IMG/VR virus record: IMGVR_UViG_3300044635_002180
Coordinates: 52,216-116,215 of that record
Reading direction: 5' to 3' (one strand)
Length of the DNA stretch: 64,000 nucleotides
Origin: a virus
In this document: one piece after another, positions 1-64,000 of the stretch
How positions within the stretch are numbered: position 1 is the stretch's first letter
How the letters are laid out: the number at the start of each line of letters is the position of its first letter
Program-made: the position numbers and the translations under genes
Notes under the pieces: generated by a model
Seen by the model: the letters and a program-made list of their open reading frames with translations, nothing else
What the model was told of the DNA's origin: nothing
Databases searched by the model: none

Positions 1-50
1 AATGCTGTTGCATCAACAAGTTGAGGGGCTGTTGTTTTAATTAAAATCAT
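1..50 (-). CDS. N-terminus of an unidentified protein, cut by the window edge
   Basis: The ATG at 48-50 overlaps the TGA of the upstream hub-like gene as ATGA, and the frame stays open for 16 codons to the window edge (starts MILIKTTAPQLVDA). The tight overlap and shared strand indicate the next gene of the baseplate operon. Too little sequence remains for identification. Confidence 0.6.
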   Translation of the reverse strand, partial: MILIKTTAPQLVDATA

Positions 51-1483
51 TTTGTTTGTTCAAATTTATATGTTTTAACTGCTTCAATGATGTTGTAGTA
101 ACTGTTGCCCATGAACACATGAGATACGCTGATGATGAACCATCTGCCTATCAAATTATTATCCACACCTGAACCAGCTACATCAGATTCAGTGGCAATG
201 TCTATAAAATGCCCGCTGCGTCTGTGTGTACTGCCTACAGTTCTAAACACAATGTTGTCACCACCGCTAATTATTAAATCCATGAGCATATTGTTGCGAA
301 CATTGTAGTTATAATCAAGCGGCAATGCATTAGTTATAATTTTAGGCTTTAAAAAACTATAATTCTCAATGTCAGCCAACTCAACTGATGGTTTAATGTT
401 GGGTGATTTATTCTTGAATGGATCCACATACAGTTTACTGTAATCTTTCAACACATTCTTAATGCTACCATCTTCACAATTGAAATAAAAATTTCTATCA
501 CCAGGGAAAAATGTGGCAAGCACATTGTTGGTAATGCTGCGAGTAAATTCATTGCCATTGAGTGGTGAAAGTTTATGTTCAAGAATATTACTCATTGTTC
601 GCAGCCTTGTGCCAAGAGTATTGTCTGATGTATTTTCTTTTGCACCAGCACCGCTGCCTACAATGAATGTTTCAAGAACATATTCCTCAGGATTTGTCTT
701 TTGCAATTCAAACAATTTTGCAAACGAAATGTTCTTAAACTTATTGATGGAATAATCATAATAGAACAGGCACGGGTCTCTATCTTTTTCTGATTGATGC
801 AAAGAGTTTACATACATCATGCTTTGAAATGCATTGGATGTGCTTCTGCTGTACCACATGATTTTTGTAGCACCCAAATCAAAATTAGCTACATCAATTA
901 TTTTTTCTTGTTCGCCTTCATCTATACCATAAGTTCGCAAAATAATATCCTTGAGCAATTCACCCGTTAAGATAGAACGCTCTGAGTTGTTCATATCACG
1001 CAAAGCTACATCAGGATTTTTCTTTTGTGCAACTTGTGCAGATGAAAAGAGATCTGAATTTTCAATTGCCATTTGATGCTTGATGTCCCTAAAGTTCATT
1101 ATGTTGATATTAGAAGCATTATCATCACTATCTTGCAGCTCATTGATGCAAAAAACATAAGTCAGCCCAAAAGCTTTTCTCAATTCATCATTATTATAAT
1201 CATTTTTTAAATTGCCAGATACATTGGGCATGATATCTACAGCCAAATAATCTCTATTGTTGCCAGCAAAATTTAATGCTCTTTGTTTATCAACATCAGC
1301 TTGCAATATGTCTCTTGTGTTGTTGATGATGATGGAGCCAGATATAAACGGAATGAATACATTGTCAGTTATGGTGAGATTGCTGATGGTATCGGCAGTA
1401 AGCAATCTCTTGTTCTTTGTTGTTGCATCTCCAATGAAAACATTGTAAGAAAAGAATCTGTTGTCAAATTTTTCAATGTTCAT
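47..1483 (-). CDS. Baseplate hub-type structural protein (gp27-like, tentative)
   Basis: 478 aa, soluble, no signal peptide or membrane segment. The N-terminal part (about residues 30-60, SNLTITDNVFIPFISGSIII) resembles the first beta-domain of myovirus hub proteins of the gp27 type, and the length is a little above T4 gp27 (about 390 aa). The C-terminal part (RWFIISVSHVFMGNSYYNIIEAVKTY) also looks like the end of a hub beta-barrel. It starts by ATGA overlap with the gp53-like gene and its own TGA overlaps the next start, so it is translated as part of the baseplate operon. Position after gp48-like and gp53-like genes fits a central baseplate role. The specific assignment to gp27 is an inference from weak resemblance and context. 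Confidence 0.5.
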   Translation of the reverse strand: MNIEKFDNRFFSYNVFIGDATTKNKRLLTADTISNLTITDNVFIPFISGSIIINNTRDILQADVDKQRALNFAGNNRDYLAVDIMPNVSGNLKNDYNNDELRKAFGLTYVFCINELQDSDDNASNINIMNFRDIKHQMAIENSDLFSSAQVAQKKNPDVALRDMNNSERSILTGELLKDIILRTYGIDEGEQEKIIDVANFDLGATKIMWYSRSTSNAFQSMMYVNSLHQSEKDRDPCLFYYDYSINKFKNISFAKLFELQKTNPEEYVLETFIVGSGAGAKENTSDNTLGTRLRTMSNILEHKLSPLNGNEFTRSITNNVLATFFPGDRNFYFNCEDGSIKNVLKDYSKLYVDPFKNKSPNIKPSVELADIENYSFLKPKIITNALPLDYNYNVRNNMLMDLIISGGDNIVFRTVGSTHRRSGHFIDIATESDVAGSGVDNNLIGRWFIISVSHVFMGNSYYNIIEAVKTYKFEQTK

Positions 1484-1845
1484 ACTTGTTTGATTGCTTG
1501 TAGAATTGTTTGCAGATATTCACGACGAGGCACTACAAACACTGAGCCTGCTGCTGGAATATTTATTGGATCGAGATTGTTCATGATGGCAATCAACCAC
1601 CACAAGTGCATAGTATTGTATAACCTGTAACTGATTGCTGTCAGTGGCATGTTGCTGTCAATAAAAACATACTCAACATATTGTTCATCTATGTTGGTTA
1701 AATCAACAACGACTTTGTTGCTAATGTTGTAATAGTAATAGTTGCTTGCATCCTGCGTTTGGTATACATTCAAGATATTTTCGTAATACTCACCTGCAAT
1801 TGGCGGTATATCATTTATATTTACTGGTTTTTGTGGAACTTGCAT
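1480..1845 (-). CDS. 53: Baseplate wedge subunit gp53-like
   Basis: 121 aa from the ATG at 1843-1845, which lies 2 nt after the TAA of the preceding gene; a GTG at 1861-1863 would overlap that gene and is less likely. The signature is the segment YRLYNTMHLWWLIAIMNNLD followed by a proline-flanked strand and VVPRREYL, which is the LysM-like core of T4 gp53 (SYKLYG..DYWWLV...N...P....G..I..P). gp53 joins wedge subunits in the T4 baseplate. It is shorter than T4 gp53 (about 196 aa), mainly at the C-terminus. It is translationally coupled on both sides (TAA-AT-ATG before, ATGA after). Confidence 0.75.
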   Translation of the reverse strand: MQVPQKPVNINDIPPIAGEYYENILNVYQTQDASNYYYYNISNKVVVDLTNIDEQYVEYVFIDSNMPLTAISYRLYNTMHLWWLIAIMNNLDPINIPAAGSVFVVPRREYLQTILQAIKQV

Positions 1846-1846
1846 A

Positions 1847-2989
1847 TTAAAAGGATATACCACCTGTATTTGATTGTTTCCACATCTCTAGCAGCATATT
1901 GCTGTTATTAACATTGAGTGATCCAAATGTAATTGATACATCATAAGCATCTGGCATGATTGCTGGTATAGAGGCATTGAGCCCCTTAATGGAAGTTTGT
2001 GGCATGTTTATATTTACATGCCTTCTATTGCCTATGAATTTAATATTCAATGATTCAAGATATCCATATTGTATATAGCAAACACCTGGCACATTAACAG
2101 TGTACATTTTTGGCATCTCAAGCAATGACTTGGTTACTCGTTGCGGGGTGTTTTGAAAAATTAACAACCAAAGAAATTGATAATTTGCACATGCTTGCTC
2201 AAATGTTTGTGTATTAAACAATGGAAAATTAAATGTTACAGATGGGCTGTTGGAATGTGCTGGATCAAACATTCTAGGTTTTTCAATGTATTGACCTGGT
2301 GCGGAAATTTTAGCAAAACCTGCAACTGTATCTTGCATTTGATTTATGCTATTTGATAGAGGATATGAAAGATCAGGCCAAGCATTTGTAATGCTGCTGA
2401 AAGCTTGATCATCTAAATACGGAAGCAAATATTTAAACTTAGTAGGTGCAAGTGAATATAAATTTTTGTAAGGCTGCATCCATAACGAACCAGGGAAGTC
2501 ATATTTAGCATTAATATCTGCTGCTTCTCGTGCACCACTATTGATTGCATTTTGAGTATCTTTTGCTAATTGAGTAGCTCCAGCTAAGCCATCTGATATA
2601 GCTCCAAGTCCTGCTTTTTTAGCTATGGTGGTTAGAAGATTAACAGAAGATTCACCTGCAGCCACTGCAGCTTCAGATGCATAGAGCAGTGCTGCAATAA
2701 CAGATGTATCCTCAACTCTATATTCTGAAATATCTCCGCGGGGAACTAATTTTTTGTTGAATCCAGCATATGCTACTGGTGTAGTAGTCCAGTCAAAATC
2801 ATCGCAAACATTTATATAACTACTTGCACCACTATTTCTAGCCAATGGTCTTGCAGCAACTGTATTGCCATTTGATAATGTTTGAGTGCGCAAAGCAGAA
2901 GAACCACCTGCGGGCATAGCCTTTACATACGGATATGGAGTGTTTCCAAATTTTTCCTGATCAGTAAGGTTGAATAATGATTGCGCCAT
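1847..2989 (-). CDS. Baseplate tail-tube cap protein (gp48-like, tentative)
   Basis: 380 aa, close to T4 gp48 (364 aa). The C-terminal third (about residues 270-375) has the alternating beta pattern of a tube-type domain (SVTFNFPLFNT, YLESLNIKFIGNRRHVNINMP, DAYDVSITFGSLNVNNSNML), the form used by gp48 and gp54 to cap the hub and start tube polymerisation. The middle segment (about 105-165) is Ala-rich and helical. A late promoter octamer lies 5 nt before the ATG. It sits between the tape measure and the gp53-like gene, as in T4-type tail clusters (29-48-54). Structural role is well supported; gp48 identity is inferred. Confidence 0.5.
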   Translation of the reverse strand: MAQSLFNLTDQEKFGNTPYPYVKAMPAGGSSALRTQTLSNGNTVAARPLARNSGASSYINVCDDFDWTTTPVAYAGFNKKLVPRGDISEYRVEDTSVIAALLYASEAAVAAGESSVNLLTTIAKKAGLGAISDGLAGATQLAKDTQNAINSGAREAADINAKYDFPGSLWMQPYKNLYSLAPTKFKYLLPYLDDQAFSSITNAWPDLSYPLSNSINQMQDTVAGFAKISAPGQYIEKPRMFDPAHSNSPSVTFNFPLFNTQTFEQACANYQFLWLLIFQNTPQRVTKSLLEMPKMYTVNVPGVCYIQYGYLESLNIKFIGNRRHVNINMPQTSIKGLNASIPAIMPDAYDVSITFGSLNVNNSNMLLEMWKQSNTGGISF

Positions 2990-2994
2990 GCATA

Positions 2995-3002
2995 TATTTA
3001 TG
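2995..3002 (-). promoter_or_regulatory. Late promoter, CATAAATA, 5 nt before ATG
   Basis: Minus strand reads CATAAATA-TATGC-ATG at 2989. T4-type late octamer; predicted transcription start at the start codon of the gp48-like gene. Confidence 0.8.
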
Positions 3003-3021
3003 TATGTAATGCAAAATCATC

Positions 3022-4920
3022 TCATGCATAACCAGCTGCTAACATTTGCTGTCTTACCTGCGTAGCAGTGTATTGCAAAGGAAATACATTATAATCTGTT
3101 GCTTGCATGTCTTTAGTTTGTTTTTGTGCAGCAGAAGAACTAAATCCAATTGAATTTACTGTTTTTTCTATTCTCAGCAATATGTCGTTTGTAATGGTTA
3201 TGGCTCTAATTTGTGCATCTGCTTTAGAATCTTGTGTCTTTTTTAAAGCTTCAAACAGACCTTTTAAGCCTTCATTATTCAATTGTGTAGCAGCTGCAAC
3301 ATTTGTTTTGTCATTAACCTTTAAATTAGGCGCTGTTTCAGCATCAGCAGCATTTGATGCTTGAGTTTCTTCAGTTGTTGAAAAGTAACCTTCAACTGAG
3401 TTCCACATTGATTTGGCCCATTCAACTGGTTTGGATACAATTTTCTTAACAAAAGATTTCATTGCTTCAATTTTAGTTGCAAGTGCGTTTTTGATGGTGC
3501 CGATAAAGTCAAACTTCTCAATTTCAAATTTCTCTGTTGTAATTGGTGTTGCAGCTTCTTGTTCTCCAGAGGTTATTAATGATGTTACCCATTCATACAC
3601 AGATGCAGCAGCATCAAATACAGCCCCTGCAGGTGATAATATGCCTTTGCCAATTAATTTGAGACCATCAACATAGTTTCCATTCTTGATCATTCCAATG
3701 CCATCAATGATGTCATGCACACCTTTGAACAAAGGCATTTTTTTAATTTTCTCCCAAATGCTTGAAAATTTTTCGCCAATATTATCAAAGAAATTAGCAA
3801 GCCCTAAACTTTTATTTTGAGCAGCTTTGTCTTTTTCTGTGTATGTAAAATCTCTGTACAGACTATAGAAGTCAGCAATTATGCCAAACCCTGGTATTGC
3901 ACCAGCTAATTCCAACAAAGTGCCAAGGTAATCGCCCTCCTTAAATTTTTCATATGCAAAATATAAATTTATTATGTCACCCAATCCAGGTACAAGTTTA
4001 AAAAGCTTTAGACCTTTTTTGAGTATATCACCAAACATGCCTCCTAGACTCTTCAAAAAAGTCTTTATAGCATCTGTTCCAGGTATGCTTTTAATTAGAT
4101 CTTTGCCCATATCAAAAACACCAGATAGACTTTTGAAAATTTTATCCTTTGCCTCCACCAATCCTTTTTTAATTGAATCAGGGAGAAGATCAAAAAGCGT
4201 TTCTGGCAATTTAAGAACTGTATCACCCATTGATTTAAGAGCTTTAAAACCTTTGTCAAAAACAAACGATATTAATGATGTTATTTTGCCCAATGTCTTT
4301 TTAACCATTTTTTCACCAAGCTTAACAGCTAATTTTCCTATTTGAGACAGTCCACTTCCTATGTCACTGCCAAAAGCCAGCAAACCTCCACCAAGCAACA
4401 GACCAAGTCCACTTAGCAGAGATGCCCAATCAAATGATTGCTTGTTATCTGCTTTTTTGTTGGAAAAGACATCAACCAAGTCTTTGATAACATCTTTGTC
4501 AATGCCTGCAATATAAACCTTCTTAGCATCATCCCTCTGAGTTAGCCTGTTGATATCTTCTTGTTCTGCTTGTTGTTTTTGTGCTTCTGCAGTCTCGTCT
4601 GAAGATTTTGTCAATACATCAAGCTTATCAAACATTTTTGTGCTTGCATCTTTTTGCTCTTTGCGTTCTTTTTCTTTATCAGATTTAAAAGCATCATTGA
4701 ATTTCTTGATTAAGTTGTCAATGCTCTTGTTGTCTAGTGAAACAATTTCACCTTGTCCTTTGGATTTGTTGTCATTGTCTTGCTGATCATCCCGGCTTAT
4801 GATGCTTGGTGCAGCTTCGTTAACAGCATTTTTTGACTGCTTGACATTGCTAATGTTACGCAGCTCATCTACAACTTCTTTTAGTTGCTTGATAAAATTA
4901 TCCAAAAATACTTGTTCCAC
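3022..4920 (-). CDS. Tape measure protein (gp29-like)
   Basis: 632 aa, near T4 gp29 (590 aa). A charged, coiled-coil-prone N-terminus (residues 1-150, rich in K/E/Q/D) is followed by a Gly-rich hydrophobic stretch (SLLSGLGLLLGGGLLAFGSD, about 168-187) and several hydrophobic helices (GLGDIINLYFAYEKF, LGTLLELAGAIPGFGIIADF), a typical tape measure profile. It lies after two small chaperone-like genes and before the baseplate cap, the usual place. The start is GTG at 4918-4920: a late promoter octamer ends exactly 5 nt upstream, the spacing seen at other late genes, and an overlapping out-of-frame ATG at 4922-4924 stops after 8 codons. Function is inferred from composition, length and position. 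Confidence 0.7.
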   Translation of the reverse strand: MEQVFLDNFIKQLKEVVDELRNISNVKQSKNAVNEAAPSIISRDDQQDNDNKSKGQGEIVSLDNKSIDNLIKKFNDAFKSDKEKERKEQKDASTKMFDKLDVLTKSSDETAEAQKQQAEQEDINRLTQRDDAKKVYIAGIDKDVIKDLVDVFSNKKADNKQSFDWASLLSGLGLLLGGGLLAFGSDIGSGLSQIGKLAVKLGEKMVKKTLGKITSLISFVFDKGFKALKSMGDTVLKLPETLFDLLPDSIKKGLVEAKDKIFKSLSGVFDMGKDLIKSIPGTDAIKTFLKSLGGMFGDILKKGLKLFKLVPGLGDIINLYFAYEKFKEGDYLGTLLELAGAIPGFGIIADFYSLYRDFTYTEKDKAAQNKSLGLANFFDNIGEKFSSIWEKIKKMPLFKGVHDIIDGIGMIKNGNYVDGLKLIGKGILSPAGAVFDAAASVYEWVTSLITSGEQEAATPITTEKFEIEKFDFIGTIKNALATKIEAMKSFVKKIVSKPVEWAKSMWNSVEGYFSTTEETQASNAADAETAPNLKVNDKTNVAAATQLNNEGLKGLFEALKKTQDSKADAQIRAITITNDILLRIEKTVNSIGFSSSAAQKQTKDMQATDYNVFPLQYTATQVRQQMLAAGYA

Positions 4921-4925
4921 TCATG

Positions 4926-4933
4926 TATTTATG
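4926..4933 (-). promoter_or_regulatory. Late promoter, CATAAATA, 5 nt before GTG
   Basis: Minus strand reads CATAAATA-CATGA-GTG at 4920. The constant 5-nt spacing selects GTG as the start. Confidence 0.8.
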
Positions 4934-4945
4934 GTTTATAAACTG

Positions 4946-5656
4946 TTAGAATAGTGGAGTCTGTATATCAAGATTTTTGCCGTTAAATGCTTGTTCAATT
5001 ACATCTTTTGCTTTTGTAATAAACTTTGCAACAGCATTATTGACTGATGCAGGCATTTGTTCTGCAATCTTTACATAAGAGCCAATGTCAGCAACATCAT
5101 CAAAACACACACTTTCATTTCGGATAGTTAATTTTTTAATGTGTTTAACAATTTCCAATACAAAGTAATCAGATGCAAGCTCTGAAGCACTGCGTGATGC
5201 ATTTTTGTTGCTGTTGATGAACCAATTGTTTATATCAGAATCGCGTTGCAGATCAGGCAGCTGCATCTCTACCATTATAGCTTCACCAAATGTTGCTGTA
5301 GCTTGTTGCAACTTTTCAACATCAATTGTTTTAGCGAAGGCATTTATTTCTTGAATTTGCTCTTTTGTTTCTTCTTCCTCTGCTTTAAGATTCAACAATA
5401 TAAACTCCCGATCAAATGTTGATACATCATTGCTGCTATCATCACAGCAGTTGTCTGTAATGATGCTGTTGAGTGCATTTATAATGCGAATATTATCCAA
5501 AGGGTTGTTGTTGATGTTGCCAATGATTTTTTTCTGCTGGAGCACACTAATGGGTCTGAATTTTTTTGTTTTCTTGGCCATTGGAACGTAGATATCAACA
5601 ATGGATTCATTGTTGATTGCTTCAAGATCTTTAAAAATTGCATCAAACTTATTCAT
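4946..5656 (-). CDS. Small tail/baseplate protein, possible gp26-type assembly factor
   Basis: 236 aa, acidic, no catalytic motif. The segment KKFRPISVLQQKKIIGNINN (about 31-50) resembles the conserved N-terminal motif of the T4 gp26 baseplate-hub family (polar region followed by IRPFTVKEEK...). It overlaps the upstream gene by 8 nt without its own promoter and lies directly before the tape measure, where tail assembly chaperones are usually encoded. The role as chaperone or hub assembly protein is an inference from this position and weak similarity. Confidence 0.4.
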   Translation of the reverse strand: MNKFDAIFKDLEAINNESIVDIYVPMAKKTKKFRPISVLQQKKIIGNINNNPLDNIRIINALNSIITDNCCDDSSNDVSTFDREFILLNLKAEEEETKEQIQEINAFAKTIDVEKLQQATATFGEAIMVEMQLPDLQRDSDINNWFINSNKNASRSASELASDYFVLEIVKHIKKLTIRNESVCFDDVADIGSYVKIAEQMPASVNNAVAKFITKAKDVIEQAFNGKNLDIQTPLF

Positions 5657-6503
5657 GTGTATTAAGCATACTTAGTGCATTGTTGCTGTTTTTCAATGCT
5701 TCGTTTTGTTGTGCTTGCTCCTCATTATAAAATGACATGAAGAGTTTAGCATCTGCTGGAGTTAAATTATTATAATCACTGCATGATAGATGCAGCTTTG
5801 TTAAGCAAAAGTATTTTTGTCTAAAGTAATTGAACAAATCTTCTCTAAAAATAATTTTTAATATTTCAAATATGCTTGAGTTAAAGGGGTTTATGCTGAT
5901 GGCATCAAATCCTAATGAAGTTACTTGTGGTATGAAATTTATTTTAGCATATTTTTGCTGCTCTCTACCAATATAATCAGCAAGTTTACGCAAAATATTG
6001 GCATTCACAATGTTTAACAATTTATCCTTTTGTTGAGCATTGAGATCATTGAGTAACAGCCCATTTATGCCATACAGTGAATTAATGAGTGCATTATCTG
6101 CATTTAAATGCAGCTTTGTTGGTGCATTGAACTCAAAACAAATGTTGTCAATTGTTATTGTTTGTTTTTCCACATCAACTTGATTGAGTTGATCAATTAT
6201 GCTTTCCAAATCAATGTTTATAGCAGAATTTTCTGCATTTACTAGTTTTAGTGTGCTGCTGTAACTTATGCTCTTTATTTTGCACAGTATTGCGAACTTA
6301 TCTATAATTGTCAAGTGGTTGCTTGCTAAATTTTCATTAAAGATGCAGCATTTTTGTATAATGTAATCAAAATACTTTTCTATCTCCTCATTGTTATCTT
6401 CCAACAAGAATTTTTGCAAGTTTTCATGCAATTCATTGGTGATGCTCTTTACAGAAATGATTGTTTTGCAACTTGGCAATGTTATTTTTGATGTAAATGT
6501 CAT
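5649..6503 (-). CDS. Possible baseplate hub assembly protein (gp26/gp51-like)
   Basis: 284 aa, mostly helical. The C-terminal half contains IIFREDLFNYFRQKYFCLTK followed by a Pro/Ala-rich loop and LFMSFYNEEQAQQ, a pattern typical of T4-type hub chaperones in which a helical domain ends in a polar tail. ATGA overlap at both ends shows tight coupling to its neighbours in the operon (tube-domain protein, the 236-aa protein, tape measure). Context supports a role in tail assembly; the exact T4 equivalent is not certain. Confidence 0.4.
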   Translation of the reverse strand: MTFTSKITLPSCKTIISVKSITNELHENLQKFLLEDNNEEIEKYFDYIIQKCCIFNENLASNHLTIIDKFAILCKIKSISYSSTLKLVNAENSAINIDLESIIDQLNQVDVEKQTITIDNICFEFNAPTKLHLNADNALINSLYGINGLLLNDLNAQQKDKLLNIVNANILRKLADYIGREQQKYAKINFIPQVTSLGFDAISINPFNSSIFEILKIIFREDLFNYFRQKYFCLTKLHLSCSDYNNLTPADAKLFMSFYNEEQAQQNEALKNSNNALSMLNTHE

Positions 6504-7195
6504 GTATTATTAACATTTACACTATAATTATCAAAACACCACGTGACAGATCGCATTTCAGGTGTTCCTTGATCTTCATTATACGAATATTTTTTGCCAT
6601 CCACACCAAATGGTGCGCAGTTGTAAAAATTATACACCTTTCTAATGGGCCTAAAAGCATTGTTGTCATAAGGTGCAACAGGGGTGTGCTTTTGTCGACC
6701 AAAAGATATCAATTGTATTCTAGGAACTCGTACACGCTCATTTGCATTTTGATAAGCAAAATATCCATTGTAGCTGCTAACAATTACCCAAGGACGAATT
6801 ACAAAATCAACAAAATCAGAATTTGTTTCACGAAAAGTTGTGGCAATGCTCTTGCCTGCAAATGCATCACGTGCTCCAGCAACACCAGGCTTTGTAAAGC
6901 CACCAAAATTATAGTTTCCAGCTGGAGATATATTGTATCTATCATCTGGAAGTGTTACTGAATCTACAAAAAAACATCCAACCTCAGACGTGCTCTGCAA
7001 CTGTTGCTTGGTTAAATCATCATAAGCATCAGAAACCAACCAATCATTTGTTCTTATAGCTTCAAGCTGAGCTATTTGCTGCTTTACAGTTTGAGGAAAG
7101 CCATGTATAATTAATACCCACTGTGAATTGAGTGCTAAATTATACTCGTAACGCTCGAGTAAAGTAAGATAAGATTCTCTAGGTGATTGTGCCAC
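6500..7195 (-). CDS. Tube-domain baseplate protein (gp54/gp48 type, tentative)
   Basis: 231 aa. The first part is helical (ALNSQWVLIIHGFP onwards); from about residue 75 the pattern is that of a tail tube fold: SVTLPDDRYN, FRETNSDFVDFVIRPWVIVSSYNGYFA, and the final RSVTWCFDNYSV. Comparable proteins start the inner tube at the baseplate (gp54 in T4). Start is GTG at 7193-7195: a late promoter octamer ends 5 nt upstream and no in-frame ATG follows nearby. It is followed by ATGA-coupled small genes. Fold and context are well supported, exact role is inferred. Confidence 0.5.
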   Translation of the reverse strand: MAQSPRESYLTLLERYEYNLALNSQWVLIIHGFPQTVKQQIAQLEAIRTNDWLVSDAYDDLTKQQLQSTSEVGCFFVDSVTLPDDRYNISPAGNYNFGGFTKPGVAGARDAFAGKSIATTFRETNSDFVDFVIRPWVIVSSYNGYFAYQNANERVRVPRIQLISFGRQKHTPVAPYDNNAFRPIRKVYNFYNCAPFGVDGKKYSYNEDQGTPEMRSVTWCFDNYSVNVNNT

Positions 7196-7200
7196 CTAAT

Positions 7201-7208
7201 TATTTATT
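7201..7208 (-). promoter_or_regulatory. Late promoter, AATAAATA, 5 nt before GTG
   Basis: Minus strand reads AATAAATA-ATTAG-GTG at 7195. Confidence 0.75.
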
Positions 7209-7755
7209 ATGCTGGTGCGTTCTCTTCAAAGAAGTGATAAGATATAGTCGCATCAAAGAATACTGGCTGACCTGTACCTTCTGCCATGTTGTATTGAATT
7301 TGACCCACTTGGCGAATACCTGTACCAACTAATTTAAATGTTGATATTGGCTCAAGAGCTTTGTTGAGCTGCACCAATGTAATGGTGTTGGCACGAGAAG
7401 CAATGTTGTAATCACCTGTGCTTGTTGCATCATCAAAAACGCGACGAGATTCAGCTAAAAACTTATTTCTAAGTTGGGAATCTGCATCACAATAAAAATT
7501 GAGCGTATAACCTTCAGCACCAGGGTATGTTGCTACACCTGCAATGTTGAACGGCAAACCCATGAATTTAGTCTGCACATTGGTAATGCCACGTGCAGGT
7601 AGTGTTGCTGTTCTTGCGTAAATTAATTCACTTTCATCAAAAATAGCGCCACCAGCAAATGTAATGTTGATCACACGAAAGAGGAAGTCGCGTGAAAATT
7701 CTCTTGCAAGTGCGCGATCATAAAAATTACCAATGGTTTGATTAGTCTGTGCCAT
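7207..7755 (-). CDS. Tail tube protein (gp19-like)
   Basis: 182 aa, similar in length to T4 gp19 (163 aa). The order of motifs fits the tube family: an N-terminal EFSRDFLFRVINI strand, the ARTATLPARGI loop, an internal FNIAGVATYPGAEGYTLNFYCD hairpin, the helix LRNKFLAESRRVF and final strands (FKLVGTGIRQVGQIQYNM, VFFDATISYHFF). It would form the inner tube within the sheath. It has its own strong late promoter, which suits an abundant protein. Two other tube-type proteins lie in this cluster (6500-7195, 13402-13986), so which one forms the main tube needs structural comparison; this one matches the family best. Confidence 0.65.
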   Translation of the reverse strand: MAQTNQTIGNFYDRALAREFSRDFLFRVINITFAGGAIFDESELIYARTATLPARGITNVQTKFMGLPFNIAGVATYPGAEGYTLNFYCDADSQLRNKFLAESRRVFDDATSTGDYNIASRANTITLVQLNKALEPISTFKLVGTGIRQVGQIQYNMAEGTGQPVFFDATISYHFFEENAPA

Positions 7756-7760
7756 GCATT

Positions 7761-7768
7761 TATTTATT
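7761..7768 (-). promoter_or_regulatory. Late promoter, AATAAATA, 5 nt before ATG
   Basis: Minus strand reads AATAAATA-AATGC-ATG at 7755. Confidence 0.8.
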
Positions 7769-7791
7769 CATCACCGATGCAAATAGTTGAT

Positions 7792-8646
7792 TTATTTTGT
7801 TGCTTGCTTAGCAATATTTTGGGCATTGCGATACATTCTCATGGCAACGCCCTTGTCTTGTGCTTTGGGTTTGCTGGCTGCAATGTAATCATCATTGTCA
7901 AGATATTCCTTTGCTGCTTGCTTGTAAAGACCTTTGTTAATCAATTCAATTGTTTTTGGTGAGCCAGACAAATCACCTCTAAAAATACCATTGAGAATAG
8001 TAATTTTAAAATCATCACTGTATTCTTTAAACTTAGGAAATAAACGCTGAGCTATTTGCACTTTGCTGTTGATATCTACATCAAGCAAGTCATTTATTTC
8101 TTTGTCTGACAATGTTTTGCCTTTATACTTTTTTAATTCGCTTTTTGATTTAATCAAATGCCCATATCCAATGGTCCATTTGCCTTTGGTATCTTTGTAT
8201 AGTCGTGATTTTTTTCCTTCATCTTGTTTGAGCATTTGTCTTGCTTTGTTGTAAAACTCCTGACTCAATTGTTTGTTGGCTGCATTAGGAACCTGTTGTT
8301 TTTTTGCAGCTGCATCAGCATAGGATTGTTTTTCTTTTGCTGTGGGTGGCTTCGGCCTATAGTTTTTCCAAGCAGCATTAATTTTAGATGCAATGTTTTG
8401 CACCTTTGGAGCATTTTGTTGCTGCACAGCACTGTTCTCAATTTGCTCCACCTGTTCAGGCGTTTTTTGCTGTAGGATCTGCTCAACTTTTTGTTTAATT
8501 TCATTCAATTTGGGTACAATGTAACCTACATCAACGATGCCAAGCATTAATGCAGTAGCAATCAAAGCTTTTGGCGAATTAATGATGTTTTTTATTGATT
8601 CACTTACAAGTTGTTGTGAGCATGCTTCATTGAATGGGGACTTCAT
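7792..8646 (-). CDS. T4-type lysozyme with N-terminal hydrophobic segment
   Basis: 284 aa. Residues about 128-280 are a GH24 (T4 lysozyme) domain that cleaves peptidoglycan between MurNAc and GlcNAc. The catalytic triad is E143, D152 and T158 in DEGKKSRLYKDTKGKWTIGY, with the same spacing as T4 E11/D20/T26. Upstream are a hydrophobic stretch (ALIATALMLGIVDVGYIVP, about 27-45) and a Gln/Ala/Lys-rich linker (60-125). It is about 120 residues longer than free T4 lysozyme. Its place inside the tail cluster with a late promoter suggests a virion-associated or membrane-anchored lysozyme rather than, or in addition to, the lysis enzyme; no holin is seen nearby. Confidence 0.85.
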   Translation of the reverse strand: MKSPFNEACSQQLVSESIKNIINSPKALIATALMLGIVDVGYIVPKLNEIKQKVEQILQQKTPEQVEQIENSAVQQQNAPKVQNIASKINAAWKNYRPKPPTAKEKQSYADAAAKKQQVPNAANKQLSQEFYNKARQMLKQDEGKKSRLYKDTKGKWTIGYGHLIKSKSELKKYKGKTLSDKEINDLLDVDINSKVQIAQRLFPKFKEYSDDFKITILNGIFRGDLSGSPKTIELINKGLYKQAAKEYLDNDDYIAASKPKAQDKGVAMRMYRNAQNIAKQATK

Positions 8647-8651
8647 CTTGT

Positions 8652-8659
8652 TATTTATG
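8652..8659 (-). promoter_or_regulatory. Late promoter, CATAAATA, 5 nt before ATG
   Basis: Minus strand reads CATAAATA-ACAAG-ATG at 8646. Confidence 0.8.
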
Positions 8660-9098
8660 GCAAATGCTTTTCAGTGATGATGAGAAACTCATAACCAATG
8701 CTTTGTGCATACTTTTTTGCAGCTTCCCACTTGCTATTGTTGATGAGCCACGTTGCATTCTCATACAAAATGGTTGATTCCTTTTTGTTGCCATGCTTTG
8801 AAGGTGGTTTTGTTTGACATTCTGGCTTTATTTCAACCAAATATTTTTTTATTGCATCACCTTCTTTAATTACAACAACATTGTCAATGAAATACCTGTG
8901 CATTTTGCGATCAATGGGGCTCATGTATGGAACAACAACAGACTCACTACTCCATTTGAGTACATTGGGATTTTTATCACACCACCTCATGAATCGCAAC
9001 TCCATGCCTGATCTATAAAAAGGCATGCCATTGCCAATGTACTTTTGTGCATTAACAGGTTTGTAGAAATTTTGCTTGTATTGTTGCTTGGCTTTCAT
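8655..9098 (-). CDS. 4: Head completion protein gp4-like
   Basis: 147 aa, matching T4 gp4 (about 150 aa). Diagnostic motifs run the whole length: YRSGMELRFMRWCDKNPNVL (28-47), VVPYMSPIDRKMHRYFIDNV, a YLVEIKPECQT nuclease-like strand, and WEAAKKYAQSIGYEFLIITE at the end. The protein has the look of a PD-(D/E)XK-type nuclease fold (D in YFID, E-x-K in VEIKP). In T4, gp4 acts on packaged DNA ends during head completion. It overlaps the 3' end of the preceding homing endonuclease gene by 47 nt yet has its own late promoter, which suggests that the endonuclease gene inserted next to an older transcription unit. Confidence 0.85.
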   Translation of the reverse strand: MKAKQQYKQNFYKPVNAQKYIGNGMPFYRSGMELRFMRWCDKNPNVLKWSSESVVVPYMSPIDRKMHRYFIDNVVVIKEGDAIKKYLVEIKPECQTKPPSKHGNKKESTILYENATWLINNSKWEAAKKYAQSIGYEFLIITEKHLP

Positions 9099-10872
9099 TG
9101 TGTGTATTTATATACTCAAATACCATGTGTCCGCAGTCCCAGATTCTTCTCCAACCCCGCTGCATCATAATCTGCAATTCAGTTAATTTAGCATCATAGC
9201 CCTGTTTTACAAGTTTATGTTTTTGGAAATTAGATCTGTGCATCACTGTTTTTGTATCAGTGTACCAATAAGCAGCATTTGTCGTCTTAATATGTTTAAA
9301 TCCTAATGTGGTGTAAAACGAACCATCTTTGCAGTATCTTAAATCAGCATATGTTGTTACTTTTTCAACATTGTAATTTCTTAAAAAATGTTTGAACAGT
9401 TTAGATGCTCCACCAATTACAATTGTGTTGAGTTTGCAGCAAAATCTTATGAGCTCAAATGTTTTATTTCTTGTTATTTTGCGGTTACCAAACGTCATCA
9501 TTGCAACCATTTCTCCGTTATGCATTAAAGCTAGGGCAATCTGCGAATTATCATTGCCTTGAATGTGATTTGCATTTAAAAAATCTTTTTTTTGCATTTT
9601 TGTTGCTATTATTACTTTGCAGTTGCGTGCATATATTCTACTCTGCAATGCATTTAATCTACTTCGCAACATTGACTTAACAATTTCTTGCTTGTTTACC
9701 CATTCATTTTCAAAAATTTGAACTAAGTGTATATTATTTTGCATGCATAGCTTGCGCTTATTCAAATGCTTACATTTATTGTGTTGCTCCTCGTCAATGT
9801 TGTTGGGAAAATTGGAACCAAAGCTATGCCACAACAACCCATGAAATTCAATGCCCACATTTTTTTGTGGTATAAACACATCAATTTCTAATTTCTTGCT
9901 ACTTGTTAAACCTTTGTAAGAATTGACAACTTCTAAACTACAATCTTGCTGCAAAAAGTTCGCTACTTCTATTTCCAGCCTTGATGTACCTGTAGCTACA
10001 TTGTTGCATTTAGCACAAAAAACATCTTTCCAACGAGCATTTGTTAAGCGACGAAGCAGTATTGATCCACAGGCATTACATTTGAGGTGATACTCCTGTT
10101 GCTGATGGCTATTTACATCATTTAAAACAGAAAAATTTTGTTGCTCAACAGCATTTTTTATAATTTTTAATTTTGCTTTGTTTTTGTGCTGTTGTGAGCT
10201 TGAAGCATTATATCCCCTCAAAAAATTACAGTACTTTGCTTTTATGCTTGCATCATAACAACAAACAGCTGGTTGAGTGTTGTGATATAGCAAGTAGAAG
10301 CGTTCACTCCAATTAATGCTATCAATGTCTTCGTATAAAAGGTGGTGCTGTGTGTGTTGTAGTATGCTGCAGCAGACATCAACATTTTCTTTTAATATAG
10401 CAGTGTTAATAAACGCATGCAGTCTTCCATAATTTGTCTTTATTAATCTATCCTGTATAAATTCAAAACACTCACCACACTGCTTCAATATATATTCTTT
10501 GTTTTTGTAGATGTTAATGAAGTTTTGTTTGATACTATTTTTGGAAGCTTTTAGTTTTGCTGATAATTTATGTGCGTCAACTGTTTTTAGTCTTGCCCCA
10601 TTTTGCTTGCCTGATGCAATTGCAAATCTGTGCTTATTATTTAGCCATGACAGCGGCAGATTTGTTATTGGACAAATGGGTTGTTGTGTGATGTTGTTGG
10701 TGATGCAATATATGCGCGCAGCAATGCAGGCTCTATCATCTAAAAAATTTGTTGCTTTGATTATATCATTATATAGTTGTGATTTTTTGAACCACCCCTG
10801 CCTTATTACAGCAGCATTTAATTTACCACTTTTGTTGTAGAGCTGTGTCTTAATTTCGTCACATATTTGCAT
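9052..10872 (-). CDS. VSR-like (PD-(D/E)XK) homing endonuclease, freestanding
   Basis: 606 aa from the ATG at 10870-10872, chosen because a late promoter octamer ends exactly 5 nt before it; an in-frame GTG 15 nt upstream lies inside the octamer. Two zinc-ribbon motifs (CPIC-like CPITNLP near residue 64, then CNACGSIL...CAKCNN near 270-290) precede a nuclease core: LEIDVFIPQKNVGIEFHGLL, then HLNKRKLCMQNNIHLVQIFE and ENEW. This is the arrangement of VSR-like homing endonucleases of phages. The C-terminal part (about 430-600) looks like an acetyltransferase-type or DNA-contact domain (MVAMMTFGNR, CCKLNTIVIGGASKLFKHF). It is inserted between sheath and gp4 genes, so it is read as a mobile gene. 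Confidence 0.7.
   Translation of the reverse strand: MQICDEIKTQLYNKSGKLNAAVIRQGWFKKSQLYNDIIKATNFLDDRACIAARIYCITNNITQQPICPITNLPLSWLNNKHRFAIASGKQNGARLKTVDAHKLSAKLKASKNSIKQNFINIYKNKEYILKQCGECFEFIQDRLIKTNYGRLHAFINTAILKENVDVCCSILQHTQHHLLYEDIDSINWSERFYLLYHNTQPAVCCYDASIKAKYCNFLRGYNASSSQQHKNKAKLKIIKNAVEQQNFSVLNDVNSHQQQEYHLKCNACGSILLRRLTNARWKDVFCAKCNNVATGTSRLEIEVANFLQQDCSLEVVNSYKGLTSSKKLEIDVFIPQKNVGIEFHGLLWHSFGSNFPNNIDEEQHNKCKHLNKRKLCMQNNIHLVQIFENEWVNKQEIVKSMLRSRLNALQSRIYARNCKVIIATKMQKKDFLNANHIQGNDNSQIALALMHNGEMVAMMTFGNRKITRNKTFELIRFCCKLNTIVIGGASKLFKHFLRNYNVEKVTTYADLRYCKDGSFYTTLGFKHIKTTNAAYWYTDTKTVMHRSNFQKHKLVKQGYDAKLTELQIMMQRGWRRIWDCGHMVFEYINTHNESQATIQAKFLQTC
9105..9112 (-). promoter_or_regulatory. 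Late promoter, TATAAATA, 6 nt before ATG
   Basis: Minus strand reads TATAAATA-CACACA-ATG at 9098; the promoter lies inside the 3' end of the preceding gene. Confidence 0.75.
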
Positions 10873-10877
10873 ATTAC

Positions 10878-10885
10878 TATTTATC
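10878..10885 (-). promoter_or_regulatory. Late promoter, GATAAATA, 5 nt before ATG
   Basis: Minus strand reads GATAAATA-GTAAT-ATG at 10872 and decides the start of the homing endonuclease. Confidence 0.75.
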
Positions 10886-10914
10886 ACATATTATAAAGAA
10901 ATCATAACGAAAGC

Positions 10915-10954
10915 AAAAAAAAAGGAGGAGTAGCGCAACGCTACTCCCCCTTTT
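10915..10954 (-). terminator. Rho-independent terminator after the sheath gene
   Basis: On the minus strand a 9-bp stem GGAGTAGCG / CGCTACTCC with a 3-nt loop is followed by CTCC and nine T. It lies 8 nt after the sheath stop codon, and insulates the sheath transcript from the homing endonuclease. Confidence 0.85.
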
Positions 10955-10961
10955 AAGTAGC

Positions 10962-13370
10962 TTATCGCAATATTTCTTGGAAATTAGCACTAGTGCGCGT
11001 AGCATGGAAGTTTACCAAGATGAACTCTGCGGTGCGCACTGGCTTGATATATATATCAATAACCAATTCATTTGCATCAATGACAGAGGGCGGATTATTA
11101 CGGTCATCGCAAATCAACAAGTAATCATAAATGCCTTGATTGACTGTATTGGCTTTTGCAGCTTCAAATATTGGTGTTAAATCATCCACAACACGGGTGC
11201 GTGTGTACAATGAATTTGGCTCAAACACATAATAGCGTGCAATTGCTTTGGTTTGCTTCTCAAGCAAGATGAACAATCTACGAACATTCACTCGATCAAA
11301 AGCACTTGGAGTGCGCTGCATGGTTTTTTGACCATAAATTACAATGCCTTCTCTTACAAATTGCGCAATTGGATTTAGATTAAACTTATACAAGTCATCA
11401 CGCTGCTTTTGATTAGGCGCAATTGCAATGTCGTCAACGCCTTGCACCAAACCACGAGTGAAACCAGCAGGTGCAGACCAATAAGCAAAGTTTCTATCAG
11501 AACGTGCATAATCTGCTGCTACAATGCCAGAGAATGGCACCCACACATTGGTTTGTGAATAAGCATCATTAACACGAGCCCAGTTTGCATATGCTGCAGC
11601 ATAGCTTGTGTTAGCAAGCTCAAATTGATGGCGCAGTGGTGAGAACACGTGCTCAGACCAGCTCTTGGTTGAATCGCTGAGTGTTTTGGTGTTGTTGCCT
11701 GTTACAAGAATATGACGAATTGGATCAGCAATGAAGATGTGGTCCATTCTATCTTTTGCAAATTCAGCAAACAAGCTAAACACTGTGTTGTAGTTGCCTC
11801 TCAAGTCATATTTAGAATCACTTGGTGCAGTATAATTGAGAGTAGTTTGGAGATATCCAAGAGCAGTACTCAAATTGCTGTTCATGAGTGTATCATCATA
11901 ATATGCAACTCCTGCTGCGCACAATGTAGCATGAATTGTACCCAATCCTGCTTCAACAGTAACATCAAGATCATACAACTCATCATTTTCAACCAATTCA
12001 AGTGCACGTGTTATTTTGCCAGGAATGCTGCCAATGGTTTTGGTAGTTGGTGTAGGATCAATGTATGCACCAGCAGCCATGAGTACGTCAGCTGTACCGC
12101 TGAAGTTTGCAGCAAGAGCTGTTTGTGCAGCAGCATATGCACCATTGTTGAGCCCAATTGTTCCAGAGATTTGCTGAAACGTAGCAAGTGTGCTCAATTG
12201 TTTGGAAAGCTCATCTGTAAGCAATCTGATGCTCTTGGAAGGAATGCCATTTGCATCAAGCCATGTTGATGAGGTGCGGTTGGAGATGTAATCATTCACC
12301 ATCACTTTGATGTTGCGTGATGAATTTTCCACTTCTGTACCAATGAATGCAGAAACAATTGGACCACCATTCTCTGGAGTGCGCTGACGGTAGAAATCTA
12401 CGCTGCTTGCATATTTTTCTTCAAGAACATAATCAAGCATTGTTGTTTCTGGTGAGTAAATGCTTTGACGAAGCTTGAATACACCAAGTGTAAGATAATC
12501 ATTGAACTGATTTGTACCAATGTTGAATGATGCAGCATTTTCAAGCACTTGAGAAAGTGTTCCATTGGATGCTGCAGTTCCAGACAGTGCAAAGTTGAGT
12601 CTTGCAAGAGGGATTGTGGTGAGTACATCTGCACTTCCAGCTGTTCCTGCTGTGTTGACTGTAGCAGCAGTGATGATGCCATCAAAATCAGTGGCTGGAT
12701 TTGCATTGGAGTTGTCAATGACGCCAACATAATAGCCTTCATATCTATCATTGATGGTGGTTTGAGCATCATTAAAAATAACGATGCCGGCTTTGCCGAA
12801 ATCGCTAATGCTTGTAATGCTAGCAGCAGCACTACCAGTCATTGATGTTGTTGACCAGTTGAATGCCTCGCCATTGATGCATGAAAGATATTGTGCTTTG
12901 GTGAGTGTAAAATGCTTTGGCTTGCCAAGAACATATGCGTCAACACCAGATGCAGCAAGTGTATTTACAATGCCGCCTGTGCCAGAGATTGCAGAGGATG
13001 AAGATCCTGCAGCAGCAATGGTTACAGGATTGCCAGATACAGCAACCACGGGATAAACAACTGCGCTGTATTGAGAACCAAATCCATCACCATTGCCAGC
13101 ACCATATGGCAAGCGGTTTACTAAAATGCTTGCACCTGTTCCAATGAGTGGTTTTACAGAATAGTAAAAATAACGCTCTGCAGCATTGGTTGGTGTGCCG
13201 TAAATTTGTTCAAATTCAGAAAGTGAAGAGATGGAGATTACTTCATCAGTTGGACCTTTGCTAGCAAAGCCAGTGATGAATACATCAGTTCCAAAAACAT
13301 TTGCCTGAATTGCTGATTCATCGATTTCATTGATTTGTACCCCAGGGGAGTTGATAATTCTTGATGCCAT
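10962..13370 (-). CDS. 18: Tail sheath protein gp18
   Basis: 802 aa (T4 gp18 is 659 aa). It starts with the typical sheath N-terminus (SPGVQINEID at 8-17, then TDVFITGFASKGPTDEVISI) and ends with the conserved C-terminal domain (KQRDDLYKFNLNPIAQFVREG, YGQKTMQRTPSAFDRVNVRR, then FEPNSLYTRTRV and the interlocking final strand). The sheath contracts around the tube during DNA injection. The additional length lies in the surface-exposed middle region rich in A/S/T/G (about 80-280). It has a consensus TATAAATA late promoter and a strong terminator immediately downstream, forming a monocistronic late unit. Confidence 0.95.
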   Translation of the reverse strand: MASRIINSPGVQINEIDESAIQANVFGTDVFITGFASKGPTDEVISISSLSEFEQIYGTPTNAAERYFYYSVKPLIGTGASILVNRLPYGAGNGDGFGSQYSAVVYPVVAVSGNPVTIAAAGSSSSAISGTGGIVNTLAASGVDAYVLGKPKHFTLTKAQYLSCINGEAFNWSTTSMTGSAAASITSISDFGKAGIVIFNDAQTTINDRYEGYYVGVIDNSNANPATDFDGIITAATVNTAGTAGSADVLTTIPLARLNFALSGTAASNGTLSQVLENAASFNIGTNQFNDYLTLGVFKLRQSIYSPETTMLDYVLEEKYASSVDFYRQRTPENGGPIVSAFIGTEVENSSRNIKVMVNDYISNRTSSTWLDANGIPSKSIRLLTDELSKQLSTLATFQQISGTIGLNNGAYAAAQTALAANFSGTADVLMAAGAYIDPTPTTKTIGSIPGKITRALELVENDELYDLDVTVEAGLGTIHATLCAAGVAYYDDTLMNSNLSTALGYLQTTLNYTAPSDSKYDLRGNYNTVFSLFAEFAKDRMDHIFIADPIRHILVTGNNTKTLSDSTKSWSEHVFSPLRHQFELANTSYAAAYANWARVNDAYSQTNVWVPFSGIVAADYARSDRNFAYWSAPAGFTRGLVQGVDDIAIAPNQKQRDDLYKFNLNPIAQFVREGIVIYGQKTMQRTPSAFDRVNVRRLFILLEKQTKAIARYYVFEPNSLYTRTRVVDDLTPIFEAAKANTVNQGIYDYLLICDDRNNPPSVIDANELVIDIYIKPVRTAEFILVNFHATRTSANFQEILR

Positions 13371-13375
13371 GCTTG

Positions 13376-13383
13376 TATTTATA
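13376..13383 (-). promoter_or_regulatory. Late promoter, TATAAATA, 5 nt before ATG
   Basis: Minus strand reads TATAAATA-CAAGC-ATG at 13370; full T4 consensus octamer before the sheath gene. Confidence 0.85.
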
Positions 13384-13401
13384 GAAAATCCAGCACCATT
13401 T

Positions 13402-13986
13402 TTATACTAGCGTGCATGTTATATTGGAAAAAACGAATTCAAAAGAGCTAGTTATTTCTTTGCTGTCTTGATAATTCCAATTTATGCTGCCTAATTTTGT
13501 TGGAAATGCATTGTGGTAATTAAATTTTACAATGTTGTTGTTGAATTCATCTTTTGCATACAATGTAAAAATTGTTGCATATTCATCAAGCACAGCGCCA
13601 TCTTTGGCCAGATTTCTTGCATTGATAATTTCGCCGGTGGCACCTTCTTTTTCATCTCTCATGGCATTAAGCCATTGATAAATCACCCAATAATTTGAAA
13701 ATTGATTATCAATGGTGAAATTTAATGTTGATGCTGGAAAAGAAGATCTGTTGTGTGAAGATACATAAATTGTGCTGCCTGCATAGCGCGTTTCAATGGC
13801 CGGCACTGTAATTTCAGGCACAACAACACCAAAAACAGAAAACTGCATGGATTCCAGGTTGATGGTGCGATTGTTGCGATTAAACTTATCATTGATGCTT
13901 TTTAGAGCAGGTGGCAAATTCAACACCATGGTGAATTTGTCAATGCGTGATTTGTTAAAGGGGGCTTGTTTGTTATCAATGCTCAT
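13402..13986 (-). CDS. Tube-fold tail protein (gp19-like paralogue)
   Basis: 194 aa from the ATG at 13984-13986, fixed by a TATAAATA octamer 5 nt upstream; an in-frame alternative 24 nt further upstream lies in front of the promoter. Strand-loop pattern matches tube proteins: MQFSVFGVVVPEITVPAIET, YVSSHNRSSFPASTLNFTID, a helical YWVIYQWLNAMRDEKEGATG, and FEFVFSNITCTLV at the end. It lies between terminase and sheath, the region where T4 has 18-19 adjacent. Either this or the protein at 7207-7755 is the main tube subunit; the other may be a tail terminator or baseplate tube protein. Confidence 0.55.
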   Translation of the reverse strand: MSIDNKQAPFNKSRIDKFTMVLNLPPALKSINDKFNRNNRTINLESMQFSVFGVVVPEITVPAIETRYAGSTIYVSSHNRSSFPASTLNFTIDNQFSNYWVIYQWLNAMRDEKEGATGEIINARNLAKDGAVLDEYATIFTLYAKDEFNNNIVKFNYHNAFPTKLGSINWNYQDSKEITSSFEFVFSNITCTLV

Positions 13987-13991
13987 GTTGC

Positions 13992-13999
13992 TATTTATA
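13992..13999 (-). promoter_or_regulatory. Late promoter, TATAAATA, 5 nt before ATG
   Basis: Minus strand reads TATAAATA-GCAAC-ATG at 13986; lies inside the end of the terminase gene. Confidence 0.85.
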
Positions 14000-16763
14000 A
14001 GATTTCCCAACCTTGCAGTTCCATATCAGCTAAATCATCATCTTTGCTTGTTGTGGCGCCAAACGCAATGGGCAGCGTTGCTGAATCTTTGTAACGCTCT
14101 GCTGTCATCATTTCAAGCCATGCCCCTGGTGAATTTATGAGGCGGTCTTTTTTTGTAAAGTATGTGAGGCCAAAATCCATGGGTTTGAGCTTGCTGGGCT
14201 TGCCATTATCATCCGTTTCTTCCACTTCAAAGTATTGATTGCATATGCCAAATTGCTTGTCATTGTCTAAAATTACCAATGCCCACACCAATGCCATGAC
14301 ACAGTCATCTGTACCATTGCCACGAGCACTCCATGTGCCATTGGGTTTGCGTACAAAATCTTTGAGTTCTATGAGTGTGCTCATGTCATTGAATTTAACA
14401 CATTTGAGAACATTCACCCAATATCTCATGTTGAGCACACCACGTTGTTTGGTGTTGGTATGCGCAATTACACCCAAGAATTCTTTTTTGCGGCCAGCTA
14501 ATTCAGCACCATAACTCACAATGTTTTCGTAATTGTGATTGGCTCTCAAGTTTTCCACCACAATTTGTCCACAACTGTTGCGCTCAACCAACACAAGTGG
14601 TTTACCCCATTGCGTTAATACTTCATTTAACTTGACTGTAAACTGAGCTGGTGCAATTGCATTGTCTCTGTAGATGGCCACCTGTTCAATGTTGGTCAAA
14701 TCAGTTACATCCAAAATTTGTATCACTGAATAGTTTTGTCCTACACCCTCTGCCACATCAACACCGGCTATGTATATGCGATCTTCTTCTGGACTTCTCC
14801 AAATCTTGTATGATTCACCATCCAGCATAATTTCTGGATCGCTGCAATATTTTTTGAGTTTTTCAAAAGTTTCAATGTCAATGGATGATTCACCTTTGTG
14901 ATGAAAAGTGCAATTATATTCCTGCTCAAACGCTTCAATGCTGCCAATTTGTTTGATTTGACTTTGTTTCCACTTTTCATCTCGGCCTGGCACAGCATCC
15001 CATTTAATGGTCATGGTGCTGAAGTCATTTTGGCTTTTTATTGCTCCATCATACAGTTGATAGAACAAATTGTCTGTTCCATTGGGAGTAGATGCAATCA
15101 ATACTTTGGATGTTTTGGAGCGAGAAATTGTGGGCCACACAGAACGCCAAAAATCTTCCATGATGGATGGAGGATCAATGAAAGCCAACTCATCCAGCAG
15201 CAAAACGTTGAGGGATTGACCACGTGCAGCAGATCCGGTGGTGGTGGAAATACCAACACGAGATCCATTGTCTAATGTCATGCTGGTTTTTCCATATTCT
15301 TGCACACCAGGTTTGAGCCAGTTGGGCAACTGCTCGTATGCAAGTCGTACTCTTCTGAATATTTCAATGGCTGTGCTTTCTTTGTTTGCAACAATGAGAA
15401 TATTTTGATCTTGATTGAAGCTTGCTACCCACAATGCATATATGCAAAGTAGTGTTGTGTTGTGAGTGGGTATGTATTGCTTGCCGCAAAGGTATAGACT
15501 ATCCGGACTGTCCACAGTTATGCAGCGAACAGGCACTGATTCTATAACTTCCACACTTTTAATATAATGCCATTGCGATCTATATTTTGATTGAACAACT
15601 TGTGGTTTACATTTTATGCGCTGTTTCTTAAACGGTAAATTACAGACATATTCAATTGGCTTAAACGTAATACTCTTACACTCAGAGCATTTCACACCAT
15701 CTAATGTAGGGGTGTATTGTTTCGTTGTTACTTTATAACCAAGACTTTCAACTAACTCCTTAACTTGATCAACCAGCTTTAGATTAGTATTGTAAAACTG
15801 GCAAGTGCCATCAGGCATTATATATCCATCACTATCTACTAATCCCATGAGTAGTCTCAATCTTTGAGATCTAGAACTTCTCATATAAACTGCAGGTATG
15901 TGTTTATTATCTGTTAAGTTTTCCTTTTTAAGAATTGATGTTAGACTTTTTGTGTGTGGTGAATCATTTGAAGAAATTCTCAATGAAAAAACATCAGTAT
16001 TGTACTCATTAACAGTAAGTTTATCAAACTGTGCTTGATCGGCATTAAGTATTTTAACTATATCTTCTAAATCTCTCTTGCCTACAGTGATGTATCCTCC
16101 TGAGCTAGCACCATCGCCTAACCAAAGCCCCAAAACATATGGATCAATAGGCAGCATTTTTTCTTCACAATCAATTCCAGCTATGCACGTTGGAATTCTA
16201 TGGTTAGGCTCATTCCACTTTGTTTGTGTATTGAATATTTCTTGCGTTGTTTTAATAGATCCAGCAATCTTACCTCTTTCATTTTTTGCTTGTGTAAACC
16301 AAAGGTGATCTGCATCAGCAATAATAATTTCACCATTATCAAATGTTAATTTGAAGCATTTTCTATTGTATAATATATCATGTGCCATGGTGACATTACA
16401 TGTTTTTCCGTCTAAACCATAAACTTTATCACCGACTTTCAGTTCTCCCATAGTTGTCCATCCTGTTGGTGTAGGAATTGGTGTATCTAATGCAAGTGCC
16501 TTGCCCAACTGTCTAGATGTCAGCAGAATATTGTAGCGATTGTCTCGCAGCATTCTTAGTGCATCTTTTTGGTATTTGTACAACTCAATTATGACCCGCC
16601 CTTTGTCTGGATCAATGATGTAAAAATAATTTTCAGCAAAAAACAATAAATTCTGTGCGCACTTTTTTAAATCACGCACCATTTGCGGTGTATATTCATA
16701 TTCTGCTGTGCTGGTGGGCAGATTTGGGTTGTTGAGATAAAACTCTCTACTTTTTGATGGCAT
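13995..16763 (-). CDS. 17: Terminase large subunit gp17, interrupted by an in-frame intein
   Basis: 922 aa precursor; without the 347-aa intein (residues 89-435) the mature protein is 575 aa, close to T4 gp17 (610 aa). The N-terminal ATPase drives DNA into the prohead: Walker A is SRQLGK (83-88) joined after splicing to TT, Walker B is VLLLDELAF. The C-terminal RNase H-like nuclease cuts concatemers; its motif is IYIAGVDVAEG, followed by LVERNSCGQ and a late acidic segment GTDDCVMALVWA. The start follows an imperfect late octamer (TGTAAATA, 7 nt). Insertion of the intein directly behind the Walker A lysine is a site used by many terminase inteins. The gene is divergent from the acidic plus-strand gene at 16799. 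Confidence 0.95.
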   Translation of the reverse strand: MPSKSREFYLNNPNLPTSTAEYEYTPQMVRDLKKCAQNLLFFAENYFYIIDPDKGRVIIELYKYQKDALRMLRDNRYNILLTSRQLGKALALDTPIPTPTGWTTMGELKVGDKVYGLDGKTCNVTMAHDILYNRKCFKLTFDNGEIIIADADHLWFTQAKNERGKIAGSIKTTQEIFNTQTKWNEPNHRIPTCIAGIDCEEKMLPIDPYVLGLWLGDGASSGGYITVGKRDLEDIVKILNADQAQFDKLTVNEYNTDVFSLRISSNDSPHTKSLTSILKKENLTDNKHIPAVYMRSSRSQRLRLLMGLVDSDGYIMPDGTCQFYNTNLKLVDQVKELVESLGYKVTTKQYTPTLDGVKCSECKSITFKPIEYVCNLPFKKQRIKCKPQVVQSKYRSQWHYIKSVEVIESVPVRCITVDSPDSLYLCGKQYIPTHNTTLLCIYALWVASFNQDQNILIVANKESTAIEIFRRVRLAYEQLPNWLKPGVQEYGKTSMTLDNGSRVGISTTTGSAARGQSLNVLLLDELAFIDPPSIMEDFWRSVWPTISRSKTSKVLIASTPNGTDNLFYQLYDGAIKSQNDFSTMTIKWDAVPGRDEKWKQSQIKQIGSIEAFEQEYNCTFHHKGESSIDIETFEKLKKYCSDPEIMLDGESYKIWRSPEEDRIYIAGVDVAEGVGQNYSVIQILDVTDLTNIEQVAIYRDNAIAPAQFTVKLNEVLTQWGKPLVLVERNSCGQIVVENLRANHNYENIVSYGAELAGRKKEFLGVIAHTNTKQRGVLNMRYWVNVLKCVKFNDMSTLIELKDFVRKPNGTWSARGNGTDDCVMALVWALVILDNDKQFGICNQYFEVEETDDNGKPSKLKPMDFGLTYFTKKDRLINSPGAWLEMMTAERYKDSATLPIAFGATTSKDDDLADMELQGWEIL
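15459..16499 (-). mobile_element. Class 3-type intein with LAGLIDADG endonuclease in terminase
   Basis: Residues 89-435 of the precursor, between extein SRQLGK and TTLLCIY. It begins with Ala, not Cys or Ser (ALDTPIPTPTGWTTMGELKVGD, block A), has Trp155 in block B (ADADHLWFTQ), Cys414 in block F (VRCITVDSPDSLYLCG) and Thr433 in block G (YIPTHN), with Thr as the +1 extein residue. The W-C-T set with a non-nucleophilic first residue defines class 3 inteins, where the block F Cys starts splicing. Two LAGLIDADG motifs (LGLWLGDGAS at 211-220, LLMGLVDSDGY at 305-315) show an apparently intact homing endonuclease. Boundaries come from the block motifs and the intact Walker A after removal. Confidence 0.9.
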
Positions 16764-16770
16764 GCATGTT

Positions 16771-16778
16771 TATTTACA
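16771..16778 (-). promoter_or_regulatory. Weak late promoter candidate, TGTAAATA, 7 nt before terminase ATG
   Basis: Minus strand reads TGTAAATA-AACATGC-ATG at 16763. One of only two cases with 7-nt spacing and off consensus at position 2. Confidence 0.45.
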
Positions 16779-16785
16779 TGATGTA

Positions 16786-16793
16786 CATAAATA
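16786..16793 (+). promoter_or_regulatory. Late promoter, CATAAATA, 5 nt before ATG
   Basis: Plus strand reads CATAAATA-ATCGC-ATG at 16799; back to back with the terminase promoter, 7 nt apart. Confidence 0.8.
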
Positions 16794-16798
16794 ATCGC

Positions 16799-17593
16799 AT
16801 GCAACACAAAAAAGCTAAAAAGCCTATGATGGGTAACAAGCGCGGCAAAGGTGCACAAAATTTGCCACTCATGAAATCAAAAAAACCACTTGCCTCAACA
16901 GAAGCAATGGCATTTGACAAGCGCGGAGGTCCTGAACATGTGCAAGGCCTGAACAAAGCAATTGAGCCAACCAGCAAAAAAAATCTTTATTCTCCTGAAA
17001 AATTTTCTTTAGGAGTTGAAAAAGCTAATATCACAGCACTAAATAGAAGTATGACTAACAAATCTGCTTTTGATACTCTTTACGAAGAAGTTATGGACAA
17101 TCCCGCTGATCTCGGCGCCGAACATGAAGATCTTGATGCTCTTGATGTTGATACAGACTCACCTGATGATGACATGGGTGGAGACGAAATTACCATCACA
17201 TTGTCACGCGAACTTGCTCAACAACTTCATGATGCCATCATGGGTCAACTTGAGAGTGGCATGGAAGATGAAATGTCAGATGAAGAACTTGGTGCAGAAG
17301 ATCTTGGCGCAGACATGGGCGATGAAGGTGATGATGAAGATACATTCCCTGAAAGTGTAACTGTTGAGCCAGAACCAAAGCCACTTGGCAACAGAGGCCA
17401 TAAGCTCATGAGCAAAGGCAGCATGAAGGCTGGTGGTACAGTAACTGGCAAATCTGGTGGCAAGCCTGCTACAACTGGAGCCAAAATTACTCTTCAGTCA
17501 GAGCCCAAGGAGCTCAAGCACACAGTCAATGACGGCAAAGGCGGCAAAATGAAAGTCGGTAATTTGCAGCAAGGCAAGAGCCTTTTTGATTGA
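16799..17593 (+). CDS. Acidic protein, possible head core/scaffold or internal virion protein
   Basis: 264 aa from the ATG at 16799, chosen by the late promoter 5 nt upstream. The N-terminus is basic (HKKAKKPMMGNKRGKG), the middle (about 90-195) is very acidic with repeated DDD/EDE/GAE runs and one helix (ITITLSRELAQQLHDAIMGQ), and the C-terminus is Gly/Lys-rich and disordered. No enzyme motif is present. Charge segregation and low complexity are like prohead core or scaffold proteins, but no T4 equivalent is recognised. It is the only plus-strand gene in the minus-strand head-tail cluster and ends at a bidirectional terminator. Confidence 0.55.
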   Translation: MQHKKAKKPMMGNKRGKGAQNLPLMKSKKPLASTEAMAFDKRGGPEHVQGLNKAIEPTSKKNLYSPEKFSLGVEKANITALNRSMTNKSAFDTLYEEVMDNPADLGAEHEDLDALDVDTDSPDDDMGGDEITITLSRELAQQLHDAIMGQLESGMEDEMSDEELGAEDLGADMGDEGDDEDTFPESVTVEPEPKPLGNRGHKLMSKGSMKAGGTVTGKSGGKPATTGAKITLQSEPKELKHTVNDGKGGKMKVGNLQQGKSLFD

Positions 17594-17610
17594 TCAATTA
17601 AACAATAAAT

Positions 17611-17645
17611 AAAAAAAAGCGGAGATTTTTCTCCGCTTTTTTTTG
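17611..17645. terminator. Bidirectional rho-independent terminator
   Basis: Stem AAAGCGGAG / CTCCGCTTT with a 6-nt loop, flanked by eight A upstream and eight T downstream. It works for the plus-strand acidic gene ending at 17593 and for the minus-strand gene ending at 17661. Confidence 0.85.
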
Positions 17646-17660
17646 TGTTTTTTTTATTTT

Positions 17661-18089
17661 TTAAATTGATAGCGTTGAGCTGCTATAATAATCATCCTCT
17701 GATGGAAGACTGCGCAGAAAATTATTAGCCACATCAACAGCGTTGATTTCGCTGATCAAATACTGAGGAGATTTAAAATGCTCTTCATAGTTGATTTTAC
17801 CACCGCCAATTACATTGCTAGCAGCACACTCTACATCATACAAATTATATGTTTTAGTGTCATCCTGAATATGCTGCCAGTTCTTAAACTCATTTACAAG
17901 ATTAAGAGCATAAAATGTTGCTATGCGCTTGTTGATATCAGCAGATCTTGGTGACATCTGCATCATGAGGTCACCTTTAACTACTGGGGCATCCTGACGC
18001 TCAGGCCAATTGATGCTATCTATTACTCTCCAAAATTCGTTGATCTGATCTTTGGAGAAACGACTTGCGGCGCTACTATGTATTTGCAT
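17661..18089 (-). CDS. Unidentified phage protein
   Basis: 142 aa, no signal peptide, membrane segment or catalytic motif recognised. Notable parts are FSKDQINEFWRVIDSINWPERQDAP and TYNLYDVECAASNVIGGGKI. The start overlaps the end of the upstream PD-(D/E)XK nuclease gene by 14 nt, which implies co-transcription and perhaps joint function. A near-octamer ACAAATA lies 4 nt upstream but is off consensus. It ends at the bidirectional terminator. Confidence 0.6.
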   Translation of the reverse strand: MQIHSSAASRFSKDQINEFWRVIDSINWPERQDAPVVKGDLMMQMSPRSADINKRIATFYALNLVNEFKNWQHIQDDTKTYNLYDVECAASNVIGGGKINYEEHFKSPQYLISEINAVDVANNFLRSLPSEDDYYSSSTLSI

Positions 18090-18786
18090 TTTGTATTTGT
18101 GTTTTTCTTAGTTGAAAGAGTTTTTCAATGGTATCTTTGCAGTAAATGATGGGAATTTCCCGCCAATATTTAGTATTGTTGTAAGAATTTGTTGTCAAAT
18201 AAAGGATCTTCATGCCTTTGCAATGTTTGCCTGTTGCTTGCTGCATCATGTATGCATAAGTGGATAATTGCAATGTGTAGATGTTGTATTCACAATAATC
18301 TAAGAAGTTGAGAGGTTCAAGTAATTTTTCTCCAAAATCATTACTAAACTTGAACTTTTTGTTGGTTTTAAAATCCATCACAAAAAATTCAGCATCATTT
18401 TCAAGAATTAAATCTGCTGTGCCTGCAATGCGAGCACCATCATTCCAAAGCAAACACTCTGCTTTCTTTTGCTTGCTTTTAAAGCCTTCACCTGCTTTAT
18501 TGAGACTTTTGATGAGGTCATTATATTCCTCAGCCACTTCACCGTATTTGATGTAGTCTTCCATGGCTTTGTGATAATTTTTGCCTTTTTCTTGTGCTTC
18601 AACTGTTATGGTCTTCCACAAGTTTTTGATGGCCTCTGGGGTGGTATCGTTCTTTTCAGCAACTCTTGCTGCATGTGCATCAGTATCAAATGGCTTTTTA
18701 AATGTGTTTAAAAAAGTCGTTACACTGATGTACTCCACATCAAATGCATTATAGTATTTGTGATTGACCTCGTCAAATTTGATCAT
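18076..18786 (-). CDS. PD-(D/E)XK nuclease (RecB/Cas4-like exonuclease fold)
   Basis: 236 aa from the ATG at 18784-18786; an in-frame TTG 33 nt upstream is possible but less likely. The catalytic core is GTADLILENDAEFFVMDFKTNKK-like: G-T-A-D (Mg-binding Asp), then DFKT as the D-x-K variant of the E-x-K motif, and a downstream Q-x-x-x-Y (LQLSTYAYMMQ) typical of RecB-family nucleases. An N-terminal histidine in GKNYHKAMEDYI supports the RecB/Cas4 group. Likely role is DNA end processing or degradation during recombination or packaging; no ATPase partner is adjacent. It lies between the neck-like protein and terminase. Confidence 0.75.
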   Translation of the reverse strand: MIKFDEVNHKYYNAFDVEYISVTTFLNTFKKPFDTDAHAARVAEKNDTTPEAIKNLWKTITVEAQEKGKNYHKAMEDYIKYGEVAEEYNDLIKSLNKAGEGFKSKQKKAECLLWNDGARIAGTADLILENDAEFFVMDFKTNKKFKFSNDFGEKLLEPLNFLDYCEYNIYTLQLSTYAYMMQQATGKHCKGMKILYLTTNSYNNTKYWREIPIIYCKDTIEKLFQLRKTQIQNANT

Positions 18787-18815
18787 TTGTAAATGTAAAT
18801 GATGATCTTTAAAAA

Positions 18816-19625
18816 TCAAGACTGATCGTAACCATATTCTCCATAAACATTTGTATTGACAGCTCTTTGATCATAAACTTTATTGATGCTGTCTGTGCTT
18901 GCATCACCTGGATATGATTTTGGTTGAGATTGTTGCTGCATTCCACCTGACAATATGCCATTGAATGCATTGTCAAACACCTGAGCAGATCCTTTTTCAC
19001 CAGAAAGACCCGGCTCAAAGCTGTAATCAAGACGACGTGCACGAATTTTCCACAAATAGTGCCCACCCAACATGTTGATGCCTTCACTCACGCTTTGATC
19101 CAAACGTTCTGTTATTTCAAAGAACTTGCCATTGCGATCTCCAGGGCGTGTTGATCCATATTGAGTGAGTTGAAACACATCACCAGCTTTGGGTTCAACA
19201 GCTTGACTGAGCGCCGGGTATACAGACAATGGTGAGAATGTTGCGTAAAAAGAACTAATGTGAATAAATGCAGTGATGTTATCATCTCCATCAAAACCAA
19301 AACGTCTGAGCACAGTATTGTCTTCAGTCAATTGAATGTACATCAAGATGTTGGTTGGGCCAAAGAATACACTGGTTGGATCTTCGCCATAAATGTTGTC
19401 TGCATTGGAAACATTGTAAGTATTTACATAATATGCAACTGTGCTGCCATATCTATTAATAATTTCCTGTACACCACTAGAGATCAATTGTTGCTCACCA
19501 CTGTTGAGGGCACTTTCATTGACATTTACTTGACATTCCAAATTGCCATTGTTGGCACCTGTATAAAAAGCATTGCCGCAGGTGTTTGGTGTGGGATATG
19601 TTCTGACTTGGTAATAGGAGCTCAT
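18816..19625 (-). CDS. 14: Neck protein, gp14-like
   Basis: 269 aa (T4 gp14 is 256 aa). The middle section carries the pattern of T4-like neck proteins: an oxidative run of beta strands (FFGPTNILMYIQL, RRFGFDGDDNITAFIHISSFYATF) followed by PKAGDVFQLT...GKFFEITERL and YLWKIRARRLDYSFEPG, comparable to RPxxGDLVYFPLT..LFEI and Y..K...FEYS.E of gp14 homologues. gp14 with gp13 closes the head after packaging. It starts by ATGA overlap with the upstream unknown gene and ends 30 nt before the nuclease. Position upstream of terminase agrees with the T4 order 13-14-15-16-17. Confidence 0.65.
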   Translation of the reverse strand: MSSYYQVRTYPTPNTCGNAFYTGANNGNLECQVNVNESALNSGEQQLISSGVQEIINRYGSTVAYYVNTYNVSNADNIYGEDPTSVFFGPTNILMYIQLTEDNTVLRRFGFDGDDNITAFIHISSFYATFSPLSVYPALSQAVEPKAGDVFQLTQYGSTRPGDRNGKFFEITERLDQSVSEGINMLGGHYLWKIRARRLDYSFEPGLSGEKGSAQVFDNAFNGILSGGMQQQSQPKSYPGDASTDSINKVYDQRAVNTNVYGEYGYDQS

Positions 19626-20080
19626 TGAATTGGCTTGTAATGCATGATCTTGTACACAGGCTTGCCTGTTGCATCCATGTTTCTTACCACTGCTGCATTT
19701 ACTTTTGAGTTGATTTGCAGCGGTTGATTGTCTTGCATGTTGTTCAAGTCAATGCCATGTGTGTTTTGTATCTCTTGCAAATCTGCATCACCAAGAACTT
19801 CTTGCATTGATGGGTTTTGAGTCACCTTATCAATTTTATTCTTGGTCATTGATTGTGTATTGATGTTGCTTTGAGCGACTGTATTGGTAGCACCTGGATT
19901 ATTTTTTGTTCCAGTGCGCAAACCGGTTGCATTTGCACCACCTGCAACGCGATTGTCTCTAATATTTGAAGATTTATTGTACCCTGGTCCATTGGCAAGC
20001 TTAATTGCATTTGGATCTGCAGCAGTGTTTTCAAAAAAAGTCTCAAATGTAACAAATGGCATTGAGGTAAGGATATTCAT
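19622..20080 (-). CDS. Unidentified small structural-cluster protein
   Basis: 152 aa from the ATG at 20078-20080; a CATAAATA octamer lies 7 nt upstream (the upstream in-frame alternatives would lie in front of it). The sequence is Asn/Gln/Thr-rich with a disordered look (DNRVAGGANATGLRTGTKNN) and no recognisable domain; the C-terminus (VRNMDATGKPVYKIMHYKPI) forms short strands. ATGA overlap with the gp14-like gene suggests a neck or head-completion role, which is an inference from position only. Confidence 0.55.
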   Translation of the reverse strand: MNILTSMPFVTFETFFENTAADPNAIKLANGPGYNKSSNIRDNRVAGGANATGLRTGTKNNPGATNTVAQSNINTQSMTKNKIDKVTQNPSMQEVLGDADLQEIQNTHGIDLNNMQDNQPLQINSKVNAAVVRNMDATGKPVYKIMHYKPIQ

Positions 20081-20087
20081 TGTTAAA

Positions 20088-20095
20088 TATTTATG
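20088..20095 (-). promoter_or_regulatory. Late promoter candidate, CATAAATA, 7 nt before ATG
   Basis: Minus strand reads CATAAATA-TTTAACA-ATG at 20080; consensus octamer, unusually long spacer. Confidence 0.55.
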
Positions 20096-20112
20096 CGTGT
20101 TGTGCAAAAGCT

Positions 20113-20583
20113 ATGAGAATATTTAACTTTTATCCCATTGGACAGGCCAAAAAAGCATTTGCAGCATGGAATTTTGACTGCAATGCTTTTAGTACAGCAT
20201 TTACAAGCTTCTATAATCATCATTTTTTTGACAATGTAGAATCAACTAGACATTACAACATTGGATTGCGCATTGATAACAAGGATGAAGAGGCGTTTGG
20301 ATTGTATGAACTTGGTGGCAGCATATTTATATGCAATCAAAACATGAGCATTTTGCCAGAAAAACAATTTGAAATACAATTGTTTAAAACACTTTTGCAT
20401 GAAATCATGCATTGGATACAGTACACTTTTTACAAGTGGTCTGATGAAGAAATAGTCAAGGGCGATGAGGATCAAAAATGTGCAGCAGAACTCATGTGCA
20501 AAAAATTTGAAAAACAGTATCGACATGTATTAAAAATATACAGAGCTTTGCTGCGTGTAAAGAAACATGAGTATAGATGTTAA
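20113..20583 (+). CDS. HExxH zinc metallopeptidase-like protein
   Basis: 156 aa from the ATG at 20113 (an in-frame TTG 33 nt upstream overlaps the divergent promoter region). The segment FKTLLHEIMHWIQYTFYKWS contains HEIMH, the zinc-binding and catalytic HExxH motif, in a helix, followed by a second acidic helix EEIVKGDEDQKCAAELMCKKFE that could give the third ligand. This is like SprT-type or small phage metallopeptidases. No signal peptide. A substrate is not evident; processing of a virion protein or of a host target are both possible. No late octamer at the usual distance is seen; GTTAAATA at 20082-20089 would give a short leader. Confidence 0.6.
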   Translation: MRIFNFYPIGQAKKAFAAWNFDCNAFSTAFTSFYNHHFFDNVESTRHYNIGLRIDNKDEEAFGLYELGGSIFICNQNMSILPEKQFEIQLFKTLLHEIMHWIQYTFYKWSDEEIVKGDEDQKCAAELMCKKFEKQYRHVLKIYRALLRVKKHEYRC

Positions 20584-20586
20584 ATA
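20579..20586 (+). promoter_or_regulatory. Late promoter, GTTAAATA, 5 nt before ATG
   Basis: Plus strand reads GTTAAATA-CAGTT-ATG at 20592; overlaps the stop codon of the metallopeptidase gene. Confidence 0.65.
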
Positions 20587-20591
20587 CAGTT

Positions 20592-20741
20592 ATGAAATTT
20601 AATGAAATTGTGGAGTTCTTTCTGGAAAAGAATGGCAACAAGCACCGGCGCAAAAGAAAAAAAGCAAAAGATGAAAATGTTGAGCAATATGATCACGCTA
20701 TAACACTGGAGCATGCGCACAAACAAAAGAGAAGCACCTAA
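20592..20741 (+). CDS. Small basic protein, 49 aa
   Basis: Short reading frame supported by a late promoter octamer exactly 5 nt before its ATG and by fitting snugly between neighbours: its TAA overlaps the promoter of the next gene. The product starts MKFNEIVEFFLEKNG, then has a basic cluster NKHRRKRKKAKD (about 16-27) and a His/Lys-rich tail. It could bind DNA or be a small virion protein; nothing further can be said. Confidence 0.6.
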   Translation: MKFNEIVEFFLEKNGNKHRRKRKKAKDENVEQYDHAITLEHAHKQKRST

Positions 20742-20744
20742 ATA
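20737..20744 (+). promoter_or_regulatory. Late promoter, CCTAAATA, 6 nt before ATG
   Basis: Plus strand reads CCTAAATA-ACAACA-ATG at 20751. Confidence 0.65.
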
Positions 20745-20750
20745 ACAACA

Positions 20751-23720
20751 ATGGCAAGCAATGTTTTTAGTGTTGGTACCACCAATGTACGTTTTTCAAT
20801 AACAAATTCAAATGTGGATCTGACTGATTCACAAGATAATTTCCAGCCATTTTCATTTTTTGAGTATTTAAAAAATACTCAACAGCTCAACACACCAGAG
20901 CTGTTTACGCAAGGGTACAATGACTATTTGCATGTTTGGTATTCAACTAAGAATGTGGAACAAACAGTGCAGCGTGATGAAATTCGTCAACGCTACATTG
21001 ATTTGCTCAAAGACATTGCGTACAACTACACCACATCAGAAGAAAAGCGATTTTTGGCCAACTTGGATTATGATGATGCATCAGATTTATCCATAGCAAT
21101 TCCTTTTTACGCTCAGAAACTCAAAGAAATTTGCTTGTTTTATGCTAACAAGCGTGAGGCATTCAAATTCAGAATTGAAGAAGTAAAGATCAAAGGATCA
21201 CCTCTTTCCATTGAAAAAGCTATTTTCAAGAGCATCATTGATTATCTCTCAACAGATGATGCAATTGCAGCAGCCACAGTAACTGCTGTAGCAAGAGATC
21301 TGCAGATCAACATTACAGAATATGTTGATGTATACAGTTCTTATTTCGATTTAGATCCAGATGCAACAGCAAGTGATCTGCAAATCACAAATGAGCTGCG
21401 CGCCAAATATCTAACAAGCAACACCAATGCTATATCTGCAAGTTTATTTTTAAATTTGCGAGATACAATAGCAAATGAAGTGCTTAGTACACCCATTTAT
21501 TTGAAAGAAATTGGACAGGGGTTGCTGATAAATCCACAACTTCTTATTCAACAAGCATTGAAGCAGACAGCATGCGAACAGATATTAGCACAATTGCTCA
21601 ATACTTCTGTGGATGCATTATCTGGTTTATATAATCTCAAGCGAAAGCTCATAGAAAAGTACATTGGAACAGATTTTTATTATCTGTCAACCAATTCACT
21701 CACAAATTTTGTTTCAGGTGAGTTATTCAAAGCTGCCAATGCAAGTGGAAATTTAATAAACAAGCGCTTTGCAACCACTGCTTCTGTTGCTGAAGATGAT
21801 TTGATATCATTGCAGCAACTAGGCTTGTTTTTCAAGCCTGACAAAATGGGTGTTGTGCAGTTTGCAGCTCCAAGCAAGCGATTCTATGTAGATGCAACTA
21901 AACTTGAGTCAAATAAAATTTATATTTTTCCAGATCCACAAGTGTATGGCAATGTGGATAATTTTCTTTACAGCAATTTGGATTATCCACTGTTGTATGT
22001 AATTGATAATTCTACAAATGTCAAAGGTTTGGATCAAGGAGTTGCTCAAGGCAAAATTAAAAGTAGTGAATATTTGCAGAACTTTTATGCATACTTTTCT
22101 GAACCAGTTTACATCAATTCCAGCAACATAAATGTTTCATCATTTGATGCAAACATGTTGAGAGTTTTCAACCAGGGTTCGTTTGCTTCATATGCACAGG
22201 ATGTATATGGCAATGAATATGGTGTTATAAAGAAAGTAGATAGATACAATGAGCAACAGACAGATGAAGCAAATGCTTTGGGTCAATGCATAACAATTGA
22301 TGGCTATGCATTTTATGATGATGAAGTGGGATATGCATTCAATTATGCACTCACTGGCACAAACTTTGATGGATCCATACGCACTGGATTGACAGCACAA
22401 ACAGTTAATGGATTCCCACCAGCAGGAGGCAGCTTTTCAACAGGATATACTGCGCCAAGTGCAGGTATGTTCTATTTGTCAGGCAACAAATATACATTAT
22501 ATTTTAGAGAATTTTCACCATTCATTGATTGCAACACAACAGACAACATCACTTGTGCAGTAAGAGATGGTGGCTTCTTTGCACCATCAGATGATGAAAC
22601 ATATCCAGATGTTTCATCCGATTCAATTGCATGGAGCACCAACTCGCGTGTTTATTATTCTACATTGTGTGATGCTGGCATTAGTGCAACCAATTCAATG
22701 ACACCTGGTCTAACTTCTGCAACATTTACTGCAACCATCAGTGCACCAGCATTATTGAGCCCGCTTTATGAATCTTTTGATTGCAGATTATTCCCCAATA
22801 ATGCATGTGAATTAAATCCAGATTACAATTATGCTGGATATACTATTTCGTATTTTAATGATGTCAATCCAGAATGCATTTCACAGTTGCAAGCAGGGCA
22901 GCAGCTTGGTGATGAAACACTTAATGACATTAGCAGCATGGCCGGTGTTTTGCTGGTAAAAAATATTGCAACAAATCAAATGTATCCATTGTCATCTGCA
23001 TTGTCAGCGACATTTTCAAAATACAATGATGCAGTAAAACAGGAATTATACAACAACAAGGTTCAACACATAAACATTTATTATGATTCCATTGTAGTAA
23101 GAACCGATAATTATTTAATTTTTGATAAAATTAAAGTTGCCAATGATGGTACTTTTGAAAAACCAGGCACAGCAAACAATTACATTGCCATTGGCATGGA
23201 TGAATATTCATCACTGTCAAATACATTTTATCTTGAAAAAACAAATGAAACGTGGGTATGCAAAACTACACTATTGAATGTTGCATCTGGTGGCAATGAA
23301 AAAATCATCTACCCACAAATTTACAAATACTCTGTGGATGATAATAAACTGCAAAGAAAATATCCAGGATTGTTTGTCACAAACCAAACATTGAGTGGTT
23401 TGTTTGCAAATGCTCTTTCATCAATCAACATTATAAAATCAATGGATGCAACATTAACATATGCTGCATTCAATGACAAGTTTAATTTGACATGGACTGT
23501 TGTTGATTTGAATGGCTTGAGCTATTTGTTTAGTGCATGGTTCAACTATAAAGATGATGCAATTATTTTTGACGCAGATCAAATAGCAGTCTACAAAACA
23601 TCTACACAAGCCAATACACTAAATTTCTACTACAATATAAATGAGCTTACCAACGTTGATGTAGCTTCAGCTGCCAATGCATCTTTTGCATCACAAAACA
23701 ACATACTATATTTCAACTAA
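20751..23720 (+). CDS. Large tail/baseplate structural protein
   Basis: 989 aa. The N-terminal 300 residues are helical with a conserved-looking segment FEYLKNTQQLNTPELFTQ...YLHVWYSTKN and YFDLDPDATASDLQ, which resembles the N-terminal part of large baseplate wedge proteins in T4-like phages; the remainder is beta-rich with Asn/Ser/Thr/Gly bias, as expected for an exposed tail protein. No catalytic motif. It opens the plus-strand tail fibre region, is translationally joined (TAATG) to the next gene, and is expressed from a late promoter. A wedge or fibre-attachment function is likely but is inferred. Confidence 0.6.
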   Translation: MASNVFSVGTTNVRFSITNSNVDLTDSQDNFQPFSFFEYLKNTQQLNTPELFTQGYNDYLHVWYSTKNVEQTVQRDEIRQRYIDLLKDIAYNYTTSEEKRFLANLDYDDASDLSIAIPFYAQKLKEICLFYANKREAFKFRIEEVKIKGSPLSIEKAIFKSIIDYLSTDDAIAAATVTAVARDLQINITEYVDVYSSYFDLDPDATASDLQITNELRAKYLTSNTNAISASLFLNLRDTIANEVLSTPIYLKEIGQGLLINPQLLIQQALKQTACEQILAQLLNTSVDALSGLYNLKRKLIEKYIGTDFYYLSTNSLTNFVSGELFKAANASGNLINKRFATTASVAEDDLISLQQLGLFFKPDKMGVVQFAAPSKRFYVDATKLESNKIYIFPDPQVYGNVDNFLYSNLDYPLLYVIDNSTNVKGLDQGVAQGKIKSSEYLQNFYAYFSEPVYINSSNINVSSFDANMLRVFNQGSFASYAQDVYGNEYGVIKKVDRYNEQQTDEANALGQCITIDGYAFYDDEVGYAFNYALTGTNFDGSIRTGLTAQTVNGFPPAGGSFSTGYTAPSAGMFYLSGNKYTLYFREFSPFIDCNTTDNITCAVRDGGFFAPSDDETYPDVSSDSIAWSTNSRVYYSTLCDAGISATNSMTPGLTSATFTATISAPALLSPLYESFDCRLFPNNACELNPDYNYAGYTISYFNDVNPECISQLQAGQQLGDETLNDISSMAGVLLVKNIATNQMYPLSSALSATFSKYNDAVKQELYNNKVQHINIYYDSIVVRTDNYLIFDKIKVANDGTFEKPGTANNYIAIGMDEYSSLSNTFYLEKTNETWVCKTTLLNVASGGNEKIIYPQIYKYSVDDNKLQRKYPGLFVTNQTLSGLFANALSSINIIKSMDATLTYAAFNDKFNLTWTVVDLNGLSYLFSAWFNYKDDAIIFDADQIAVYKTSTQANTLNFYYNINELTNVDVASAANASFASQNNILYFN

Positions 23721-24370
23721 TGAGCACAACAACAGTTTATTTAACAGGCAACGCATTATCTGCAGATTATGTTAATTTTTATGGCCCCTTTTTAATCAAG
23801 GGCACTTCAACTGTAGGTTTTAATTTGTATGGCATCAATGAAGAAACAAATCCAGTTGCAAACATTCATGGTTATTTTGGGGATGGTGCAGAGTATAAAG
23901 ATGTTTTAAACTTGCACATTGATTTATCTTCTTTGGATACCATTGAGATTGCTGAATCTGGAAAAATTCGCTGCATCGCACAAAATTTTGAGCACACTTA
24001 TGAAAAAAATCAAACCACTTTTGTGGATTATTTGACTGCTTCATTTGTTCTCACATACACCTCTCAGCGACGCGGCATACACAATGTTAAACTAATTCAT
24101 GTAAAAAATTCATATTATGATGACGTTAAACAGATACATTTAAATGCAACGCAAATGCTGCCTATTTCTTCAAATGATTTGGTAGCTGTTGCTTCAGATG
24201 ATTCTGGCAATGTGTTTCACATGTACATCAGTAGAACACAGCTGGAATCAGCTGATGTTACACTAACTACTCCTACAACAGGCGTATTCTTAGGCCCACG
24301 CACCATAAAAAACTGCTATATACTTCAAGCACAGCAAGGTGGTGTTATTGTTCCTTTACTGTCTGCATAA
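23720..24370 (+). CDS. Tail-associated protein, unidentified
   Basis: 216 aa, predominantly beta, no catalytic motif or signal peptide. Recognisable features are only short strands such as NIHGYFGDGAEYKDVLNLHIDLS and RRGIHNVKLIHVKNSYYDDV. Its ATG shares one base with the stop of the large tail protein (TAATG), so the two are co-translated; it probably forms a complex with that protein or links it to the collar-domain fibre that follows. Confidence 0.55.
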   Translation: MSTTTVYLTGNALSADYVNFYGPFLIKGTSTVGFNLYGINEETNPVANIHGYFGDGAEYKDVLNLHIDLSSLDTIEIAESGKIRCIAQNFEHTYEKNQTTFVDYLTASFVLTYTSQRRGIHNVKLIHVKNSYYDDVKQIHLNATQMLPISSNDLVAVASDDSGNVFHMYISRTQLESADVTLTTPTTGVFLGPRTIKNCYILQAQQGGVIVPLLSA

Positions 24371-24373
24371 ATA
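24366..24373 (+). promoter_or_regulatory. Late promoter, CATAAATA, 6 nt before ATG
   Basis: Plus strand reads CATAAATA-ACACAT-ATG at 24380; contains the stop codon of the preceding gene. Confidence 0.75.
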
Positions 24374-24379
24374 ACACAT

Positions 24380-25720
24380 ATGCCTGATATTAAATTATCC
24401 ATTGATGATCTCCCACCAGCAACAACTGTATACAATGCAGATGTTTTTGTCATTGATCAGTTGGGAAGCGATGGGTATTCAAAAAAGCTTACCTATCAAA
24501 TTTTAAAGAATACTTTGGCAACTGATGCATTTGTATTGCGTGCTGGTGATACAATGACAGGTGCATTAATTTTAAATACAAGTACACCATCTTTGTCACT
24601 TCAAGCTGCTCCAAAAGCATATGTTGATACATTCTTGTCAAAAGCTGGTGGCACAATGACGGGTAATTTAATTCTTAATACAAATGCACCAACAAATGCT
24701 CTTCAAGCAACTTCTAGAGCATATGTACAGAATAATTTCCTGCCCATTAGCGGCATAGGCACTGGTGAGCAAAACACTGGCATGACAGGTTTCTTGACTC
24801 TCTGTGCTCATCCAATTAGTGCGTTTCATGCTGCAACTAAATTTTATGTAGATACTCTCAACCGTCCTGGTGATGGCTCCCCAGTTGGCAGCATTGTTTA
24901 TTTTGCTGCAAGTGCAGCACCAGTAGGCTGGTTTGAATGCAATGGTGCAGTGTTGAATAAAACAATTTATGTTGATTTATTCAATGTAATTGGTTATTCC
25001 TTTGGTGGCTCTGGCAACCAATTCTTATTGCCTGATTTGCGTGGTGAATTTCTTCGTGGCTGGGACAATGGTAGAGGCGTTGATTCTGGTCGTGCATTTG
25101 GCAATGCACAAACTGATGCTATGAGGCGGTTGGTTGGTGAAGCGCCAATGTTTGCAGTTGGTGGATATGGTAATGGCAGTGGAGTATTTTCACAGTTGCC
25201 ACAAAATGCACTAGGCAATGGCACATTCCCAGCTCAATATCCAAATTATGGTGTGAGGTTTGACTCACAAGCAGCACTGCCAAATAATACAGCTAGTGAA
25301 TTTAGACCGCGCAACGTTGCATTCTTGCCTTGCATAAAATATGCAACTGATGCAGCAGTAAATTACCTTGGATTGAGTGCACAATCGCTCTTGAATTATA
25401 TCAATAGCTTGGATGATGGTTTTGCTAAAGCATGGGTAACCTTTAGCGGGCAGACAGGAACAGCAGTAGTGTCAGCATCATATAATGTATCTACTGTTGC
25501 TAGAATAAGTGCAGGTGATTATCAAATTAACTTTACTACAAACATGGCTAATTCTGTTTATGGTATTTTTATCAATGATAATTATGAAGGCATAGGTGCG
25601 GTAAATAGATTTGTTGTATCACAGGCTGTAACTGGTGCGCGTATTAAGTTTAAAGACACTGGTGTGGGGGGCAATGTTTATGACCCAGTTCTTGCATATA
25701 TAAATATTTTTGGTAATTAA
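24380..25720 (+). CDS. Tail fibre protein with phage tail-collar domain
   Basis: 446 aa. Residues about 50-160 hold three fibre repeats (AGDTMTGALILNTSTPSL, GGTMTGNLILNTNAPTN, MTGFLTLCAHPIS) each ending in a YVD/YVQ helix, as in short tail fibres. Residues about 170-290 are a tail-collar domain (PF07484 type): GSIVYFAASAAPVGWFECNG, LPDLRGEFLRGWDNGRGVDSG. The C-terminal 110 residues resemble a trimeric fibre tip (VSASYNVSTVARISAGDYQI and a last strand PVLAYINIFG); a related tip motif occurs inside the 30978-32549 protein (SYNVSSVVRESVGIYKVNFA). Acts in host attachment. Confidence 0.8.
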   Translation: MPDIKLSIDDLPPATTVYNADVFVIDQLGSDGYSKKLTYQILKNTLATDAFVLRAGDTMTGALILNTSTPSLSLQAAPKAYVDTFLSKAGGTMTGNLILNTNAPTNALQATSRAYVQNNFLPISGIGTGEQNTGMTGFLTLCAHPISAFHAATKFYVDTLNRPGDGSPVGSIVYFAASAAPVGWFECNGAVLNKTIYVDLFNVIGYSFGGSGNQFLLPDLRGEFLRGWDNGRGVDSGRAFGNAQTDAMRRLVGEAPMFAVGGYGNGSGVFSQLPQNALGNGTFPAQYPNYGVRFDSQAALPNNTASEFRPRNVAFLPCIKYATDAAVNYLGLSAQSLLNYINSLDDGFAKAWVTFSGQTGTAVVSASYNVSTVARISAGDYQINFTTNMANSVYGIFINDNYEGIGAVNRFVVSQAVTGARIKFKDTGVGGNVYDPVLAYINIFGN

Positions 25721-25766
25721 CCTGCAACTCTTGTTGCAGTTGATGATGCAGTTGCATTGAATGATG

Positions 25767-25774
25767 CTTAAATA
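25767..25774 (+). promoter_or_regulatory. Late promoter, CTTAAATA, 5 nt before ATG
   Basis: Plus strand reads CTTAAATA-TAAGC-ATG at 25780. Confidence 0.7.
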
Positions 25775-25779
25775 TAAGC

Positions 25780-28700
25780 ATGCAGGTTTATAATTTTGCA
25801 ACACATACTCGCAGCTTGAGCTGCACATACCAAACTGATGTAAATTTTTCCCTCAAAGGCAGCAAAAATACAAATCAGCAAGGCATCAACATCTTTCAAC
25901 ATGACGCATTAAAAAACGCAAGAGATGCTCGCATCAACAATTATAGCTCTCTAGTTTTAAGCAATGATGTGCTTGCATCAGATTCATTTGAATTGCAATC
26001 CATTGAAACGCCAGTAAAGCGCATTTTATCAACATATTTGGCTGTTTCCATCACCAATGAATTGAATGAAAAGACACGCTATTTGTATTTCAACAATGAA
26101 AGAGAAACAACTTCTGACAAGTTTAATGAATATACCTCTCATCAAATGCTGCCGCTGGCAGACATAGTTGAAGAATCACAGCGCTTTTTCAATGTTGAGC
26201 TCATTGATGATCAATTTGCTCGCATCAATTACAAATACGATAACAGAAATTATTATTTAGCATCAAATGCAAATCATGATTTATTGTTTGCAAGCAATGC
26301 ATTGTACAAAGATTTTGCAAATTTAAATTTTAACTTTGTTGATGAAACAACATTCTTTTATGTGCTAGATGAGCCTTCAAATACATTGTTTTTGCTCAAG
26401 CCTTTGCCGAACAATGTAACAAATGGCTTGGGATTATCTGCTGCTGATTCAACTAAATTACAGCTTTTGAGTGCAGTAAATTCTGCCAATTATTATGCAT
26501 TCAATACTTTTAATTTTAAAATTAGAGACAACATTGACTTGATTGCAAAGAAACTCAACACATCACAAGCAACATATAATGTTGAAAACATTGATGACTT
26601 GGATGTATTGGATACAACACAAGACTTAACCAACAATATTCTCTTTGCATCACAATATAATGCTGCATCAACAAGAGACATTCCTACAAAACCGCTGATA
26701 TTAAAAAATCAACATTCATTGATGTCTCATGTTGATGAGTGCAGTTACACAAACCTACTAAATGGATTGCCTGGACCACAATTGCGGGATTATACAACCA
26801 TCATCACCGGCAATGAGCAAGAAAAAGGCAATGATTCAATTGCCATCAATTATGTAGTATATGCTAATGATTATGTGGCAAAACCAGATGCATATACAAT
26901 ATTCAAAACCTCAAGTGATTTGTACCCATATCATCAGCTCAACATCAATGACTCAACACTGGTGAGAGATGGATCTCTGGGCGGTAATAATCCGTATACA
27001 TCTGATCAACTGTTTATGCAGAAAAATACTGCGCAAGGAATGGATGGTCAATATCTATGCACGTGGCTTTCTGGCAGCAATTGGGTTGATAGGTACTACA
27101 ACAACAATAAAATGTCTCCCATGGATGCAGCAAAAGCAGTCAATGCTGTATATGGTACATATGAGAGTTATGTTGAGCAATTGCTTGAATCAAATGATGT
27201 AAACTATGACTTTTTTGATAAAAAAAGTGATTTTGTATTTGAGCCCAACAAAGAGTATTTTTATTATAGAATGGGCAGCAAAAGAGTTGATGAACAAATC
27301 AACAACTACAGCAATCACTTGCTTCTTAGTTCATTGCAGTGGAAGACAAGCAACAATCAAAATATTGCAGCATCTAATGATTACAAATGTGATGGCAATT
27401 CATTTGCGGTCTTTAAACAGTATGAAACTATAAATGATGCAAGTCAAATGACCATTTCATTCTGGCTTGACAGTCTTGATTGGTCTAAAATTAATGCTCA
27501 TGAAATAGTTGGCAATGTTACAAATGCTGGATTTGGCATCATCAAAGATCCACTTGTGACACCCCTCATCATGGTGCAGAGCTCATCAGCAATTCATATT
27601 CTCAACAGCGATTTTGTTGAAATAACAAAAACAGCTGTTTCTGGTGCTTCTTTTTTAACAAGATCTGATGCATTGGATGCTTTTCAAGGCATTTCAAACA
27701 ATGGAACAGTTTATAAGCTTCAAGCAGATGGTACTTTGTATGATAAAAAGAATTTTAATGAAAGCATCATTGCAACTACATACGCAAATGATGTAATTTA
27801 TAAATTGCATGGCAATGGCTATGATGTAAGTGCATTTAATACCATTACAGAGCAGACATCCACATATACTGTTGATTTTAACTCACAAAGCATACTATAC
27901 GTTGATGGTGCTTTGCGCGGCTTTGCTGGAACTAAGACTCTTGCATATGATGATAATGCAGTTATGTTTTTATACAATCAAAATCAGTTGGTGTATAAAA
28001 ATTATGCAACAAATGATCAATATGTAGCATTTAAAACGCTGTCTTCATCCACTGATGTTGGCTTCATTGCTGACTTTGCTTTAGATGATGAAAGAAATCT
28101 ATATGTGCTGCACAACAATTACAAAATATCTAAATTTGATGCTGATCGCGTGCTGCAATACACAATTTCTATGCAAAGCTTGCTATCCAGTGCAAGTGCC
28201 ACAAACATTGCAATTGATTTGTGCTATGAGTATAAAGATGATGTTAAAAATAAAAGTCTCATTGTTGTGGCCAATGATTCAAAACAAAAATTATCATTTG
28301 CAAAAATAGCAACTACTGGTGCAATTCAAACATTTGTACAAACAAACATAACAAAGTCTGCAGCTGGTGTTTTCAACCTCACCAATGCACAATATTTGCA
28401 ACAGATTTATGCTGATAGAAGAGATGCTTTTGATTTTGTATTAAAATTGCCAAATTATTACAATAGCCACGATTTTACATCAGTAAAATATACTTTCAAT
28501 GCTTCTGATTTTAACTCTGGAATGCATCATTTTGCACTTAGAATTGATGCAAAGCAGGGAAATGCATCTTTCTTTGTGGATGGCATCTTAAAACAAAATG
28601 TTTATATTCAAGCTGCTAAATTTATGCATTTGCCCTTGCTGCAAAGCAGCATTTGCTTTGGTGCAACACATTTTAGCAACGGCAATACTCTTGCAAACTT

Positions 28701-29058
28701 CTTGCAGCAGCAAAGAGTCTATTTTGCAAGCAATGTCACAATAAGTTATCCGCGAATTTATAGTGCAGCATTGCAAGATAATGATATTAAATTGCTTTGC
28801 ATGCAAAAAACCAAAGTACAAGATTTAAATTTTCACTTGCCTTGTGGACAACGCAATAATTTAGATAAAATTAAGCAGATGTTTGCATGGGGAACACCTG
28901 GCTTCAAGAGCAGCAACATAAAAATAACTGTCAAAAACAGCAGCATAACATCTGATGCTACTAAACAAGCATTAAAAACTCAAATTTTGCAGGAAATTAC
29001 TGATGTGCTGCCCATCAATACAAATGTAATTGATATTGAATTTGCAGAATTTGATTAA
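25780..29058 (+). CDS. Large tail adhesin with LamG-like fold and inserted beta-propeller
   Basis: 1092 aa. Residues about 540-585 (FAVFKQYETINDASQMTISFWLDSLDW) are the start of a concanavalin/LamG-like domain, and residues about 900-990 (MHHFALRIDAKQGNASFFVDGILKQ, ISYPRIYSAALQDNDI) are its end. Between them (about 600-880) lie repeated strand units of a propeller (GTVYKLQADGTLYDKK, RNLYVLHNNYKISKFDADRV). The N-terminal 500 residues are a mixed baseplate-like region (DGLPGPQL, MDGQYLCTWLSGSNWVDRYY) and the last 60 residues (TKQALKTQILQEITDVLPIN) form a helical anchor. Carbohydrate binding during attachment is the likely role; the assignment is from fold pattern. Confidence 0.6.
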   Translation: MQVYNFATHTRSLSCTYQTDVNFSLKGSKNTNQQGINIFQHDALKNARDARINNYSSLVLSNDVLASDSFELQSIETPVKRILSTYLAVSITNELNEKTRYLYFNNERETTSDKFNEYTSHQMLPLADIVEESQRFFNVELIDDQFARINYKYDNRNYYLASNANHDLLFASNALYKDFANLNFNFVDETTFFYVLDEPSNTLFLLKPLPNNVTNGLGLSAADSTKLQLLSAVNSANYYAFNTFNFKIRDNIDLIAKKLNTSQATYNVENIDDLDVLDTTQDLTNNILFASQYNAASTRDIPTKPLILKNQHSLMSHVDECSYTNLLNGLPGPQLRDYTTIITGNEQEKGNDSIAINYVVYANDYVAKPDAYTIFKTSSDLYPYHQLNINDSTLVRDGSLGGNNPYTSDQLFMQKNTAQGMDGQYLCTWLSGSNWVDRYYNNNKMSPMDAAKAVNAVYGTYESYVEQLLESNDVNYDFFDKKSDFVFEPNKEYFYYRMGSKRVDEQINNYSNHLLLSSLQWKTSNNQNIAASNDYKCDGNSFAVFKQYETINDASQMTISFWLDSLDWSKINAHEIVGNVTNAGFGIIKDPLVTPLIMVQSSSAIHILNSDFVEITKTAVSGASFLTRSDALDAFQGISNNGTVYKLQADGTLYDKKNFNESIIATTYANDVIYKLHGNGYDVSAFNTITEQTSTYTVDFNSQSILYVDGALRGFAGTKTLAYDDNAVMFLYNQNQLVYKNYATNDQYVAFKTLSSSTDVGFIADFALDDERNLYVLHNNYKISKFDADRVLQYTISMQSLLSSASATNIAIDLCYEYKDDVKNKSLIVVANDSKQKLSFAKIATTGAIQTFVQTNITKSAAGVFNLTNAQYLQQIYADRRDAFDFVLKLPNYYNSHDFTSVKYTFNASDFNSGMHHFALRIDAKQGNASFFVDGILKQNVYIQAAKFMHLPLLQSSICFGATHFSNGNTLANFLQQQRVYFASNVTISYPRIYSAALQDNDIKLLCMQKTKVQDLNFHLPCGQRNNLDKIKQMFAWGTPGFKSSNIKITVKNSSITSDATKQALKTQILQEITDVLPINTNVIDIEFAEFD

Positions 29059-29061
29059 ATA
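29054..29061 (+). promoter_or_regulatory. Late promoter, ATTAAATA, 5 nt before GTG
   Basis: Plus strand reads ATTAAATA-GTTGA-GTG at 29067; the stop codon of the preceding gene lies inside the octamer. It supports a GTG start. Confidence 0.7.
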
Positions 29062-29066
29062 GTTGA

Positions 29067-30956
29067 GTGATAAATTATTCAAAAACAAAGGTAGGTTTTA
29101 CTAATGGTGCAGATTTTGTACTTTCAGCAAATAGCTATGTTGGTTATTATCATGTAATTGATGGTAGTGCTTATCAAGGTGCTAATATTTTAGATATTAG
29201 TCTGCCGCTTGAGGCTAAAAATAATATTTCAGCAGATGCTTTGCTATCTGAATTTTTGTATGATAGAATAATTGATGATGCTGTCTCTCTGCCATATTCA
29301 TTGAATGATATACTTGTAGCACCCAATGAAACCTGCAATGCTCGTGTGTTCAATGATAGGCTTGAAAAACTCTACACCAATGCAATTTACCTGTATAACA
29401 ATTTATTTTTAGCTAGCAACAATATACCCAATGGGTATGACAGAGCTGCAGGAGTTTCCAAAGCAACTAATACTTTGTCATGGTCTCAAGAAAGTGCACA
29501 ATCTGGTGCTTCTTTTGCTCCATTTGCATCAGCAGGATATGCAGTTGTAGATGATGCAATACAATTTACTACAGTAAAAACATACAACAACGATTATGTA
29601 TTTTTTGGTATAACACCTACGCACTTTGTTGCTCTTTCATCAAACAAAGAGTTGACAGCATTTGATGTTGCAACAACCAATGAGTATGTTGCAGAAAATA
29701 ATGATTTGAAATTTACACAGCTTGCAAGCTTTAGTGTGGCAGGCAAATATGCGTTTTTATGTGATGCTGCGCAAAATACAATTTATAAATATGATGTTTC
29801 TGGTTATTTTTCAGGAGATGCAACCATCTACAATCGTCGCATTTTAATAGACAGCATTGGTGGATTTGGCAGTGCATTATCAAAGACCAAATTTGATTCA
29901 CCAAACATTGTATTTGCTGTTGAACCTTTGAATCGCTTGTATGTAAATGATAGCAACAACCGATGCATAAAAATATTTGATACTAGCTTTTCATATGTTG
30001 CAACAAAAACTTTTGCAGCAGGTTCTAATACTATTGTAAAGTGCTTTGGATATAATCCTATTTTGCAACGCATTTACTATGTAACAAAAAATGCTGTTAC
30101 GCAGGAACATACTATACAAATATGTGATGCTGATTTAAATGCAGAAGAGACTTATGACTTGCCAGATGCATTGGAGCAAAATGAAGACTATGCTGGTTTT
30201 GTTTTTTCAAAGAATGATTCTAATATTTTTTACTTGTTCACCAATCAAAATGTGTTTAAGAAATTTGTTAATAAGCCAAATAAAACCATAGGCAAATGGC
30301 TGCTATACAAAAGTGGAATAACAGCAACACACATTTGGAATCTAGAGAATTCATTGTATAATTTGGCACAATGGAATTGGAATGAAGGTGAAATATCAAT
30401 AAGAACAGCTCTCAGCATTAACGGCATGTCTTCTTTCTTTATTTCTGACATTGATGAAAGAGAAGAAATATTTTTGTTTGTAGGCGCCAACGACAAATCC
30501 TTTAACAGAATATTGCATTATACAGAAACAAATATTTTCAATACTGCATTGGGTGCTACTGTAATTAATGCTTACAACATCTCTCAAGCCACAGTGGATG
30601 ATAATGAATTTGTAAATGCCATGGTCATAAACAAAGAGTTGTATAAAATTGCTTATAACATTTTAAACATCATAAGATTCATCACAAGCAGATATGCAGC
30701 AGAATATGATTTCTTAAATAATCTTGTATTCAAGAATACCATCGCTTTAAGTAATGAGGAATTTGCTTTGATAAATTTTGTTAATTTAAAAAATCTATAT
30801 GTGCATGAAAATGAAATCATGAATAGCATTGGACCAATCAATAGATGCTTCAAAGAGTTGTGCAATTTGCAAAATAACGCATTGCAAATTGTACGCACAC
30901 GCATCAATAACTTCGTTTCAACGCTTTCTGGCACACAAACAATTATTTTAAACTAA
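29067..30956 (+). CDS. Tail protein with NHL-like beta-propeller
   Basis: 629 aa, GTG start fixed by a late promoter 5 nt upstream. Residues about 170-400 contain propeller blades of NHL type: GKYAFLCDAAQNTIYKYDVSG, EPLNRLYVNDSNNRCIKIFD, then RIYYVTKNAVTQEHTIQICD. The N-terminus (NGADFVLSANSYVGYYHVID) and the helical C-terminus (YKIAYNILNIIRFITSRYAA) resemble attachment and trimerisation regions. It is next to the LamG/propeller adhesin and probably packs with it at the tail tip or baseplate. Confidence 0.55.
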   Translation: MINYSKTKVGFTNGADFVLSANSYVGYYHVIDGSAYQGANILDISLPLEAKNNISADALLSEFLYDRIIDDAVSLPYSLNDILVAPNETCNARVFNDRLEKLYTNAIYLYNNLFLASNNIPNGYDRAAGVSKATNTLSWSQESAQSGASFAPFASAGYAVVDDAIQFTTVKTYNNDYVFFGITPTHFVALSSNKELTAFDVATTNEYVAENNDLKFTQLASFSVAGKYAFLCDAAQNTIYKYDVSGYFSGDATIYNRRILIDSIGGFGSALSKTKFDSPNIVFAVEPLNRLYVNDSNNRCIKIFDTSFSYVATKTFAAGSNTIVKCFGYNPILQRIYYVTKNAVTQEHTIQICDADLNAEETYDLPDALEQNEDYAGFVFSKNDSNIFYLFTNQNVFKKFVNKPNKTIGKWLLYKSGITATHIWNLENSLYNLAQWNWNEGEISIRTALSINGMSSFFISDIDEREEIFLFVGANDKSFNRILHYTETNIFNTALGATVINAYNISQATVDDNEFVNAMVINKELYKIAYNILNIIRFITSRYAAEYDFLNNLVFKNTIALSNEEFALINFVNLKNLYVHENEIMNSIGPINRCFKELCNLQNNALQIVRTRINNFVSTLSGTQTIILN

Positions 30957-30963
30957 CTCATGT

Positions 30964-30971
30964 TATAAATA
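30964..30971 (+). promoter_or_regulatory. Late promoter, TATAAATA, 6 nt before ATG
   Basis: Plus strand reads TATAAATA-ACTACA-ATG at 30978. Confidence 0.8.
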
Positions 30972-30977
30972 ACTACA

Positions 30978-32549
30978 ATGGCATCACAAACACTAACAGA
31001 CCAAACAGTAGCTTCAACATATCAAGGCGTTTTGCATGCCAATGGAGAAGCATTGCCAGCCGTTTCTACAGCAATAATTTATGATGGCAGCGGACAAATT
31101 TCTTCTCTGAAATTGGGTGTTTCAGGTCAAGGAGCTGCTGTTGCAGGGGGGTTTTCATGCTCACAACAGCTGACAGCAGGTGAAATAAGATATACCACAG
31201 TAGATTCTGCATCTGGTGCCAACTTTCCGCTGGTTTCTGATGGAAACAAAACAGCAGTGTTTGGTCAAATGACATCAAATGCTCTTCTTGATCTCACACC
31301 AAGCCCTGCAGGAGAATATGGCAATATTCAATATTTAGCTGTTAACAGCAAGGGCTTAGTGACCAACGTTGTAGGTGGTCCTGCAACATCAAATGCTTGG
31401 GTTACTTTTGATGGCAAAGATGTATCTTTTACATATCTCATTAACAACTTGACAGTAACATGCACATCCATTGGGCATTCTTTGGTAACAGGCAATATAA
31501 TAACTGTAAAAAATGCAACAAACACTAGCCTCAATGGATCTTTTGTTGTTCAGTCTTCTGATATTCTCAATAATACGTTTACATTTGCTAATCCAACAGG
31601 AGCAACTACAGGTTCAGGTTCAGGCATTGTAGATGTAACAATTAAATCCAGCTACAATGTAAGCTCTGTTGTTCGTGAATCTGTAGGCATATACAAAGTA
31701 AATTTTGCTACAGAATTTAAGAACAAAGATTATGTTACGGTGTGTGGTGCAAAATATCCCAACGTTGCACGTACTGATTTGGAAAATTTGCAAGCAAATT
31801 CTGTGCTTGCACAAAAAGGCTATGTCAAAATAAGAAGCTTTTATATAACCAGTGGCGATCAAGTAATAGAATATGATGATGGTTACATCAGTGTTTATTG
31901 TTTAGGTAGCACAGTTGAGGATAATTCTCCAACTCCAGTATCTTTTGATAGTTTTATAAACACAAATGCTCATTGGTCTGAAGCAGCAGCACCTGCTGGC
32001 TCCACTATAACAGCAAGCATAACACCCGCTGTTATGTCAACCAACAAATGGAACATGGTCATCATTGGTGCATATGAGTCATTTAGTTGTGTCTCTGGCT
32101 GTCAAGGCATTGAGAGCAGAGTTGTTGTAAACGGTGCAACAACCTCGCAAATGAACCAGGGGTCATGCGGCAACTCTGGTGCTGAAACAGCTATATATCA
32201 TGTATTCATTTACACTAACAATGAATTAAAATATGCAAATTTTCATTGGACCAATTCTGGATGGAGCCCATATGTAACCAATGCATGGGATAGGCCCAAT
32301 AAAAATGCTGCTTTGGCTGCTTTCAATGGACTATATTCACAAGGTGCAATTGTTAATAATCAAATTGTCAATGTACAACAGAGTTCACCAGGAACATGGG
32401 TTACAAACTTTTTAAACTCATATGGTAGTGAATTTACAATAATACAATCAGCTGATGTAACATTTTACACTGTTGCTGGAAGAGCAAATCGATGCAATGG
32501 TGGATATGTTGTGTGGCAAAATTATATTAGATACTTTACCCCACAATAA
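30978..32549 (+). CDS. Tail fibre protein, Gly/Ser/Thr-rich
   Basis: 523 aa, dominated by beta strands with S/T/N/G bias. The N-terminus (TVASTYQGVLHANGEALPAV) is a fibre attachment segment; residues about 150-230 form an Ig- or hairpin-type unit with alternating strands (VTCTSIGHSLVTGNIITVKN), followed by SYNVSSVVRESVGIYKVNF, a motif also present at the end of the collar fibre. The C-terminal 200 residues (NKWNMVIIGAYESFSCVSGC onward) may be the receptor-binding part. No enzyme motif seen. Confidence 0.6.
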   Translation: MASQTLTDQTVASTYQGVLHANGEALPAVSTAIIYDGSGQISSLKLGVSGQGAAVAGGFSCSQQLTAGEIRYTTVDSASGANFPLVSDGNKTAVFGQMTSNALLDLTPSPAGEYGNIQYLAVNSKGLVTNVVGGPATSNAWVTFDGKDVSFTYLINNLTVTCTSIGHSLVTGNIITVKNATNTSLNGSFVVQSSDILNNTFTFANPTGATTGSGSGIVDVTIKSSYNVSSVVRESVGIYKVNFATEFKNKDYVTVCGAKYPNVARTDLENLQANSVLAQKGYVKIRSFYITSGDQVIEYDDGYISVYCLGSTVEDNSPTPVSFDSFINTNAHWSEAAAPAGSTITASITPAVMSTNKWNMVIIGAYESFSCVSGCQGIESRVVVNGATTSQMNQGSCGNSGAETAIYHVFIYTNNELKYANFHWTNSGWSPYVTNAWDRPNKNAALAAFNGLYSQGAIVNNQIVNVQQSSPGTWVTNFLNSYGSEFTIIQSADVTFYTVAGRANRCNGGYVVWQNYIRYFTPQ

Positions 32550-32554
32550 TTTTT

Positions 32555-33880
32555 ATGCCTGATATTAAAATAGTTAAATTAAAACTACGCCGTGGTACTG
32601 AAACTCAACGCAAATTGGTTGTTTTGGATCAAGGTGAACTTGGTTATGTGACTGATACCAAAAGAACATTTGTTGGGGATGGCAGCACTTTGGGAGGAAC
32701 TATAATTGGAACAAAAATCTTTACACCCATTGCAAGCAATAAAACAGGTTTAAATGCCTATACCGGTGATGTAGTTGTTGAAAATAATTTGATGTATCAA
32801 TTGACTGGCTCAAATGCTGGGCAACTTTCTGCATGGAAATTGATTAGCCCCATTGTTGACAATTCTACCATCAATTTTGATCCATCAAATGTCTTGCGCA
32901 TCAAACCTGATGGTGTGGGCATTGCTCAACTTGGCAATATTACTTACAATCTAGGCGGTATAGTAATGAACAACACTCAGGGACTGAGTGCAAATGTTGA
33001 TAAAACCACCATCATTGTTAATACATCTAATCAGCTTGCCATCAGCACTGTTTACGCCAGCAGCATCATTGGGCAAATCAACAACACTCAAATTAATACT
33101 GCCACTCTTGCTGGCAGTGCATTGCAGAGTACAGGAAATAAACTAGATGTTCAAGTGGATAATTCCACAATTGTAATATCTTCCAATCAATTGACAGTAG
33201 GAACGCTTGATGCTAGCAAGATCTCAACCGGAACCTTTGGTGCAACTCGCATTGATGCTTCTGTTGTAGGTCAGGGACTGCAGGGTGGTGCTGGTGTTGC
33301 AATTTCAACCAGCCTTGATCTCAACTCATTAGCATATAACAACAGCAACCAAATTGTACTCAACACACTTTATAAAGCTGCGCGCATTCCGCTCAGCTCA
33401 AATGACGTTAATTTTGGCGGCTTTACAACTAGCTATGCAACGGCTTCTGCATTAGCAACTATCAACAGTGCTTTGAGCACAGTAAGCACCATGATAATTA
33501 TTGGTACAGGCACAGGCTATACATCTACTCCATCCATCTCTGTTCAGCCACCATCAGCTGCACCAGGCTTCTTTCCTGCATCAGCAAGTGCTGTAGTTTA
33601 TAATGGGATGCTTTCTGCAATTACTATAACTAATGCAGGTTCGGGATATAATTTTGTACCGCAGATAATAATTGATCCACCACCTCATAGAGAGACATTG
33701 TATCAGGTGGTTACTGCAACTACTACAGGTGGTGTTATACCTGGGTCTCAAACATATCAATTATCATCTGCAGGCTTTGTCATGATGCATTTTGGCAGCG
33801 AGTTGGGAATTTTAGCCGTTCCTGTGTTTAAAGTGCCTACAGCATTGCAAAATTTAACAGTTGCTACTGTAACAGTGTAA
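32555..33880 (+). CDS. Tail fibre with Mtd-like N-terminal domain
   Basis: 441 aa. Residues about 9-50 (LKLRRGTETQRKLVVLDQGE, then LGYVTDTKRTFVGDGSTLGG) match the small N-terminal domain found at the start of phage tropism-determinant and hyaluronate-lyase-like fibres. The same domain opens the next fibre gene, so these two proteins share an attachment point. The middle part is a triple-helix-like series of Asn/Ser/Thr repeats (INTATLAGSALQSTGNKLDV and similar) and the C-terminus (SAGFVMMHFGSELGILAVPV) a compact tip. It starts 5 nt after the previous stop without a recognisable promoter, so it is co-transcribed with its predecessor. Confidence 0.65.
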   Translation: MPDIKIVKLKLRRGTETQRKLVVLDQGELGYVTDTKRTFVGDGSTLGGTIIGTKIFTPIASNKTGLNAYTGDVVVENNLMYQLTGSNAGQLSAWKLISPIVDNSTINFDPSNVLRIKPDGVGIAQLGNITYNLGGIVMNNTQGLSANVDKTTIIVNTSNQLAISTVYASSIIGQINNTQINTATLAGSALQSTGNKLDVQVDNSTIVISSNQLTVGTLDASKISTGTFGATRIDASVVGQGLQGGAGVAISTSLDLNSLAYNNSNQIVLNTLYKAARIPLSSNDVNFGGFTTSYATASALATINSALSTVSTMIIIGTGTGYTSTPSISVQPPSAAPGFFPASASAVVYNGMLSAITITNAGSGYNFVPQIIIDPPPHRETLYQVVTATTTGGVIPGSQTYQLSSAGFVMMHFGSELGILAVPVFKVPTALQNLTVATVTV

Positions 33881-33894
33881 ATTTAGCTGCATGC

Positions 33895-33902
33895 ATTAAA
33901 TA
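33895..33902 (+). promoter_or_regulatory. Late promoter, ATTAAATA, 5 nt before ATG
   Basis: Plus strand reads ATTAAATA-CAGGC-ATG at 33908. Confidence 0.7.
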
Positions 33903-33907
33903 CAGGC

Positions 33908-36493
33908 ATGAGTAGCGGTGCTAATAAAATTGAAATTACACAATCAACCCTTTTAAAACTTCTTGTTCGTCGTGGCTCCAATGAAGAGCGCAAAAACATA
34001 GTTTTATCAGAAGGTGAATTGGGGTATGCAGTTGATACAAAAAAACTTTTCGTTGGCGATGGTGCAACTGTGGGTGGTGTGCCTGTTACAACACAGGTTT
34101 ATTATGGTGCTACTCCACCAATTGCTTATAATGCAGCAACCACGGGTGATTTTGCTTATGATTCTACAGAAGGTGCTTTGTATGTATTAACAGGTGATGA
34201 TCCAACCATCATCGGCGATTGGGGAATTGTTGCTAATGATGTGCGTGTTGATGATGCAACAATGCAGTTGATAACATACAATGGTGTTCCAAATACTCTT
34301 GCTGTTAAGACTGTTAGCGCAGCACAGCTTGACCCAAATTTGCCTGGAACTGGTTTGGAATACAGTGGTGTGCCCATCAGAACAATTCAAACCACTGCAG
34401 ATCAAGCTTTTGATAGCATCAGTTTGCGCTCTGCTGCAGCATTGCAAATACCTACCACCTTACAATTCGGTACAGCTGGTGGAGCAACTCAATATTCAAT
34501 GCCACCCTTTGATGGTCCCAATGGATACTCATTAGTCACAAATGGTAATGGTGTTCTTGAATGGAAGCCTGGCAATTCTGTTACGGAGTATTTGGTTCTG
34601 ACTGGCAACCAAATACCAGTTGGCACAATATTACAGTTTGGATCTGGTGGCAACTTCCAACGAGCTGTTTCTAGTTATGATGTGCCTTATGGATATTTTT
34701 TATGTGATGGTAGAACGCTTTCAGGAACTCAGTATCAAGCTCTCTGTGAAGCAATTGGAACGTTTTATGGAACTGCATCTGCTGGAACATTCAAAATTCC
34801 ATCTTTGACTGCGTCTAATTACGTTTATCTCATCAAATACCTCGAGGATCAATACATTGAGCCTGTTACAATTTCTCTTGAAAACAGCCTCACTGGCTTA
34901 AACGTTACTGCATCAACATCGGTTTCATCTTTTGAAATTCCACAAAGTTCTGCTGTTGAAATTCGCTTGGGTGTTCCTGACTATGTTAGCAAGACTTATG
35001 TTGATTCTATTTTCTCCTCTTTGGTGGTTCAAAATACTGTTTACAAGCTAGCAAAAATGTCTGAACCTAATTGCAGCAATGGTATAAATGCTCTGGGCTT
35101 TACAGCATTCATAGACAAGCGTACCAAGGCATTGAGATTCAGCGGCTTGGATAGAAGTGGTACTGCCGGTATTAGCAACATACAAGGTAACTGCACTCCC
35201 ATCCTCATTGATTCACCCATAGAATATGGTGATGCATATGAGTGTGCAGAAGAGATATATGGTGCAGAAGCCACTACATTTGTAGTCACCAACAGTGGCA
35301 ATGTGTATGCAGCTGGTGATAATAATTATGGTATAAATGGCACAAACAATTCCGCCACAGGTGGTATAAATGCTGCAAATTCTAGATATACCAAACTTAC
35401 ATTCCCTGCGGGTGCAGGCAAGGTTACAAAAATAAGCATTGGTGGTGCTTGGTGGTATAGTGAAACATATTCTGTACGACATGCTTTTGCATTGACAGAA
35501 TCTGGCAGCGCATTTGCATGGGGTTATAATGGATATGGACAAACAGGCATTAATTCTTCGACAAATCAAGTAACATCACCAACTTCAACTCACACAGGTT
35601 CTCTTTCTGACAAATTAGTAAGCAAGATATATTCATTCTGTGGCAATACCTATGGTTATTCTTTTGCCATTGATACATCTGGTGGTGTGCATGCTTGTGG
35701 TTATGGTGGTAGTTATAATTTCGGCAACAACTCAACAGCAAATATAGATACAGGGTGGAGAAGCTTAAATAGAACTGCAGATGAAATTTATGCTGCAGTT
35801 GGTTCTCCCTACCACACCACATACTTGCTCTCTGGTGGCAGGTTGTGGGGTTGTGGATATAACTATGGATACCAAATTGGCAGAGCAACCGGTGAAACAT
35901 ACATTACCACTTTTGTGCCAGTTAGCTCCAGCAGCACAAGCTTTACACAGCTTACTGGTGTATCTGCTCTCTCCATAAGTGATAATTATGGTGGATCCTG
36001 CACAATAATTGCTTTGATGCAAGATCAGACCATAAGAACATGGGGATATAATAACAGTGGGCAGTGCGGAACGGGTACCACATCTGAGTATATAACAGCT
36101 CCTGCTTCTAACATATCTTCCGGTGGTGGATTTGCAAATGCAGGCATAGTTAAAATAAAAGCTCATGGATATTATCCGTATAGTTCAGTTTTTGTTATGA
36201 ATTCTGCTGGGCAAATTTGGAGCACTGGATACAATGGCTATGGTCAATTGGGCAATGCCAACACAGGATCAAATTCTAGCTTCTTTACCAGAGTAAAACA
36301 GCCGCGTGGAGTAACTTACAAAGATTTCAACATCTATGCTGAATATAATGTAATTGAATCCTACACTGTACTTGCAGTAGATGCAAATGATAATTTATAT
36401 GCTTGGGGTGGAAACTTTTACTCACAGTGTGGGTTTGCCAACTACCCAAATTTGAATTATTACGGAACTCCACTAAAAATTAACTTCAATTAA
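33908..36493 (+). CDS. Tail fibre: Mtd-like N-domain, tail collar and RCC1-like propeller
   Basis: 861 aa with three parts. Residues about 15-60 (LVRRGSNEERKNIVLSEGEL, then GYAVDTKKLFVGDG) are the shared N-terminal attachment domain. Residues about 235-300 (PVGTILQFGSGGNFQRAVSS, GYFLCDGRTLSGTQYQALCE) are a tail-collar domain. Residues about 430-855 carry at least six RCC1-type repeats: VVTNSGNVYAAGDNNYGING, ALTESGSAFAWGYNGYGQTG, AIDTSGGVHACGYGGSYNFG, MNSAGQIWSTGYNGYGQLGN and others. RCC1 repeats make a seven-bladed propeller that binds proteins or surfaces; at the distal end of a fibre it is a candidate receptor-binding domain. Its stop overlaps the start of the next gene (TAATG). Confidence 0.75.
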   Translation: MSSGANKIEITQSTLLKLLVRRGSNEERKNIVLSEGELGYAVDTKKLFVGDGATVGGVPVTTQVYYGATPPIAYNAATTGDFAYDSTEGALYVLTGDDPTIIGDWGIVANDVRVDDATMQLITYNGVPNTLAVKTVSAAQLDPNLPGTGLEYSGVPIRTIQTTADQAFDSISLRSAAALQIPTTLQFGTAGGATQYSMPPFDGPNGYSLVTNGNGVLEWKPGNSVTEYLVLTGNQIPVGTILQFGSGGNFQRAVSSYDVPYGYFLCDGRTLSGTQYQALCEAIGTFYGTASAGTFKIPSLTASNYVYLIKYLEDQYIEPVTISLENSLTGLNVTASTSVSSFEIPQSSAVEIRLGVPDYVSKTYVDSIFSSLVVQNTVYKLAKMSEPNCSNGINALGFTAFIDKRTKALRFSGLDRSGTAGISNIQGNCTPILIDSPIEYGDAYECAEEIYGAEATTFVVTNSGNVYAAGDNNYGINGTNNSATGGINAANSRYTKLTFPAGAGKVTKISIGGAWWYSETYSVRHAFALTESGSAFAWGYNGYGQTGINSSTNQVTSPTSTHTGSLSDKLVSKIYSFCGNTYGYSFAIDTSGGVHACGYGGSYNFGNNSTANIDTGWRSLNRTADEIYAAVGSPYHTTYLLSGGRLWGCGYNYGYQIGRATGETYITTFVPVSSSSTSFTQLTGVSALSISDNYGGSCTIIALMQDQTIRTWGYNNSGQCGTGTTSEYITAPASNISSGGGFANAGIVKIKAHGYYPYSSVFVMNSAGQIWSTGYNGYGQLGNANTGSNSSFFTRVKQPRGVTYKDFNIYAEYNVIESYTVLAVDANDNLYAWGGNFYSQCGFANYPNLNYYGTPLKINFN

Positions 36494-38721
36494 TGTCTAG
36501 CACAGTCATATCAACATCAGCAGCTGCAGCAAGCATTGCATTTGCGCAAGCATACAATGCATATCAGGACATCACATGGTCTTTGCAATACACTCTCTGT
36601 GGTGATGCAAATGCACAAGGTGGTTTTTGTGCTTTTTTGTATGGTGCTCCTGATTTGACGCCAGGTGGCATTGGCAAGTCTTTGGGGTTTGCGCCATCTC
36701 AAAATTATACTGGATTCACCAATGTATCCGGCATTAGTGGTGCAATTGTTGGCATAGGATTGGATAGCCTTGGCTTGTTTGCTGTTTCTGGAAATGGCAT
36801 GTCAACTGGCATTGATGCTTCTCAAGCTATTCGCAATGCTATAACCATCAGAACCGGAACTAATTTTACCTTTTTAACTACATTTGCAGCCACTGCTTTT
36901 GATTCCACATTTACAGTTGTTCAATCATCTGCAGCATTGCAGCAGTTGCGATTCAGACTTACAGAAGCAAGCAATGCTATAGAAATAGCACAATGGAATG
37001 GTGATGCATATGATGTTTGGTGCAATGTTCCTGTTTCGTTGAACTTGCCTGCATCTGCTTTTTGCAGAGCAGGCTTTTCATTTGCTGCACCTCTCTGTGG
37101 AAATGTTGCTGCAGCTAAGTTTGGCATTGCAAATGCACATTTTGAGGGATCATTGCAGCAACCAACTCAGCAAATTGTAGAACCACCACTGCAATGCAAA
37201 TTGCCTGTTGTATCAAATATCAATGTTGCAACACCAAATTCAATAACAATACACCCCAACATTGAAACACTGGGTGGAGCTTATGCACCCATTGAACCAC
37301 CAACACCATTGCCTGATCCATGTGATGCTCAACCTACTGCTACAGTCAAATGCGGTGAAAATATTTCTTATGTTGGTGAACGCGGCACCTTTTATTATTA
37401 CATTGATGCTGGTGAAGCAACAGGCGAATTTACCATTGCATATGATGCTTATACCATCCCAGATAGATTTACACTTACATGGAACAATCAAGTAGCTACA
37501 TCATGCTTTGTTGGTGATTCAAGCTTTAATGCTGAATTATCTGCACTTGGCTATGGACCTGTTGCTTCAACAGGCAGAGGGTTGCTTAAAATTAACAAAA
37601 CTTTGAGCAATCCACGAATTGTGGAATTGCGCGTTGATGGTCCGTTGGAGGGAACTGCATGGGAAGTTCAGGTATTGTGCATACCAACACCACAGCCACA
37701 ATTGTTGCTTTATAGGGGCACAAATACATCTCCAGCTAACCTCATTAATAATTTTGACAGCATCAACTTTGGTACATTTAATTTGGGACAATCTGCTCAA
37801 CAGATTTTCACCATTAAAAACAATGGTGATGCAAATTTAAATTCTTTTAGCTTGGTGCAGCTGCTCACTGCATCATTTTCGCAATACAAAGTTGGCATTC
37901 CAATTACTTCAGCTGCAGTTGCACCAAATGGTTCAACTACTTTTGCCATTAATTTTACTCCAACATTAACAGGAAACAACAACAGTCGATTTGATCTGTA
38001 TAGTAATGATGCAAAAAGTCCCATTACTTTTAATCTTAGTGCCATTGTTCTTAGTGATGCTATTCCATTGTGTGCATGCAATTCAGAAATTGATTATAGT
38101 GGAGATCAAGGTGTATTTACATACAACATAGATTATGGTTCTGATGTTGGTGACATCAACATCGAATACAATTCATTTAGCATCCCAGATAGATTTACAC
38201 TCAACTGGAATGGCATAAGTGCAACTACAGGTTTTGTTGGAGATGCTACATACAATAGTCAGTTGACTGCCTTGGGTTATCCGCCTGTTTCTTCAACAAC
38301 AAGCAGTGGCATTTTATCTGTTGCTAAAACATCAGCAGAACCTCAGTATGCTACATTAACAGTTGAAGGACCGCTTGTGGGAACAGCATGGTATATTGAA
38401 TCAAGTTGTATAGCAGCTCCTACAACAACAACTACCACAACACCACCTCCAACAACACCACCTCCAACAACGCCACCACCTACCACAACAACTACCACAA
38501 CAACTACAACAACAACTACAACAACAACTACAACAACAACTACAACAACAACTACCAGCACAACTACCAGCACAACTACCAGCACAACTACCAGCACAAC
38601 TACCAGCACAACTACCAGCACAACTACCAGCACAACAACCAGCACAACAACCAGCACAACTACCAGCACAACTACCAGCACAACTACCAGCACAACAACA
38701 AGTACAACAACACTACCGTAA
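36493..38721 (+). CDS. Tail surface protein with duplicated beta domain and mucin-like Thr tail
   Basis: 742 aa. Residues 1-280 are a beta-rich domain (YQDITWSLQYTLCGDANAQG). Two related units follow, at about 287-398 (CGENISYVGERGTFYYYIDA ... IPDRFTLTWNNQVAT) and 528-640 (CNSEIDYSGDQGVFTYNIDY ... IPDRFTLNWNGISAT), separated by an Ig-like unit of HYDIN type (about 405-520, INFGTFNLGQSAQQIFTIKN). Residues 644-742 are almost only Thr, Ser and Pro: PPPTT blocks, a poly-Thr run and about 13 TTTS units. Such a stalk is typical of O-glycosylated mucin-like linkers. It is co-translated with the RCC1 fibre and followed 41 nt later by two glycosyltransferase-like genes. Confidence 0.7.
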   Translation: MSSTVISTSAAAASIAFAQAYNAYQDITWSLQYTLCGDANAQGGFCAFLYGAPDLTPGGIGKSLGFAPSQNYTGFTNVSGISGAIVGIGLDSLGLFAVSGNGMSTGIDASQAIRNAITIRTGTNFTFLTTFAATAFDSTFTVVQSSAALQQLRFRLTEASNAIEIAQWNGDAYDVWCNVPVSLNLPASAFCRAGFSFAAPLCGNVAAAKFGIANAHFEGSLQQPTQQIVEPPLQCKLPVVSNINVATPNSITIHPNIETLGGAYAPIEPPTPLPDPCDAQPTATVKCGENISYVGERGTFYYYIDAGEATGEFTIAYDAYTIPDRFTLTWNNQVATSCFVGDSSFNAELSALGYGPVASTGRGLLKINKTLSNPRIVELRVDGPLEGTAWEVQVLCIPTPQPQLLLYRGTNTSPANLINNFDSINFGTFNLGQSAQQIFTIKNNGDANLNSFSLVQLLTASFSQYKVGIPITSAAVAPNGSTTFAINFTPTLTGNNNSRFDLYSNDAKSPITFNLSAIVLSDAIPLCACNSEIDYSGDQGVFTYNIDYGSDVGDINIEYNSFSIPDRFTLNWNGISATTGFVGDATYNSQLTALGYPPVSSTTSSGILSVAKTSAEPQYATLTVEGPLVGTAWYIESSCIAAPTTTTTTTPPPTTPPPTTPPPTTTTTTTTTTTTTTTTTTTTTTTTTSTTTSTTTSTTTSTTTSTTTSTTTSTTTSTTTSTTTSTTTSTTTSTTTSTTTLP
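38422..38718 (+). repeat. Thr-codon minisatellite, 12-bp unit ACAACTACCAGC
   Basis: In-frame tandem repeat coding for the Thr/Ser/Pro tail: three CCACCTCCAACA-like blocks, a run of Thr codons (ACA/ACT/ACC), then about 13 copies of a 12-bp unit coding TTTS with C-to-A variants. Length variation between related phages by slippage would change tail length without frameshift. Confidence 0.9.
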
Positions 38722-38748
38722 TATATTGTTGAAAGTAGAAATGCTTTA

Positions 38749-38756
38749 GGTAAATA
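38749..38756 (+). promoter_or_regulatory. Late promoter, GGTAAATA, 6 nt before ATG
   Basis: Plus strand reads GGTAAATA-TTTTAA-ATG at 38763, so the glycosyltransferase pair has its own late promoter. Confidence 0.6.
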
Positions 38757-38762
38757 TTTTAA

Positions 38763-39602
38763 ATGAAGAAGCTAACCATTGGAATGTCAACTTATGATGA
38801 TTATGATGGTGTATATTTTTCTATACAGTCGTTAAAGATGTATCAACTTGATTTTTTAAATAATGACTATGAAATAATAGTTTTAGATAATAATCCAAAT
38901 TCACAGCATGGTAGAGAGGTTAAAAATTTCGTTCAAAACTGGGCTAAAGGTATGTATATTCCATATACAGAAAAAATAAGTACGTTTACAAAATATGAAA
39001 TTTTTAAATACGCACGGGGTGAATATACATTATGTCTTGATTCACACGTGTTATTACAACCTAATGGTGTTAAAAATTTAATGGAGTATTATTCAAAAAA
39101 TCCTAATACGAAAAATCTAATACAGGGACCATTATGGTATGATGATTTAAATAGTATATCCACACATTTCGATCCGGTGTGGCGTGGAACTATGTACGGA
39201 ACATGGGGAACGAATAAAGATTTATATGAAAAGCAGGATCCATTTGAAATTTCTCTTATGGGAATGGGCATGTTTTCTTGCAAGACATCCGAGTGGCCGG
39301 GTATAAATCAAAATTTTATAGGCTTTGGAGGAGAGGAAGGATATGTACATGAGAAGTTTCGTGAAGCAGGTGGCAAGTGCATTTGTCTTCCTACAGTAAA
39401 ATGGAACCACAGGTTTGGTAGACCTAATGGAGTTCCATATCCTAATGTACTTGAGGATAGAATTTGGAACTACTTTGTCGGGTGGTTAGAAATATTAAAA
39501 GATCCTGGAGATCCTTTTTTTCAATCAATTTTTGATGCCTTTAAGGATGCAGTACCGCATAAAGTCATAAGTAATTTATTTGAAAAAGCTAAACAACTAT
39601 GA
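38763..39602 (+). CDS. GT-A glycosyltransferase with DxH motif (GT2/GT27-like)
   Basis: 279 aa. The N-terminus (KLTIGMSTYDDYDGVYFSIQ ... IIVLDNNPNS) is the nucleotide-sugar-binding half of a GT-A fold. The metal-binding motif is D93-S94-H95 (LCLDSHVLLQP), DxH instead of DxD, as in polypeptide GalNAc-transferases (GT27). Residues 187-220 (GFGGEEGYVHEKFREAGGKC, then LPTVKWNHRFGR) parallel the GT27 GGEN..E.SFR.W.CGG....PCS.V.H.FR motif. The preceding gene encodes a long Thr/Ser tail, an obvious acceptor. Base composition is more AT-rich than neighbouring genes, suggesting acquisition. The sugar and acceptor are inferred, not shown. Confidence 0.75.
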   Translation: MKKLTIGMSTYDDYDGVYFSIQSLKMYQLDFLNNDYEIIVLDNNPNSQHGREVKNFVQNWAKGMYIPYTEKISTFTKYEIFKYARGEYTLCLDSHVLLQPNGVKNLMEYYSKNPNTKNLIQGPLWYDDLNSISTHFDPVWRGTMYGTWGTNKDLYEKQDPFEISLMGMGMFSCKTSEWPGINQNFIGFGGEEGYVHEKFREAGGKCICLPTVKWNHRFGRPNGVPYPNVLEDRIWNYFVGWLEILKDPGDPFFQSIFDAFKDAVPHKVISNLFEKAKQL

Positions 39603-40258
39603 ATGTTTTGTATATAGGTAGTGGTAATTCTGCAAAATACGTGCATCAACTAGATCATACTAAATACATAACTGTGTGTGTAAATAACGCATGGCGGTTA
39701 TTTACAGATAATAAAGTTTTTGATTATTGGTTACATTCAGGTGATTTTCCGCACGAAAATTATCCTAATAAAAAAAATTTTAAATATGAAATTTCGAATG
39801 AGGAATATGAAGCATCTATTAAAAATTTAGTTTATAATAAATTAAAGTTAAAAGAATCATCACCATGTCATTATGTTGGCTATACTATTTTTTTTATAGG
39901 GTTGCATTGGATAATGCATGAAATATCACCTGCAAATATATTCTTATTAGGATTTGATCATGATTATAATCGGAATAAAACGCAAAAATGGCTTAATAAC
40001 GGACAACCCAACCCTCAAAACCAATATCTAAAAGATACATCAAAAAGTATAAAAGAGTGGTCTGATAATTTTTTTTATGAATTTGAACATGATTTTTTTT
40101 ACGGGCATGGTACACCTGATCCAATGAGATTGGGTGAAAATTACATAAAAGAAAAATTTTTTCAGGCTGCTAATACTGCAAGACAGTTAAATGTAAATAT
40201 TTTTAATGCTTCTTTAGCAGATGGGAGTTTAAATATATTTCCGAAAATTAAAATATGA
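39599..40258 (+). CDS. Possible glycosyltransferase, DUF115/sialyltransferase-like fold
   Basis: 219 aa, coupled by ATGA to the GT-A gene. The start MNVLYIGSGNSAKYVHQLD is a Rossmann-type G-x-G loop; VCVNNAW and a later IFLLGFDHDYN (x-x-G-x-D) are arranged as in CstII-type sialyltransferases and DUF115 proteins, where a GN loop binds the nucleotide sugar. The region after that is rich in His, Asp and Asn. As the second enzyme of the pair it could extend a sugar added by the first. Same AT-rich composition as its partner. Family assignment is tentative. Confidence 0.45.
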   Translation: MNVLYIGSGNSAKYVHQLDHTKYITVCVNNAWRLFTDNKVFDYWLHSGDFPHENYPNKKNFKYEISNEEYEASIKNLVYNKLKLKESSPCHYVGYTIFFIGLHWIMHEISPANIFLLGFDHDYNRNKTQKWLNNGQPNPQNQYLKDTSKSIKEWSDNFFYEFEHDFFYGHGTPDPMRLGENYIKEKFFQAANTARQLNVNIFNASLADGSLNIFPKIKI

Positions 40259-40458
40259 AACTAGAACAAGGCAAAATTGTAAAGTGGGAAAATTCTTCTA
40301 AACAGCAAATTGTTTGGATGGTGTGTGATGATGCTGCATCTGGTGTTGTTGTACACTCTGATCATTTGATGCGCATTGGCACTATCACACGCAACTTGCA
40401 AGAATATAATGTTAAACCATTTGTTGGCACAGTAAACATTAGTTCAGCAGCAAATTAA
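40255..40458 (+). CDS. Small conserved-type phage protein
   Basis: 67 aa, ATGA-coupled to the preceding gene; beta-rich (QGKIVKWENSSKQQIVWMVC, GVVVHSDHLMRIGT) with the look of a small SH3- or OB-like barrel. Composition returns to that of the phage core, unlike the two glycosyltransferase genes. It is convergent with, and overlaps by 4 nt, the minus-strand gene at 40455. Function unknown. Confidence 0.55.
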   Translation: MKLEQGKIVKWENSSKQQIVWMVCDDAASGVVVHSDHLMRIGTITRNLQEYNVKPFVGTVNISSAAN

Positions 40459-40715
40459 TTGCTTTTGAAAAATAGATCTTCTTCTGTCTCTTGTTCAACG
40501 CCATTTTTCATTTCATAAACAATGTCATGTTTCATTGAATGAAAACGTTCTTCAATGTACCTTTCAATGGCAATGGGCTTCACCCAATCGAATTTTTCTG
40601 GATCAATGCCGTGTTGAATCATTTGTGCATCAGCAACTGAAATTGCTTCTACCAAGCAGCTCCAGCGTACGATTTCATCCAGAGACATATCTTTTGTTGT
40701 TTTATTATTTTCCAT
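40455..40715 (-). CDS. Unidentified early protein
   Basis: 86 aa, helical and acidic (SLDEIVRWSCLVEAISVADA, ERYIEERFHSMKHDIVYEMK). No domain recognised. It is preceded by a well-formed sigma70-like promoter placed so that transcription would begin at the ATG, which suggests early expression by host polymerase. Last gene of the minus-strand replication region. Confidence 0.6.
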   Translation of the reverse strand: MENNKTTKDMSLDEIVRWSCLVEAISVADAQMIQHGIDPEKFDWVKPIAIERYIEERFHSMKHDIVYEMKNGVEQETEEDLFFKSN

Positions 40716-40720
40716 AGTTC

Positions 40721-40749
40721 ACTATACGTGACTTTTTGAAAAACTTCAA
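40721..40749 (-). promoter_or_regulatory. Sigma70-like early promoter, leaderless arrangement
   Basis: Minus strand: TTGAAG, 17 nt, TATAGT, then 5 nt (GAACT) and ATG at 40715. The -35 box overlaps the stop of the preceding gene. Confidence 0.7.
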
Positions 40750-41147
40750 CCGTTATTTTCAGAAAAAACAGAATAAGCATATCCAAGAACCAAAGCTATA
40801 AAAATATTTTTGTCATCTGGAGACAACATCTTTATGCATTCTTGTGTGTTTACAATGTTTTTTGATAGCTTATCAACAATTGTGCCGTCTTTTGCTTTGC
40901 TGCACTTTTTAAAATATTCCAACAAGCAATGCACAAGCGTTTCTGTTTCACAATTCTTTCCATACAATTGTGATATTTTATACATGTTCATCACATCATG
41001 ATATTTGCCTTCTCCTTTGAAGGCAATTTTATCAATGCATGCATCAAATGCTCTTTTGATATCAGCATCTGAAACAATTGGCTTCTGCAAAGCTGCAGTT
41101 ACAGAAGATGGAATCTGCGGCATTTGTTGTACAAAATCATTATTCAT
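40746..41147 (-). CDS. Unidentified phage protein
   Basis: 133 aa from the ATG at 41145-41147, which overlaps the end of the upstream membrane-protein gene by 8 nt; a longer form starting at 41213 would overlap by 74 nt. Helical, with conserved-looking parts SDADIKRAFDACIDKIAFKG and SPDDKNIFIALVLGYAYSVF. No motif of known function. Co-transcribed with the two genes upstream. Confidence 0.6.
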   Translation of the reverse strand: MNNDFVQQMPQIPSSVTAALQKPIVSDADIKRAFDACIDKIAFKGEGKYHDVMNMYKISQLYGKNCETETLVHCLLEYFKKCSKAKDGTIVDKLSKNIVNTQECIKMLSPDDKNIFIALVLGYAYSVFSENNG

Positions 41148-41580
41148 CAGCAGTTGTGTTTGGCAGGCTTGACATGGCTTGAACCATTTGATTGTGTGTT
41201 GCATCAACATCAATGATGTCAGTCATGAGTGCTGTTTTTGCTGTCAATCCAACATTGATGTTTTTTTCACAATTGATGCATTTGTAAAAATTGGGTTGAT
41301 CCAATCGAATGGGTATAATTTGCTCCACCATGTTGGTGCAAGGACACTTTAATTTGAGTGTTTGTTTTGCAGCATCTTCAATGCGCTTGGTGAGCTGCTT
41401 TTCCATTTCCAAGGATGTTTTGACTTGCAACCATTGATTCATTGCTGCACCAATGATGAACTGAACAACAAGTGCTAATGCAAAACCAGCAAAAAAATTC
41501 ATCCATTGCATCAAAATAAATCCACAAATGATGCTTATTGCCAATGCTATTATAATGGGTATCCAGGGCTTATTTTGCAT
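41140..41580 (-). CDS. Membrane protein with C-terminal zinc ribbon-like motif
   Basis: 146 aa. Two hydrophobic helices (PIIIALAISIICGFILMQWM and NFFAGFALALVVQFIIGAAM, residues about 8-50) are followed by a helical linker and a Cys motif CPCTNM...YKCINCEKN (C-x-C then C-x-x-C), as in a zinc ribbon facing the cytoplasm. Starts 3 nt after the upstream stop. Could anchor a host or replication factor to the membrane or act in superinfection exclusion; neither is shown. Confidence 0.6.
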   Translation of the reverse strand: MQNKPWIPIIIALAISIICGFILMQWMNFFAGFALALVVQFIIGAAMNQWLQVKTSLEMEKQLTKRIEDAAKQTLKLKCPCTNMVEQIIPIRLDQPNFYKCINCEKNINVGLTAKTALMTDIIDVDATHNQMVQAMSSLPNTTADE

Positions 41581-41583
41581 GCA

Positions 41584-41994
41584 TTATCTTAGCTTCTTTG
41601 TCTTGGAAGGCAAGAAAGCTCCGCTTAATTTCATTCCGCTCTTGAATACTTTTTGAGCCAGTGGTCGCAAATCATTGATTATTTCAATCAAGTTTTCTTT
41701 TTGGTGGGCTTTGATGCTTGGATTATCCAGACTCTTGTAAATTTCACTTATGATGTTTTGCAAGCTGTAAACAACACTGCCAATTTTTTGCACCATCTGA
41801 GTCATTTCAAATGGCGTGAGCGGTTCAGCAACAGGCTTGTTTTCAACTGTTGGACCAGAAGTGGGTGCAATTTTCATGAGTGGCTGTGTAGACCCCTCAC
41901 CAGTAGCTCCAGAGCGACCCTTGTTAGCACCAGATGTGTTTGCGCCACCTCCTGAGAAGCTGCGACTAGAATTGCTCATAATACCATTTTCCAT
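41584..41994 (-). CDS. Unidentified protein with Gly/Ser-rich N-terminus
   Basis: 136 aa. Residues 1-60 are disordered (Ser/Gly/Thr-rich); residues 60-115 form a helical hairpin (FEMTQMVQKIGSVVYSLQNI, KENLIEIINDLRPLAQKVFK). ATG selected by a late octamer 6 nt upstream. Divergent from the gene at 42029, with the two promoters only 7 bp apart. Possibly a virion or late regulatory protein. Confidence 0.55.
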   Translation of the reverse strand: MENGIMSNSSRSFSGGGANTSGANKGRSGATGEGSTQPLMKIAPTSGPTVENKPVAEPLTPFEMTQMVQKIGSVVYSLQNIISEIYKSLDNPSIKAHQKENLIEIINDLRPLAQKVFKSGMKLSGAFLPSKTKKLR

Positions 41995-42000
41995 TGTAAT

Positions 42001-42008
42001 TATTTAAT
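42001..42008 (-). promoter_or_regulatory. Late promoter, ATTAAATA, 6 nt before ATG
   Basis: Minus strand reads ATTAAATA-ATTACA-ATG at 41994. Confidence 0.65.
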
Positions 42009-42015
42009 GTTGGAG

Positions 42016-42023
42016 CATAAATA
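42016..42023 (+). promoter_or_regulatory. Late promoter, CATAAATA, 5 nt before ATG
   Basis: Plus strand reads CATAAATA-AAAGC-ATG at 42029; back to back with the promoter at 42001-42008. Confidence 0.8.
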
Positions 42024-42028
42024 AAAGC

Positions 42029-42523
42029 ATGGTTAACAATACTTTTGCCAAAGCTTTCAATGTAATTCTTGAACAAGATGCTCCAACTGCGCCAGAAGCT
42101 GCAGGAAACGTAGCACCACCATCACCACAAGCTGGTATGGAAGGTGAAGCTGATGCATTAGGATCCTCTGGTATAGATCCAGCAGATGCTCAGATTTTAA
42201 AACATGCAGCAGCGCGTGAGCTCAAAATGATTGAGTCTCTCAATGGTTGGATTACAGAGCTTGATAAAATGGTGGATTATCTCAATGGCACAGATGCAAA
42301 CTCCATTCAAATACAGCTCAAGAAAGCTGTGCCAGATACCATCTTTGATAAGATGCGCACTTCTGAAGCAAAGAAGATTGCTCGTGTAGCCAAAGAAATT
42401 TCTGCTCTTGCAGAAACATTCAAAGGTTATGCTGCAACCGCTGATAATCCTGCATACCGTTTCGTAGCTTGGTTTATTGGTGGCATACTGCCAATAGCTG
42501 CTAGCCTACACAGCCTTGTATAA
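42029..42523 (+). CDS. Unidentified late protein, possible internal virion protein
   Basis: 164 aa. The first 45 residues are Pro/Ala/Glu-rich (QDAPTAPEAAGNVAPPSPQA), then helices (AAARELKMIESLNGWITELD, AKKIARVAKEISALAETFKG) and a hydrophobic end (FVAWFIGGILPIAASLHSLV) that could be a membrane or pore segment. Expressed from a consensus-like late promoter. A small helical protein with an apolar C-terminus might be an internal head protein or a holin-like protein; neither can be decided. Confidence 0.55.
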   Translation: MVNNTFAKAFNVILEQDAPTAPEAAGNVAPPSPQAGMEGEADALGSSGIDPADAQILKHAAARELKMIESLNGWITELDKMVDYLNGTDANSIQIQLKKAVPDTIFDKMRTSEAKKIARVAKEISALAETFKGYAATADNPAYRFVAWFIGGILPIAASLHSLV

Positions 42524-42556
42524 GTGCCAATCCAACATATATATTTAAAGGTTGGG

Positions 42557-42564
42557 TATAAATA
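42557..42564 (+). promoter_or_regulatory. Late promoter, TATAAATA, 5 nt before ATG
   Basis: Plus strand reads TATAAATA-TGTAT-ATG at 42570; selects the third of three closely spaced in-frame candidates. Confidence 0.75.
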
Positions 42565-42569
42565 TGTAT

Positions 42570-43421
42570 ATGACGATCATATACAGAACAAAGTGTCCTA
42601 CTCTAGCTGGTCTTAATAAAGAAGAAGAAATCATTAAAGCATATCAAGATGGACTACCTATGCTCCAGCTTGAAAAGTTATATAATACACATCGACAAGC
42701 TTTAAAACGAATACTCACACGGAATGGCATTGAGCTAAAAACGCGCAAAGAGATTAGAAACTCAAAACATTATACTGACAATTTTAAGCAGCGCAAATAT
42801 AAAATATGTGATCTTAAAACTCAAGAGGATATCATAAAGATGTATTTGGATTATGACTCACCAGAAATTATAGCAAAAAAATATAATGTCACTCCAAAAG
42901 CTATTAGATCACATCTCAAAAAGCATGGCATATCTCTTAGAACATCATCAGAATCTGCTCAACATGAAAAAACAAAAAAGCGCAAAGAGCAAACATGCAT
43001 GGATCGTTTTGGTGTTCGTAATCCTTTGCAAGATGCAGATATACATGCAAAAATGTTAGAGTCTGCCCATAGATATAAAACACATACTATACAAGGTGTT
43101 GTTTTCGATAATGTACAGGGTTATGAGCCATATGCTTTAGATCACTTGGTATATGAAATGAATATGGACCCTAGTAATATTATAGCAGGCAGAATAGGGA
43201 AAGTACCTGTTATACATTATTCTCTCGATGGTACTAATCGTGTATATTTTCCAGATATATACGTTGAGCAGCAAAATTTGCTTATAGAAGTAAAAAGTGA
43301 ATATACTTTTAATATGAGCCGGGAAAAAAATTTAAAAAAACAAGAAGCTGCAAAAGGTGCTGGTTATGAACATAAAATATTCATATTTGAAAACACGGGC
43401 AAGCTCGTAAGTATTATCTAA
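42570..43421 (+). CDS. PD-(D/E)XK endonuclease with HTH repeats, likely homing endonuclease
   Basis: 283 aa from the ATG at 42570. Two HTH-like units read DNA sequence (EEEIIKAYQDGLPMLQLEKL ... NGIELKTR and EDIIKMYLDYDSPEIIAKKY ... HGISLRTS). The C-terminal nuclease holds VYFPDIYVEQQNLLIEVKSE, a clear PD...ExK site, followed by YTFNMSREKNLKKQEAAKGA. The segment CMDRFGVRNPLQD is common in phage homing endonucleases. AT-rich composition and insertion on the plus strand against the surrounding minus-strand genes mark it as mobile. It overlaps the primase end by 8 nt. Confidence 0.7.
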   Translation: MTIIYRTKCPTLAGLNKEEEIIKAYQDGLPMLQLEKLYNTHRQALKRILTRNGIELKTRKEIRNSKHYTDNFKQRKYKICDLKTQEDIIKMYLDYDSPEIIAKKYNVTPKAIRSHLKKHGISLRTSSESAQHEKTKKRKEQTCMDRFGVRNPLQDADIHAKMLESAHRYKTHTIQGVVFDNVQGYEPYALDHLVYEMNMDPSNIIAGRIGKVPVIHYSLDGTNRVYFPDIYVEQQNLLIEVKSEYTFNMSREKNLKKQEAAKGAGYEHKIFIFENTGKLVSII

Positions 43422-44448
43422 ACTGCGGCCTAATTTGGTTAAATTTAATCTGGGCCTGCAAACCATTGTATGAGTTGTTGATGATGAATTTTGCATCAAT
43501 CTCATTTATATCCAGATGCATCACAACATCATTGAAGTCTTTAAATTTGGCTCCAATGAGTTCAGGCCAAATGAATACAGTCTGATTCATCTGCATCAAC
43601 TTTTGTGTCTTTTTGTAGCTTGCTTCATCCAACCATTGTGAGTCCAACACCCACACAATTTTGAAGAATTTGCAAAGCAGTTCCATTTGCTCATGTTGCT
43701 TGTTGGAGAACAGCTGCAAACTATTCTCTTGAATGCCACCAACTGCAATTGAATTCTTTGTAAAAAAGGCATTGATGGGACCTTCAAACACAAAAATATG
43801 CTCACAATCTTGGTTAATTTTGTTTGCATTGAACAATGTGCGCTCACTGCAGCTCTTTGAAAGATACTTTGCCTTGGCATCACTGCTCAAAAAGCTGCGC
43901 GATTGATAAAATGTGATTTTATTTTTATCATCAAAAAACGGAATTATGATGCGTTTGTCATGCACCTGATTGTGATCAAAGCACATGTATAAAGTATCAG
44001 GTTTGTTGATGCCAACATCCATCTTTCTTTGCTTGATGTAATGCAATGCTTTTTGAACAACTTCATTGTCTTTATAGAATGCTGTTTGTGCTTCACTGTA
44101 CAGATTAATGCAATCGCCTGGCAATGTTGGCACTTCAATGGGTTGAGACACCGGGATACACTTGTTTACATCAATGGTATCATAATTGAGGCTGTCAAGC
44201 ATGATTTCATTGAAAGAAAGTCCGGACACTTCTTTGATCCATTTGTATGGGGTGCCTTTCCAACCGCAATTATGACAAAAAATGCTGTTGTGTTGCGGTA
44301 TATAGTACAAGCGTCGTTTTTTTAACCAGCTTTTGCCTTCACGGCAAATTGGACACGACGCTTGATAATTTTTTGTAAACCTATTGTATTTTGGTGAACC
44401 AGCAAATTGGTAAAATTTATTTACAATGTATGGTTCTGGCAATTGCAT
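43414..44448 (-). CDS. 61: DNA primase gp61-like
   Basis: 344 aa (T4 gp61 is 342 aa). A zinc site near the N-terminus (CPIC at 31-34 and CHNC at 58-61) is followed by the RNA polymerase/TOPRIM core: IIIPFFDDKNKITFYQSR, then FVFEGPINAFF (E of TOPRIM), VGGIQEN, and IVWVLDSQW (D-x-x motif). It makes RNA primers with the gp41 helicase for lagging-strand synthesis. A sigma70-like promoter (TTGAAA-17-TATATT) stands 5 nt before the ATG, so early leaderless expression is predicted. Confidence 0.85.
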   Translation of the reverse strand: MQLPEPYIVNKFYQFAGSPKYNRFTKNYQASCPICREGKSWLKKRRLYYIPQHNSIFCHNCGWKGTPYKWIKEVSGLSFNEIMLDSLNYDTIDVNKCIPVSQPIEVPTLPGDCINLYSEAQTAFYKDNEVVQKALHYIKQRKMDVGINKPDTLYMCFDHNQVHDKRIIIPFFDDKNKITFYQSRSFLSSDAKAKYLSKSCSERTLFNANKINQDCEHIFVFEGPINAFFTKNSIAVGGIQENSLQLFSNKQHEQMELLCKFFKIVWVLDSQWLDEASYKKTQKLMQMNQTVFIWPELIGAKFKDFNDVVMHLDINEIDAKFIINNSYNGLQAQIKFNQIRPQFR

Positions 44449-44453
44449 GCCAC

Positions 44454-44482
44454 AATATACAATGAATTTTACTGTTTTTCAA
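44454..44482 (-). promoter_or_regulatory. Sigma70-like early promoter, leaderless arrangement
   Basis: Minus strand: TTGAAA, 17 nt, TATATT, then 5 nt (GTGGC) and ATG of primase at 44448. The -35 lies inside the end of the 58-aa gene. Confidence 0.75.
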
Positions 44483-44645
44483 CTTCTTTTACTTCAACAG
44501 TTCCTCTGTGAAAAAATGTGCCATTGTTTGGATCATACCAATGCGCCTCAACATAGATTTTATCACCAATGCGTTTTTCAACAATGCGGGGATTAGCCAT
44601 GGCTCCAGATGGAGATGCCATTCTAACAGGACGTACTAAATTCAT
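44469..44645 (-). CDS. Small phage protein, 58 aa
   Basis: Short frame that fills the gap between RNase H and primase. It starts MNLVRPVRMASPSGAM and continues with strands (RIVEKRIGDKIYVEAHWYDP, GTFFHRGTVEVKEVE) like a small beta barrel. A late octamer lies 6 nt before the ATG. Length, strand and codon use agree with the neighbours. Function unknown. Confidence 0.65.
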   Translation of the reverse strand: MNLVRPVRMASPSGAMANPRIVEKRIGDKIYVEAHWYDPNNGTFFHRGTVEVKEVEKQ

Positions 44646-44651
44646 ATACAG

Positions 44652-44659
44652 TATTTAGT
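44652..44659 (-). promoter_or_regulatory. Late promoter candidate, ACTAAATA, 6 nt before ATG
   Basis: Minus strand reads ACTAAATA-CTGTAT-ATG at 44645; includes the stop codon of the RNase H gene. Confidence 0.6.
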
Positions 44660-45536
44660 CTCCCCGGAGCAAATTAACTATATCAATCATTTTGTTGCGA
44701 CTAAAAAACCCTTGCTGCCATTCATCCTTTTTATCAGCAATGGATGTCATGTTGTATTTGCCGCACAATTTTAAAAATTCATTAAAATTGCTTGATGCAT
44801 TCAATTGTTTGAAATATTCATGCATTTGATCCAGTTCGCCTTGTTGATGGCTGTAAGAGTCTTTTAAATCAGTGAGCGTGTAGTTGAGGCTATATTGTTG
44901 TTGTTGCTGCTCATTGAGTTGCAATGCATTGCTTATCACCTTTTTAGCTTTGGCAGGTGAGCAAATTCTTGGAATGTTATCAGCGGGATCTCCAATGAGA
45001 CATTTGTATTGAACATAATTGCTCAAAGAAACATCTGCAAATTGCTCAAAATTCATTGCATCAATGATGGCTTTTTTATTAACATCATAGAAACTCACAT
45101 CACTGTTGATGAGCTGCAGCAAATCCTTGTCAGAACTAATTATGAGCTTTTTGCCCACAAGATTTTTACACAAAAAAGCAATTACATCATCACCTTCCAA
45201 TGAAAATGGAAATACATTGTAGCACCCAAGAGCATTTATGAAAGACTCTACTACTTCATACTCTGCATACACTTCTTTGCTCTTGTCTTTATCCCTATTT
45301 GTTTTGTATGTATCTGCAGCAATTACTTTGCGAAAACATGGAACATGTGGCTGCTGCTTTTTATCCCAAACACAATATATTTTGTGTGGTTTAAATTTAT
45401 CATTGTAACTCTTGAGTGATTTGAGAAAGATATAAGCATGAAAATTTCCAATTTCATTATCATCACCTGCTGTCATTTTGCTGGCCATCCAAAATGAACG
45501 GTGATAGATGTTGCTTGCGTCAATTATTAGATTCAT
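44655..45536 (-). CDS. rnh: RNase H / 5'-3' exonuclease (T4 rnh-like FEN family)
   Basis: 293 aa (T4 RNase H is 305 aa). PIN-type nuclease with the full set of metal-binding acidic residues: D6 in LIIDASNIYHR, LEGDDVIAFL, IISSDKDLLQL, and the helix-hairpin region KCLIGDPADNIPRI. Removes RNA primers and 5' flaps on the lagging strand. It overlaps the upstream 96-aa gene by 17 nt, in the operon with the sliding clamp. Confidence 0.85.
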   Translation of the reverse strand: MNLIIDASNIYHRSFWMASKMTAGDDNEIGNFHAYIFLKSLKSYNDKFKPHKIYCVWDKKQQPHVPCFRKVIAADTYKTNRDKDKSKEVYAEYEVVESFINALGCYNVFPFSLEGDDVIAFLCKNLVGKKLIISSDKDLLQLINSDVSFYDVNKKAIIDAMNFEQFADVSLSNYVQYKCLIGDPADNIPRICSPAKAKKVISNALQLNEQQQQQYSLNYTLTDLKDSYSHQQGELDQMHEYFKQLNASSNFNEFLKLCGKYNMTSIADKKDEWQQGFFSRNKMIDIVNLLRGD

Positions 45537-45810
45537 TTTTTTCGAATTGTTTTATAGTTACAATGTATACGTCTGCAGGAGTCTTCTCTACAAATTGTAG
45601 TATACCATTTTGTATTCCAAAATCAAATTTTTCTTTTGGAATAATTCTATTCACATTGTTGGGAATAGATAGAAACATGTACAGGTCTCCTTGCTGTTTG
45701 ATGAACACAAACATCTCACCAACATAAGCACCTTGTGTTACTGCATAAATGCATCGATGGTGCTTATGTTTTTTAAAAGATTTTATCCAATTTTTAACTG
45801 CATTTAGCAT
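45520..45810 (-). CDS. Unidentified protein in replication operon
   Basis: 96 aa. Beta-rich middle (VGEMFVFIKQQGDLYMFLSI, DFGIQNGILQFVEKTPADVY) with a basic N-terminus (WIKSFKKHKHHR). Directly follows the upstream stop codon and overlaps RNase H, so it is in the gp45 transcript. No known domain. Confidence 0.6.
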   Translation of the reverse strand: MLNAVKNWIKSFKKHKHHRCIYAVTQGAYVGEMFVFIKQQGDLYMFLSIPNNVNRIIPKEKFDFGIQNGILQFVEKTPADVYIVTIKQFEKNESNN

Positions 45811-46158
45811 TTATTCTACACTGTTTACATGAAGATTTATCATACATTTTTGCATTGCAGAAACCAATGCATCTGCTTCTAATCCATTGTGGGCATTAAT
45901 TATTTTGATTGGAGTGCCTTCAAAGTCATATCCAATCAAAATATAAGTTCTTAAAAATTCTGCTAATACTGAAATTACAGCTTTTGCACAATCTTCCTTG
46001 TACATTTTTTCTTTGCTTTCAAGTACAACAGCTTCCAGAGCATCTTTGATCAAGTTGTTGATCACTGTTGCTTCAAGCATTTGCTGCGAAGTCAAAGTTT
46101 TATCTTTTTTTCTCTTGGGAGCATTACTGCCTGATGGGCTGCATGTGTTAGTTTCCAT
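45811..46158 (-). CDS. Unidentified protein in replication operon
   Basis: 115 aa from the ATG at 46156-46158; a start 15 nt upstream is also open. A Lys/Ser-rich N-terminus (SNAPKRKKDKTLTSQQ) precedes helices (TVINNLIKDALEAVVLESKE, DCAKAVISVLAEFLRTYILI). Overlaps the neighbour upstream by 11 nt. No motif of known function. Confidence 0.6.
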   Translation of the reverse strand: METNTCSPSGSNAPKRKKDKTLTSQQMLEATVINNLIKDALEAVVLESKEKMYKEDCAKAVISVLAEFLRTYILIGYDFEGTPIKIINAHNGLEADALVSAMQKCMINLHVNSVE

Positions 46159-46480
46159 GATGTGTGAGTGCACTAGGCTGTATGCCGCGTTCCAACAAAT
46201 GTGTAATAATTACTTCAATTGAATCTGTTTTTATTGAATAATTTTTAGGAAACGCATTTCCTCCATCATTAAATTCAAACATAACATCATTTGCAAAATC
46301 TTTATTTTCGTAGCATGTGATGTACACACTTGCTTTGCCTGGCTCTACAAGAATAGTCCATCGTCTGGGATCACTCAATGCATAGTCACTAAAAATCCTG
46401 TAAGTAATGAACTTGTTGTCTTTGAGACGCTTGAGAAAGTAACTTGGTGTGCTTATTTTATTTTTCTTGCTTCTGTTCAT
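46148..46480 (-). CDS. Conserved-type phage protein next to the sliding clamp
   Basis: 110 aa. Compact alpha/beta protein: STPSYFLKRLKDNKFITYRI, RRWTILVEPGKASVYITCYE, MFEFNDGGNAFPKNYSIKTD, SIEVIITHLLERGI. The pattern looks conserved, and ATGA coupling to the clamp suggests a replication role, but the family is not recognised. It is not RegA or gp62 by length or motif. Confidence 0.6.
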   Translation of the reverse strand: MNRSKKNKISTPSYFLKRLKDNKFITYRIFSDYALSDPRRWTILVEPGKASVYITCYENKDFANDVMFEFNDGGNAFPKNYSIKTDSIEVIITHLLERGIQPSALTHHGN

Positions 46481-47190
46481 GATGTGTAGGAAGTTGTAAT
46501 ATACTTTAATTTATAAGCAGGGTTGCTAATATCAATTGATACAACACCCATTTGAGTGTTGATTCCAATGTTGATGCTGCTATTGTTGCTAAAGCTCAAA
46601 CTTCTAAAGAAATCCACATTCAATGAAACAGCATCAAATGGAGTTGCACACTCCCCAAATTCAAATTCAAAGCTATCTACATTGTCCCTTGCTTTGTCAG
46701 TTAATTCTGCAAGTACTTTGAAACCATCACTTGATAGGTAAATCTTATTGCTATCGCTGCTAAAACTACTAAACTTGACGATGCTTGTAAACTTCTCAGC
46801 GGAAACTTTGAAGTTGACATTGAATGCAAATTCTAACACCTTTTTAATGTTGATGGCAGGTTGGCTTATGATGCCATTTTCCAGCAAGTGATATTTGAAT
46901 CGCAGAGATGGTGATTTATATTCAATGTAATTGTTGGTCACATTGACATTGTAGCTTTCTTCATTTATTTGCTCTAATGCTTTCAAGAGCTTTGAAATGC
47001 TTGAGATGTTTAAAAAACCTTTGAAATTAGTTACACAAGGCAGTATGCCATATGTCACTGTTACATTGTCTGGTGTACCAACCAGACTCGTCATCTGATT
47101 TTCATCAACTACAATTATTGCAGTATCATTAATTTTGAGCAAACTTTTTAAGAAAGCTATACAGTCTCTGTTAAGAGTTATTTGTTGCAT
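46477..47190 (-). CDS. 45: Sliding clamp gp45-like
   Basis: 237 aa (T4 gp45 is 228 aa). It shows the repeated strand-helix pattern of the clamp domains (DTAIIVVDENQMTSLVGTPD, NFKGFLNISSISKLLKALEQ, SSDSNKIYLSSDGFKVLAEL, SYTS end), and occupies the expected place in the replication cluster. As a trimeric ring it tethers DNA polymerase; in T4 it also activates late transcription through gp33 and gp55, consistent with the late octamers in this window. Coupled to both neighbours. Confidence 0.8.
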   Translation of the reverse strand: MQQITLNRDCIAFLKSLLKINDTAIIVVDENQMTSLVGTPDNVTVTYGILPCVTNFKGFLNISSISKLLKALEQINEESYNVNVTNNYIEYKSPSLRFKYHLLENGIISQPAINIKKVLEFAFNVNFKVSAEKFTSIVKFSSFSSDSNKIYLSSDGFKVLAELTDKARDNVDSFEFEFGECATPFDAVSLNVDFFRSLSFSNNSSINIGINTQMGVVSIDISNPAYKLKYITTSYTS

Positions 47191-47196
47191 TACAAA

Positions 47197-47760
47197 TTAT
47201 AACTGCTTGTTGACCGTATTCCACTTTAATTTTACAAGTTGCTCCGTTGCATCTTGTTCAGAATTTTTGCACCCAGTGCATTTCAATTCAATGATATTTT
47301 CTGCTGTTTTGGATATTTTCGGTTGAGATCCACACAAGCAGCAATTCACATATTTTTTAACCTTTTTGTTTTTTTCTTTGAAATTGTTTTGCGATTCAAT
47401 CAGCAGCTTCTTAATGTCATACAGAACATTGTAGATGTCATTTAAAATTGACTTTTCATCATTTTTGAACATTAGTTCCATCTGCTGCTCAGTTGCAGCA
47501 GTCTTTTGCACTGGGGCCAATACTATTGGCGCCAATGGCTGCGGTATTTCCTGCACAGTAATTTGCTGTTGAGGCAAAAATTGAGGTTGTGGATGCACTG
47601 TTGGCGCTTCCACAACCTCTTTTAGAACGTTTTGGAGTTCAATGCTCCTATTACCGAATTTTGCATTGCTGCCAGTAGCAGCAATATGGTTATCGATTTC
47701 TTTCATTTGGCCGTATACATTGCCAATGAAATTTATAAGAGCATTTTTGTCATCCATCAT
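47197..47760 (-). CDS. Unidentified protein with zinc ribbon, between gp32 and gp45
   Basis: 187 aa. Helical N-terminus (LINFIGNVYGQMKEIDNHIA), a Pro/Gln-rich linker (residues about 50-85), a second helix (LNDIYNVLYDIKKLLIES) and a C-terminal four-cysteine ribbon (CCLCGSQPKIS ... ELKCTGC). Overlaps gp32 by 4 nt. In phages of this type such a protein could link clamp or SSB with other replication factors; no direct homologue is recognised. Confidence 0.6.
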   Translation of the reverse strand: MMDDKNALINFIGNVYGQMKEIDNHIAATGSNAKFGNRSIELQNVLKEVVEAPTVHPQPQFLPQQQITVQEIPQPLAPIVLAPVQKTAATEQQMELMFKNDEKSILNDIYNVLYDIKKLLIESQNNFKEKNKKVKKYVNCCLCGSQPKISKTAENIIELKCTGCKNSEQDATEQLVKLKWNTVNKQL

Positions 47761-48611
47761 AGTGAGCTAATCAATTTACGCATCTTTTCATCTTCATCAA
47801 CATCTAATTCACTAGAAACATCAAAAGGTGTTCCTTCTGAATCATTGGAAGTAGTTGCATGAGCAACATTGCTGTGTGTTGCAATGCTGTGTGTTGCAAC
47901 GGATTCACTGCCTTTGCAGTAATAATGCTCATCAAAAAGCTTTTTGAGATCATCATAAGCGCGGCAGGTGTATACAGTTTCAAGATTGCCACCTTGATTG
48001 TATACTTCTTCAATTTGCTGCTCAGTAAGCTTCAAATCAGTTGGTGATGTGAAACGACTTTCTGTGTAGTTGGTATAGCCACCTTGCTCTGTAACTTTGA
48101 TTTTGAAGTTGACACCGCTTGGGCCAAGATCAAACACACGTGCACCAAATTCATCAGAATCTTCTCCGCTAATAGCGTTGTTGATGATGTTGAACAGCTG
48201 CTTGCCAAAGCGAATGAGTTTGACTTTGCCATTGTTTTCTGGATTGGTAGGATCAGCAATGACATACACCTTCATGAGCCAGCGCTCACTACGACGCACA
48301 CTTTTGATCTTTTCCTTGTCTGCATCTGTACCTGTGCGGTAAATCTTGATGCGTTCTTCAGCAATGGGATCACGCTCACCCCAGCTAATGGGTGAAATAG
48401 CAGAAGTGTATTGACCAGTTGCGAAACTGTTCCATGCAAATGTCTGATATTTGAACCAGGTCTTTTCTGGATCCTTCATGTTGGGCAGTAGTCGGATGAC
48501 ATATGTATTGCCCTTTTCAAAGGACATAATGTCACGAGAACCGCTTGATTGTGTTTGCTGTTTGTTAAGAGCATCTTTGATGCTGTCGAACATGCTTAGG
48601 TTGTATTTCAT
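47757..48611 (-). CDS. 32: Single-stranded DNA-binding protein gp32-like
   Basis: 284 aa (T4 gp32 is 301 aa). The OB-fold core matches gp32: YVIRLLPNMKDPEKTWFKYQ, RSERWLMKVYVIADPTNPEN, GKVKLIRFGKQLFNIINNAI and FDLGPSGVNFKIKVTEQGGY. The C-terminus is acidic (SSELDVDEDEKMRKL), the usual site for partner proteins. A short Ser/Ala/Thr/His repeat (VATHSIATHSNVAHA) lies before it, from a direct 15-bp DNA repeat. It coats ssDNA in replication and recombination. Confidence 0.9.
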   Translation of the reverse strand: MKYNLSMFDSIKDALNKQQTQSSGSRDIMSFEKGNTYVIRLLPNMKDPEKTWFKYQTFAWNSFATGQYTSAISPISWGERDPIAEERIKIYRTGTDADKEKIKSVRRSERWLMKVYVIADPTNPENNGKVKLIRFGKQLFNIINNAISGEDSDEFGARVFDLGPSGVNFKIKVTEQGGYTNYTESRFTSPTDLKLTEQQIEEVYNQGGNLETVYTCRAYDDLKKLFDEHYYCKGSESVATHSIATHSNVAHATTSNDSEGTPFDVSSELDVDEDEKMRKLISSL

Positions 48612-48619
48612 ATTTTGTT

Positions 48620-49258
48620 TTAGTTGTTTGTTTTGTTTTGTTTGTTTATTAGTTCTAACCCTTGTCGGGCTATGTTTTTACACCTTTTGGATGCAAAAAA
48701 GTTCGTTCGATGCTTTGGCACTTCGCGCAGAAAATCATCTCCAAGAATTTGCTGAGCATCTGTACTACACTGTAATAATTTAGTCTCAAACCCTTGAAAT
48801 GCAAGTAAGGCAAATATGCATATTTTTAAATCTTTCAAGTGCACAATGAACCAAGGAAAACCTGCTGGAGCATTGACATTTAAATAATCTTTCAATGCAA
48901 TGTTGTTGTTTTTGCAAAATGAGTAGATGAACATCATTGATGATTTAACAAAATCAATGGTCCAATCTTCATCAACTTTGTTGAGTTGATCAGCTATATA
49001 CAAATTATACAGCTTGATGGCTTTCATTGTTTTAAAAAACTCCAATGTTTGAAAATCAGAATCTACAAATCCTGCATTGAAGAAATCTCTTGGCTTTACA
49101 TTGCTTAAAGATGTAAAAAAGGATGCAAGCTGTTTGAGCGCTACAACATGCTGCTCTTTCAAATCATCAAATTGCTTTCTTGGTGTAAACGGCTTTCCTT
49201 TGCGCTGTGCTCTCAAATATTCATTGTATATGTTTTTTTCAAAATCACTTAAGTGCAT
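48620..49258 (-). CDS. Possible helicase loader gp59-like
   Basis: 212 aa (T4 gp59 is 217 aa), all-helical and basic at the C-terminus. It is directly upstream of gp32, as gene 59 is in T4. Segments such as WTIDFVKSSMMFIYSFCKNN and FIVHLKDLKICIFALLAFQG parallel the two-domain helical pattern of gp59 (FISNLVANQDAW..., IFKLLQSNIISFETFILLD). The similarity is weak, so the call rests on synteny, length and fold type. Confidence 0.4.
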   Translation of the reverse strand: MHLSDFEKNIYNEYLRAQRKGKPFTPRKQFDDLKEQHVVALKQLASFFTSLSNVKPRDFFNAGFVDSDFQTLEFFKTMKAIKLYNLYIADQLNKVDEDWTIDFVKSSMMFIYSFCKNNNIALKDYLNVNAPAGFPWFIVHLKDLKICIFALLAFQGFETKLLQCSTDAQQILGDDFLREVPKHRTNFFASKRCKNIARQGLELINKQNKTNN

Positions 49259-49511
49259 TTTTATTCTTGTTGAGGTATTTGCTTATATACTTGCTTTTGT
49301 AGAGCGTTGGATCGTAATCAATGAACATTTTAAAAAGATAAAAATCATTGTCTATGTCTAGCATAGCTTTGATAAGATCTCTATAATTTTTATTTTTCAA
49401 GAGCAACAAGAATATATTTGGAAGATTTAGCTTTTTACCACTTATGATGGTAAGAAAGCTGCAAAATGTCAGCATTCGAAATTCTTGTTCATATTCAGAT
49501 GAAACAGTCAT
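49245..49511 (-). CDS. Unidentified small helical protein
   Basis: 88 aa from the ATG that overlaps the upstream TGA as ATGA. Helical, with hydrophobic segments (FCSFLTIISGKKLNLPNIFL) and basic end (YISKYLNKNKNALK). It lies where T4 carries gene 33 (order 33-59-32), but the C-terminal clamp-binding motif of gp33 is not obvious. Overlaps the gp59-like gene by 14 nt. Confidence 0.5.
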   Translation of the reverse strand: MTVSSEYEQEFRMLTFCSFLTIISGKKLNLPNIFLLLLKNKNYRDLIKAMLDIDNDFYLFKMFIDYDPTLYKSKYISKYLNKNKNALK

Positions 49512-50398
49512 AATGTGCACGGTTTGAGTGTTTTTGTAAACAGCAGAAAATTTTCAGTAATTTTGCCGCCAGCAGCAGATTCATGACCACCGCCATCGCA
49601 CAACTTTGCTGCAATTGAAGATAAATCTACAGCGCATGTTGGTGACTTTCTAAATGAAACTGTTTTAGCATCTTGATTGACTAATATAACAATTTGCGCA
49701 TCACAGCTGCTGATCAAATGATCTGCTACATCATTGTGAGCTGTCTTGCAGAATGTGCTTATTACCTTGTGACCATTTATATCTCCACAAAATGTATGCA
49801 GATTGTCAATCACTTCTTTGGCTTTTTTGTTATAAAGAGCAATTGCGTTCTCCTGCATTTGTGTAAAACCACTAAAACCACCCTTAAAAGCATTTGCAAA
49901 GGTTTCTACCCTATTGCCATTGAAAGTCCAATACAAGCAATTGAGTTTCTTGGATGCTTTTAATGCAAGCTTGTAGCTATCATAATCACTAACATGCAAA
50001 ATTAACTTTTTCTGATCACTGGTGATGAAAGGCTCATATTTGCTTTTGAATGTCTCATACAACAATTGTGCTGTAGAATCACATTCTTTGACATGAGCAT
50101 TTGCGCAAGTGTATTTTATATTTTTTGCAATGTGTGAAGCATGATGATCCACAATGGTCACATTTTTAGAGTCAATGAGATCACTAATGATTGATGCATC
50201 CAGATCAAGAATAAATATTTTGTCAAAATCACTAACTTTGTTGTGCTCCAACCATTTAACAAATTCAGAACGAAGCTTTGAAGAATTGCATGTAAATAGA
50301 GAGGTTTTGTAGCTACCTTTTTCCAGGAGCCATTTTAAAACCAAATAAGATGCGGCACCATCTAAATCTACATCTGTCCAGATCGCTACTTTCAGCAT
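49508..50398 (-). CDS. DHH/DHHA1 phosphoesterase
   Basis: 296 aa. N-terminal DHH domain: TDVDLDGAAS (8-17), FILDLDAS (63-69) and VDHHASH (83-89), giving the Mn-binding Asp/His set. C-terminal DHHA1 domain ends with GGGHESAAGG. The family covers NrnA/RecJ-type nanoRNases and cyclic dinucleotide phosphodiesterases. Likely substrates are short oligonucleotides from phage degradation of host RNA or DNA, or signalling nucleotides. It has its own late-type promoter (AATAAATA, 5 nt) and is the first gene of the gp59-gp32-gp45 group. Confidence 0.8.
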   Translation of the reverse strand: MLKVAIWTDVDLDGAASYLVLKWLLEKGSYKTSLFTCNSSKLRSEFVKWLEHNKVSDFDKIFILDLDASIISDLIDSKNVTIVDHHASHIAKNIKYTCANAHVKECDSTAQLLYETFKSKYEPFITSDQKKLILHVSDYDSYKLALKASKKLNCLYWTFNGNRVETFANAFKGGFSGFTQMQENAIALYNKKAKEVIDNLHTFCGDINGHKVISTFCKTAHNDVADHLISSCDAQIVILVNQDAKTVSFRKSPTCAVDLSSIAAKLCDGGGHESAAGGKITENFLLFTKTLKPCTL

Positions 50399-50403
50399 TT
50401 TTT

Positions 50404-50411
50404 TATTTATT
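50404..50411 (-). promoter_or_regulatory. Late promoter, AATAAATA, 5 nt before ATG
   Basis: Minus strand reads AATAAATA-AAAAA-ATG at 50398. Confidence 0.65.
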
Positions 50412-50426
50412 TTGATGCATTCAAAG

Positions 50427-51749
50427 TCAACTGCCGCTCAACATTAACAATGATCTTGCAACATCTTCTGTAGCATCTGTCATGTTGTTGAGTGATGCAT
50501 CTTCAGAAATTGTAAGAGTTGAATAATCAATTTTGAATGCATTTGTTCCAGTATTGGCGCCAAAGCGGTTTTTGAGCATTGTTGTCCTCATGATGCCCAA
50601 TGCATTATCACCATCTCCCTGCCAGAGACTGCCAATGAAATCGGCAGTGGCTCCAAGTGCATAACTCTCACTCAAAGATGTCAAGCCTGGTTCATTGACT
50701 GAATAGCCAGAACGATTGAGCTGTGTAACAGTTATTAATGGACATTTGAATGCATATGTGAGTGCACGAGTTTCTTCGCTGATGTACTTGACTCGTTCGT
50801 ATGAATCCTTGCCTTTGCTTGATGTTAGCAAATTGATATAATCCAAAACAATTGCATCAATTTTAATGTTGGATTTGGTGAGCTTTTTAATGTAACTCTG
50901 TATATCTCTTGGAGTCATGCAACTCGGCGGAAACTCTTTGATGATGATTCGACCATTGGTTGCATCTTTGAAATTATTCATTTTTGCACTAACCACATCA
51001 ATATTATCGCCAAGTGATTTGGTTGCTGTTTTAGCAATGCAAGCTGTGAGACGTTTTGCATAAACAAGTTCTGACATCTCAAGAGTTATCACCAGCACAG
51101 TTTTGCTTTGCCGCGCAATGTTTACTGCTAAATTGCCCAAAATAATGCTTTTTCCGATGTTTGTTTCACCAGCAAAAATATACATTGCTCGTCCATCTTG
51201 CATAAAGCCACCACCCAATTTTTCATCGAGCCATTTGTAGCCAGATGATATAACAGGATCTGTGCGTTTTAAATCTGATTCAACTTTGTGAAAATCATTT
51301 AACAAATCCAATCCAATGTCATGAATTAAGGTGACGTTGCACGTCTTTTCAAATGAATCTAAAATTTTGCTTGTATCAATGTTGCCATTGCCTACTTCTT
51401 TTGCAACAGTCATCATTGTTTGATAAACACCACGTTCTTTTATGAAGCGTTCTGTATTATCATACAATTCATCTTTGTTGATTTTTTTATCAACACTTTC
51501 AATGGTTTTGAGAGCTTGCTTGAATGCTTCTTTTTTATCAGATGTATCAAGATAAGCTTTGATCTCAGTATGCGTTGGCAGTGATTTGCGTCTGTTGTAA
51601 AAATCACATACAATATCAAAAATGAGACTCAAGTTAGCATCATTAAAAAGCTGCGGCTTGATGTGATCAATGATTGTGAGCAGATACTCTTCATCAACAA
51701 GTGACTTGTAAGTCACAATTTTTTCCATCCAGTCTAAGTCTAATTTCAT
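50427..51749 (-). CDS. 41: Replicative DNA helicase gp41-like (DnaB family)
   Basis: 440 aa from the ATG at 51747-51749, which shares one base with the preceding TAA (TAATG); a longer start at 51791 is not needed. N-terminal helical domain (1-150), then RecA-like motor: Walker A AGETNIGKS, TLEMSE, Walker B-type IDAIVLDYINLL, and TVTQLNRSGY (sensor, motif 3), with the final FRFGANTG-like KNRFGANTG segment. T4 gp41 is 475 aa. It unwinds the fork with primase gp61. Belongs to the transcript with the upstream glycosyltransferase. Confidence 0.9.
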   Translation of the reverse strand: MKLDLDWMEKIVTYKSLVDEEYLLTIIDHIKPQLFNDANLSLIFDIVCDFYNRRKSLPTHTEIKAYLDTSDKKEAFKQALKTIESVDKKINKDELYDNTERFIKERGVYQTMMTVAKEVGNGNIDTSKILDSFEKTCNVTLIHDIGLDLLNDFHKVESDLKRTDPVISSGYKWLDEKLGGGFMQDGRAMYIFAGETNIGKSIILGNLAVNIARQSKTVLVITLEMSELVYAKRLTACIAKTATKSLGDNIDVVSAKMNNFKDATNGRIIIKEFPPSCMTPRDIQSYIKKLTKSNIKIDAIVLDYINLLTSSKGKDSYERVKYISEETRALTYAFKCPLITVTQLNRSGYSVNEPGLTSLSESYALGATADFIGSLWQGDGDNALGIMRTTMLKNRFGANTGTNAFKIDYSTLTISEDASLNNMTDATEDVARSLLMLSGS

Positions 51750-52420
51750 TAGGAATAAATTTGCAGAAACTCCTGATTGCTCTTGCTCCACTGTGCATCA
51801 TCTAGCGATCTCAATCCAGGTGATTCGTGAAATACATTTATGGGCCACACACCGATGCGCATCCCTTTAACATTTGCATCTATGCAGCTTGCAATGTCGT
51901 AATGATGAAAGTCAAAATTTTCATTCCATCTCCAATTCGTTTCAAGTGCCCGCGCAACATTTACTGCAACAAACAAGCCATCAACAATGGCTACTCGATC
52001 TGGCGTTGGTCCAAAACCAGTCATAACTTTGTGTTTGTCAAAAATGTGACCAGCATATCCTCTATGATCCTGTCTTTCACCCATGATGTGCCACAATGCT
52101 GGGTGCTGAATGCGCGGATTGCGCGTACCAGCCAATCCAACAATGTCATATTTTGATTCGCCGTACATTGCTTCATTGAGCTTAACATTGATCATTGCAT
52201 CATCAATGTATACATCATCATGCACAAACACAATGCGATCGTGTTCCTTGGCTATTTTTTCGTTCAAAAACTGGTTATAAACCTTGCTCAAGCCAATTTT
52301 ATTGTTGGTAATAATGTGCAGCACATCATCTTCACACTGCCAATTAACAGCACTTTTAAATAGCATTGTATCTTCTTCATCTGCCTTTTGTGTGCAGCTC
52401 ACATATAAAGTAGTTTTCAT
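51749..52420 (-). CDS. Glycosyltransferase, GT-A type
   Basis: 223 aa from the ATG at 52418-52420, one base after the preceding TGA. GT-A features: N-terminal TTLYVSCTQKADEED, metal motif in RIVFVHDDVYIDD, then VAIVDGLFVAVN and FDFHHYDIASCIDANVKGMR (H-Y-D), and a late VFHES. Similar single-domain transferases occur in many large phages and modify DNA bases or virion proteins. In this position, coupled to helicase gp41 and a dNTP hydrolase, DNA modification is possible, but no hydroxymethylation gene is visible. Confidence 0.65.
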   Translation of the reverse strand: MKTTLYVSCTQKADEEDTMLFKSAVNWQCEDDVLHIITNNKIGLSKVYNQFLNEKIAKEHDRIVFVHDDVYIDDAMINVKLNEAMYGESKYDIVGLAGTRNPRIQHPALWHIMGERQDHRGYAGHIFDKHKVMTGFGPTPDRVAIVDGLFVAVNVARALETNWRWNENFDFHHYDIASCIDANVKGMRIGVWPINVFHESPGLRSLDDAQWSKSNQEFLQIYS

Positions 52421-52421
52421 A

Positions 52422-52730
52422 TCACCGATCATCCATTTCTTGTTTGTTTTTCTCCATCCACATTGCGCATAAAATATTCCAAACTGCAGCAGCAGCATGA
52501 TCTTCTGATGCATCTTTCATAAACCAAGCCATCAAATGGCGCTGAGCACTGTTGTATAATTCTGATAATTGCATGCCGCATTTCCAATTATGTGCTCCAA
52601 ACTTAGCTGCACCATCTCTGTATCTATCTAATACTCGTAGCAATTCATCATGCGGAATTAATGCCATTTGAGGTTTACCAGCATCATCATTTCTTACAGC
52701 CCCAGTTGCAAATTTGCGTATTTCGTTCAT
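52422..52730 (-). CDS. dATP/dGTP diphosphohydrolase-type protein (DUF5664 family)
   Basis: 102 aa from the ATG at 52728-52730; a longer frame (52790) runs through the divergent promoter. It matches the DUF5664/MazG-like pattern: ETGAVR-like ATGAVRNDDAGKPQMALIPH, LDRYRDGAAKFGAHNWKCGM, and the helix AQRHLMAWFMKDASEDHAAAAVWN. Members of this family hydrolyse dATP or dGTP and take part in phage nucleotide metabolism. Its ATG lies inside the promoter octamer of the divergent plus-strand gene at 52741. Confidence 0.7.
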   Translation of the reverse strand: MNEIRKFATGAVRNDDAGKPQMALIPHDELLRVLDRYRDGAAKFGAHNWKCGMQLSELYNSAQRHLMAWFMKDASEDHAAAAVWNILCAMWMEKNKQEMDDR

Positions 52731-52735
52731 AAATA
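52728..52735 (+). promoter_or_regulatory. Late promoter, CATAAATA, 5 nt before ATG
   Basis: Plus strand reads CATAAATA-GATGT-ATG at 52741. The first three bases are also the start codon complement of the divergent DUF5664 gene. Confidence 0.75.
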
Positions 52736-52740
52736 GATGT

Positions 52741-53094
52741 ATGTCTAGAATTATAGCCCAACTAATGTATTTGCAAATGCAAATTCGCATCTTTCACTGG
52801 CAAACCAAGAAATATTCACGCCACAAAGCATTTGGCAAGTTTTATGATGCAATGGATGGATTGTTGGACAAATTTGTTGAAGTATACCAGGGGCAGGTGG
52901 GTCGGGTTGCATTTAACCAAACTTTGGATTTAAAAAACATGGATGAATCTGTTGATCTTGATGAAGCACTTGTTCGTGCAATCAACATGCTGACCAATGA
53001 AATTGAAGAAGGAACTACATCAGATCTGCTCAATATTCGTGATGAAATTTTAGGTGAGATCAATCGCTTGAGATACTTGCTCACCCTGGAATAA
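52741..53094 (+). CDS. Small helical phage protein, ferritin-like (DUF5856-type, tentative)
   Basis: 117 aa from the ATG at 52741, chosen by the late promoter. Long helices with conserved His and Glu/Asp: LMYLQMQIRIFHWQTKKYSR, HKAFGKFYDAMDGLLDKFVE, and a C-terminal INMLTNEIEEGTTSDLLNIR. The pattern is like small ferritin/Dps-type proteins seen in T4-like phages. Convergent with the amidotransferase gene, overlapping by 14 nt. Confidence 0.55.
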   Translation: MSRIIAQLMYLQMQIRIFHWQTKKYSRHKAFGKFYDAMDGLLDKFVEVYQGQVGRVAFNQTLDLKNMDESVDLDEALVRAINMLTNEIEEGTTSDLLNIRDEILGEINRLRYLLTLE

Positions 53095-53773
53095 ACATAA
53101 AAGGTGAGTTGTTGCTCTCAATTTTCGATACTATAGCAACAGCCTTTTTCTTTAAATCAATTTCATACACATATCCTTCAATGGCTTTCATCCAGCCACT
53201 GCTTTTGCATTCAACAGAGCTGAAACTACCTGTTTTACTGTTTAGGAACAATGTGCTGCCTTGACGAGCAATGAAGCACCTTTTTGTATTAGTGTTGATT
53301 ATCCACACAGCAAAGGTACCGCATATTTTTTCCAATGCTAACTTGACTGCAACTTCATTGGGCACCTGTGCATCAGAAGCATCTGTATCAAAATGAGTGA
53401 GCAGCATTGGAATAATGTTGCTATCTACAATTATTTTTGAATCAGGTGCATATTTTAGTTGCAATTCTTCTACATTGGTTATTACGCCATTGTGAGCTAC
53501 AATCCAATTGCCATGCTCAAATGGATGACTTGTTTCTGCTTTCCACTTTCTAGCAGAACTAGTTGGTGCTTGATAATGTCCGCAATAAAAAATATTGCTA
53601 TCAAGGTTTTTTACATCATCTGGACTAATGATTTTATCAAATTTATTGACATGAAAAGGTGTATTATTTTTGCCGTAAATGCAGTGACTATAGGCAAAAT
53701 TGCCTCTGGCTGCATTTGCAAGCATTAATACATCATACATACTTTTGTCAAAACTAGCGAAAATTGCGCAAAT
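53081..53773 (-). CDS. Class II glutamine amidotransferase-like protein, probable ATT start
   Basis: 230 aa if started at ATT (53771-53773). Read from there the N-terminus is I/M-C-A-I-F-A-S-F-D-K, so a Cys directly follows the initiator, as required for the N-terminal nucleophile of class II amidotransferases; typical members begin MCGIFG. Further motifs: NAARGNFAYS (R-G), HYQAPTSS and HPFEHGNWIVAHNGVITNVEE (HNG). No ATG, GTG or TTG lies in frame between the upstream stop and the Cys codon; the first ATG (53740) would lose the catalytic Cys. An AGGAGG sequence stands 13 nt upstream (10 nt before an alternative ATT at 53776). Probably asparagine- or nucleotide-related amidation; substrate unknown. 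Confidence 0.7.
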   Translation of the reverse strand: MCAIFASFDKSMYDVLMLANAARGNFAYSHCIYGKNNTPFHVNKFDKIISPDDVKNLDSNIFYCGHYQAPTSSARKWKAETSHPFEHGNWIVAHNGVITNVEELQLKYAPDSKIIVDSNIIPMLLTHFDTDASDAQVPNEVAVKLALEKICGTFAVWIINTNTKRCFIARQGSTLFLNSKTGSFSSVECKSSGWMKAIEGYVYEIDLKKKAVAIVSKIESNNSPFMFIPG

Positions 53774-53786
53774 AATCTTAAAGCCC

Positions 53787-53792
53787 CCTCCT
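53787..53792 (-). promoter_or_regulatory. Shine-Dalgarno-like AGGAGG before the ATT start
   Basis: Minus strand AGAGGAGGGGGC lies 10-13 nt before the two ATT codons. It is the one strong Shine-Dalgarno-like sequence noticed in the window, in front of the gene that lacks a standard start codon. Confidence 0.5.
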
Positions 53793-53797
53793 CTGAG

Positions 53798-53805
53798 TAT
53801 AAATA
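53798..53805 (+). promoter_or_regulatory. Late promoter, TATAAATA, before GIY-YIG gene
   Basis: Plus strand TATAAATA-ATTTT-ATT-CAT-ATG. The usual 5-nt distance falls on an in-frame ATT (53811); the ATG (53817) is 11 nt away. Confidence 0.65.
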
Positions 53806-53816
53806 ATTTTATTCAT

Positions 53817-54537
53817 ATGTTTTATTGTATCTACAAATTAACAAATATCAATACACAAAAAAAATATATTGGATCACATCAAACAAATAATCTTGAAGAT
53901 GGCTATTTTGGCTCTGGTATATACTTAAAAAAGCAATTGCTAAACACGGCAAGGATTCATTTAAAAAAGAAATTTTAAAGTTTTGCTCTTCCAAAGAAGA
54001 AATGCATAATAGAGAAACAGAAATATTAAAGCAAATGCAAGAAGAAGATCTCTATAATCTCAAATATGCAGCTTTAGGGGCAATACACGTGCTAGTTATA
54101 CACCAGAGGAAAAAGCTACATATATAAAAAAATTAATTGATAATCCAGATAGTCCTATTGGCAAAAAAGGCGATAAGGCGTTTAATTTTGGCCAAAAGTT
54201 ATCACCAGAGTTGAAGAAAAGAATGAAAGAGAGTAGGCAGCATTATCTTAATACAGTCAGTGAGGAGGAGATAAAGCAGTGGAAAACTAATGTAATTAAT
54301 AAAGCAAAGCCGCGCTGCAAACTTATGGCTGAAATTAATAGTATGCCTGTTATTATAACATGCAAATCTACCAATAAATCTATAAATTTCAGCACAAAAT
54401 CAGACTGCGCTATATATTTAGGTGTAAGTATTCAAGCATTGACTCGCTACATTAATAATAACTTTAAACGTATTACACCTCATATACAGACACTACTGCT
54501 GTATAATATAAGATACATAAATAAAGCTATGTGTTAG
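53817..54537 (+). pseudogene. GIY-YIG homing endonuclease, two frameshifts
   Basis: The N-terminus (YCIYKLTNINTQKKYIGSHQ, then GYFGSGIYLKK) is a clear GIY-YIG nuclease domain. Reading continues in the other frames as KHGKDSFKKEILKFCSSKEE ... EEDLYNLKYAALG, then NTRASYTPEEKATYIKKLID and a C-terminal DNA-binding part (TCKSTNKSINFSTKSDCAIY, a NUMOD1-like repeat). Two single-base losses separate these: one in a run of six A near 53930 (seven needed) and one in GGGG near 54080 (five needed). Either the gene is broken or the assembly has homopolymer errors. Confidence 0.75.
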
Positions 54538-54538
54538 C

Positions 54539-54546
54539 AATAAATA
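54539..54546 (+). promoter_or_regulatory. Late promoter, AATAAATA, 5 nt before ATG
   Basis: Plus strand reads AATAAATA-TTAGC-ATG at 54552. Confidence 0.75.
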
Positions 54547-54551
54547 TTAGC

Positions 54552-55559
54552 ATGAGCAGCATTTTAAAAAGACCCGGTTGGACAAATTATCAAGTAGTTG
54601 AAGAAAAAGTTAAAATTGGAGACATTGAACGTGTCATTCCTGGGTGGGGCGTTGGCAAAGAGGCTAAAAGATATTTTGCAGGAAAAATTGGTGAAGAAGT
54701 ACCAACTGGTAGATATGGTGCTTTGCGTAAAGTTGGCGGCACTTCTTACCGAGAAGCAGAATTAGCTTTTTCTCGATATCTTGCACAATCGCTCGAAATA
54801 GCAGAAAACGTAATTGCTACCAAAGAGGTAAAGGAAATTTTAAGAGGCGTTACTGAAGATTTGCTTCAAGACAAAGGCTTTGATGATGTTGACGATTGGC
54901 TCAATCAGTGGGTGACATATGCACAAGATAATTTTGGTCTTGATTTAACAAATGTAGCTGTGCGCCGTGCAGTTAGAGCCATTGCAGCTGATGCTGAAGA
55001 TCAAATTGAGCAGAATGATGGAGCAGTTGAGCCGGCTGCGGAACTAGAAGCAGAGCCAGTGGCTGCAGCTAAACAAGAACAAGAGTTAACTCAAGATGTA
55101 AAACAAGAAATTGCTTCAATTCCTATGAATGTCCAATTTGCAGATCAATCTGAAGATGGCTCAATGTATGAAAGCATTTCTTTCATGGGTCAGCAGGAGG
55201 GCAAAATTACTTACATTAGATTGAAAGATGTGCCAAAGGATGCACAGCACAAAAACGCTCTTAAAAATGTTGATGATGGTAGCAGCATCTTGAATAACAA
55301 TTTGCTTAAAAATTATGTTTCTCAAATTGAAGTTGAGCAGAATGGCAGCAGCACATTTTACAAGACTAATTCACCTGCTGCCCCAGAAACTGCACCTGCT
55401 GCAGCTGTTGAGCCAGAAGATCAAGGAGAAGACGAATTTACATTTGATTTGGGTGAATCTGCCAAACTCAATGCTAAGCAGCAAAACATATTAACAGAAC
55501 AAATGCGAATTGCCCGTAAACAGCACATGCAACGCATTGAAGAGCGTTATTTGTTTTGA
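54552..55559 (+). CDS. Unidentified late protein, Ala/Glu/Pro-rich, possible virion protein
   Basis: 335 aa from the ATG at 54552, fixed by a late promoter 5 nt upstream. Residues 1-130 are ordered (GWTNYQVVEEKVKIGDIERV, YGALRKVGGTSYREAELAFS); 155-190 and 265-300 are disordered Ala/Glu/Pro/Gln linkers; the region between (MNVQFADQSEDGSMYESISF, GKITYIRLKDVPKDAQHKNA) is a small domain; the end is a basic helix (MRIARKQHMQRIEERYLF). Domain-and-linker architecture and late expression suit a head or scaffold-associated protein. Convergent with queC, overlapping by 13 nt. Confidence 0.55.
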   Translation: MSSILKRPGWTNYQVVEEKVKIGDIERVIPGWGVGKEAKRYFAGKIGEEVPTGRYGALRKVGGTSYREAELAFSRYLAQSLEIAENVIATKEVKEILRGVTEDLLQDKGFDDVDDWLNQWVTYAQDNFGLDLTNVAVRRAVRAIAADAEDQIEQNDGAVEPAAELEAEPVAAAKQEQELTQDVKQEIASIPMNVQFADQSEDGSMYESISFMGQQEGKITYIRLKDVPKDAQHKNALKNVDDGSSILNNNLLKNYVSQIEVEQNGSSTFYKTNSPAAPETAPAAAVEPEDQGEDEFTFDLGESAKLNAKQQNILTEQMRIARKQHMQRIEERYLF

Positions 55560-56290
55560 GCTATGTCTTTGCAATTATTTGCTGCATAAACATCATCTAA
55601 GAAAGCTTGTTGCTTGTATTTTACTGGGTCTTTGTAGCCAGCATCAATGAATCCTTTGATTCTCAAGCTGCTGCTCGCTGAAGTTGCATCTGATAATTCT
55701 TCACCAGAATAACAGGTGTATGTGTGCTCAAATGGTACATTCAATTCAACACCCATGTTAACAATTGCACACTTGTCACTGTTGATCAAAGGAGTCATTA
55801 CAGCAATTCTGTGCTCTCTATTAAGATCACACAAGTTGTTGAGAGTTGGCATAAATTCATCAGATGCATCCCAATACCCGGCAAGAGAATCAACTGCAGT
55901 AGCTCCATGCCACACTTCCACTGCACCAACTGCTTCTGCATGAGACAAGGCAATGCTTAAAAATATAAGATTGCGAAATGGAACGTAACTCTTGGGCTGT
56001 GCTTCACCAGCAATTTTTCTCACATCAGGAGTTTCAATTGCATCATTTGTTAATGATGAAGTGGGTGCAAGTTGTCTGATAAATGATGCATCAACAACTT
56101 TATAGAAAATGTTTTTATTAATTTTCTTTGCATCATTGCAGAGATATTTGGCACATTCAATCTCTCTGCTGTGTCGTTGATTGTAATCAAAAATCAAACA
56201 ATGAACTTCATCAAAGCATTTTGCAGCCTGGTACAGCAAAACTGCACTATCCATTCCACCACTAACAGGTACAACTACTCTAGATTTCAT
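55547..56290 (-). CDS. queC: QueC-like 7-cyano-7-deazaguanine synthase with altered zinc site
   Basis: 247 aa. The ATP-binding loop SGGMDS (10-15), YNQRHSREIECAKYL, YVPFRNLIFLSIALSHAEAV, and GATAVDSLAGYWDASDEFM are the QueC signature. QueC makes preQ0 from CDG, a precursor of queuosine and of 7-deazaguanine DNA modifications used by phages against restriction. The C-terminal zinc site is unusual: the first Cys remains (TYTCYSG), but the CGxCxxC part is replaced by D-A-T-S-A-S-S before SLRIKGF. Either zinc is not needed or the enzyme does a related reaction. Other pathway genes (queD, queE, folE, dpdA) are not in the window. Confidence 0.85.
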   Translation of the reverse strand: MKSRVVVPVSGGMDSAVLLYQAAKCFDEVHCLIFDYNQRHSREIECAKYLCNDAKKINKNIFYKVVDASFIRQLAPTSSLTNDAIETPDVRKIAGEAQPKSYVPFRNLIFLSIALSHAEAVGAVEVWHGATAVDSLAGYWDASDEFMPTLNNLCDLNREHRIAVMTPLINSDKCAIVNMGVELNVPFEHTYTCYSGEELSDATSASSSLRIKGFIDAGYKDPVKYKQQAFLDDVYAANNCKDIAQNK

Positions 56291-56291
56291 G

Positions 56292-56564
56292 CTAGAATGT
56301 AATGTCTTCTAAAGACTGTTCAAGCATTTTTTTGCTTTTTACACCAGATAAACGAGCTTCTTCATTTCCATTCTTCAAGAATACAATGGTAGGAACTGCA
56401 TTGATGTGTAGATGGTTGTAGCTTTCTGCATCTTGCTCCAAATCAATGTATTTGACTTGAATCTCTGGTTGTTCATTGACAAACTGCTGAAAAACAGGCT
56501 TGAACATTTTGCATGGACCACACCATGATGTTGAAAAATATAATACTTCAATATTCTGTTTCAT
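56292..56564 (-). CDS. Thioredoxin
   Basis: 90 aa from the ATG at 56562-56564 (a start 9 nt upstream is open). Active site WCGPC in LYFSTSWCGPCKMFKPVFQQ, cis-Pro in NAVPTIVFLKNG, and a final Gly-Val pair typical of thioredoxins. It reduces disulfides, for example in ribonucleotide reductase. It overlaps uvsX by 17 nt and lies just upstream of queC in one transcript. Confidence 0.9.
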   Translation of the reverse strand: MKQNIEVLYFSTSWCGPCKMFKPVFQQFVNEQPEIQVKYIDLEQDAESYNHLHINAVPTIVFLKNGNEEARLSGVKSKKMLEQSLEDITF

Positions 56565-57657
56565 CTTGTACACCCTCCTCTGGAATCATTTCATTGTTGT
56601 TGTTTCCATACGCCCATTCAGCTTTCATTTTGCTTTCAAGACCAGGAATTATTGTCTTCTCCCACAGCTGTTCATCGTTTCTCCAGTTTTTCGCGTACCC
56701 AAGTTTCGTGCCATCAGCAAGAGCATAAGTAGCACCATTTTGCACAACAATGCCCATGCCAACAGCAAGATCCAATAAACCGTAATAGCGGTCAAGACCT
56801 GAAGAAAATGACAAATACATTTCACCTTCAAGATACTGTTTAATAAACCTGTTTTTGCGCGTGAGAGCGCGAATAATAATGCCTGCATAACTTTTTTGTC
56901 CAACAGCAAGAGTGCTGTTGGATACAGTTTTTTCTCCATCATCTTTCAAAGGCTTGCGAGCCAATTGAACAGTGACTGATGGTAAATAAGCCACAGCTTT
57001 GCCGCCTGGCATGTTTTTTTCAATGCTTGGATACATTGCAGAAGGATCGTCATATACGTGGTTGGTTATTACAAATGTTGTTTGAGTGATTGCACCAAGA
57101 TTAGTACAGGTTTGCAACAAAGACTTGATGGCGCGAGCTTTTGTGCCCATGTCAACGCTAGTACTTTCTTTGTCCATCCGAGCCAATTCCAACTCAGATT
57201 GCAAATTGCCAAGTGAGTCAATGGCAATGATGAATTTGCCTTCAAGCTTTTTTTCTCTAATGCTGTTGAGAAACTTAAACACTGCGTTTCTTGTTTGCTC
57301 AATGCTGACACATGGCACATATTTTACTTTGCTAATATCAAGACCTAGTCGAGTTGCTCCTTCTGGATCAATGGCTGATTCAGTATCGAAAATAACAGGA
57401 AATAATCCCTTCTTTTGTGCATTGGCTAAAATCTTCTGAACAAACAAACTTTTGCCTGTCATAGACTCTCCAGCAATCATTGTAACTCGCCCTTTGGGAA
57501 TACCACCATGGCAGCTGCCAGAGATGAGACTATTGAGCACATATGAGCCTGTATCAATCCATTCTTTTACAGTGCTGAGTGTGTCATTATTAAGATAAGT
57601 AGCATACGGATTTATTTCGTTAATGCTATCCAACGCATCTTGAATGTCTTTGGTCAT
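56548..57657 (-). CDS. uvsX: UvsX recombinase (RecA family)
   Basis: 369 aa (T4 UvsX is 391 aa) from the ATG at 57655-57657. Walker A GESMTGKS (63-70), Walker B FIIAIDSLGNL, and L2/Sensor region TFVITNHVYDD with NMPGGKAVAYLPSVTVQL identify the family. It forms filaments on ssDNA for recombination-dependent replication with gp32 and gp46/47. The acidic C-terminus (NNNEMIPEEGVQDETEY) is typical. A sigma70-like promoter (TTGATT-16-TATATA) lies 5 nt before the ATG, so early leaderless expression is predicted. Confidence 0.9.
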   Translation of the reverse strand: MTKDIQDALDSINEINPYATYLNNDTLSTVKEWIDTGSYVLNSLISGSCHGGIPKGRVTMIAGESMTGKSLFVQKILANAQKKGLFPVIFDTESAIDPEGATRLGLDISKVKYVPCVSIEQTRNAVFKFLNSIREKKLEGKFIIAIDSLGNLQSELELARMDKESTSVDMGTKARAIKSLLQTCTNLGAITQTTFVITNHVYDDPSAMYPSIEKNMPGGKAVAYLPSVTVQLARKPLKDDGEKTVSNSTLAVGQKSYAGIIIRALTRKNRFIKQYLEGEMYLSFSSGLDRYYGLLDLAVGMGIVVQNGATYALADGTKLGYAKNWRNDEQLWEKTIIPGLESKMKAEWAYGNNNNEMIPEEGVQDETEY

Positions 57658-57662
57658 GACAT

Positions 57663-57690
57663 TATATATCTCAAAACTGCTAAAAATCAA
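57663..57690 (-). promoter_or_regulatory. Sigma70-like early promoter, leaderless arrangement
   Basis: Minus strand: TTGATT, 16 nt, TATATA, then 5 nt (ATGTC) and ATG of uvsX at 57657. Confidence 0.6.
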
Positions 57691-57704
57691 TTGAAACTCT
57701 ACAC

Positions 57705-57738
57705 AAAAAAAGGGCTGCTTACGCAGCCCTTTTAATTT
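57705..57738 (-). terminator. Rho-independent terminator
   Basis: Stem AGGGCTGC / GCAGCCCT with a 4-nt loop, followed on the minus strand by seven T (including the stem-closing base). Ends the transcript of the gene at 57753; uvsX then starts from its own promoter. Confidence 0.8.
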
Positions 57739-57752
57739 AATTGTTCAATAAA

Positions 57753-58100
57753 TTAATCATCAAACAGCTTGATAACCTTGGAGGAATCAGCTGGTGTAAT
57801 GATTTTGCTTGGATTAAAAATCCGTGTGTATTGTTCAATGAGTTTTGTATCAAGCTTGATATTTTCACTCACACCGCAACCAGATGTATTAAACTCCCAG
57901 ACTGTTCCCTGTTCGCGCTCAGAAGTTTCAATGAGTTCACCAAAAAAGAGTGGAAAAAGCTGCACAGACAGCTGACCAGAATTAGATGGTTGAATAAAGA
58001 GTGCAGCTGGATTTTTAATTCGCACACTTGTTTCTGTTTTGCTGATGAGATCACCAACAATGGTTTTACTTGCTGTTTCAATTACAATGAGTTCGTTCAT
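57753..58100 (-). CDS. Small beta-barrel phage protein, possible Sm-like fold
   Basis: 115 aa from the ATG at 58098-58100, supported by TATAAATT 5 nt upstream. The N-terminal half (ELIVIETASKTIVGDLISKT, SVRIKNPAALFIQPSNSGQL, SVQLFPLFFGELIE) shows the five-strand pattern of an Sm/Hfq-like barrel; the rest is a helical tail (TKLIEQYTRIFNPSKIITPA). RNA binding is possible. It lies between polymerase and uvsX and ends at a terminator. Confidence 0.5.
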   Translation of the reverse strand: MNELIVIETASKTIVGDLISKTETSVRIKNPAALFIQPSNSGQLSVQLFPLFFGELIETSEREQGTVWEFNTSGCGVSENIKLDTKLIEQYTRIFNPSKIITPADSSKVIKLFDD

Positions 58101-58105
58101 ATGGA

Positions 58106-58113
58106 AATTTATA
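58106..58113 (-). promoter_or_regulatory. Late-type promoter candidate, TATAAATT, 5 nt before ATG
   Basis: Minus strand reads TATAAATT-TCCAT-ATG at 58100; last base differs from the octamer. Confidence 0.55.
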
Positions 58114-58129
58114 CTACAGTTATACATTT

Positions 58130-59127
58130 TCAACCAAAAAGATCAAATAAATCGGAATACATCTGTTCTGTTGGTTTATGTGCAGGCCACTTAACTGCAG
58201 TATAAAATCTTTCCACCACGGAGAATACAATCTTTTCAAACATTTTCTCGTATGCAGGCTTGAATATGCCATGAAATTCAGTTGGGTAGTAGTATTTAAA
58301 TGCAATGGTCTCTACACCATACTTGTTGGGTGTAGCAATGTACATCCATCTGATTTTATCACCTGACTGAATAGCTTCATATTTTGATATGATGTCAAGC
58401 TTTTTGAGCAATACATTATAGTTGTGAGCAGACTTCACATGCACCGGAGCACCTTTGGGCAATGAAAACTCTTTGGCCTTGCTTGCATGCTTGTCAAGAT
58501 CTTTGATGCCCATGACATATGCTACTTCTTCTGGCTTGAGTGCTTTGAACACATCATATGCTTCATTAACAACAGCATTGGTTTTGATTCTATCGCGTGT
58601 ATCAAGCATTGTTTCAATGATTTTTTTAACGTATGGTTTGATGGCTTTTGGCATAGAAGTTCTCACCACCTCCACACCAACATACTTCCACTTATCACAC
58701 TCAATTCCTTCATCATCCACCACATGTGCAACATATCGCTTCTTTTCTAAAAATAAGCCTTTGTCAATGATGGACTCTCTCTTGAAGACAATTCTAGGAT
58801 CAAGTGAGTTTAGCTCATCTTTGAGCTTGGTATTAATTTGATTGTTTATATAAACATTTAGACCGTCAATAATTTCATGCACCTTGCCATTGACTTTGTT
58901 ATTAATCAACAAAGGTTCATTGTATTTTTTGAGCAGTGGCTCAATGCACAAATACACCGAATCGGTATCACCTGCTACAGCAATATCAGGAAAATTATTA
59001 GTACCTAAAACAGAAGCAGTATATTCTCTTGCTTGAGTTCGAGCAGTCTTAATGATGTACTGACCAGTCAGTGTGATGGATGATGCAATATCATCATCAC
59101 CCAGCGGCGCATTTTTATTGCCCATGT
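58130..59127 (-). CDS. 43: DNA polymerase gp43, C-terminal part (exon after group I intron)
   Basis: Codes palm and thumb of the family B polymerase: MGNKNAPLGDDDIASSITLT follows motif B, motif C is AVAGDTDSVYLC with both catalytic Asp, then KKRYVAHVVDDEGI and the thumb. The frame has no long coding upstream of 59125 and begins directly at the proposed intron end: the two bases 59127-59126 complete a codon whose first base (T, 59368) lies before the intron. After splicing the sequence reads NSVYG-Y-MGNKNAP, which matches NSxYGxxGN of family B enzymes. An ATG at 59125 could give an unspliced fragment without motif B. Confidence 0.85.
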
Positions 59128-59367
59128 CATTTATCTTCTACTTTGCTCGCTAGACAAAATACGCTTTTACGCTGCTATACATCGCTGTATAGATGAGACT
59201 ATATCATCACTAAAAGTGTGCCCCGTTTCGGTATGCTTATACCTACCTGCTTGCGCAGTAGTCGTTGAACGTTCGCAAATTATGCGCTTCGCTGCTGATT
59301 GTCTCAGTGAGAGTTTCCAGCAATTAGAGGCATTTGCTTGCTTTTTACAGCAAGGGGCTAAGAGTCA
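59128..59367 (-). ncRNA. Group I self-splicing intron in the DNA polymerase gene
   Basis: 240 nt with all four conserved core elements in order on the minus strand: P AATTGCTGGAAAC (59313-59325), Q AATCAGCAGCGAAGC (59286-59300), R GTTCAACGACTA (59259-59270), S GATATAGTCT (59196-59205). GACTA in R pairs with TAGTC in S to form P7. The 5' exon end GGGT pairs with GCCC of the intron (59355-59358), giving P1 with the required U-G pair at the splice site; the last base is G (59128). It carries no open frame and interrupts the codon after motif B. This stretch also explains the lack of coding between 59128 and 59367. Confidence 0.9.
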
Positions 59368-59479
59368 ACCCGTATACAGAATTAATAAAAATTTTAATGC
59401 ATAATTGCTTTGCATTTAACTGGGTTATTTTGTCTCTCAGATAGCGTGCTCGCTCCTGTAGTTGTTGTTTGTTTATCAT
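59368..59479 (-). CDS. 43: DNA polymerase gp43, motif B exon (third fragment start)
   Basis: 37 codons plus one base, from ATG at 59477-59479 to the intron. It codes INKQQLQERARYLRDKITQL followed by NAKQLCIKIFINSVYG, the family B motif B (K-x-x-x-N-S-x-Y-G) that contacts incoming dNTP. TATAAA lies 5 nt before the ATG, so an independent start is possible, making a third polymerase polypeptide with the downstream exon. Confidence 0.8.
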
Positions 59480-59529
59480 AAAAATTTATATAGATTAATA
59501 CCTAAAATATAAAAATCAACCACTATAAC

Positions 59530-59537
59530 CATAAATA
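59530..59537 (+). promoter_or_regulatory. Late promoter, CATAAATA, 6 nt before ATG
   Basis: Plus strand reads CATAAATA-CAGTAT-ATG at 59544; opens the plus-strand insert in the polymerase gene. Confidence 0.65.
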
Positions 59538-59543
59538 CAGTAT

Positions 59544-59819
59544 ATGGTCAAGACATTTGAAGTTTAAGCATCTTATAGACGGGCACAATATTATGTTACT
59601 CTGCTTGATTGTGATACGGGGAGTGAGCATTCTAAATTTCTTATAGAATGGATAAAAAAATATAGCTACGCGAAAGATGGTATTATGGATAGAATCCGCT
59701 CAGCTGATTTTAAAACTCCGGTAAGCATGCGAAAATGCAAGAAGAATATTGTCGTTTTAAAAGCTGTAAAGAGGAAGCCTACTGAAGAAGAGTATCTGCA
59801 ATTACTATCACTATTTTAA
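59544..59819 (+). pseudogene. Inserted plus-strand gene with in-frame TAA at codon 8
   Basis: From the ATG the frame reads MVKTFEV, TAA, then stays open for 83 codons (ASYRRAQYYVTLLDCDTGSE ... KAVKRKPTEEEYLQLLSLF) to a stop at 59817-59819. The product would be a basic protein of about 91 aa with no clear family, perhaps an intron- or homing-related factor. It lies between two polymerase fragments and converges with the end of the second one. Either a nonsense mutation or a base error inactivates the start, or translation begins after codon 8. Confidence 0.5.
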
Positions 59820-61073
59820 CTGATCTTCAATATTCTTCAATTCCTTTTTAAGCTTCATCATTTCCTTGCGAACAGCAACACGCTCTTTGTAATATTCATC
59901 TACAATCTCTGGTAGAATTCCTTTGACTTTTTGGCTAAACAAAACCTTGGCTTTGGTTATGGCAATTTTTTCCTGATTTACAAATTGTGCAAACTTAGCC
60001 AGTGGCAAGTTAAAAACCTGACCATTGATGTGTTTGATGGTTACACTTTTATCATCTGTATCAATGATGTTACCTACCTTTGTCTCTGGAGACAAATTGA
60101 GACTAATCATGATGTTGGGGTACAGTGAATTAGCATCAAAAGATACAACATTGCTTTGAAAGCCCTCCATGGGCTCTGCAACAAATGCACCCGGATTTTT
60201 ATCACCTTCACCATCACGAACAAATGTAGGCAAGAATTGTGATCTTTGACGAGCACGAATGGCAGCAGTTCCTGTGATTGTAGACAAGGTGCTCATTGCA
60301 TTTTCCATGGTGGTCAGGCCCATGTAAGCCAACATTCTCAGCAGTGGTACATACTGCAATTTTAAATCCATCTTCACAAGCAGTGCAACGTCTTGCAAGT
60401 TATAATCTACAAACAATTGCCAATCTTCTTTTGCTAAGCTTGCAAGATTGGTATTGCCATAATCAACCTTTCTCTCACCCAGTTCAAGTTCTGCAATGTA
60501 ATCGAGTTTATAGCTCTCGCGGTTTGTAAAGCTAAAACGCTTGTAAATATCAATGTAATCAACGCATGAAACTCCGTCAATGTACCAGCGGATTTGCGGC
60601 TTGCCAAATATGCCGCTGTTGAGAGTTCTACAATACACTCTACCAACAGGTGAAAGCTTTGATGAATACTCTTCACTCAAAATATTATTGATTCTGTTGA
60701 TGATGTATGGAATATCAAACCCTGCACTATTCCAACCTGTCAACAAGTCACATTCCAAGCTGCTGAAGAACTCTATAAAATTCACCAACAGTTGGCGCTC
60801 TGTTGCACAATGAACAAACTTCAAGTCACTTCTGTTGTGTTTATAATCAGTTGTACCCCAAGAGAAAAACTGATTGGTCAAACTGTCATGAATGGTAATA
60901 ATGTTGATGGGATGCTTAGCATATTCAGCTGCAGGAAACTCTGTTTGCTGAACATAACAACTGTTATCATAATTAACCCACTGCTGTTTCTCCTCATCCC
61001 ACACTTCATATTCTTCTCGCATATTTTTATTACACGCGAAATCACCCAATTTGATATACTGATACTGTTCCAT
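59811..61073 (-). CDS. 43: DNA polymerase gp43, exonuclease and palm part (second fragment)
   Basis: 420 aa. Contains Exo II (LTGWNSAGFDIPYIINRINN), Exo III (LFVDYNLQDVALLVKMD) and polymerase motif A (VVSFDANSLYPNIMISLNLS), and ends in the fingers helix (RKEMMKLKKELKNIEDQLK) with TAG at 59811. Motif B follows only 330 nt later in the next fragment. At the N-terminus, FPAAEYAKHPINIITIHDSL continues the exonuclease fold begun in the fragment at 61903. Start is ATG 5 nt after the HNH gene stop; no promoter octamer is seen, so it is read with the HNH gene. Confidence 0.9.
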   Translation of the reverse strand: MEQYQYIKLGDFACNKNMREEYEVWDEEKQQWVNYDNSCYVQQTEFPAAEYAKHPINIITIHDSLTNQFFSWGTTDYKHNRSDLKFVHCATERQLLVNFIEFFSSLECDLLTGWNSAGFDIPYIINRINNILSEEYSSKLSPVGRVYCRTLNSGIFGKPQIRWYIDGVSCVDYIDIYKRFSFTNRESYKLDYIAELELGERKVDYGNTNLASLAKEDWQLFVDYNLQDVALLVKMDLKLQYVPLLRMLAYMGLTTMENAMSTLSTITGTAAIRARQRSQFLPTFVRDGEGDKNPGAFVAEPMEGFQSNVVSFDANSLYPNIMISLNLSPETKVGNIIDTDDKSVTIKHINGQVFNLPLAKFAQFVNQEKIAITKAKVLFSQKVKGILPEIVDEYYKERVAVRKEMMKLKKELKNIEDQLK

Positions 61074-61075
61074 AG

Positions 61076-61888
61076 TTATTTGTTGCGCAGGTTTAAAATT
61101 CTTGTTCGTACTTTTGATGATTTTGAATTAATATAGTTTTCAAACTCTTGATCAGACATACACTTAATACGAACTTTCATAATTGACTGTTGCCGTGTCG
61201 CTTTTCCCTTTTTATTATTTGATATATTAATACTTCTCACGGCATGATCAACACATGTTGAATGTAAACTCTTGTTAAGTCGTTGTTGCTTTTCAGCAAC
61301 ATCTAATCCGTTTATATATTCTTTTATTTTTTTAGATCGTTTTAAATTAGATTCTTCACTTTGAATACATCCGCGCCTTGATTGAAAAAAACATTCACGA
61401 CTACACATTGTAGCATATCTTGTTTTCACACGCCTACCACAGTTGTTTCCACATAAAGGCATAGTCATTAATCTCTGCATCTTATTGTGACTGCCACGGA
61501 TTTTTAATTTTTCTGATACTACAGTTTTAATATAATCACTTTTCATAGGGTGATTTTTTGAAAACAACTCTCTAGCACACTTGAATAGCTTTGCATTTAT
61601 TTTTCGCTTATCACTATTATGTGTACACATTCTATTAAATGCAGCTGATAATTTCATAGCTCTTGCAGTGTAAGTAACATCCGCTTCTGCAAGTTTTTGA
61701 TAACCCACTGCTAGGAGGTGATGTAAAACAAAATGCTCTTTTGCTGTAACTTTAACAATATTATCAGCTATATCATTACCACCAAGACACTTGGGTAATA
61801 CATGGTGTCTCTCACAATAGATGCTTTCATCTAAGCATCTGTTTTGGCAATTTATAATAATTTTATCATATACTTTTAAGTAGTTCAT
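61076..61888 (-). CDS. HNH homing endonuclease inside the polymerase gene
   Basis: 270 aa. The HNH motif is YCERHHVLPKCLGGNDIADN followed by IVKVTAKEHFVLHHLL (H-H ... N ... H). A zinc-like Cys cluster (CGNNCGRRV ... CSRECFF) and a basic C-terminus bind DNA. It fills the space between the first and second polymerase fragments and has its own late promoter 5 nt before the ATG, so it is a freestanding homing gene. It has no space for a group I intron core, so the polymerase here is probably split, not spliced, as reported for Aeromonas T4-like phages with 43A/43B. Confidence 0.85.
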   Translation of the reverse strand: MNYLKVYDKIIINCQNRCLDESIYCERHHVLPKCLGGNDIADNIVKVTAKEHFVLHHLLAVGYQKLAEADVTYTARAMKLSAAFNRMCTHNSDKRKINAKLFKCARELFSKNHPMKSDYIKTVVSEKLKIRGSHNKMQRLMTMPLCGNNCGRRVKTRYATMCSRECFFQSRRGCIQSEESNLKRSKKIKEYINGLDVAEKQQRLNKSLHSTCVDHAVRSINISNNKKGKATRQQSIMKVRIKCMSDQEFENYINSKSSKVRTRILNLRNK

Positions 61889-61893
61889 AGGAG

Positions 61894-61901
61894 TATTTAT
61901 C
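61894..61901 (-). promoter_or_regulatory. Late promoter, GATAAATA, 5 nt before ATG
   Basis: Minus strand reads GATAAATA-CTCCT-ATG at 61888, directly behind the stop codon of polymerase fragment 1. Confidence 0.75.
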
Positions 61902-61902
61902 T

Positions 61903-62310
61903 CTATGTCGACCTTTTTTTGCGTATTTTAATCTGATTATCATTTTTATACTTGCTTGTATCCACCTCAATGTCAATCGTAACAACACGCACCGGAAATT
62001 TAGCAAAATCCTCATCCTGGTTGTGTTGCCAAAACATATCAATGAGGTGTTGCTGCACTGGATTAATATTTTCAAACAATCTCTTGCTTCCACACTCTTT
62101 GACAAATCTGCTGCGATCAAATTGTGTCTTGAACGTACGTTTGCGCAATTTGGTATTAAAGATGCTCACATCTTTGCCAGACATATCCTCAAGCATGAGA
62201 TAAGGCTGGTAAGAACTCATGTACGAAATTCTATTACCATTCTCATCCCATGAATATATCTTCATACATTCATCCTGCGGAATATAAACTGCATTTCTGT
62301 ATCCTATCAT
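61903..62310 (-). CDS. 43: DNA polymerase gp43, N-terminal fragment
   Basis: 135 aa from the ATG at 62308-62310 (start IGYRNAVYIPQDECMKIYSW). It includes the N-terminal domain (KTQFDRSRFVKECGSKRLFE, NPVQQHLIDMFW) and Exo I (VRVVTIDIEVD) with the catalytic D and E, then ends with IKIRKKRST and TAG. It must associate with the second fragment to form the exonuclease site. The break lies shortly after Exo I, close to a metal-binding motif, a usual place for homing endonuclease insertion. Confidence 0.85.
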   Translation of the reverse strand: MIGYRNAVYIPQDECMKIYSWDENGNRISYMSSYQPYLMLEDMSGKDVSIFNTKLRKRTFKTQFDRSRFVKECGSKRLFENINPVQQHLIDMFWQHNQDEDFAKFPVRVVTIDIEVDTSKYKNDNQIKIRKKRST

Positions 62311-62341
62311 ATAAGACAAGATAATGTATCAAGAAGCATAA

Positions 62342-63544
62342 TCAAATGTTAGAATTGAACCTACCAATATTTTTTCTATCAGGGCTGCCATATGGCGTGG
62401 AAAACAATTCAACATAGCAATCATGATTTTCAGGCAATTCTAAAAATCTCTTGTCTGCAATTTTTCTGTAATGATGACTTCTATCCTTGTAAGTGTTAGT
62501 GCGCTTGAGTGTTTCTTCAATCAATTGCATCATCTCTTCTCCTGTTTTGAACTTAATTGTAGCATCCTTATACGTAACAATGTCTTGACATGCAATGGGC
62601 AAACCGTAGCAACATGCTTCAATGAATTTAATGTCACTCTTGCAACGATTAAATTCATTATCCTGCAAGGGAGCCACCAGCATCTGAACTTCCAGATCAT
62701 CAATTTTTTGTGGATAATCGTATAAATTTTGCCAAGGGTGGAATTCTATCTCACCGCTCTTAATATACGGCACCAACGATAGAGGTGCTGCACCCATGAA
62801 TATCCAGGTGTATTTGTGACGAGAATCAATGATGTGCTTCACGATGTCTTCAAAATCATCTTTGCCGCTCACCTTGTTATCAACATCAAAATGTGCACCA
62901 GAACCAGCATACAGAATGCGTGGCTTCTTCTTATGCTTGATCAAGCGATCATAATTTTTCTGTGGATTAAAATATTGACCCATCCACCACTTGGGCACAA
63001 AATTTGGAATTGTAGTAATTTCTTTTTTGCCGGTCTTGCGTCTGAAATAATCTCTCATGTACTCATTTGTGACAGTGATCTCATCACAAAGAGACATGAT
63101 TTGTAAAATATTGTTGCGAATTTCTTCTGATTCAAAAGCAAACTTAAACTTGTTATAGTCTGGAATATCTTCATGAAATACTACATCATCAATTTCGTAA
63201 ATCAGTCTAAACCCAAATTTAGATTGCAGTTGTTTCATGTATCTCACAAAGTCAAGCTGCGGACCTGTTGCTTGTCTTTGAATTCTAACTACTTTTAATG
63301 GAGCATAGAATGCTTCACTGTTGTTCATAATAGTAGTAGTTGTACTAATTATTTTTTGATTAGCATTTAAAATATGCTCTGGCCATATCATTCTCCAGAA
63401 TCCACACCCGGACATATCTGCAGCATATTGCAGCACACGCGGCGCATCAGCTTGAGGAGGCTGCTGCTGTTTTTGCTCTACAACAGCTGGCTGTGCAGCA
63501 AATGGCGGTTTGAAAGGTGCTCGAAAAGGAGAATTATTAAACAT
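62342..63544 (-). CDS. Glycosyltransferase family 4-like
   Basis: 400 aa. GT-B fold: N-terminal half with Rossmann pattern (VVRIQRQATGPQLDFVRYMK, GFRLIYEIDDVVFHED, CDEITVTNEYMRDY), linker VPKWWMGQYFN, and nucleotide-sugar half (PRILYAGSGAHFD, YTWIFMGAAPLSL, DIKFIEACCYGLPIACQD with the E-x-x-x-G-x-P type motif). Pro/Gln-rich first 35 residues. Similar enzymes occur in many T4-like phages beside replication genes. A sigma70-like promoter stands 5 nt before the ATG, so it is an early gene and possibly modifies DNA or a host target. Confidence 0.75.
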   Translation of the reverse strand: MFNNSPFRAPFKPPFAAQPAVVEQKQQQPPQADAPRVLQYAADMSGCGFWRMIWPEHILNANQKIISTTTTIMNNSEAFYAPLKVVRIQRQATGPQLDFVRYMKQLQSKFGFRLIYEIDDVVFHEDIPDYNKFKFAFESEEIRNNILQIMSLCDEITVTNEYMRDYFRRKTGKKEITTIPNFVPKWWMGQYFNPQKNYDRLIKHKKKPRILYAGSGAHFDVDNKVSGKDDFEDIVKHIIDSRHKYTWIFMGAAPLSLVPYIKSGEIEFHPWQNLYDYPQKIDDLEVQMLVAPLQDNEFNRCKSDIKFIEACCYGLPIACQDIVTYKDATIKFKTGEEMMQLIEETLKRTNTYKDRSHHYRKIADKRFLELPENHDCYVELFSTPYGSPDRKNIGRFNSNI

Positions 63545-63549
63545 GCAGT

Positions 63550-63577
63550 TATATATGAAATACTACACATTACTCAA
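63550..63577 (-). promoter_or_regulatory. Sigma70-like early promoter, leaderless arrangement
   Basis: Minus strand: TTGAGT, 16 nt, TATATA, then 5 nt (ACTGC) and ATG at 63544. The -35 overlaps the gp46 stop codon. Confidence 0.6.
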
Positions 63578-64000
63578 CCCGCTTAGTTATACCATTTTCT
63601 TTGACCAGCTGAATAACGTTGCTGGTTGCAAAGAAGTTACTGCTTTTGCGGTGGGTAATTATGTATGCACATTCACTGTTGAGCTTGGCCCTATCAGCAA
63701 TTATTTGATATGCCAACTCAACGCCTTTTTCATCCAAGCTAGAATCAAACAATTCATCATAAAACATGATGTTGTAAGATACATTGCCTTGCATTCTGCG
63801 AACATCAATGAACGCAAACAAGCATGCTAAATCTATGCTTTTGCGCTCGGCACCAGAAAAATTAAAATAGGAACACAATTTGCCGCGATCATTATGAATT
63901 TCTTCTTCAAAATATTCATTAAATTTGCAACTGCAATTGAACCCAATTTTTTTGAGATAAATTTGAATTTTGCTGTTGAGAATCTGCAAGATTTTTTTGG
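63570..64000 (-). CDS. 46: Recombination nuclease subunit gp46 (SbcC/Rad50-like), C-terminal part
   Basis: The frame is open at the window edge, so only the last 143 codons are present. The ABC signature FSGAERKSIDLACLFAFIDV and Walker B YNIMFYDELFDSSLD are followed by the D-loop and the ITHRKSS switch histidine, all characteristic of T4 gp46. With gp47 it processes DNA ends to feed UvsX. Upstream part with Walker A and coiled coil lies beyond the window. Confidence 0.9.
   Translation of the reverse strand, partial: KKILQILNSKIQIYLKKIGFNCSCKFNEYFEEEIHNDRGKLCSYFNFSGAERKSIDLACLFAFIDVRRMQGNVSYNIMFYDELFDSSLDEKGVELAYQIIADRAKLNSECAYIITHRKSSNFFATSNVIQLVKENGITKRVE

Follow-up and report, generated by a model that had tools for sequence, protein, structure and literature searches.

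T4-type late promoters placed for predicted leaderless late messages in a clade of uncultured T4-like phages

Described late promoters and the phage analysed

Late expression in bacteriophage T4 is the classic example of a leadered mRNA with a ribosome site. T4 late promoters (TATAAATA, used with gp55, gp33 and gp45) consist of an octamer with a weak first position, need no -35 element and precede virion genes on both strands; most boxes are 14-35 nt upstream of the start codon, and Shine-Dalgarno (SD) sites are found at 28 of 51 genes, compared to 2 in control positions. The octamer spans -13 to -6 relative to the RNA start (PMC1524935; PMC2988020). Late promoters of cyanophages and methylophages (NATAAATA; S-PM2, P-SSM2, B23 and Melnitz) share this consensus (PMC2984593) and serve a T4-like gene set; their boxes lie ~18-30 nt upstream, and the messages are leadered. 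Leaderless mRNAs, which bear a 5'-terminal AUG without an SD site, are already known from phages as well as bacteria (lambda cI; Mycobacterium and Deinococcus; PMC9031893), and a remark in PMC5312081 holds that phage transcripts are often leaderless. In the open-access papers searched, leaderless late transcription was not described for any T4-like phage.

The DNA analysed here, hereafter the window, comprises 64,000 nt (bases 52216-116215) of a 116,215-base IMG/VR virus record (G000), which is a fragment of an uncultured T4-like phage. It shares with T4 the late octamer and its weak first position, the placement before virion genes on both strands, the dispensable -35 element and, in its relatives, a gp55-type sigma factor. 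It differs from T4, and likewise from the cyanophages and methylophages, in that its boxes lie 5-6 nt before the start codon, and SD sites are lacking.

T4-like genes in the record or window include those for terminase, tail sheath, tail tube, DNA polymerase B (in pieces), UvsX, gp32, gp41, gp61, baseplate wedge gp6, gp25 and a homologue of the clamp loader gp44. Portal, gp23 and gp21 genes were found in relatives; the T4 core gene set is present across the record and its relatives together. Several window genes are without known function. Protein identity to cultured phages was low (best terminase 37%, UvsX ~33%), and megablast retrieved no close cultured relative. Searches of IMG/VR with UvsX and sheath yielded ~100 related loci. 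Four large relatives of 204, 225, 171 and 197 kb (G001-G004, respectively) were analysed in full. The portal gene of G000 is not on the fragment. In a portal-protein tree, the four relatives formed a separate, fully supported deep branch outside T4, the cyanophages, the SAR11 phage HTVC008M and phiM9; RM378 sat on a very long branch and was too divergent for placement. The clade may possibly correspond to the Far-T4 phages (PMC4360716, PMC7198788). A UvsX scan of bacterial genome contigs for a host carrying relatives returned one distant match only.

Several gene arrangements were observed in passing. The family B DNA polymerase is split over separate ORFs at 58130-59125 and 59811-61073, its C-terminal and middle parts lying ~700 nt apart. 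The large terminase encoded at 13995-16763 is 922 aa long, ~300 aa longer than T4 gp17, and is represented by two ORFs in G001; an insertion or intein is possible. A homing-endonuclease-like gene (9052-10872; PHROG 3339) has a late box of its own, overlaps the next gene and has a counterpart of 63% identity in G001, with no match in G002-G004. A QueC-like gene (queuosine-type base synthesis) lies at 55547-56290, with a glutamine amidotransferase-like gene nearby (53081-53740). Outside the window, at G000 5277-8165, a nicotinamide phosphoribosyltransferase gene adjoins one for PRPP synthetase, forming a NAD salvage pair. G002 carries a phage tmRNA gene (L141:18613-19056) and an array of 23 tRNA genes (L142), none of which were found in G000.

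Spacing of late boxes and start codons

The first-pass annotation had counted 20 late boxes ending 5 nt, and 8 ending 6 nt, before a start codon. Its nine example coordinates were all right and the spacing pattern stood, while the totals did not: measured from the end of TAAATA, which occurs 79 times on the two strands of the window, to the ATG or GTG of called genes, 19 boxes lie at 5 nt and 7 at 6 nt, with a few at 7 nt. If boxes and ATG/GTG codons that open 80 codons or more were placed independently of each other, 0.73 pairs spaced by 5-6 nt would be expected in the window; 25 were observed. The whole-genome, start-anchored motif search that the annotation had suggested as a check gave the same sharp peak, with 26 boxes at 5 nt and 7 at 6 nt in the 116-kb record (33 in total versus 1.2 expected). 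Of all pairs of hexamer and distance upstream of ORFs, TAAATA at 5 nt was the most frequent. Other permutations of TAAATA gave no independent peak, ATAAAT (17) being an overlapping shift of the same box. The observed spacing is thus confirmed as real. Among the 5-nt sites, the one at 20592 precedes a weak ORF (49 aa), and that at 17051 is internal to, and in frame with, the gene at 16799.

On the minus strand, eight boxes end 5 nt before an ATG. Two of these are AATAAATA, namely 7761..7768, preceding the tail tube gene (7207-7755), where the 5-nt spacing recurs in 4/4 relatives at 39-79% aa identity, and 50404..50411, before a gene with a DHH phosphoesterase match (49508-50398). CATAAATA is found at 2995..3002 (gene 1847-2989) and at 8652..8659, before a gene with PHROG endolysin and tail-lysozyme matches (7792-8646), and GATAAATA precedes both the homing-endonuclease-like gene 9052-10872 (box 10878..10885) and gene 61076-61888 (box 61894..61901). 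The tail sheath gene (10962-13370) and gene 13402-13986 are preceded by TATAAATA at 13376..13383 and 13992..13999, respectively; for the sheath gene the box also lies at 5 nt in G003 and G004, and the N-termini align from residue 1. Two further minus-strand boxes end 5 nt before a GTG, CATAAATA at 4926..4933 (gene 3022-4920) and AATAAATA at 7201..7208 (gene 6500-7195), the latter spacing being found also in G001 and G002 (57% aa identity). At 6 nt before an ATG lie TATAAATA at 9105..9112 (gene 8655-9098), ACTAAATA at 44652..44659 (gene 44469-44645, 58 aa) and ATTAAATA at 42001..42008 (gene 41584-41994). The box of the large terminase gene (13995-16763), TGTAAATA at 16771..16778, is 7 nt from its ATG.

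Plus-strand boxes followed the same spacing. CATAAATA ends 5 nt before the ATG of gene 16799-17593 (box 16786..16793), of gene 52741-53094 (52728..52735) and of gene 42029-42523, whose box at 42016..42023 forms a divergent pair with that at 42001..42008 and keeps its 5 nt in 4/4 relatives. The same distance to ATG separates CTTAAATA at 25767..25774 from gene 25780-29058, ATTAAATA at 33895..33902 from gene 33908-36493, TATAAATA at 42557..42564 from gene 42570-43421 and AATAAATA at 54539..54546 from gene 54552-55559. One box, ATTAAATA at 29054..29061, overlaps the upstream stop codon and lies 5 nt before the GTG of gene 29067-30956. Four more lie 6 nt before an ATG: CCTAAATA at 20737..20744 (gene 20751-23720; 6 nt in 4/4 relatives), CATAAATA at 24366..24373 (gene 24380-25720), TATAAATA at 30964..30971 (the tail-fibre-like gene 30978-32549) and GGTAAATA at 38749..38756 (gene 38763-39602).

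The distribution of boxes over operons is that of promoters, not of ribosome sites. In the structural region, 18/21 operon heads or genes after gaps of >4 nt had a box, compared to 1/16 tightly coupled genes, in line with the earlier claim that downstream genes are coupled by overlap; in the early region a box was found at 5/58 genes, and virion genes were over-represented among genes with a box. That annotation had also noted a lack of SD sites before these genes. The absence was upheld, while its specificity to late genes was not, as SD sites are lacking genome-wide: across the 116-kb record, SD-like tetramers preceded 2/37 box genes versus 0-1 in control positions, and 6/106 non-box genes versus 6-9.

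The arrangement is not unique to G000. When the related loci were pooled, the box count was 150 at 5 nt and 101 at 6 nt over a low, uneven background; the loci are related and not independent. The four large relatives had 40-42 boxes each at the 5-nt distance, and SD sites were not in excess in any of them; at 5-6 nt they had 62, 57, 57 and 51 boxes versus 1.6-2.5 expected, counts that are likewise not independent across relatives. A box at 5-7 nt is retained in 46 orthologue pairs, in 31 of them at the same distance, although their upstream DNA is 44% identical.

Control phages lacked the peak. T4, P-SSM2, B23 and Melnitz had none at 5-6 nt, their boxes lying ~12-36 nt upstream, as leadered messages require, and none was found at 5 nt in RM378 or phiM9. 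A whole-record count of the pattern in 22 cultured phages was near background except in the pelagiphages HTVC008M and, weakly, Mosig. These Pelagibacter myophages share the 5-nt box at a subset of genes and differ in that its use is not systematic. In HTVC008M (NC_020484.1), ~12 annotated CDS, with starts chosen by independent annotators, begin exactly 5 nt after TAAATA; they include the tape measure, DNA end protector, head closure, tail tube cap and baseplate wedge genes. In the HTVC008M record these CDS start at positions 6280, 7562, 11972, 16007-, 18916-, 18943, 19456, 31132, 49760, 75559, 75830 and 142360. Its other late genes are SD-leadered, with SD sites at 26/50 genes in a 50-kb stretch. 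HTVC008M looks like a mixed or intermediate state, and the 5-nt arrangement is common to the environmental clade plus this gene subset.

Predicted RNA starts and competing explanations

We propose that NNTAAATA is a late promoter of the T4 type, to which a gp55-type sigma factor would direct the host RNA polymerase. A gp55 profile (PHROG 234) matched in 14/15 larger relatives with E values of 6e-24 to 2e-29, and weakly in one. In G000 itself, two PHROG profiles and a home-made profile gave no gp55 match. Contig L022, which is collinear with the right end of G000 at 80-87% DNA identity, has its gp55 homologue ~2.4 kb beyond the point where G000 ends; the gene was very probably cut off by the contig end. 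Of other candidates, PF20680 proved wrong as the gp55 family. For gp55-like frames at G010:50279-50710 and G011:8090-8512, the search reported two in-frame TAA codons, for which upstream extension or recoding is possible.

With the octamer at -13 to -6 as in T4, +1 would fall on the sixth base after the box, which at 5-nt sites is the initial A or G of the start codon. The sequence around the predicted start agrees with this geometry. In the 191 sites at 5 nt, the start codon was preceded by C or T in 88% and by A in 4%, whereas at 6-nt sites (n=69), where the preceding base is base 6, it was A in 59% and C in 0% (Fisher p ~4e-22 for the difference, orthologues not being independent). Such dependence of the -1 base on box distance is expected of a fixed RNA start, and not of a translation signal. 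Base 6 was a purine in 83% of 7-nt sites, and was A in 72% of leadered boxes of T4, cyanophages, HTVC008M and Melnitz (n=50), where it belongs to no start codon. Start codons at 5-nt sites were ATG in 164, GTG in 27 (14%) and TTG in 1; a requirement for a purine as the first base would account for the dominance of ATG and GTG. In E. coli, leaderless GUG is a poor start, whereas some actinobacteria use it better (PMC9031893). Base 5 showed no richness in pyrimidines at 6-nt sites, and the precise start may therefore shift by one base.

Transcription would accordingly begin at the A or G of the start codon at 5-nt sites, and 1-2 bases before it at 6- and 7-nt sites. Late messages would be leaderless: 70S ribosomes would probably initiate the first gene at a 5'-terminal AUG or GUG, and overlap coupling would serve the downstream genes of late operons. 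Taken together, the distance peak, its absence from controls, its conservation, the initiator signature, the gp55 of the lineage and the operon placement lend support at the sequence level to the leaderless reading put forward in the first-pass annotation. We regard it as highly likely that these T4-type late promoters are placed for leaderless late messages; the positions of the RNA 5' ends are predicted from box geometry and initiator bases, and how ribosomes enter these messages is inferred.

Other explanations account for less of this evidence. An artefact of AT-rich sequence or of start calling might be suspected in a window of ~63% A+T in which TAAATA is common; such an artefact is vanishingly improbable given the 25 observed versus 0.73 expected co-occurrences, a >20-fold excess in four more genomes, and the lack of an independent peak for same-letter hexamers or of any peak in control phages of similar A+T. 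Were the listed starts wrong, with translation from a downstream ATG, the messages would instead have short leaders. Start calling is never certain, and many genes do contain further in-frame downstream ATGs. However, a start caller blind to the motif reproduced the distance peak, the annotators of HTVC008M independently picked the same 5-nt starts, and box-keeping orthologues, mostly of 30-70% identity, gave alignments that start within residues 1 to 6 and show 46% identity across residues 2-16. We therefore consider misplaced starts highly improbable.

The case that TAAATA is a translation signal (e.g., an A/U-rich ribosome contact in an SD-less host) and that the messages have ordinary leaders draws on the missing SD sites and on the finding that, in Bacteroidota lacking SD sites, initiation is favoured by A-rich start regions (PMC6847099). 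The SD-less Flavobacterium johnsoniae has mostly leadered messages (mean 33 nt; PMC6847099), and SD absence alone does not imply leaderless mRNA. Most non-coupled early genes and coupled structural genes nevertheless lack the box, which moreover fits the gp55 consensus down to its weak first position; the base before the start shifts with spacing, as a fixed RNA start predicts; and phi14:2, a Bacteroidota phage that is not T4-like, shows no such peak, indicating that the spacing is no general feature of gene starts in Bacteroidota phages. A translation signal is thus very unlikely. Phage-encoded bS21 or IF3, either of which could alter initiation, was not found in 15 records. Closer to the leaderless reading is the proposal of nearly leaderless messages with leaders of 1-5 nt, the host selecting start sites slightly upstream relative to E. 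coli. Ends have been mapped only for T4 in E. coli, the start site chosen can shift by one or two bases, and the 6- and 7-nt sites already imply leaders of 1-2 nt; we hold this proposal to be unlikely, as the 5-nt sites display a pyrimidine at -1 and a purine at +1 at exactly the position predicted from T4.

Putative early promoters and wider significance

Genes without a late box appeared to follow a similar rule. The -10 hexamer of sigma70 promoters spans -12 to -7, and a spacing of 6 nt therefore puts +1 on the start codon. Among operon heads lacking a late box in G000-G004 (n=331), -10-like hexamers ended 5 nt before the start in 29 cases, 6 nt in 32 and 7 nt in 30, versus ~6 at other distances, and ~70% of these hexamers carried TTGNNN at a 16-18 nt spacer. 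A pyrimidine preceded the start in 26/29 sites at 5 nt and 24/32 at 6 nt. Control phages had no such peak of -10 hexamers before starts. Support in G000 alone is modest, and the case rests on the clade, with examples (TTGA N17 TATAAT, 5-7 nt before ATG) in G001-G004 (L128-L169) and at G000:18750 and G000:6743. In the window, a candidate sigma70-type early promoter with class-level support from the clade, TTGAAA-N17-TATATT at 44454..44482 on the minus strand, lies 5 nt before the ATG of the primase gene (43414-44448). Early messages with sigma70-type promoters thus look as though they, too, may be leaderless. The restriction to late genes in the first-pass annotation was too narrow for the clade, in which sigma70-type promoters appear to follow the same rule.

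In a run of small genes, mainly in G004 and G003, AGGAAC was observed a few nt upstream of a TATAAT that lies 6 nt before ATG. GGAAC-TATAAT is a candidate middle-promoter class, with too few cases outside G004 and G003 for a claim. The promoters found were of the TTGA-N17-TATAAT type, and the Bacteroidota-type -7 promoter TAnnTTTG gave no positional peak. Both results weakened the candidate of a Bacteroidota host, which the missing SD sites and the Far-T4 literature had brought up.

Leaderless messages would, on this evidence, be the general expression mode of the phage group, matched to a host that translates them well. It is likely, with somewhat less confidence than for the late promoters, that sigma70-type early and gp55-type late promoters (possibly also GGAAC-TATAAT middle promoters) put the RNA start on the start codon throughout this widespread clade, operon-leading genes being read from a 5'-terminal AUG or GUG in a host adapted to leaderless translation. 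Unlike lambda cI or the messages of Mycobacterium and Deinococcus, leaderless expression would then apply to an entire promoter class, apparently the sigma70-type class as well, in T4-like phages. If true, this would be, to judge from the literature searched, the first T4-like system in which leaderless messages are systematic. The start-codon rule improves annotation in many uncultured genomes, and the promoters hint at the kind of host, namely a bacterium that uses TTGA/TATAAT promoters and translates leaderless messages efficiently. Since cultured HTVC008M carries the arrangement, the idea is testable now. More broadly, the clade would represent a natural experiment on the gain and loss of 5' leaders, with the pelagiphages as apparent intermediates.

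Follow-up and report, generated by a model that had tools for sequence, protein, structure and literature searches.

The stretch analysed here (the window) is the final 64 kb of a 116,215-bp IMG/VR virus record, the DNA primase of which is a distant relative (~27%) of the T4-like gp61 of cyanophages and others. An array of tail genes, no two neighbours more than 42 bp apart, occupies 30978 to 40458 of the plus strand; two of its proteins carry an Mtd_N domain, one of them together with collar and RCC1 domains. The end of this array is formed by a cassette (36493 to 40258), in which a gene for a Thr-rich protein is followed by a glycosyltransferase gene, starting 42 bp past its end, and by a gene for a second enzyme. 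The features of the cassette and its surroundings are listed below.

30964 to 30971, plus strand: TATAAATA, a late-promoter-like octamer (weak evidence) heading the array of tail genes that reaches 40458
36493 to 38721, plus strand: 742-aa tail or surface protein, the proposed acceptor, with an Ig-like HYDIN-type domain, a duplicated PHROG_13374-like domain and a C-terminal Thr/Ser/Pro tract
38413 to 38718, plus strand: mucin-like tract of 102 residues, 641-742 of the protein (75 Thr, 13 Ser, 11 Pro, 2 Ala and 1 Leu)
38763 to 39602, plus strand: 279-aa soluble GT-A glycosyltransferase with a GT27-like fold, the proposed initiating O-glycosyltransferase
39039 to 39047, plus strand: D93-S-H95, the DxH metal motif, counterpart of D224-S-H226 in GalNAc-T2
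39327 to 39338, plus strand: G-G-E191-E192, counterpart of G-G-E334-N335 in GalNAc-T2
39408 to 39410, plus strand: H216, the third metal ligand, counterpart of H359 in GalNAc-T2
39599 to 40258, plus strand: 219-aa orphan enzyme, weakly sialyltransferase-like (PHROG 4603), the proposed glycan extender
40255 to 40458, plus strand: 67-aa conserved protein that closes a variable slot and is also found in the related loci L003, L004 and L006

An earlier note on this DNA had placed the cassette under one late promoter. The tight same-strand array with TATAAATA at its head agrees with this, but the nearest copy 5' of the cassette is the distant one at 30964, and the octamer has 9 matches in the window against 4.2 expected.

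The 742-aa protein is probably a virion protein of the tail. Its C-terminus had been described as about 100 residues of Thr, Pro and Ser, and this was found to be exact in position, with 102 residues counted. PPPTT blocks, a run of 25 Thr and 13 STTT units make up the tract, which is the sole (Thr)10 tract of the entire 116-kb record. The codons used for its Thr are a mixture (43 ACA, 16 ACT, 15 ACC and 1 ACG), as are those for the 36 Thr in L003 (11 ACT, 9 ACC, 8 ACA and 8 ACG). Since the codons are mixed both here and in relatives, the tract is not a product of simple DNA slippage, and the mixed usage would argue for selection on the amino acid, not on the DNA repeat. A degenerate 12-bp period was also observed in the DNA of the tract.

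The 279-aa protein was assigned by Pfam to Glycos_transf_2 (PF00535; E 2.6e-7, 31.1 bits against a curated cut-off of 23.3), which was the only Pfam family matched at E <=1, and it is the only Glycos_transf_2 protein in the record. No membrane segment was found in it (maximum 19-aa hydropathy 0.51). The DSH in place of DxD and the F-G-G-E191-E192 and K-W-N-H216-R-F segments are present as first read. In the alignment of 48 relatives D93, H95, E191 and H216 are invariant, and they stay nearly so down to 31% identity; the GGEE and KWNHRF segments are likewise invariant or nearly so among these relatives. It has been reported that the Mn ligands of GalNAc-T2 are D224, H226 and H359 and that E334 touches the acceptor peptide (PMC4432651). 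The spacing from this Glu to the His is 25 residues both in GalNAc-T2 and in the phage family.

An AlphaFold2 model of the enzyme, built from the 48-sequence alignment, had a pLDDT of 95.4. The best 50 Foldseek matches of this model in the PDB were all polypeptide GalNAc-transferases (E ~1e-13), the best with a TM of 0.73-0.75 over the 279-aa query; these enzymes are abundant in the PDB, yet by E-value they stood ahead of every other GT-A enzyme. The enzyme was thus found to align with polypeptide GalNAc-transferases and not with lipid- or DNA-directed enzymes, in line with the earlier proposal. At the level of sequence, an unguided alignment superposed the motifs of the enzyme on those of GalNAc-T2 with a non-significant score, hhalign of the family against one GalNAc-T2 sequence gave a probability <1%, and a PDB profile search with the family matched GT2 enzymes and no GT27. 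The claimed likeness to GT27 therefore held for the fold, the DxH/His site and the GGE motif, but not for sequence or profile similarity or for the lectin domain.

The transferase genes had also been regarded as compositionally distinct and acquired. The GC content is 33% in the 279-aa gene and 28% in the 219-aa gene, against about 40% in the neighbouring tail genes. However, the GC3 of the 279-aa gene (0.246) equals that of its neighbours (0.25-0.30), which leaves the 219-aa gene as the only one of apparently foreign composition. Recent acquisition of the 279-aa gene was not supported, given this GC3 and the 76-77% identical copies in relatives, of which one has the arrangement of the window.

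For the 219-aa enzyme, the weak sialyltransferase-like match to PHROG 4603 had an E of 0.0012, no Pfam match and no meaningful PDB match were obtained, and no relative was found in phages and IMG/VR. With a match this weak and a single-sequence structure model that was unusable (pLDDT 39), its reading as a sialyltransferase is at most tentative. The slot in which it lies is closed by a gene of 66-67 aa in the window, L003, L004 and L006, and its contents differ across these four loci: the 219-aa orphan, a polysialyltransferase-like gene with another gene, a GT29 sialyltransferase (E 2e-18), or nothing. Elsewhere, a sulfotransferase fusion (L002), a GT29 (L009) or a GT6 enzyme (L046) is encoded downstream of the glycosyltransferase. 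A variable glycan coat would need a constant initiator and an exchangeable second enzyme, as in this slot.

No relative of the 279-aa enzyme was found among the INPHARED isolate phages. Relatives in IMG/VR are many, at 50-77% identity, with 86 confirmed in one scan and 544 with a wider pattern. For a substrate-side scan, viral loci were chosen solely by a 16-Thr tract, with poly-Gly and poly-Ser controls of equal total length, so that the loci were not selected by the enzyme. The family was present in 7 of 120 poly-Thr loci, against 0 of 119 poly-Gly and 0 of 120 poly-Ser loci (Fisher p = 4e-4). The remaining 113 of the 120 poly-Thr loci had no such enzyme nearby, and poly-Thr therefore does not require it. 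In three unrelated phages with diverged enzymes (31-46% identical), the glycosyltransferase starts 19 bp (L149), 78 bp (L172) and 35 bp (L188) after the poly-Thr gene, and the distance in L191 falls within 19-78 bp; in L003, L004, L006 and L032 it starts 43, 38, 40 and 26 bp, respectively, after a Thr-rich gene.

Among viral loci of the family outside the replication operon described below, a (Thr)10 tract occurs in 13 of 30, compared with 4 of 239 control loci (p = 5e-11; as the viral contigs are partly redundant, the p-values given here are approximate). The Thr-rich carrier proteins beside the viral enzymes are largely non-homologous. When whole contigs were counted, 18 of the 31 that encode the enzyme also had a (Thr)10 tract. 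The controls, each 50 kb or longer, had one in 3 of 32 cases, all three being ACC-rich repeats in contigs picked for poly-Gly (the complement of such repeats). Poly-Thr genes in general are not associated with glycosyltransferases (one Glycos_transf_2 among 128 genes downstream of random poly-Thr genes, with Pfam glycosyltransferase families counted), so the link to Thr is specific to this family. The co-occurrence that the earlier note had expected was thus borne out by the survey: Thr-rich proteins accompany the family in bacteria as well as in unrelated phages, at frequencies well beyond those of the controls.

A replication operon, and not the vicinity of a Thr-rich gene, is the site of the gene in 50 of 80 close viral relatives. 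The order there is DnaB helicase, primase, dNMP kinase, nuclease, glycosyltransferase and Pol III (names read from translations), and in a helicase-seeded scan the enzyme was present in all 46 loci that extended to the site. Of 13 replication-operon contigs that reach 50 kb, 7 have a (Thr)10 tract elsewhere (p = 0.003 relative to the 3 of 32 controls), and the enzyme may therefore act in trans there; some replication-operon contigs have no (Thr)10 tract, all such contigs being fragments. In a tree made by a quick method, with many weak forks and with rows >80% identical removed, 13 of 51 viral and 35 of 63 bacterial rows are Thr-linked. Most of the deepest viral branches are Thr-linked members, and those of the replication operon are nested within a single phage clade. 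This pattern suggests that the Thr link may be the older state and the replication-operon position derived.

A scan of GTDB gave 115 relatives, the best 80 of which are mostly 40-50% identical, in alphaproteobacteria, desulfobacterota, gammaproteobacteria, actinobacteria, acidobacteria and others. In these bacteria the enzyme mostly forms the C-terminal portion of a longer protein, the N-terminal domain of which is HprK-related in proteobacterial examples. A Thr-rich protein is encoded nearby in 38 of 76 bacterial loci. On the strand of the enzyme, the Thr-rich genes peak in the first kb upstream, with 17 of 67 loci there and 0 at 2-5 kb upstream. Many of these proteins have 75-160 aa, with Thr repeats placed behind an RR-containing leader that ends near PAHA; a Tat signal scored above the NCBI cut-off in 2 of 5 small Thr-rich proteins tested. 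Glycosylation in the cytoplasm would be compatible with export of cargo that is already folded or modified, as by Tat. PqqD-like genes occur in 36 of the 76 loci, NTP_transf_5-like genes in 18 and GalE-like genes in 10. Bradyrhizobium and Oricola are examples of culturable bacteria that carry the pair of enzyme and Thr-rich protein.

We consider it likely that the cassette is a phage-encoded unit for mucin-like protein O-glycosylation. Working in the host cytoplasm, either ahead of tail assembly or in its course, the soluble 279-aa enzyme would take a sugar off a nucleotide donor and attach it to Thr residues, perhaps also to Ser, of the C-terminal tract. Extension or capping of this sugar would probably fall to the 219-aa enzyme. 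The particle would then bear a stiff stalk or tip coated in sugar, which may protect it or alter its adsorption. GalNAc as the transferred sugar was not supported; the phage even has genes for dTDP-sugars. RmlB (above the NCBI cut-off), RmlA-like and RmlD-like proteins, the last being a reading from the sequence, are encoded at 31403 to 34111 of the record, and a dTDP-deoxyhexose is therefore a live alternative to UDP-GalNAc. The rml genes are not a required partner, since other contigs with the enzyme do not share them: rmlA was not found there, and rmlB above the cut-off occurs only in this record. For the same reason rmlA/rmlB were dropped as a constant partner of the glycosyltransferase.

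Phage GT2 enzymes that modify host surface glycans are common, and the N-terminal half of the 279-aa protein matches generic family-2 enzymes, the GtrB-like PHROG 22739 (E 0.0012) and polysaccharide synthases. The enzyme might accordingly act on host surface polysaccharide or lipid-linked glycans, in serotype conversion or superinfection exclusion, with the adjacent poly-Thr being incidental. We regard this as unlikely, because the protein has no membrane segment, its fold matches are polypeptide transferases, and the repeated Thr-rich adjacency in unrelated phages and bacteria would be left unexplained. A GtrB-type lipid-linked glucosyltransferase was specifically set aside, since the 19-aa hydropathy does not exceed 0.51 and membrane segments were not found.

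The replication-operon position of most relatives raises a different substrate, the phage DNA itself with its hypermodified bases. The site between the nuclease/dNMP kinase and Pol III genes is conserved in 46 of 46 loci, and glycosylation of DNA by phage glycosyltransferases is known (Pyle et al. 2024, as cited in PMC12619734). Nevertheless, a thymidylate synthase/hydroxymethylase family gene (PF00303) was found in none of 18 contigs with the enzyme, the TAGT family is sub-threshold in two contigs and absent from this one, the fold is GT27-like, and the bacterial members are accompanied by Thr-rich proteins, of which some have a Tat signal, which makes action on DNA very improbable. The enzyme could also be a protein glycosyltransferase for another virion or host protein, with poly-Thr as a passive spacer; this would be consistent with the absence of the enzyme near most poly-Thr viral loci and with an acceptor that is not obvious for replication-operon members. 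It fits poorly with an association specific to Thr, not to Ser or Gly tracts, and with the many unrelated Thr-rich carriers in phages and bacteria, and we hold it to be rather improbable. Glycosylation of the adjacent Thr tract is the reading preferred here.

The pairing of enzyme and Thr-rich protein in unrelated phages and many bacteria points to an undescribed prokaryotic system of mucin-like protein glycosylation. More tentatively, and as a possibility that we would not yet favour over its negation, a widespread DxH GT-A family may glycosylate the poly-Thr tails of tiny, partly Tat-exported "mini-mucins" in the bacterial cytoplasm, being fused to HprK-related domains in many bacteria and often lying beside PqqD-like chaperones; phages would use it to sugar-coat tail proteins and would swap the downstream enzyme (GT29, GT6, sulfotransferase or orphan) to vary the coat. 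If true, phages and bacteria would have a mucin-like O-glycosylation machinery of their own, in which the gene of the enzyme adjoins that of its substrate, and one soluble enzyme with one Thr repeat would form a simple testable pair. Such a system may also explain the unexplained poly-Thr tracts in some phage tail proteins, would provide a prokaryotic relative bearing on the origin of mucin glycosylation in animals, and suggests that phages could vary their surface without altering the protein.

In the literature searched, with most subscription papers outside the search, no description of this GT27-like, Thr-glycosylating family in phages or bacteria was found; GT27-type annotations in prokaryotes are isolated mentions (PMC10939349, PMC12741103). 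Many bacterial members resemble the "HPr-rel-A" neighbourhoods of NCBI, which comprise an HprK-related kinase, a PqqD-family chaperone and a nucleotidyltransferase, with HprK and PqqD scores under the NCBI equivalog cut-offs. The phage enzyme is without such partners. As far as genes alone can tell, a phage-encoded glycosyltransferase adjoins a tail gene here, which makes the pair a candidate for virion glycosylation. In mycobacteriophage virions, glycans on the C-termini of capsid and tail-tube subunits have been reported as a shield (Freeman et al. 2023, as cited in PMC12619734). The presumed acceptor here is instead a mucin-like tail of 75 Thr, and the comparison made is one of acceptors.

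The DxH motif is common to the phage enzyme and the GT60 polypeptide GlcNAc-transferases of protists and some prokaryotes. GT27 and GT60 enzymes both act on polypeptides. They have been reported as the GT-A families in which DxH replaces DxD, and they form one GT-A clade with GT7 (PMC7185993). Against membership of GT60, no GlcNAc (PF11397) match was obtained at E <=1; viral models carrying a GlcNAc-transferase annotation scored much lower than the family's own member did. With GT27 of animals and apicomplexans the phage enzyme shares the closest solved fold, the DxH motif with a C-terminal His, GGE and the Glu-to-His spacing, and the acceptor is rich in Thr, Pro and Ser in both, presumably so in the phage. 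Unlike GT27, it has no ricin-type lectin domain and no membrane anchor, is ~16% identical with non-significant profile similarity, carries Glu where GT27 has Asn after GGE, so that its transfer may be retaining or inverting, and would act in a cytoplasmic and prokaryotic setting. Since neither the sequence similarity nor the lectin domain of GT27 was found, the enzyme was not filed in that family. The best explanation is that it would work like mucin-type initiation, from a position outside GT27 proper.

In a large uncultured phage group, represented by the viral loci L024, L075 and 48 similar ones, the gene for the GT27-like glycosyltransferase (GT) was located within a replication operon, together with genes for DnaB, a primase, a dNMP kinase, a nuclease, a split Pol III alpha, and Pol III epsilon. 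The GT is apparently a fixed member of this operon in the group. Genes matching GT29 sialyltransferases were found in two viral loci:

L004, 8851-9417: GT29 sialyltransferase match (E ~1e-18), immediately behind the GT
L009, 3125-3688: GT29 sialyltransferase match (E ~1e-18), immediately behind the GT

In L046, the slot behind the GT was filled by a GT6 (histo-blood-group type) gene. In L150 (1113-8591), the gene for a poly-Thr/Ser-Pro tail protein stands ahead of a row of glycan-type genes (TylF-like methyltransferase, GT8), and the GT27-like enzyme comes after these.

The phage itself also encodes dTDP-sugar genes outside the window (L673 7404-10112, equal to 31403-34111 of the record, G000), namely RmlD-like, RmlB (dTDP-glucose 4,6-dehydratase; score above the cut-off) and RmlA-like members, which are adjoined by structural genes. 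Elsewhere in the same phage, a 300-aa Thr- and Asn-rich protein of TTNNGTVTTN-type repeats is encoded (L673 18096-18998, minus strand). Within the window, an 861-aa tail protein (33908-36493) combines Mtd_N, tail-collar and RCC1 repeats (beta-propeller).

In bacterial loci (L595, L597, L605, L649 and others), the GT was fused to an HprK-related kinase domain, with PqqD-like and NTP_transf_5 neighbours, and was accompanied by small RR-leader (Tat-like) proteins rich in Thr, Pro or Ser. L668 carries a poly-Ser variant, and L628 a leader protein that lacks Thr repeats.

Follow-up and report, generated by a model that had tools for sequence, protein, structure and literature searches.

The window, by which we mean the whole 64,000-nt stretch of viral DNA that was analysed, carries a gene 43 in pieces. 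Read from the 5' end of the gene, the features of the locus are as follows.

58130-62310, minus strand: gene 43 locus, T4-type family B DNA polymerase with three interruptions
61903-62310, minus strand: gp43 part N, 135 aa, with the N-terminal domain, the Exo I strand (IDIEV) and ~16 residues that open the exonuclease loop (DTSKYKNDNQIKIRKK)
61903-61905, minus strand: stop codon of part N
61894-61901, minus strand: predicted T4-type late promoter GATAAATA, 5 nt ahead of the HNH ATG
61076-61888, minus strand: freestanding HNH homing-endonuclease gene, 270 aa, within the exonuclease loop
60942-61073, minus strand: second half of the long loop (MEQYQYIKLGDFACNKNMREEYEVWDEEKQQWVNYDNSCYVQQT), not in the uninterrupted allele L005
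59811-61073, minus strand: gp43 part M, 420 aa, whose residues 1-44 form the second half of the loop, followed by Exo II, Exo III, motif A and the first fingers helix
59480-59810: fingers insert, 331 nt, holding a plus-strand remnant
59530-59819, plus strand: decayed antisense homing-endonuclease gene (HEG), probably of GIY-YIG type, with intact counterparts in alleles L006 and L007
59530-59537, plus strand: predicted late promoter of the remnant, CATAAATA, with an ATG at 59544
59479 to 58130, minus strand: gp43 part C, containing a group I intron
59368-59479, minus strand: part C exon 1, with a new start codon, the second fingers helix and motif B (KIFINSVYG)
59128-59367, minus strand: ORF-less group I intron, 240 nt, from Rfam and the empty site of L005
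58130-59127, minus strand: part C exon 2, with motif C (GDTDSVYL), the thumb and the C terminus

The 135 residues of part N are counted from an ATG; the ORF list starts this part at a TTG, 62319. As the first-pass annotation had reported, translation reveals all the polymerase motifs in the right order, with Exo I (IDIE) in the first part, Exo II (TGWNSAGFD), Exo III (YNLQD) and motif A (DANSLYP) in the second, and motifs B (KIFINSVYG) and C (GDTDS) in the third, motif B ending 1 nt ahead of the 5' splice site. Parts M and C both match PolB (Pfam, PHROG 262), which together with the ordered motifs Exo I-III, A, B and C places the protein among the T4-type gp43s, and a profile of relatives matches RB69 gp43 with an E value of 7e-180. 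No internal stop or frameshift occurs in the ORF translation of any piece. ORFs, Rfam and comparison with an empty allele all support the claim of three true interruptions of one gene, at every coordinate originally given for them.

That empty allele, L005, lies on a viral contig; its protein is 99% identical, its gp43 is unbroken at 852 aa, and it shows every empty site. Where the window has IDIEV, the intervening sequence and then EFPAAE, L005 reads IDIEV-YSPD-EFPAAE, and the window has in addition a new stop and a new start in the fingers. Because L005 has the same gene as a single 852-aa frame, the split structure is not a product of chance. The first 119 residues of part N are 99% identical to L005; part M is 95% identical to L006, and its residues 45-410 are 99.7% identical to L005. 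The window structure is also found in L004, which comes from a different assembly and is 99.98% identical over 8.2 kb (2 mismatches in 8187 nt), so the structure is not an artefact of the assembly of one contig.

A search of the 116-kb record returned a single PolB and no PolA. This record is a genome fragment (116 kb compared with 204-225 kb for relatives), and if those relatives are a guide it covers about half of the genome. Replication could then depend on another polymerase in the missing part, with gene 43 persisting as a relic. We regard this as highly improbable, since the 204-kb and 225-kb relatives each have one PolB locus and no PolA, and the pieces of gene 43 are under purifying selection.

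The interruption in motif B is a group I intron. Rfam model RF00028 matches positions 59175-59377 of the minus strand over its whole length (81.6 bits, E 3.5e-19), including the GUUCAACGACUA...GAUAUAGUC core, and alignment to L005 defines a precise empty site that reproduces the proposed bounds of 59128-59367 exactly. The intron is flanked by ...TACGGGT in the 5' exon and ACATGGGC... in the 3' exon, and its excision rejoins NSVYG-Y-MGNKN in frame, giving an in-frame 43B. The alleles that carry it, namely those of the window, L006 and L007, are exactly the ones with the antisense HEG, whereas L005 and L008-L013 lack it. Intron identity between the window and L006 is 98.8%, and ~5 sites distinguish their spacers between the HEG start and 43B, although half of the synonymous positions in the adjacent exons differ. 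A putative recent transfer of intron and spacer together explains this high identity, and constraint on the intron RNA could account for part of the intron similarity. Collaborative homing of the intron by the neighbouring fingers HEG is the natural suggestion. The thermodynamic folding of the intron is unexceptional (z -1.3), and a scan with a 15-mer intron pattern gave 41 loci, known ones aside about the number expected by chance, with only weak further matches.

The fingers insert was correctly positioned at 59480-59810 by the first-pass annotation, which left its nature unidentified; comparison with L006 and L007 identifies it as the remnant of a dead antisense HEG. Both of these alleles have an intact 293-aa ORF at the same site and in the same orientation, to which the remnant is 85% (L006) and 56% (L007) identical; the M piece of L007 is 77% identical to that of the window. 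The remnant reads from its ATG at 59544 through 7 codons to a stop, and then through the last 82 codons (59571-59816) and a stop, with ~609 nt deleted at a GCAT repeat. The GIY-YIG family name is probable for the 293-aa ORF, which in L006 and L007 contains the motif VYAYLDP...KPVYIGRG and is 33% identical (E 8e-16) to a Bacillus phage Mater protein annotated as belonging to the GIY-YIG superfamily. Its match to Pfam LEM-3_GIY-YIG lies below the cut-off (E 0.0085), its AlphaFold model is poor (pLDDT 44), and the window copy has lost the GIY-YIG domain. The stop codon of part M falls within the insert, and the window, L006 and L007 all keep the stop of the upstream cistron and the ATG of the downstream cistron, while the surrounding sequences differ. 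Between the window and L006, both of which are split in the fingers, dN/dS is 0.030 for the M piece and 0.036 for the C piece. Purifying selection thus acts on both sides of the split and, together with the retained stop and ATG, speaks for two working cistrons.

The interruption after Exo I is formed by a freestanding gene at 61076-61888, as had been proposed, though it is not a simple break in the exonuclease domain. The gene matches the homing endonuclease family phrog_655 of PHROG (E 1.1e-31), retains intact HH...N...H residues (ERHHVLPK...EHFVLHH) and is missing from L005, L006, L007 and L008-L013, which marks it as a freestanding HNH homing endonuclease. On either side of it are residues with no counterpart in L005, ~16 after IDIEV and 44 ahead of EFPAAE. 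These initially looked orphan, and we considered them as meaningless read-through; this was ruled out by an uninterrupted long-loop gp43 of the form LDIEVDTHIYHADKIVKVRLKGSKSEEKMSLGELRAKKDIESYEVLNDQEQIWTPYYISIYTKTEFPE in three contigs found by scanning with the N piece (L163-L165), and by the cultured Stenotrophomonas phage Mendera, which has the same kind of loop without interruption. The second half of the loop with its flank aligns to L163 at 40% identity (E 4e-20), and the first half aligns as well (E 6e-5). On these comparisons the HNH gene sits inside a natural exonuclease loop of variable length, at a site equivalent to RB69 residues ~118-122, directly past D114/E116. Since close relatives have short loops, the loop and the HNH gene probably arrived together. 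Of the 12 differences in 1099 nt that separate the M pieces of the window and L005, four fall in the first ~40 nt past the loop (P ~7e-4), a cluster of the kind that co-conversion would leave.

Long-loop gp43s, in which the stretch from Exo I to Exo II is longer by ~55 residues, are exemplified by L163:4001-6730 and L190:3180-5858, and occur in freshwater-type contigs and Stenotrophomonas phages. Our literature searches turned up no account of what this loop insertion does.

Introns and inteins often house HEGs, and the sibling allele L007 has a split intein in this very gene. It could therefore be that the HNH region is removed as RNA, by an undetected intron, or as protein, by an intein, leaving N and M as one chain. 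This is very unlikely. No intron family scores in the region even with a permissive Rfam search, and we rejected the intron on this ground; the part of the insert that is not HNH is homologous to polymerase protein rather than to an intron. We likewise rejected an intein, because Pfam gave no intein match to N, M or the HNH protein, and intein splicing blocks were seen in L007 only. Furthermore, the HNH gene resembles the freestanding HEGs of T4 in having a promoter and a start of its own.

Transcription and translation signals at the locus follow the habits of this phage. In 17 window ORFs of at least 80 aa the ATG is preceded at 5-7 nt by the T4-type late motif NATAAATA, in 13 of the 17 at exactly 5 nt (examples are at 30964, 13383, 13999, 61901 and 59530), and both HEG starts, HNH and fingers, are preceded by it at the phage's own spacing of 5-6 nt. 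At 5-7 nt, the usual start of late transcription would fall on the ATG, which suggests leaderless late messages. The window has 39 ATG-start ORFs of at least 200 aa, and an SD-like tetramer (AGGA, GGAG or GAGG) is absent from the 18 nt upstream of every one, so the lack of such a site at the internal starts of gene 43 is normal here. Shine-Dalgarno sites seem not to be used by this phage, and at a guess its host may be of the Bacteroidota kind.

Only one haplotype, that of the window and L004, carries the HNH split, so the function of this split is inferred. That single haplotype, and the coexistence of an intact allele as close as L005, would also fit a recent knock-out, in which the HNH insertion has cost the exonuclease and N part or killed the polymerase, and the phage survives through co-infection or recombination with L005-like alleles. 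We think this unlikely. The pieces have neither frameshifts nor extra stops, two assemblies share the structure, with 2 mismatches along 8.2 kb, and the insertion lies in a loop that tolerates ~55-60 extra residues. Moreover, nearly all the differences from L005 in the N, M and C pieces are synonymous, with a dN/dS of 0.013 for N. The loop location suggests that a split of the exonuclease domain would be tolerated. In an AlphaFold model of the M piece as a monomer (mean pLDDT 75.7), loop residues 1-29 have low confidence and residues 31-39 form a strand.

The best explanation of these findings, to which we assign a probability of about 0.72, is that gene 43 has been colonised by three mobile elements and that its pieces re-associate into a working enzyme. 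The group I intron would remove itself from the RNA and so join motif B in frame. The fingers insert would have begun as an antisense freestanding HEG of GIY-YIG type whose nuclease part was later deleted, and its remnant would still hold the gene apart as 43A-type and 43B-type cistrons. The HNH gene would be expressed late, from its own promoter, and the long loop probably accompanied it from a long-loop gp43 through homing-linked co-conversion. The predicted products, N (~135 aa), M (420 aa) and spliced C (~369 aa), would then re-associate non-covalently into a polymerase-exonuclease. The anatomy of the locus, its empty sites, the identity of the remnant, the frame restored by removing the intron and the purifying selection among fingers-split alleles are computed results; splicing in vivo, three separate translation products, and their assembly and activity are what we infer. 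The earlier suggestion of separate translation and RNA splicing is supported as the likely mode; of the two or three polypeptides then envisaged, three is the expected number. It is reasonably probable that the result is a three-polypeptide family B polymerase with a proofreading site made of two chains (Exo I on one, Exo II and Exo III on the other), split fingers and a spliced motif B.

Part of this organization has a precedent. Aeromonas phage 25 (Petrov, Ratnayaka and Karam 2010, through PMC2988022 and PMC2993671) has a 43A gene, a GIY-YIG gene and a 43B gene whose group IA2 intron lacks an ORF (PMC2993671); its 43A and 43B proteins co-purify and polymerise DNA (PMC2988022), and its intron is predicted to depend on a freestanding HEG. 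The window likewise is split in the fingers into two cistrons, with the remnant of a probable GIY-YIG-type gene at the split, and motif B of its second cistron contains a group I intron without an ORF. However, the HEG of phage 25 is in sense orientation and intact whereas that of the window is antisense and decayed, the two intron sites are 4 nt apart, and phage 25 lacks an HNH gene in the exonuclease domain. No homology was detectable between the two HEGs. The arrangement of two of the three interruptions has thus been published before, and may have recurred through convergence. Cyanophages S-CREM2 and S-H34 (PHROG families 2062 and 1918) have the same split point in the fingers, with proteins of ~490 aa and 367 aa; in these the separator is a small hypothetical ORF, with no annotated intron and no exonuclease split. 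The first-pass annotation knew of no three-part gene with an intron in motif B. In view of phage 25, its fingers split and motif-B intron are not new together; the HNH split, which places Exo I and Exo II/III on different polypeptides, is. We found no precedent for an exonuclease split in the literature, nor a three-part phage polymerase, the latter absence being weak evidence because most subscription papers lay outside the coverage of the search. The antisense decaying HEG and the motif-C split intein of L007 are also new variants.

Other essential genes have been divided by freestanding HEGs. PMC2988022 describes two cases in which the separately translated pieces re-associate, nrdA of Aeh1, interrupted by mobE, and gene 39/60 of T4, interrupted by mobA; these are other genes, with one split each. 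Collaborative or trans homing, the pairing of an HEG-less intron with a freestanding HEG close by (Bonocora and Shub 2009 and Zeng et al. 2009, cited in PMC2988022 and PMC10448857), resembles the present case in that the intron and the fingers HEG occur together in the window lineage, L006 and L007 and are both missing from uninterrupted alleles. It differs in that the HEG copy of the window is dead and that of L006 and L007 is a candidate only. The allele series would be useful for testing collaborative homing of an ORF-less intron by a neighbouring HEG, and L005, L006, L007 and the window form a series from empty through half-loaded to fully loaded that bears on how essential enzymes absorb mobile elements. 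In the window, the division of gp43 by HEGs goes beyond the known two polypeptides to a predicted three, and one split reaches the exonuclease active site, at a loop already found lengthened in nature. A polymerase reconstituted from three pieces might also find practical application as a split enzyme.

Split inteins in fractured genes (Dassa et al. 2009, cited in PMC10448857) have a parallel in sibling L007, in motif C, and none in the window. At L007:6417-8925 the intein interrupts GDTD/SVVADAV...VHN/SVYL, its IntN and IntC separated by a 332-aa endonuclease-like ORF with a weak match to MTES_1575/DUF559 (restriction-like nuclease), for which a search for relatives gave nothing useful. With the antisense HEG, the intron and the split intein, gene 43 of L007 is in at least three pieces.

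Finally, a run of seven A residues (CGCAAAAAAAGG) at 61906-61925 lies just ahead of the part N stop. With one A fewer, the frame would continue as KKGRHRDKYSYELLKSI before a stop; the run could reflect slippage, an assembly error or a decayed loop codon.
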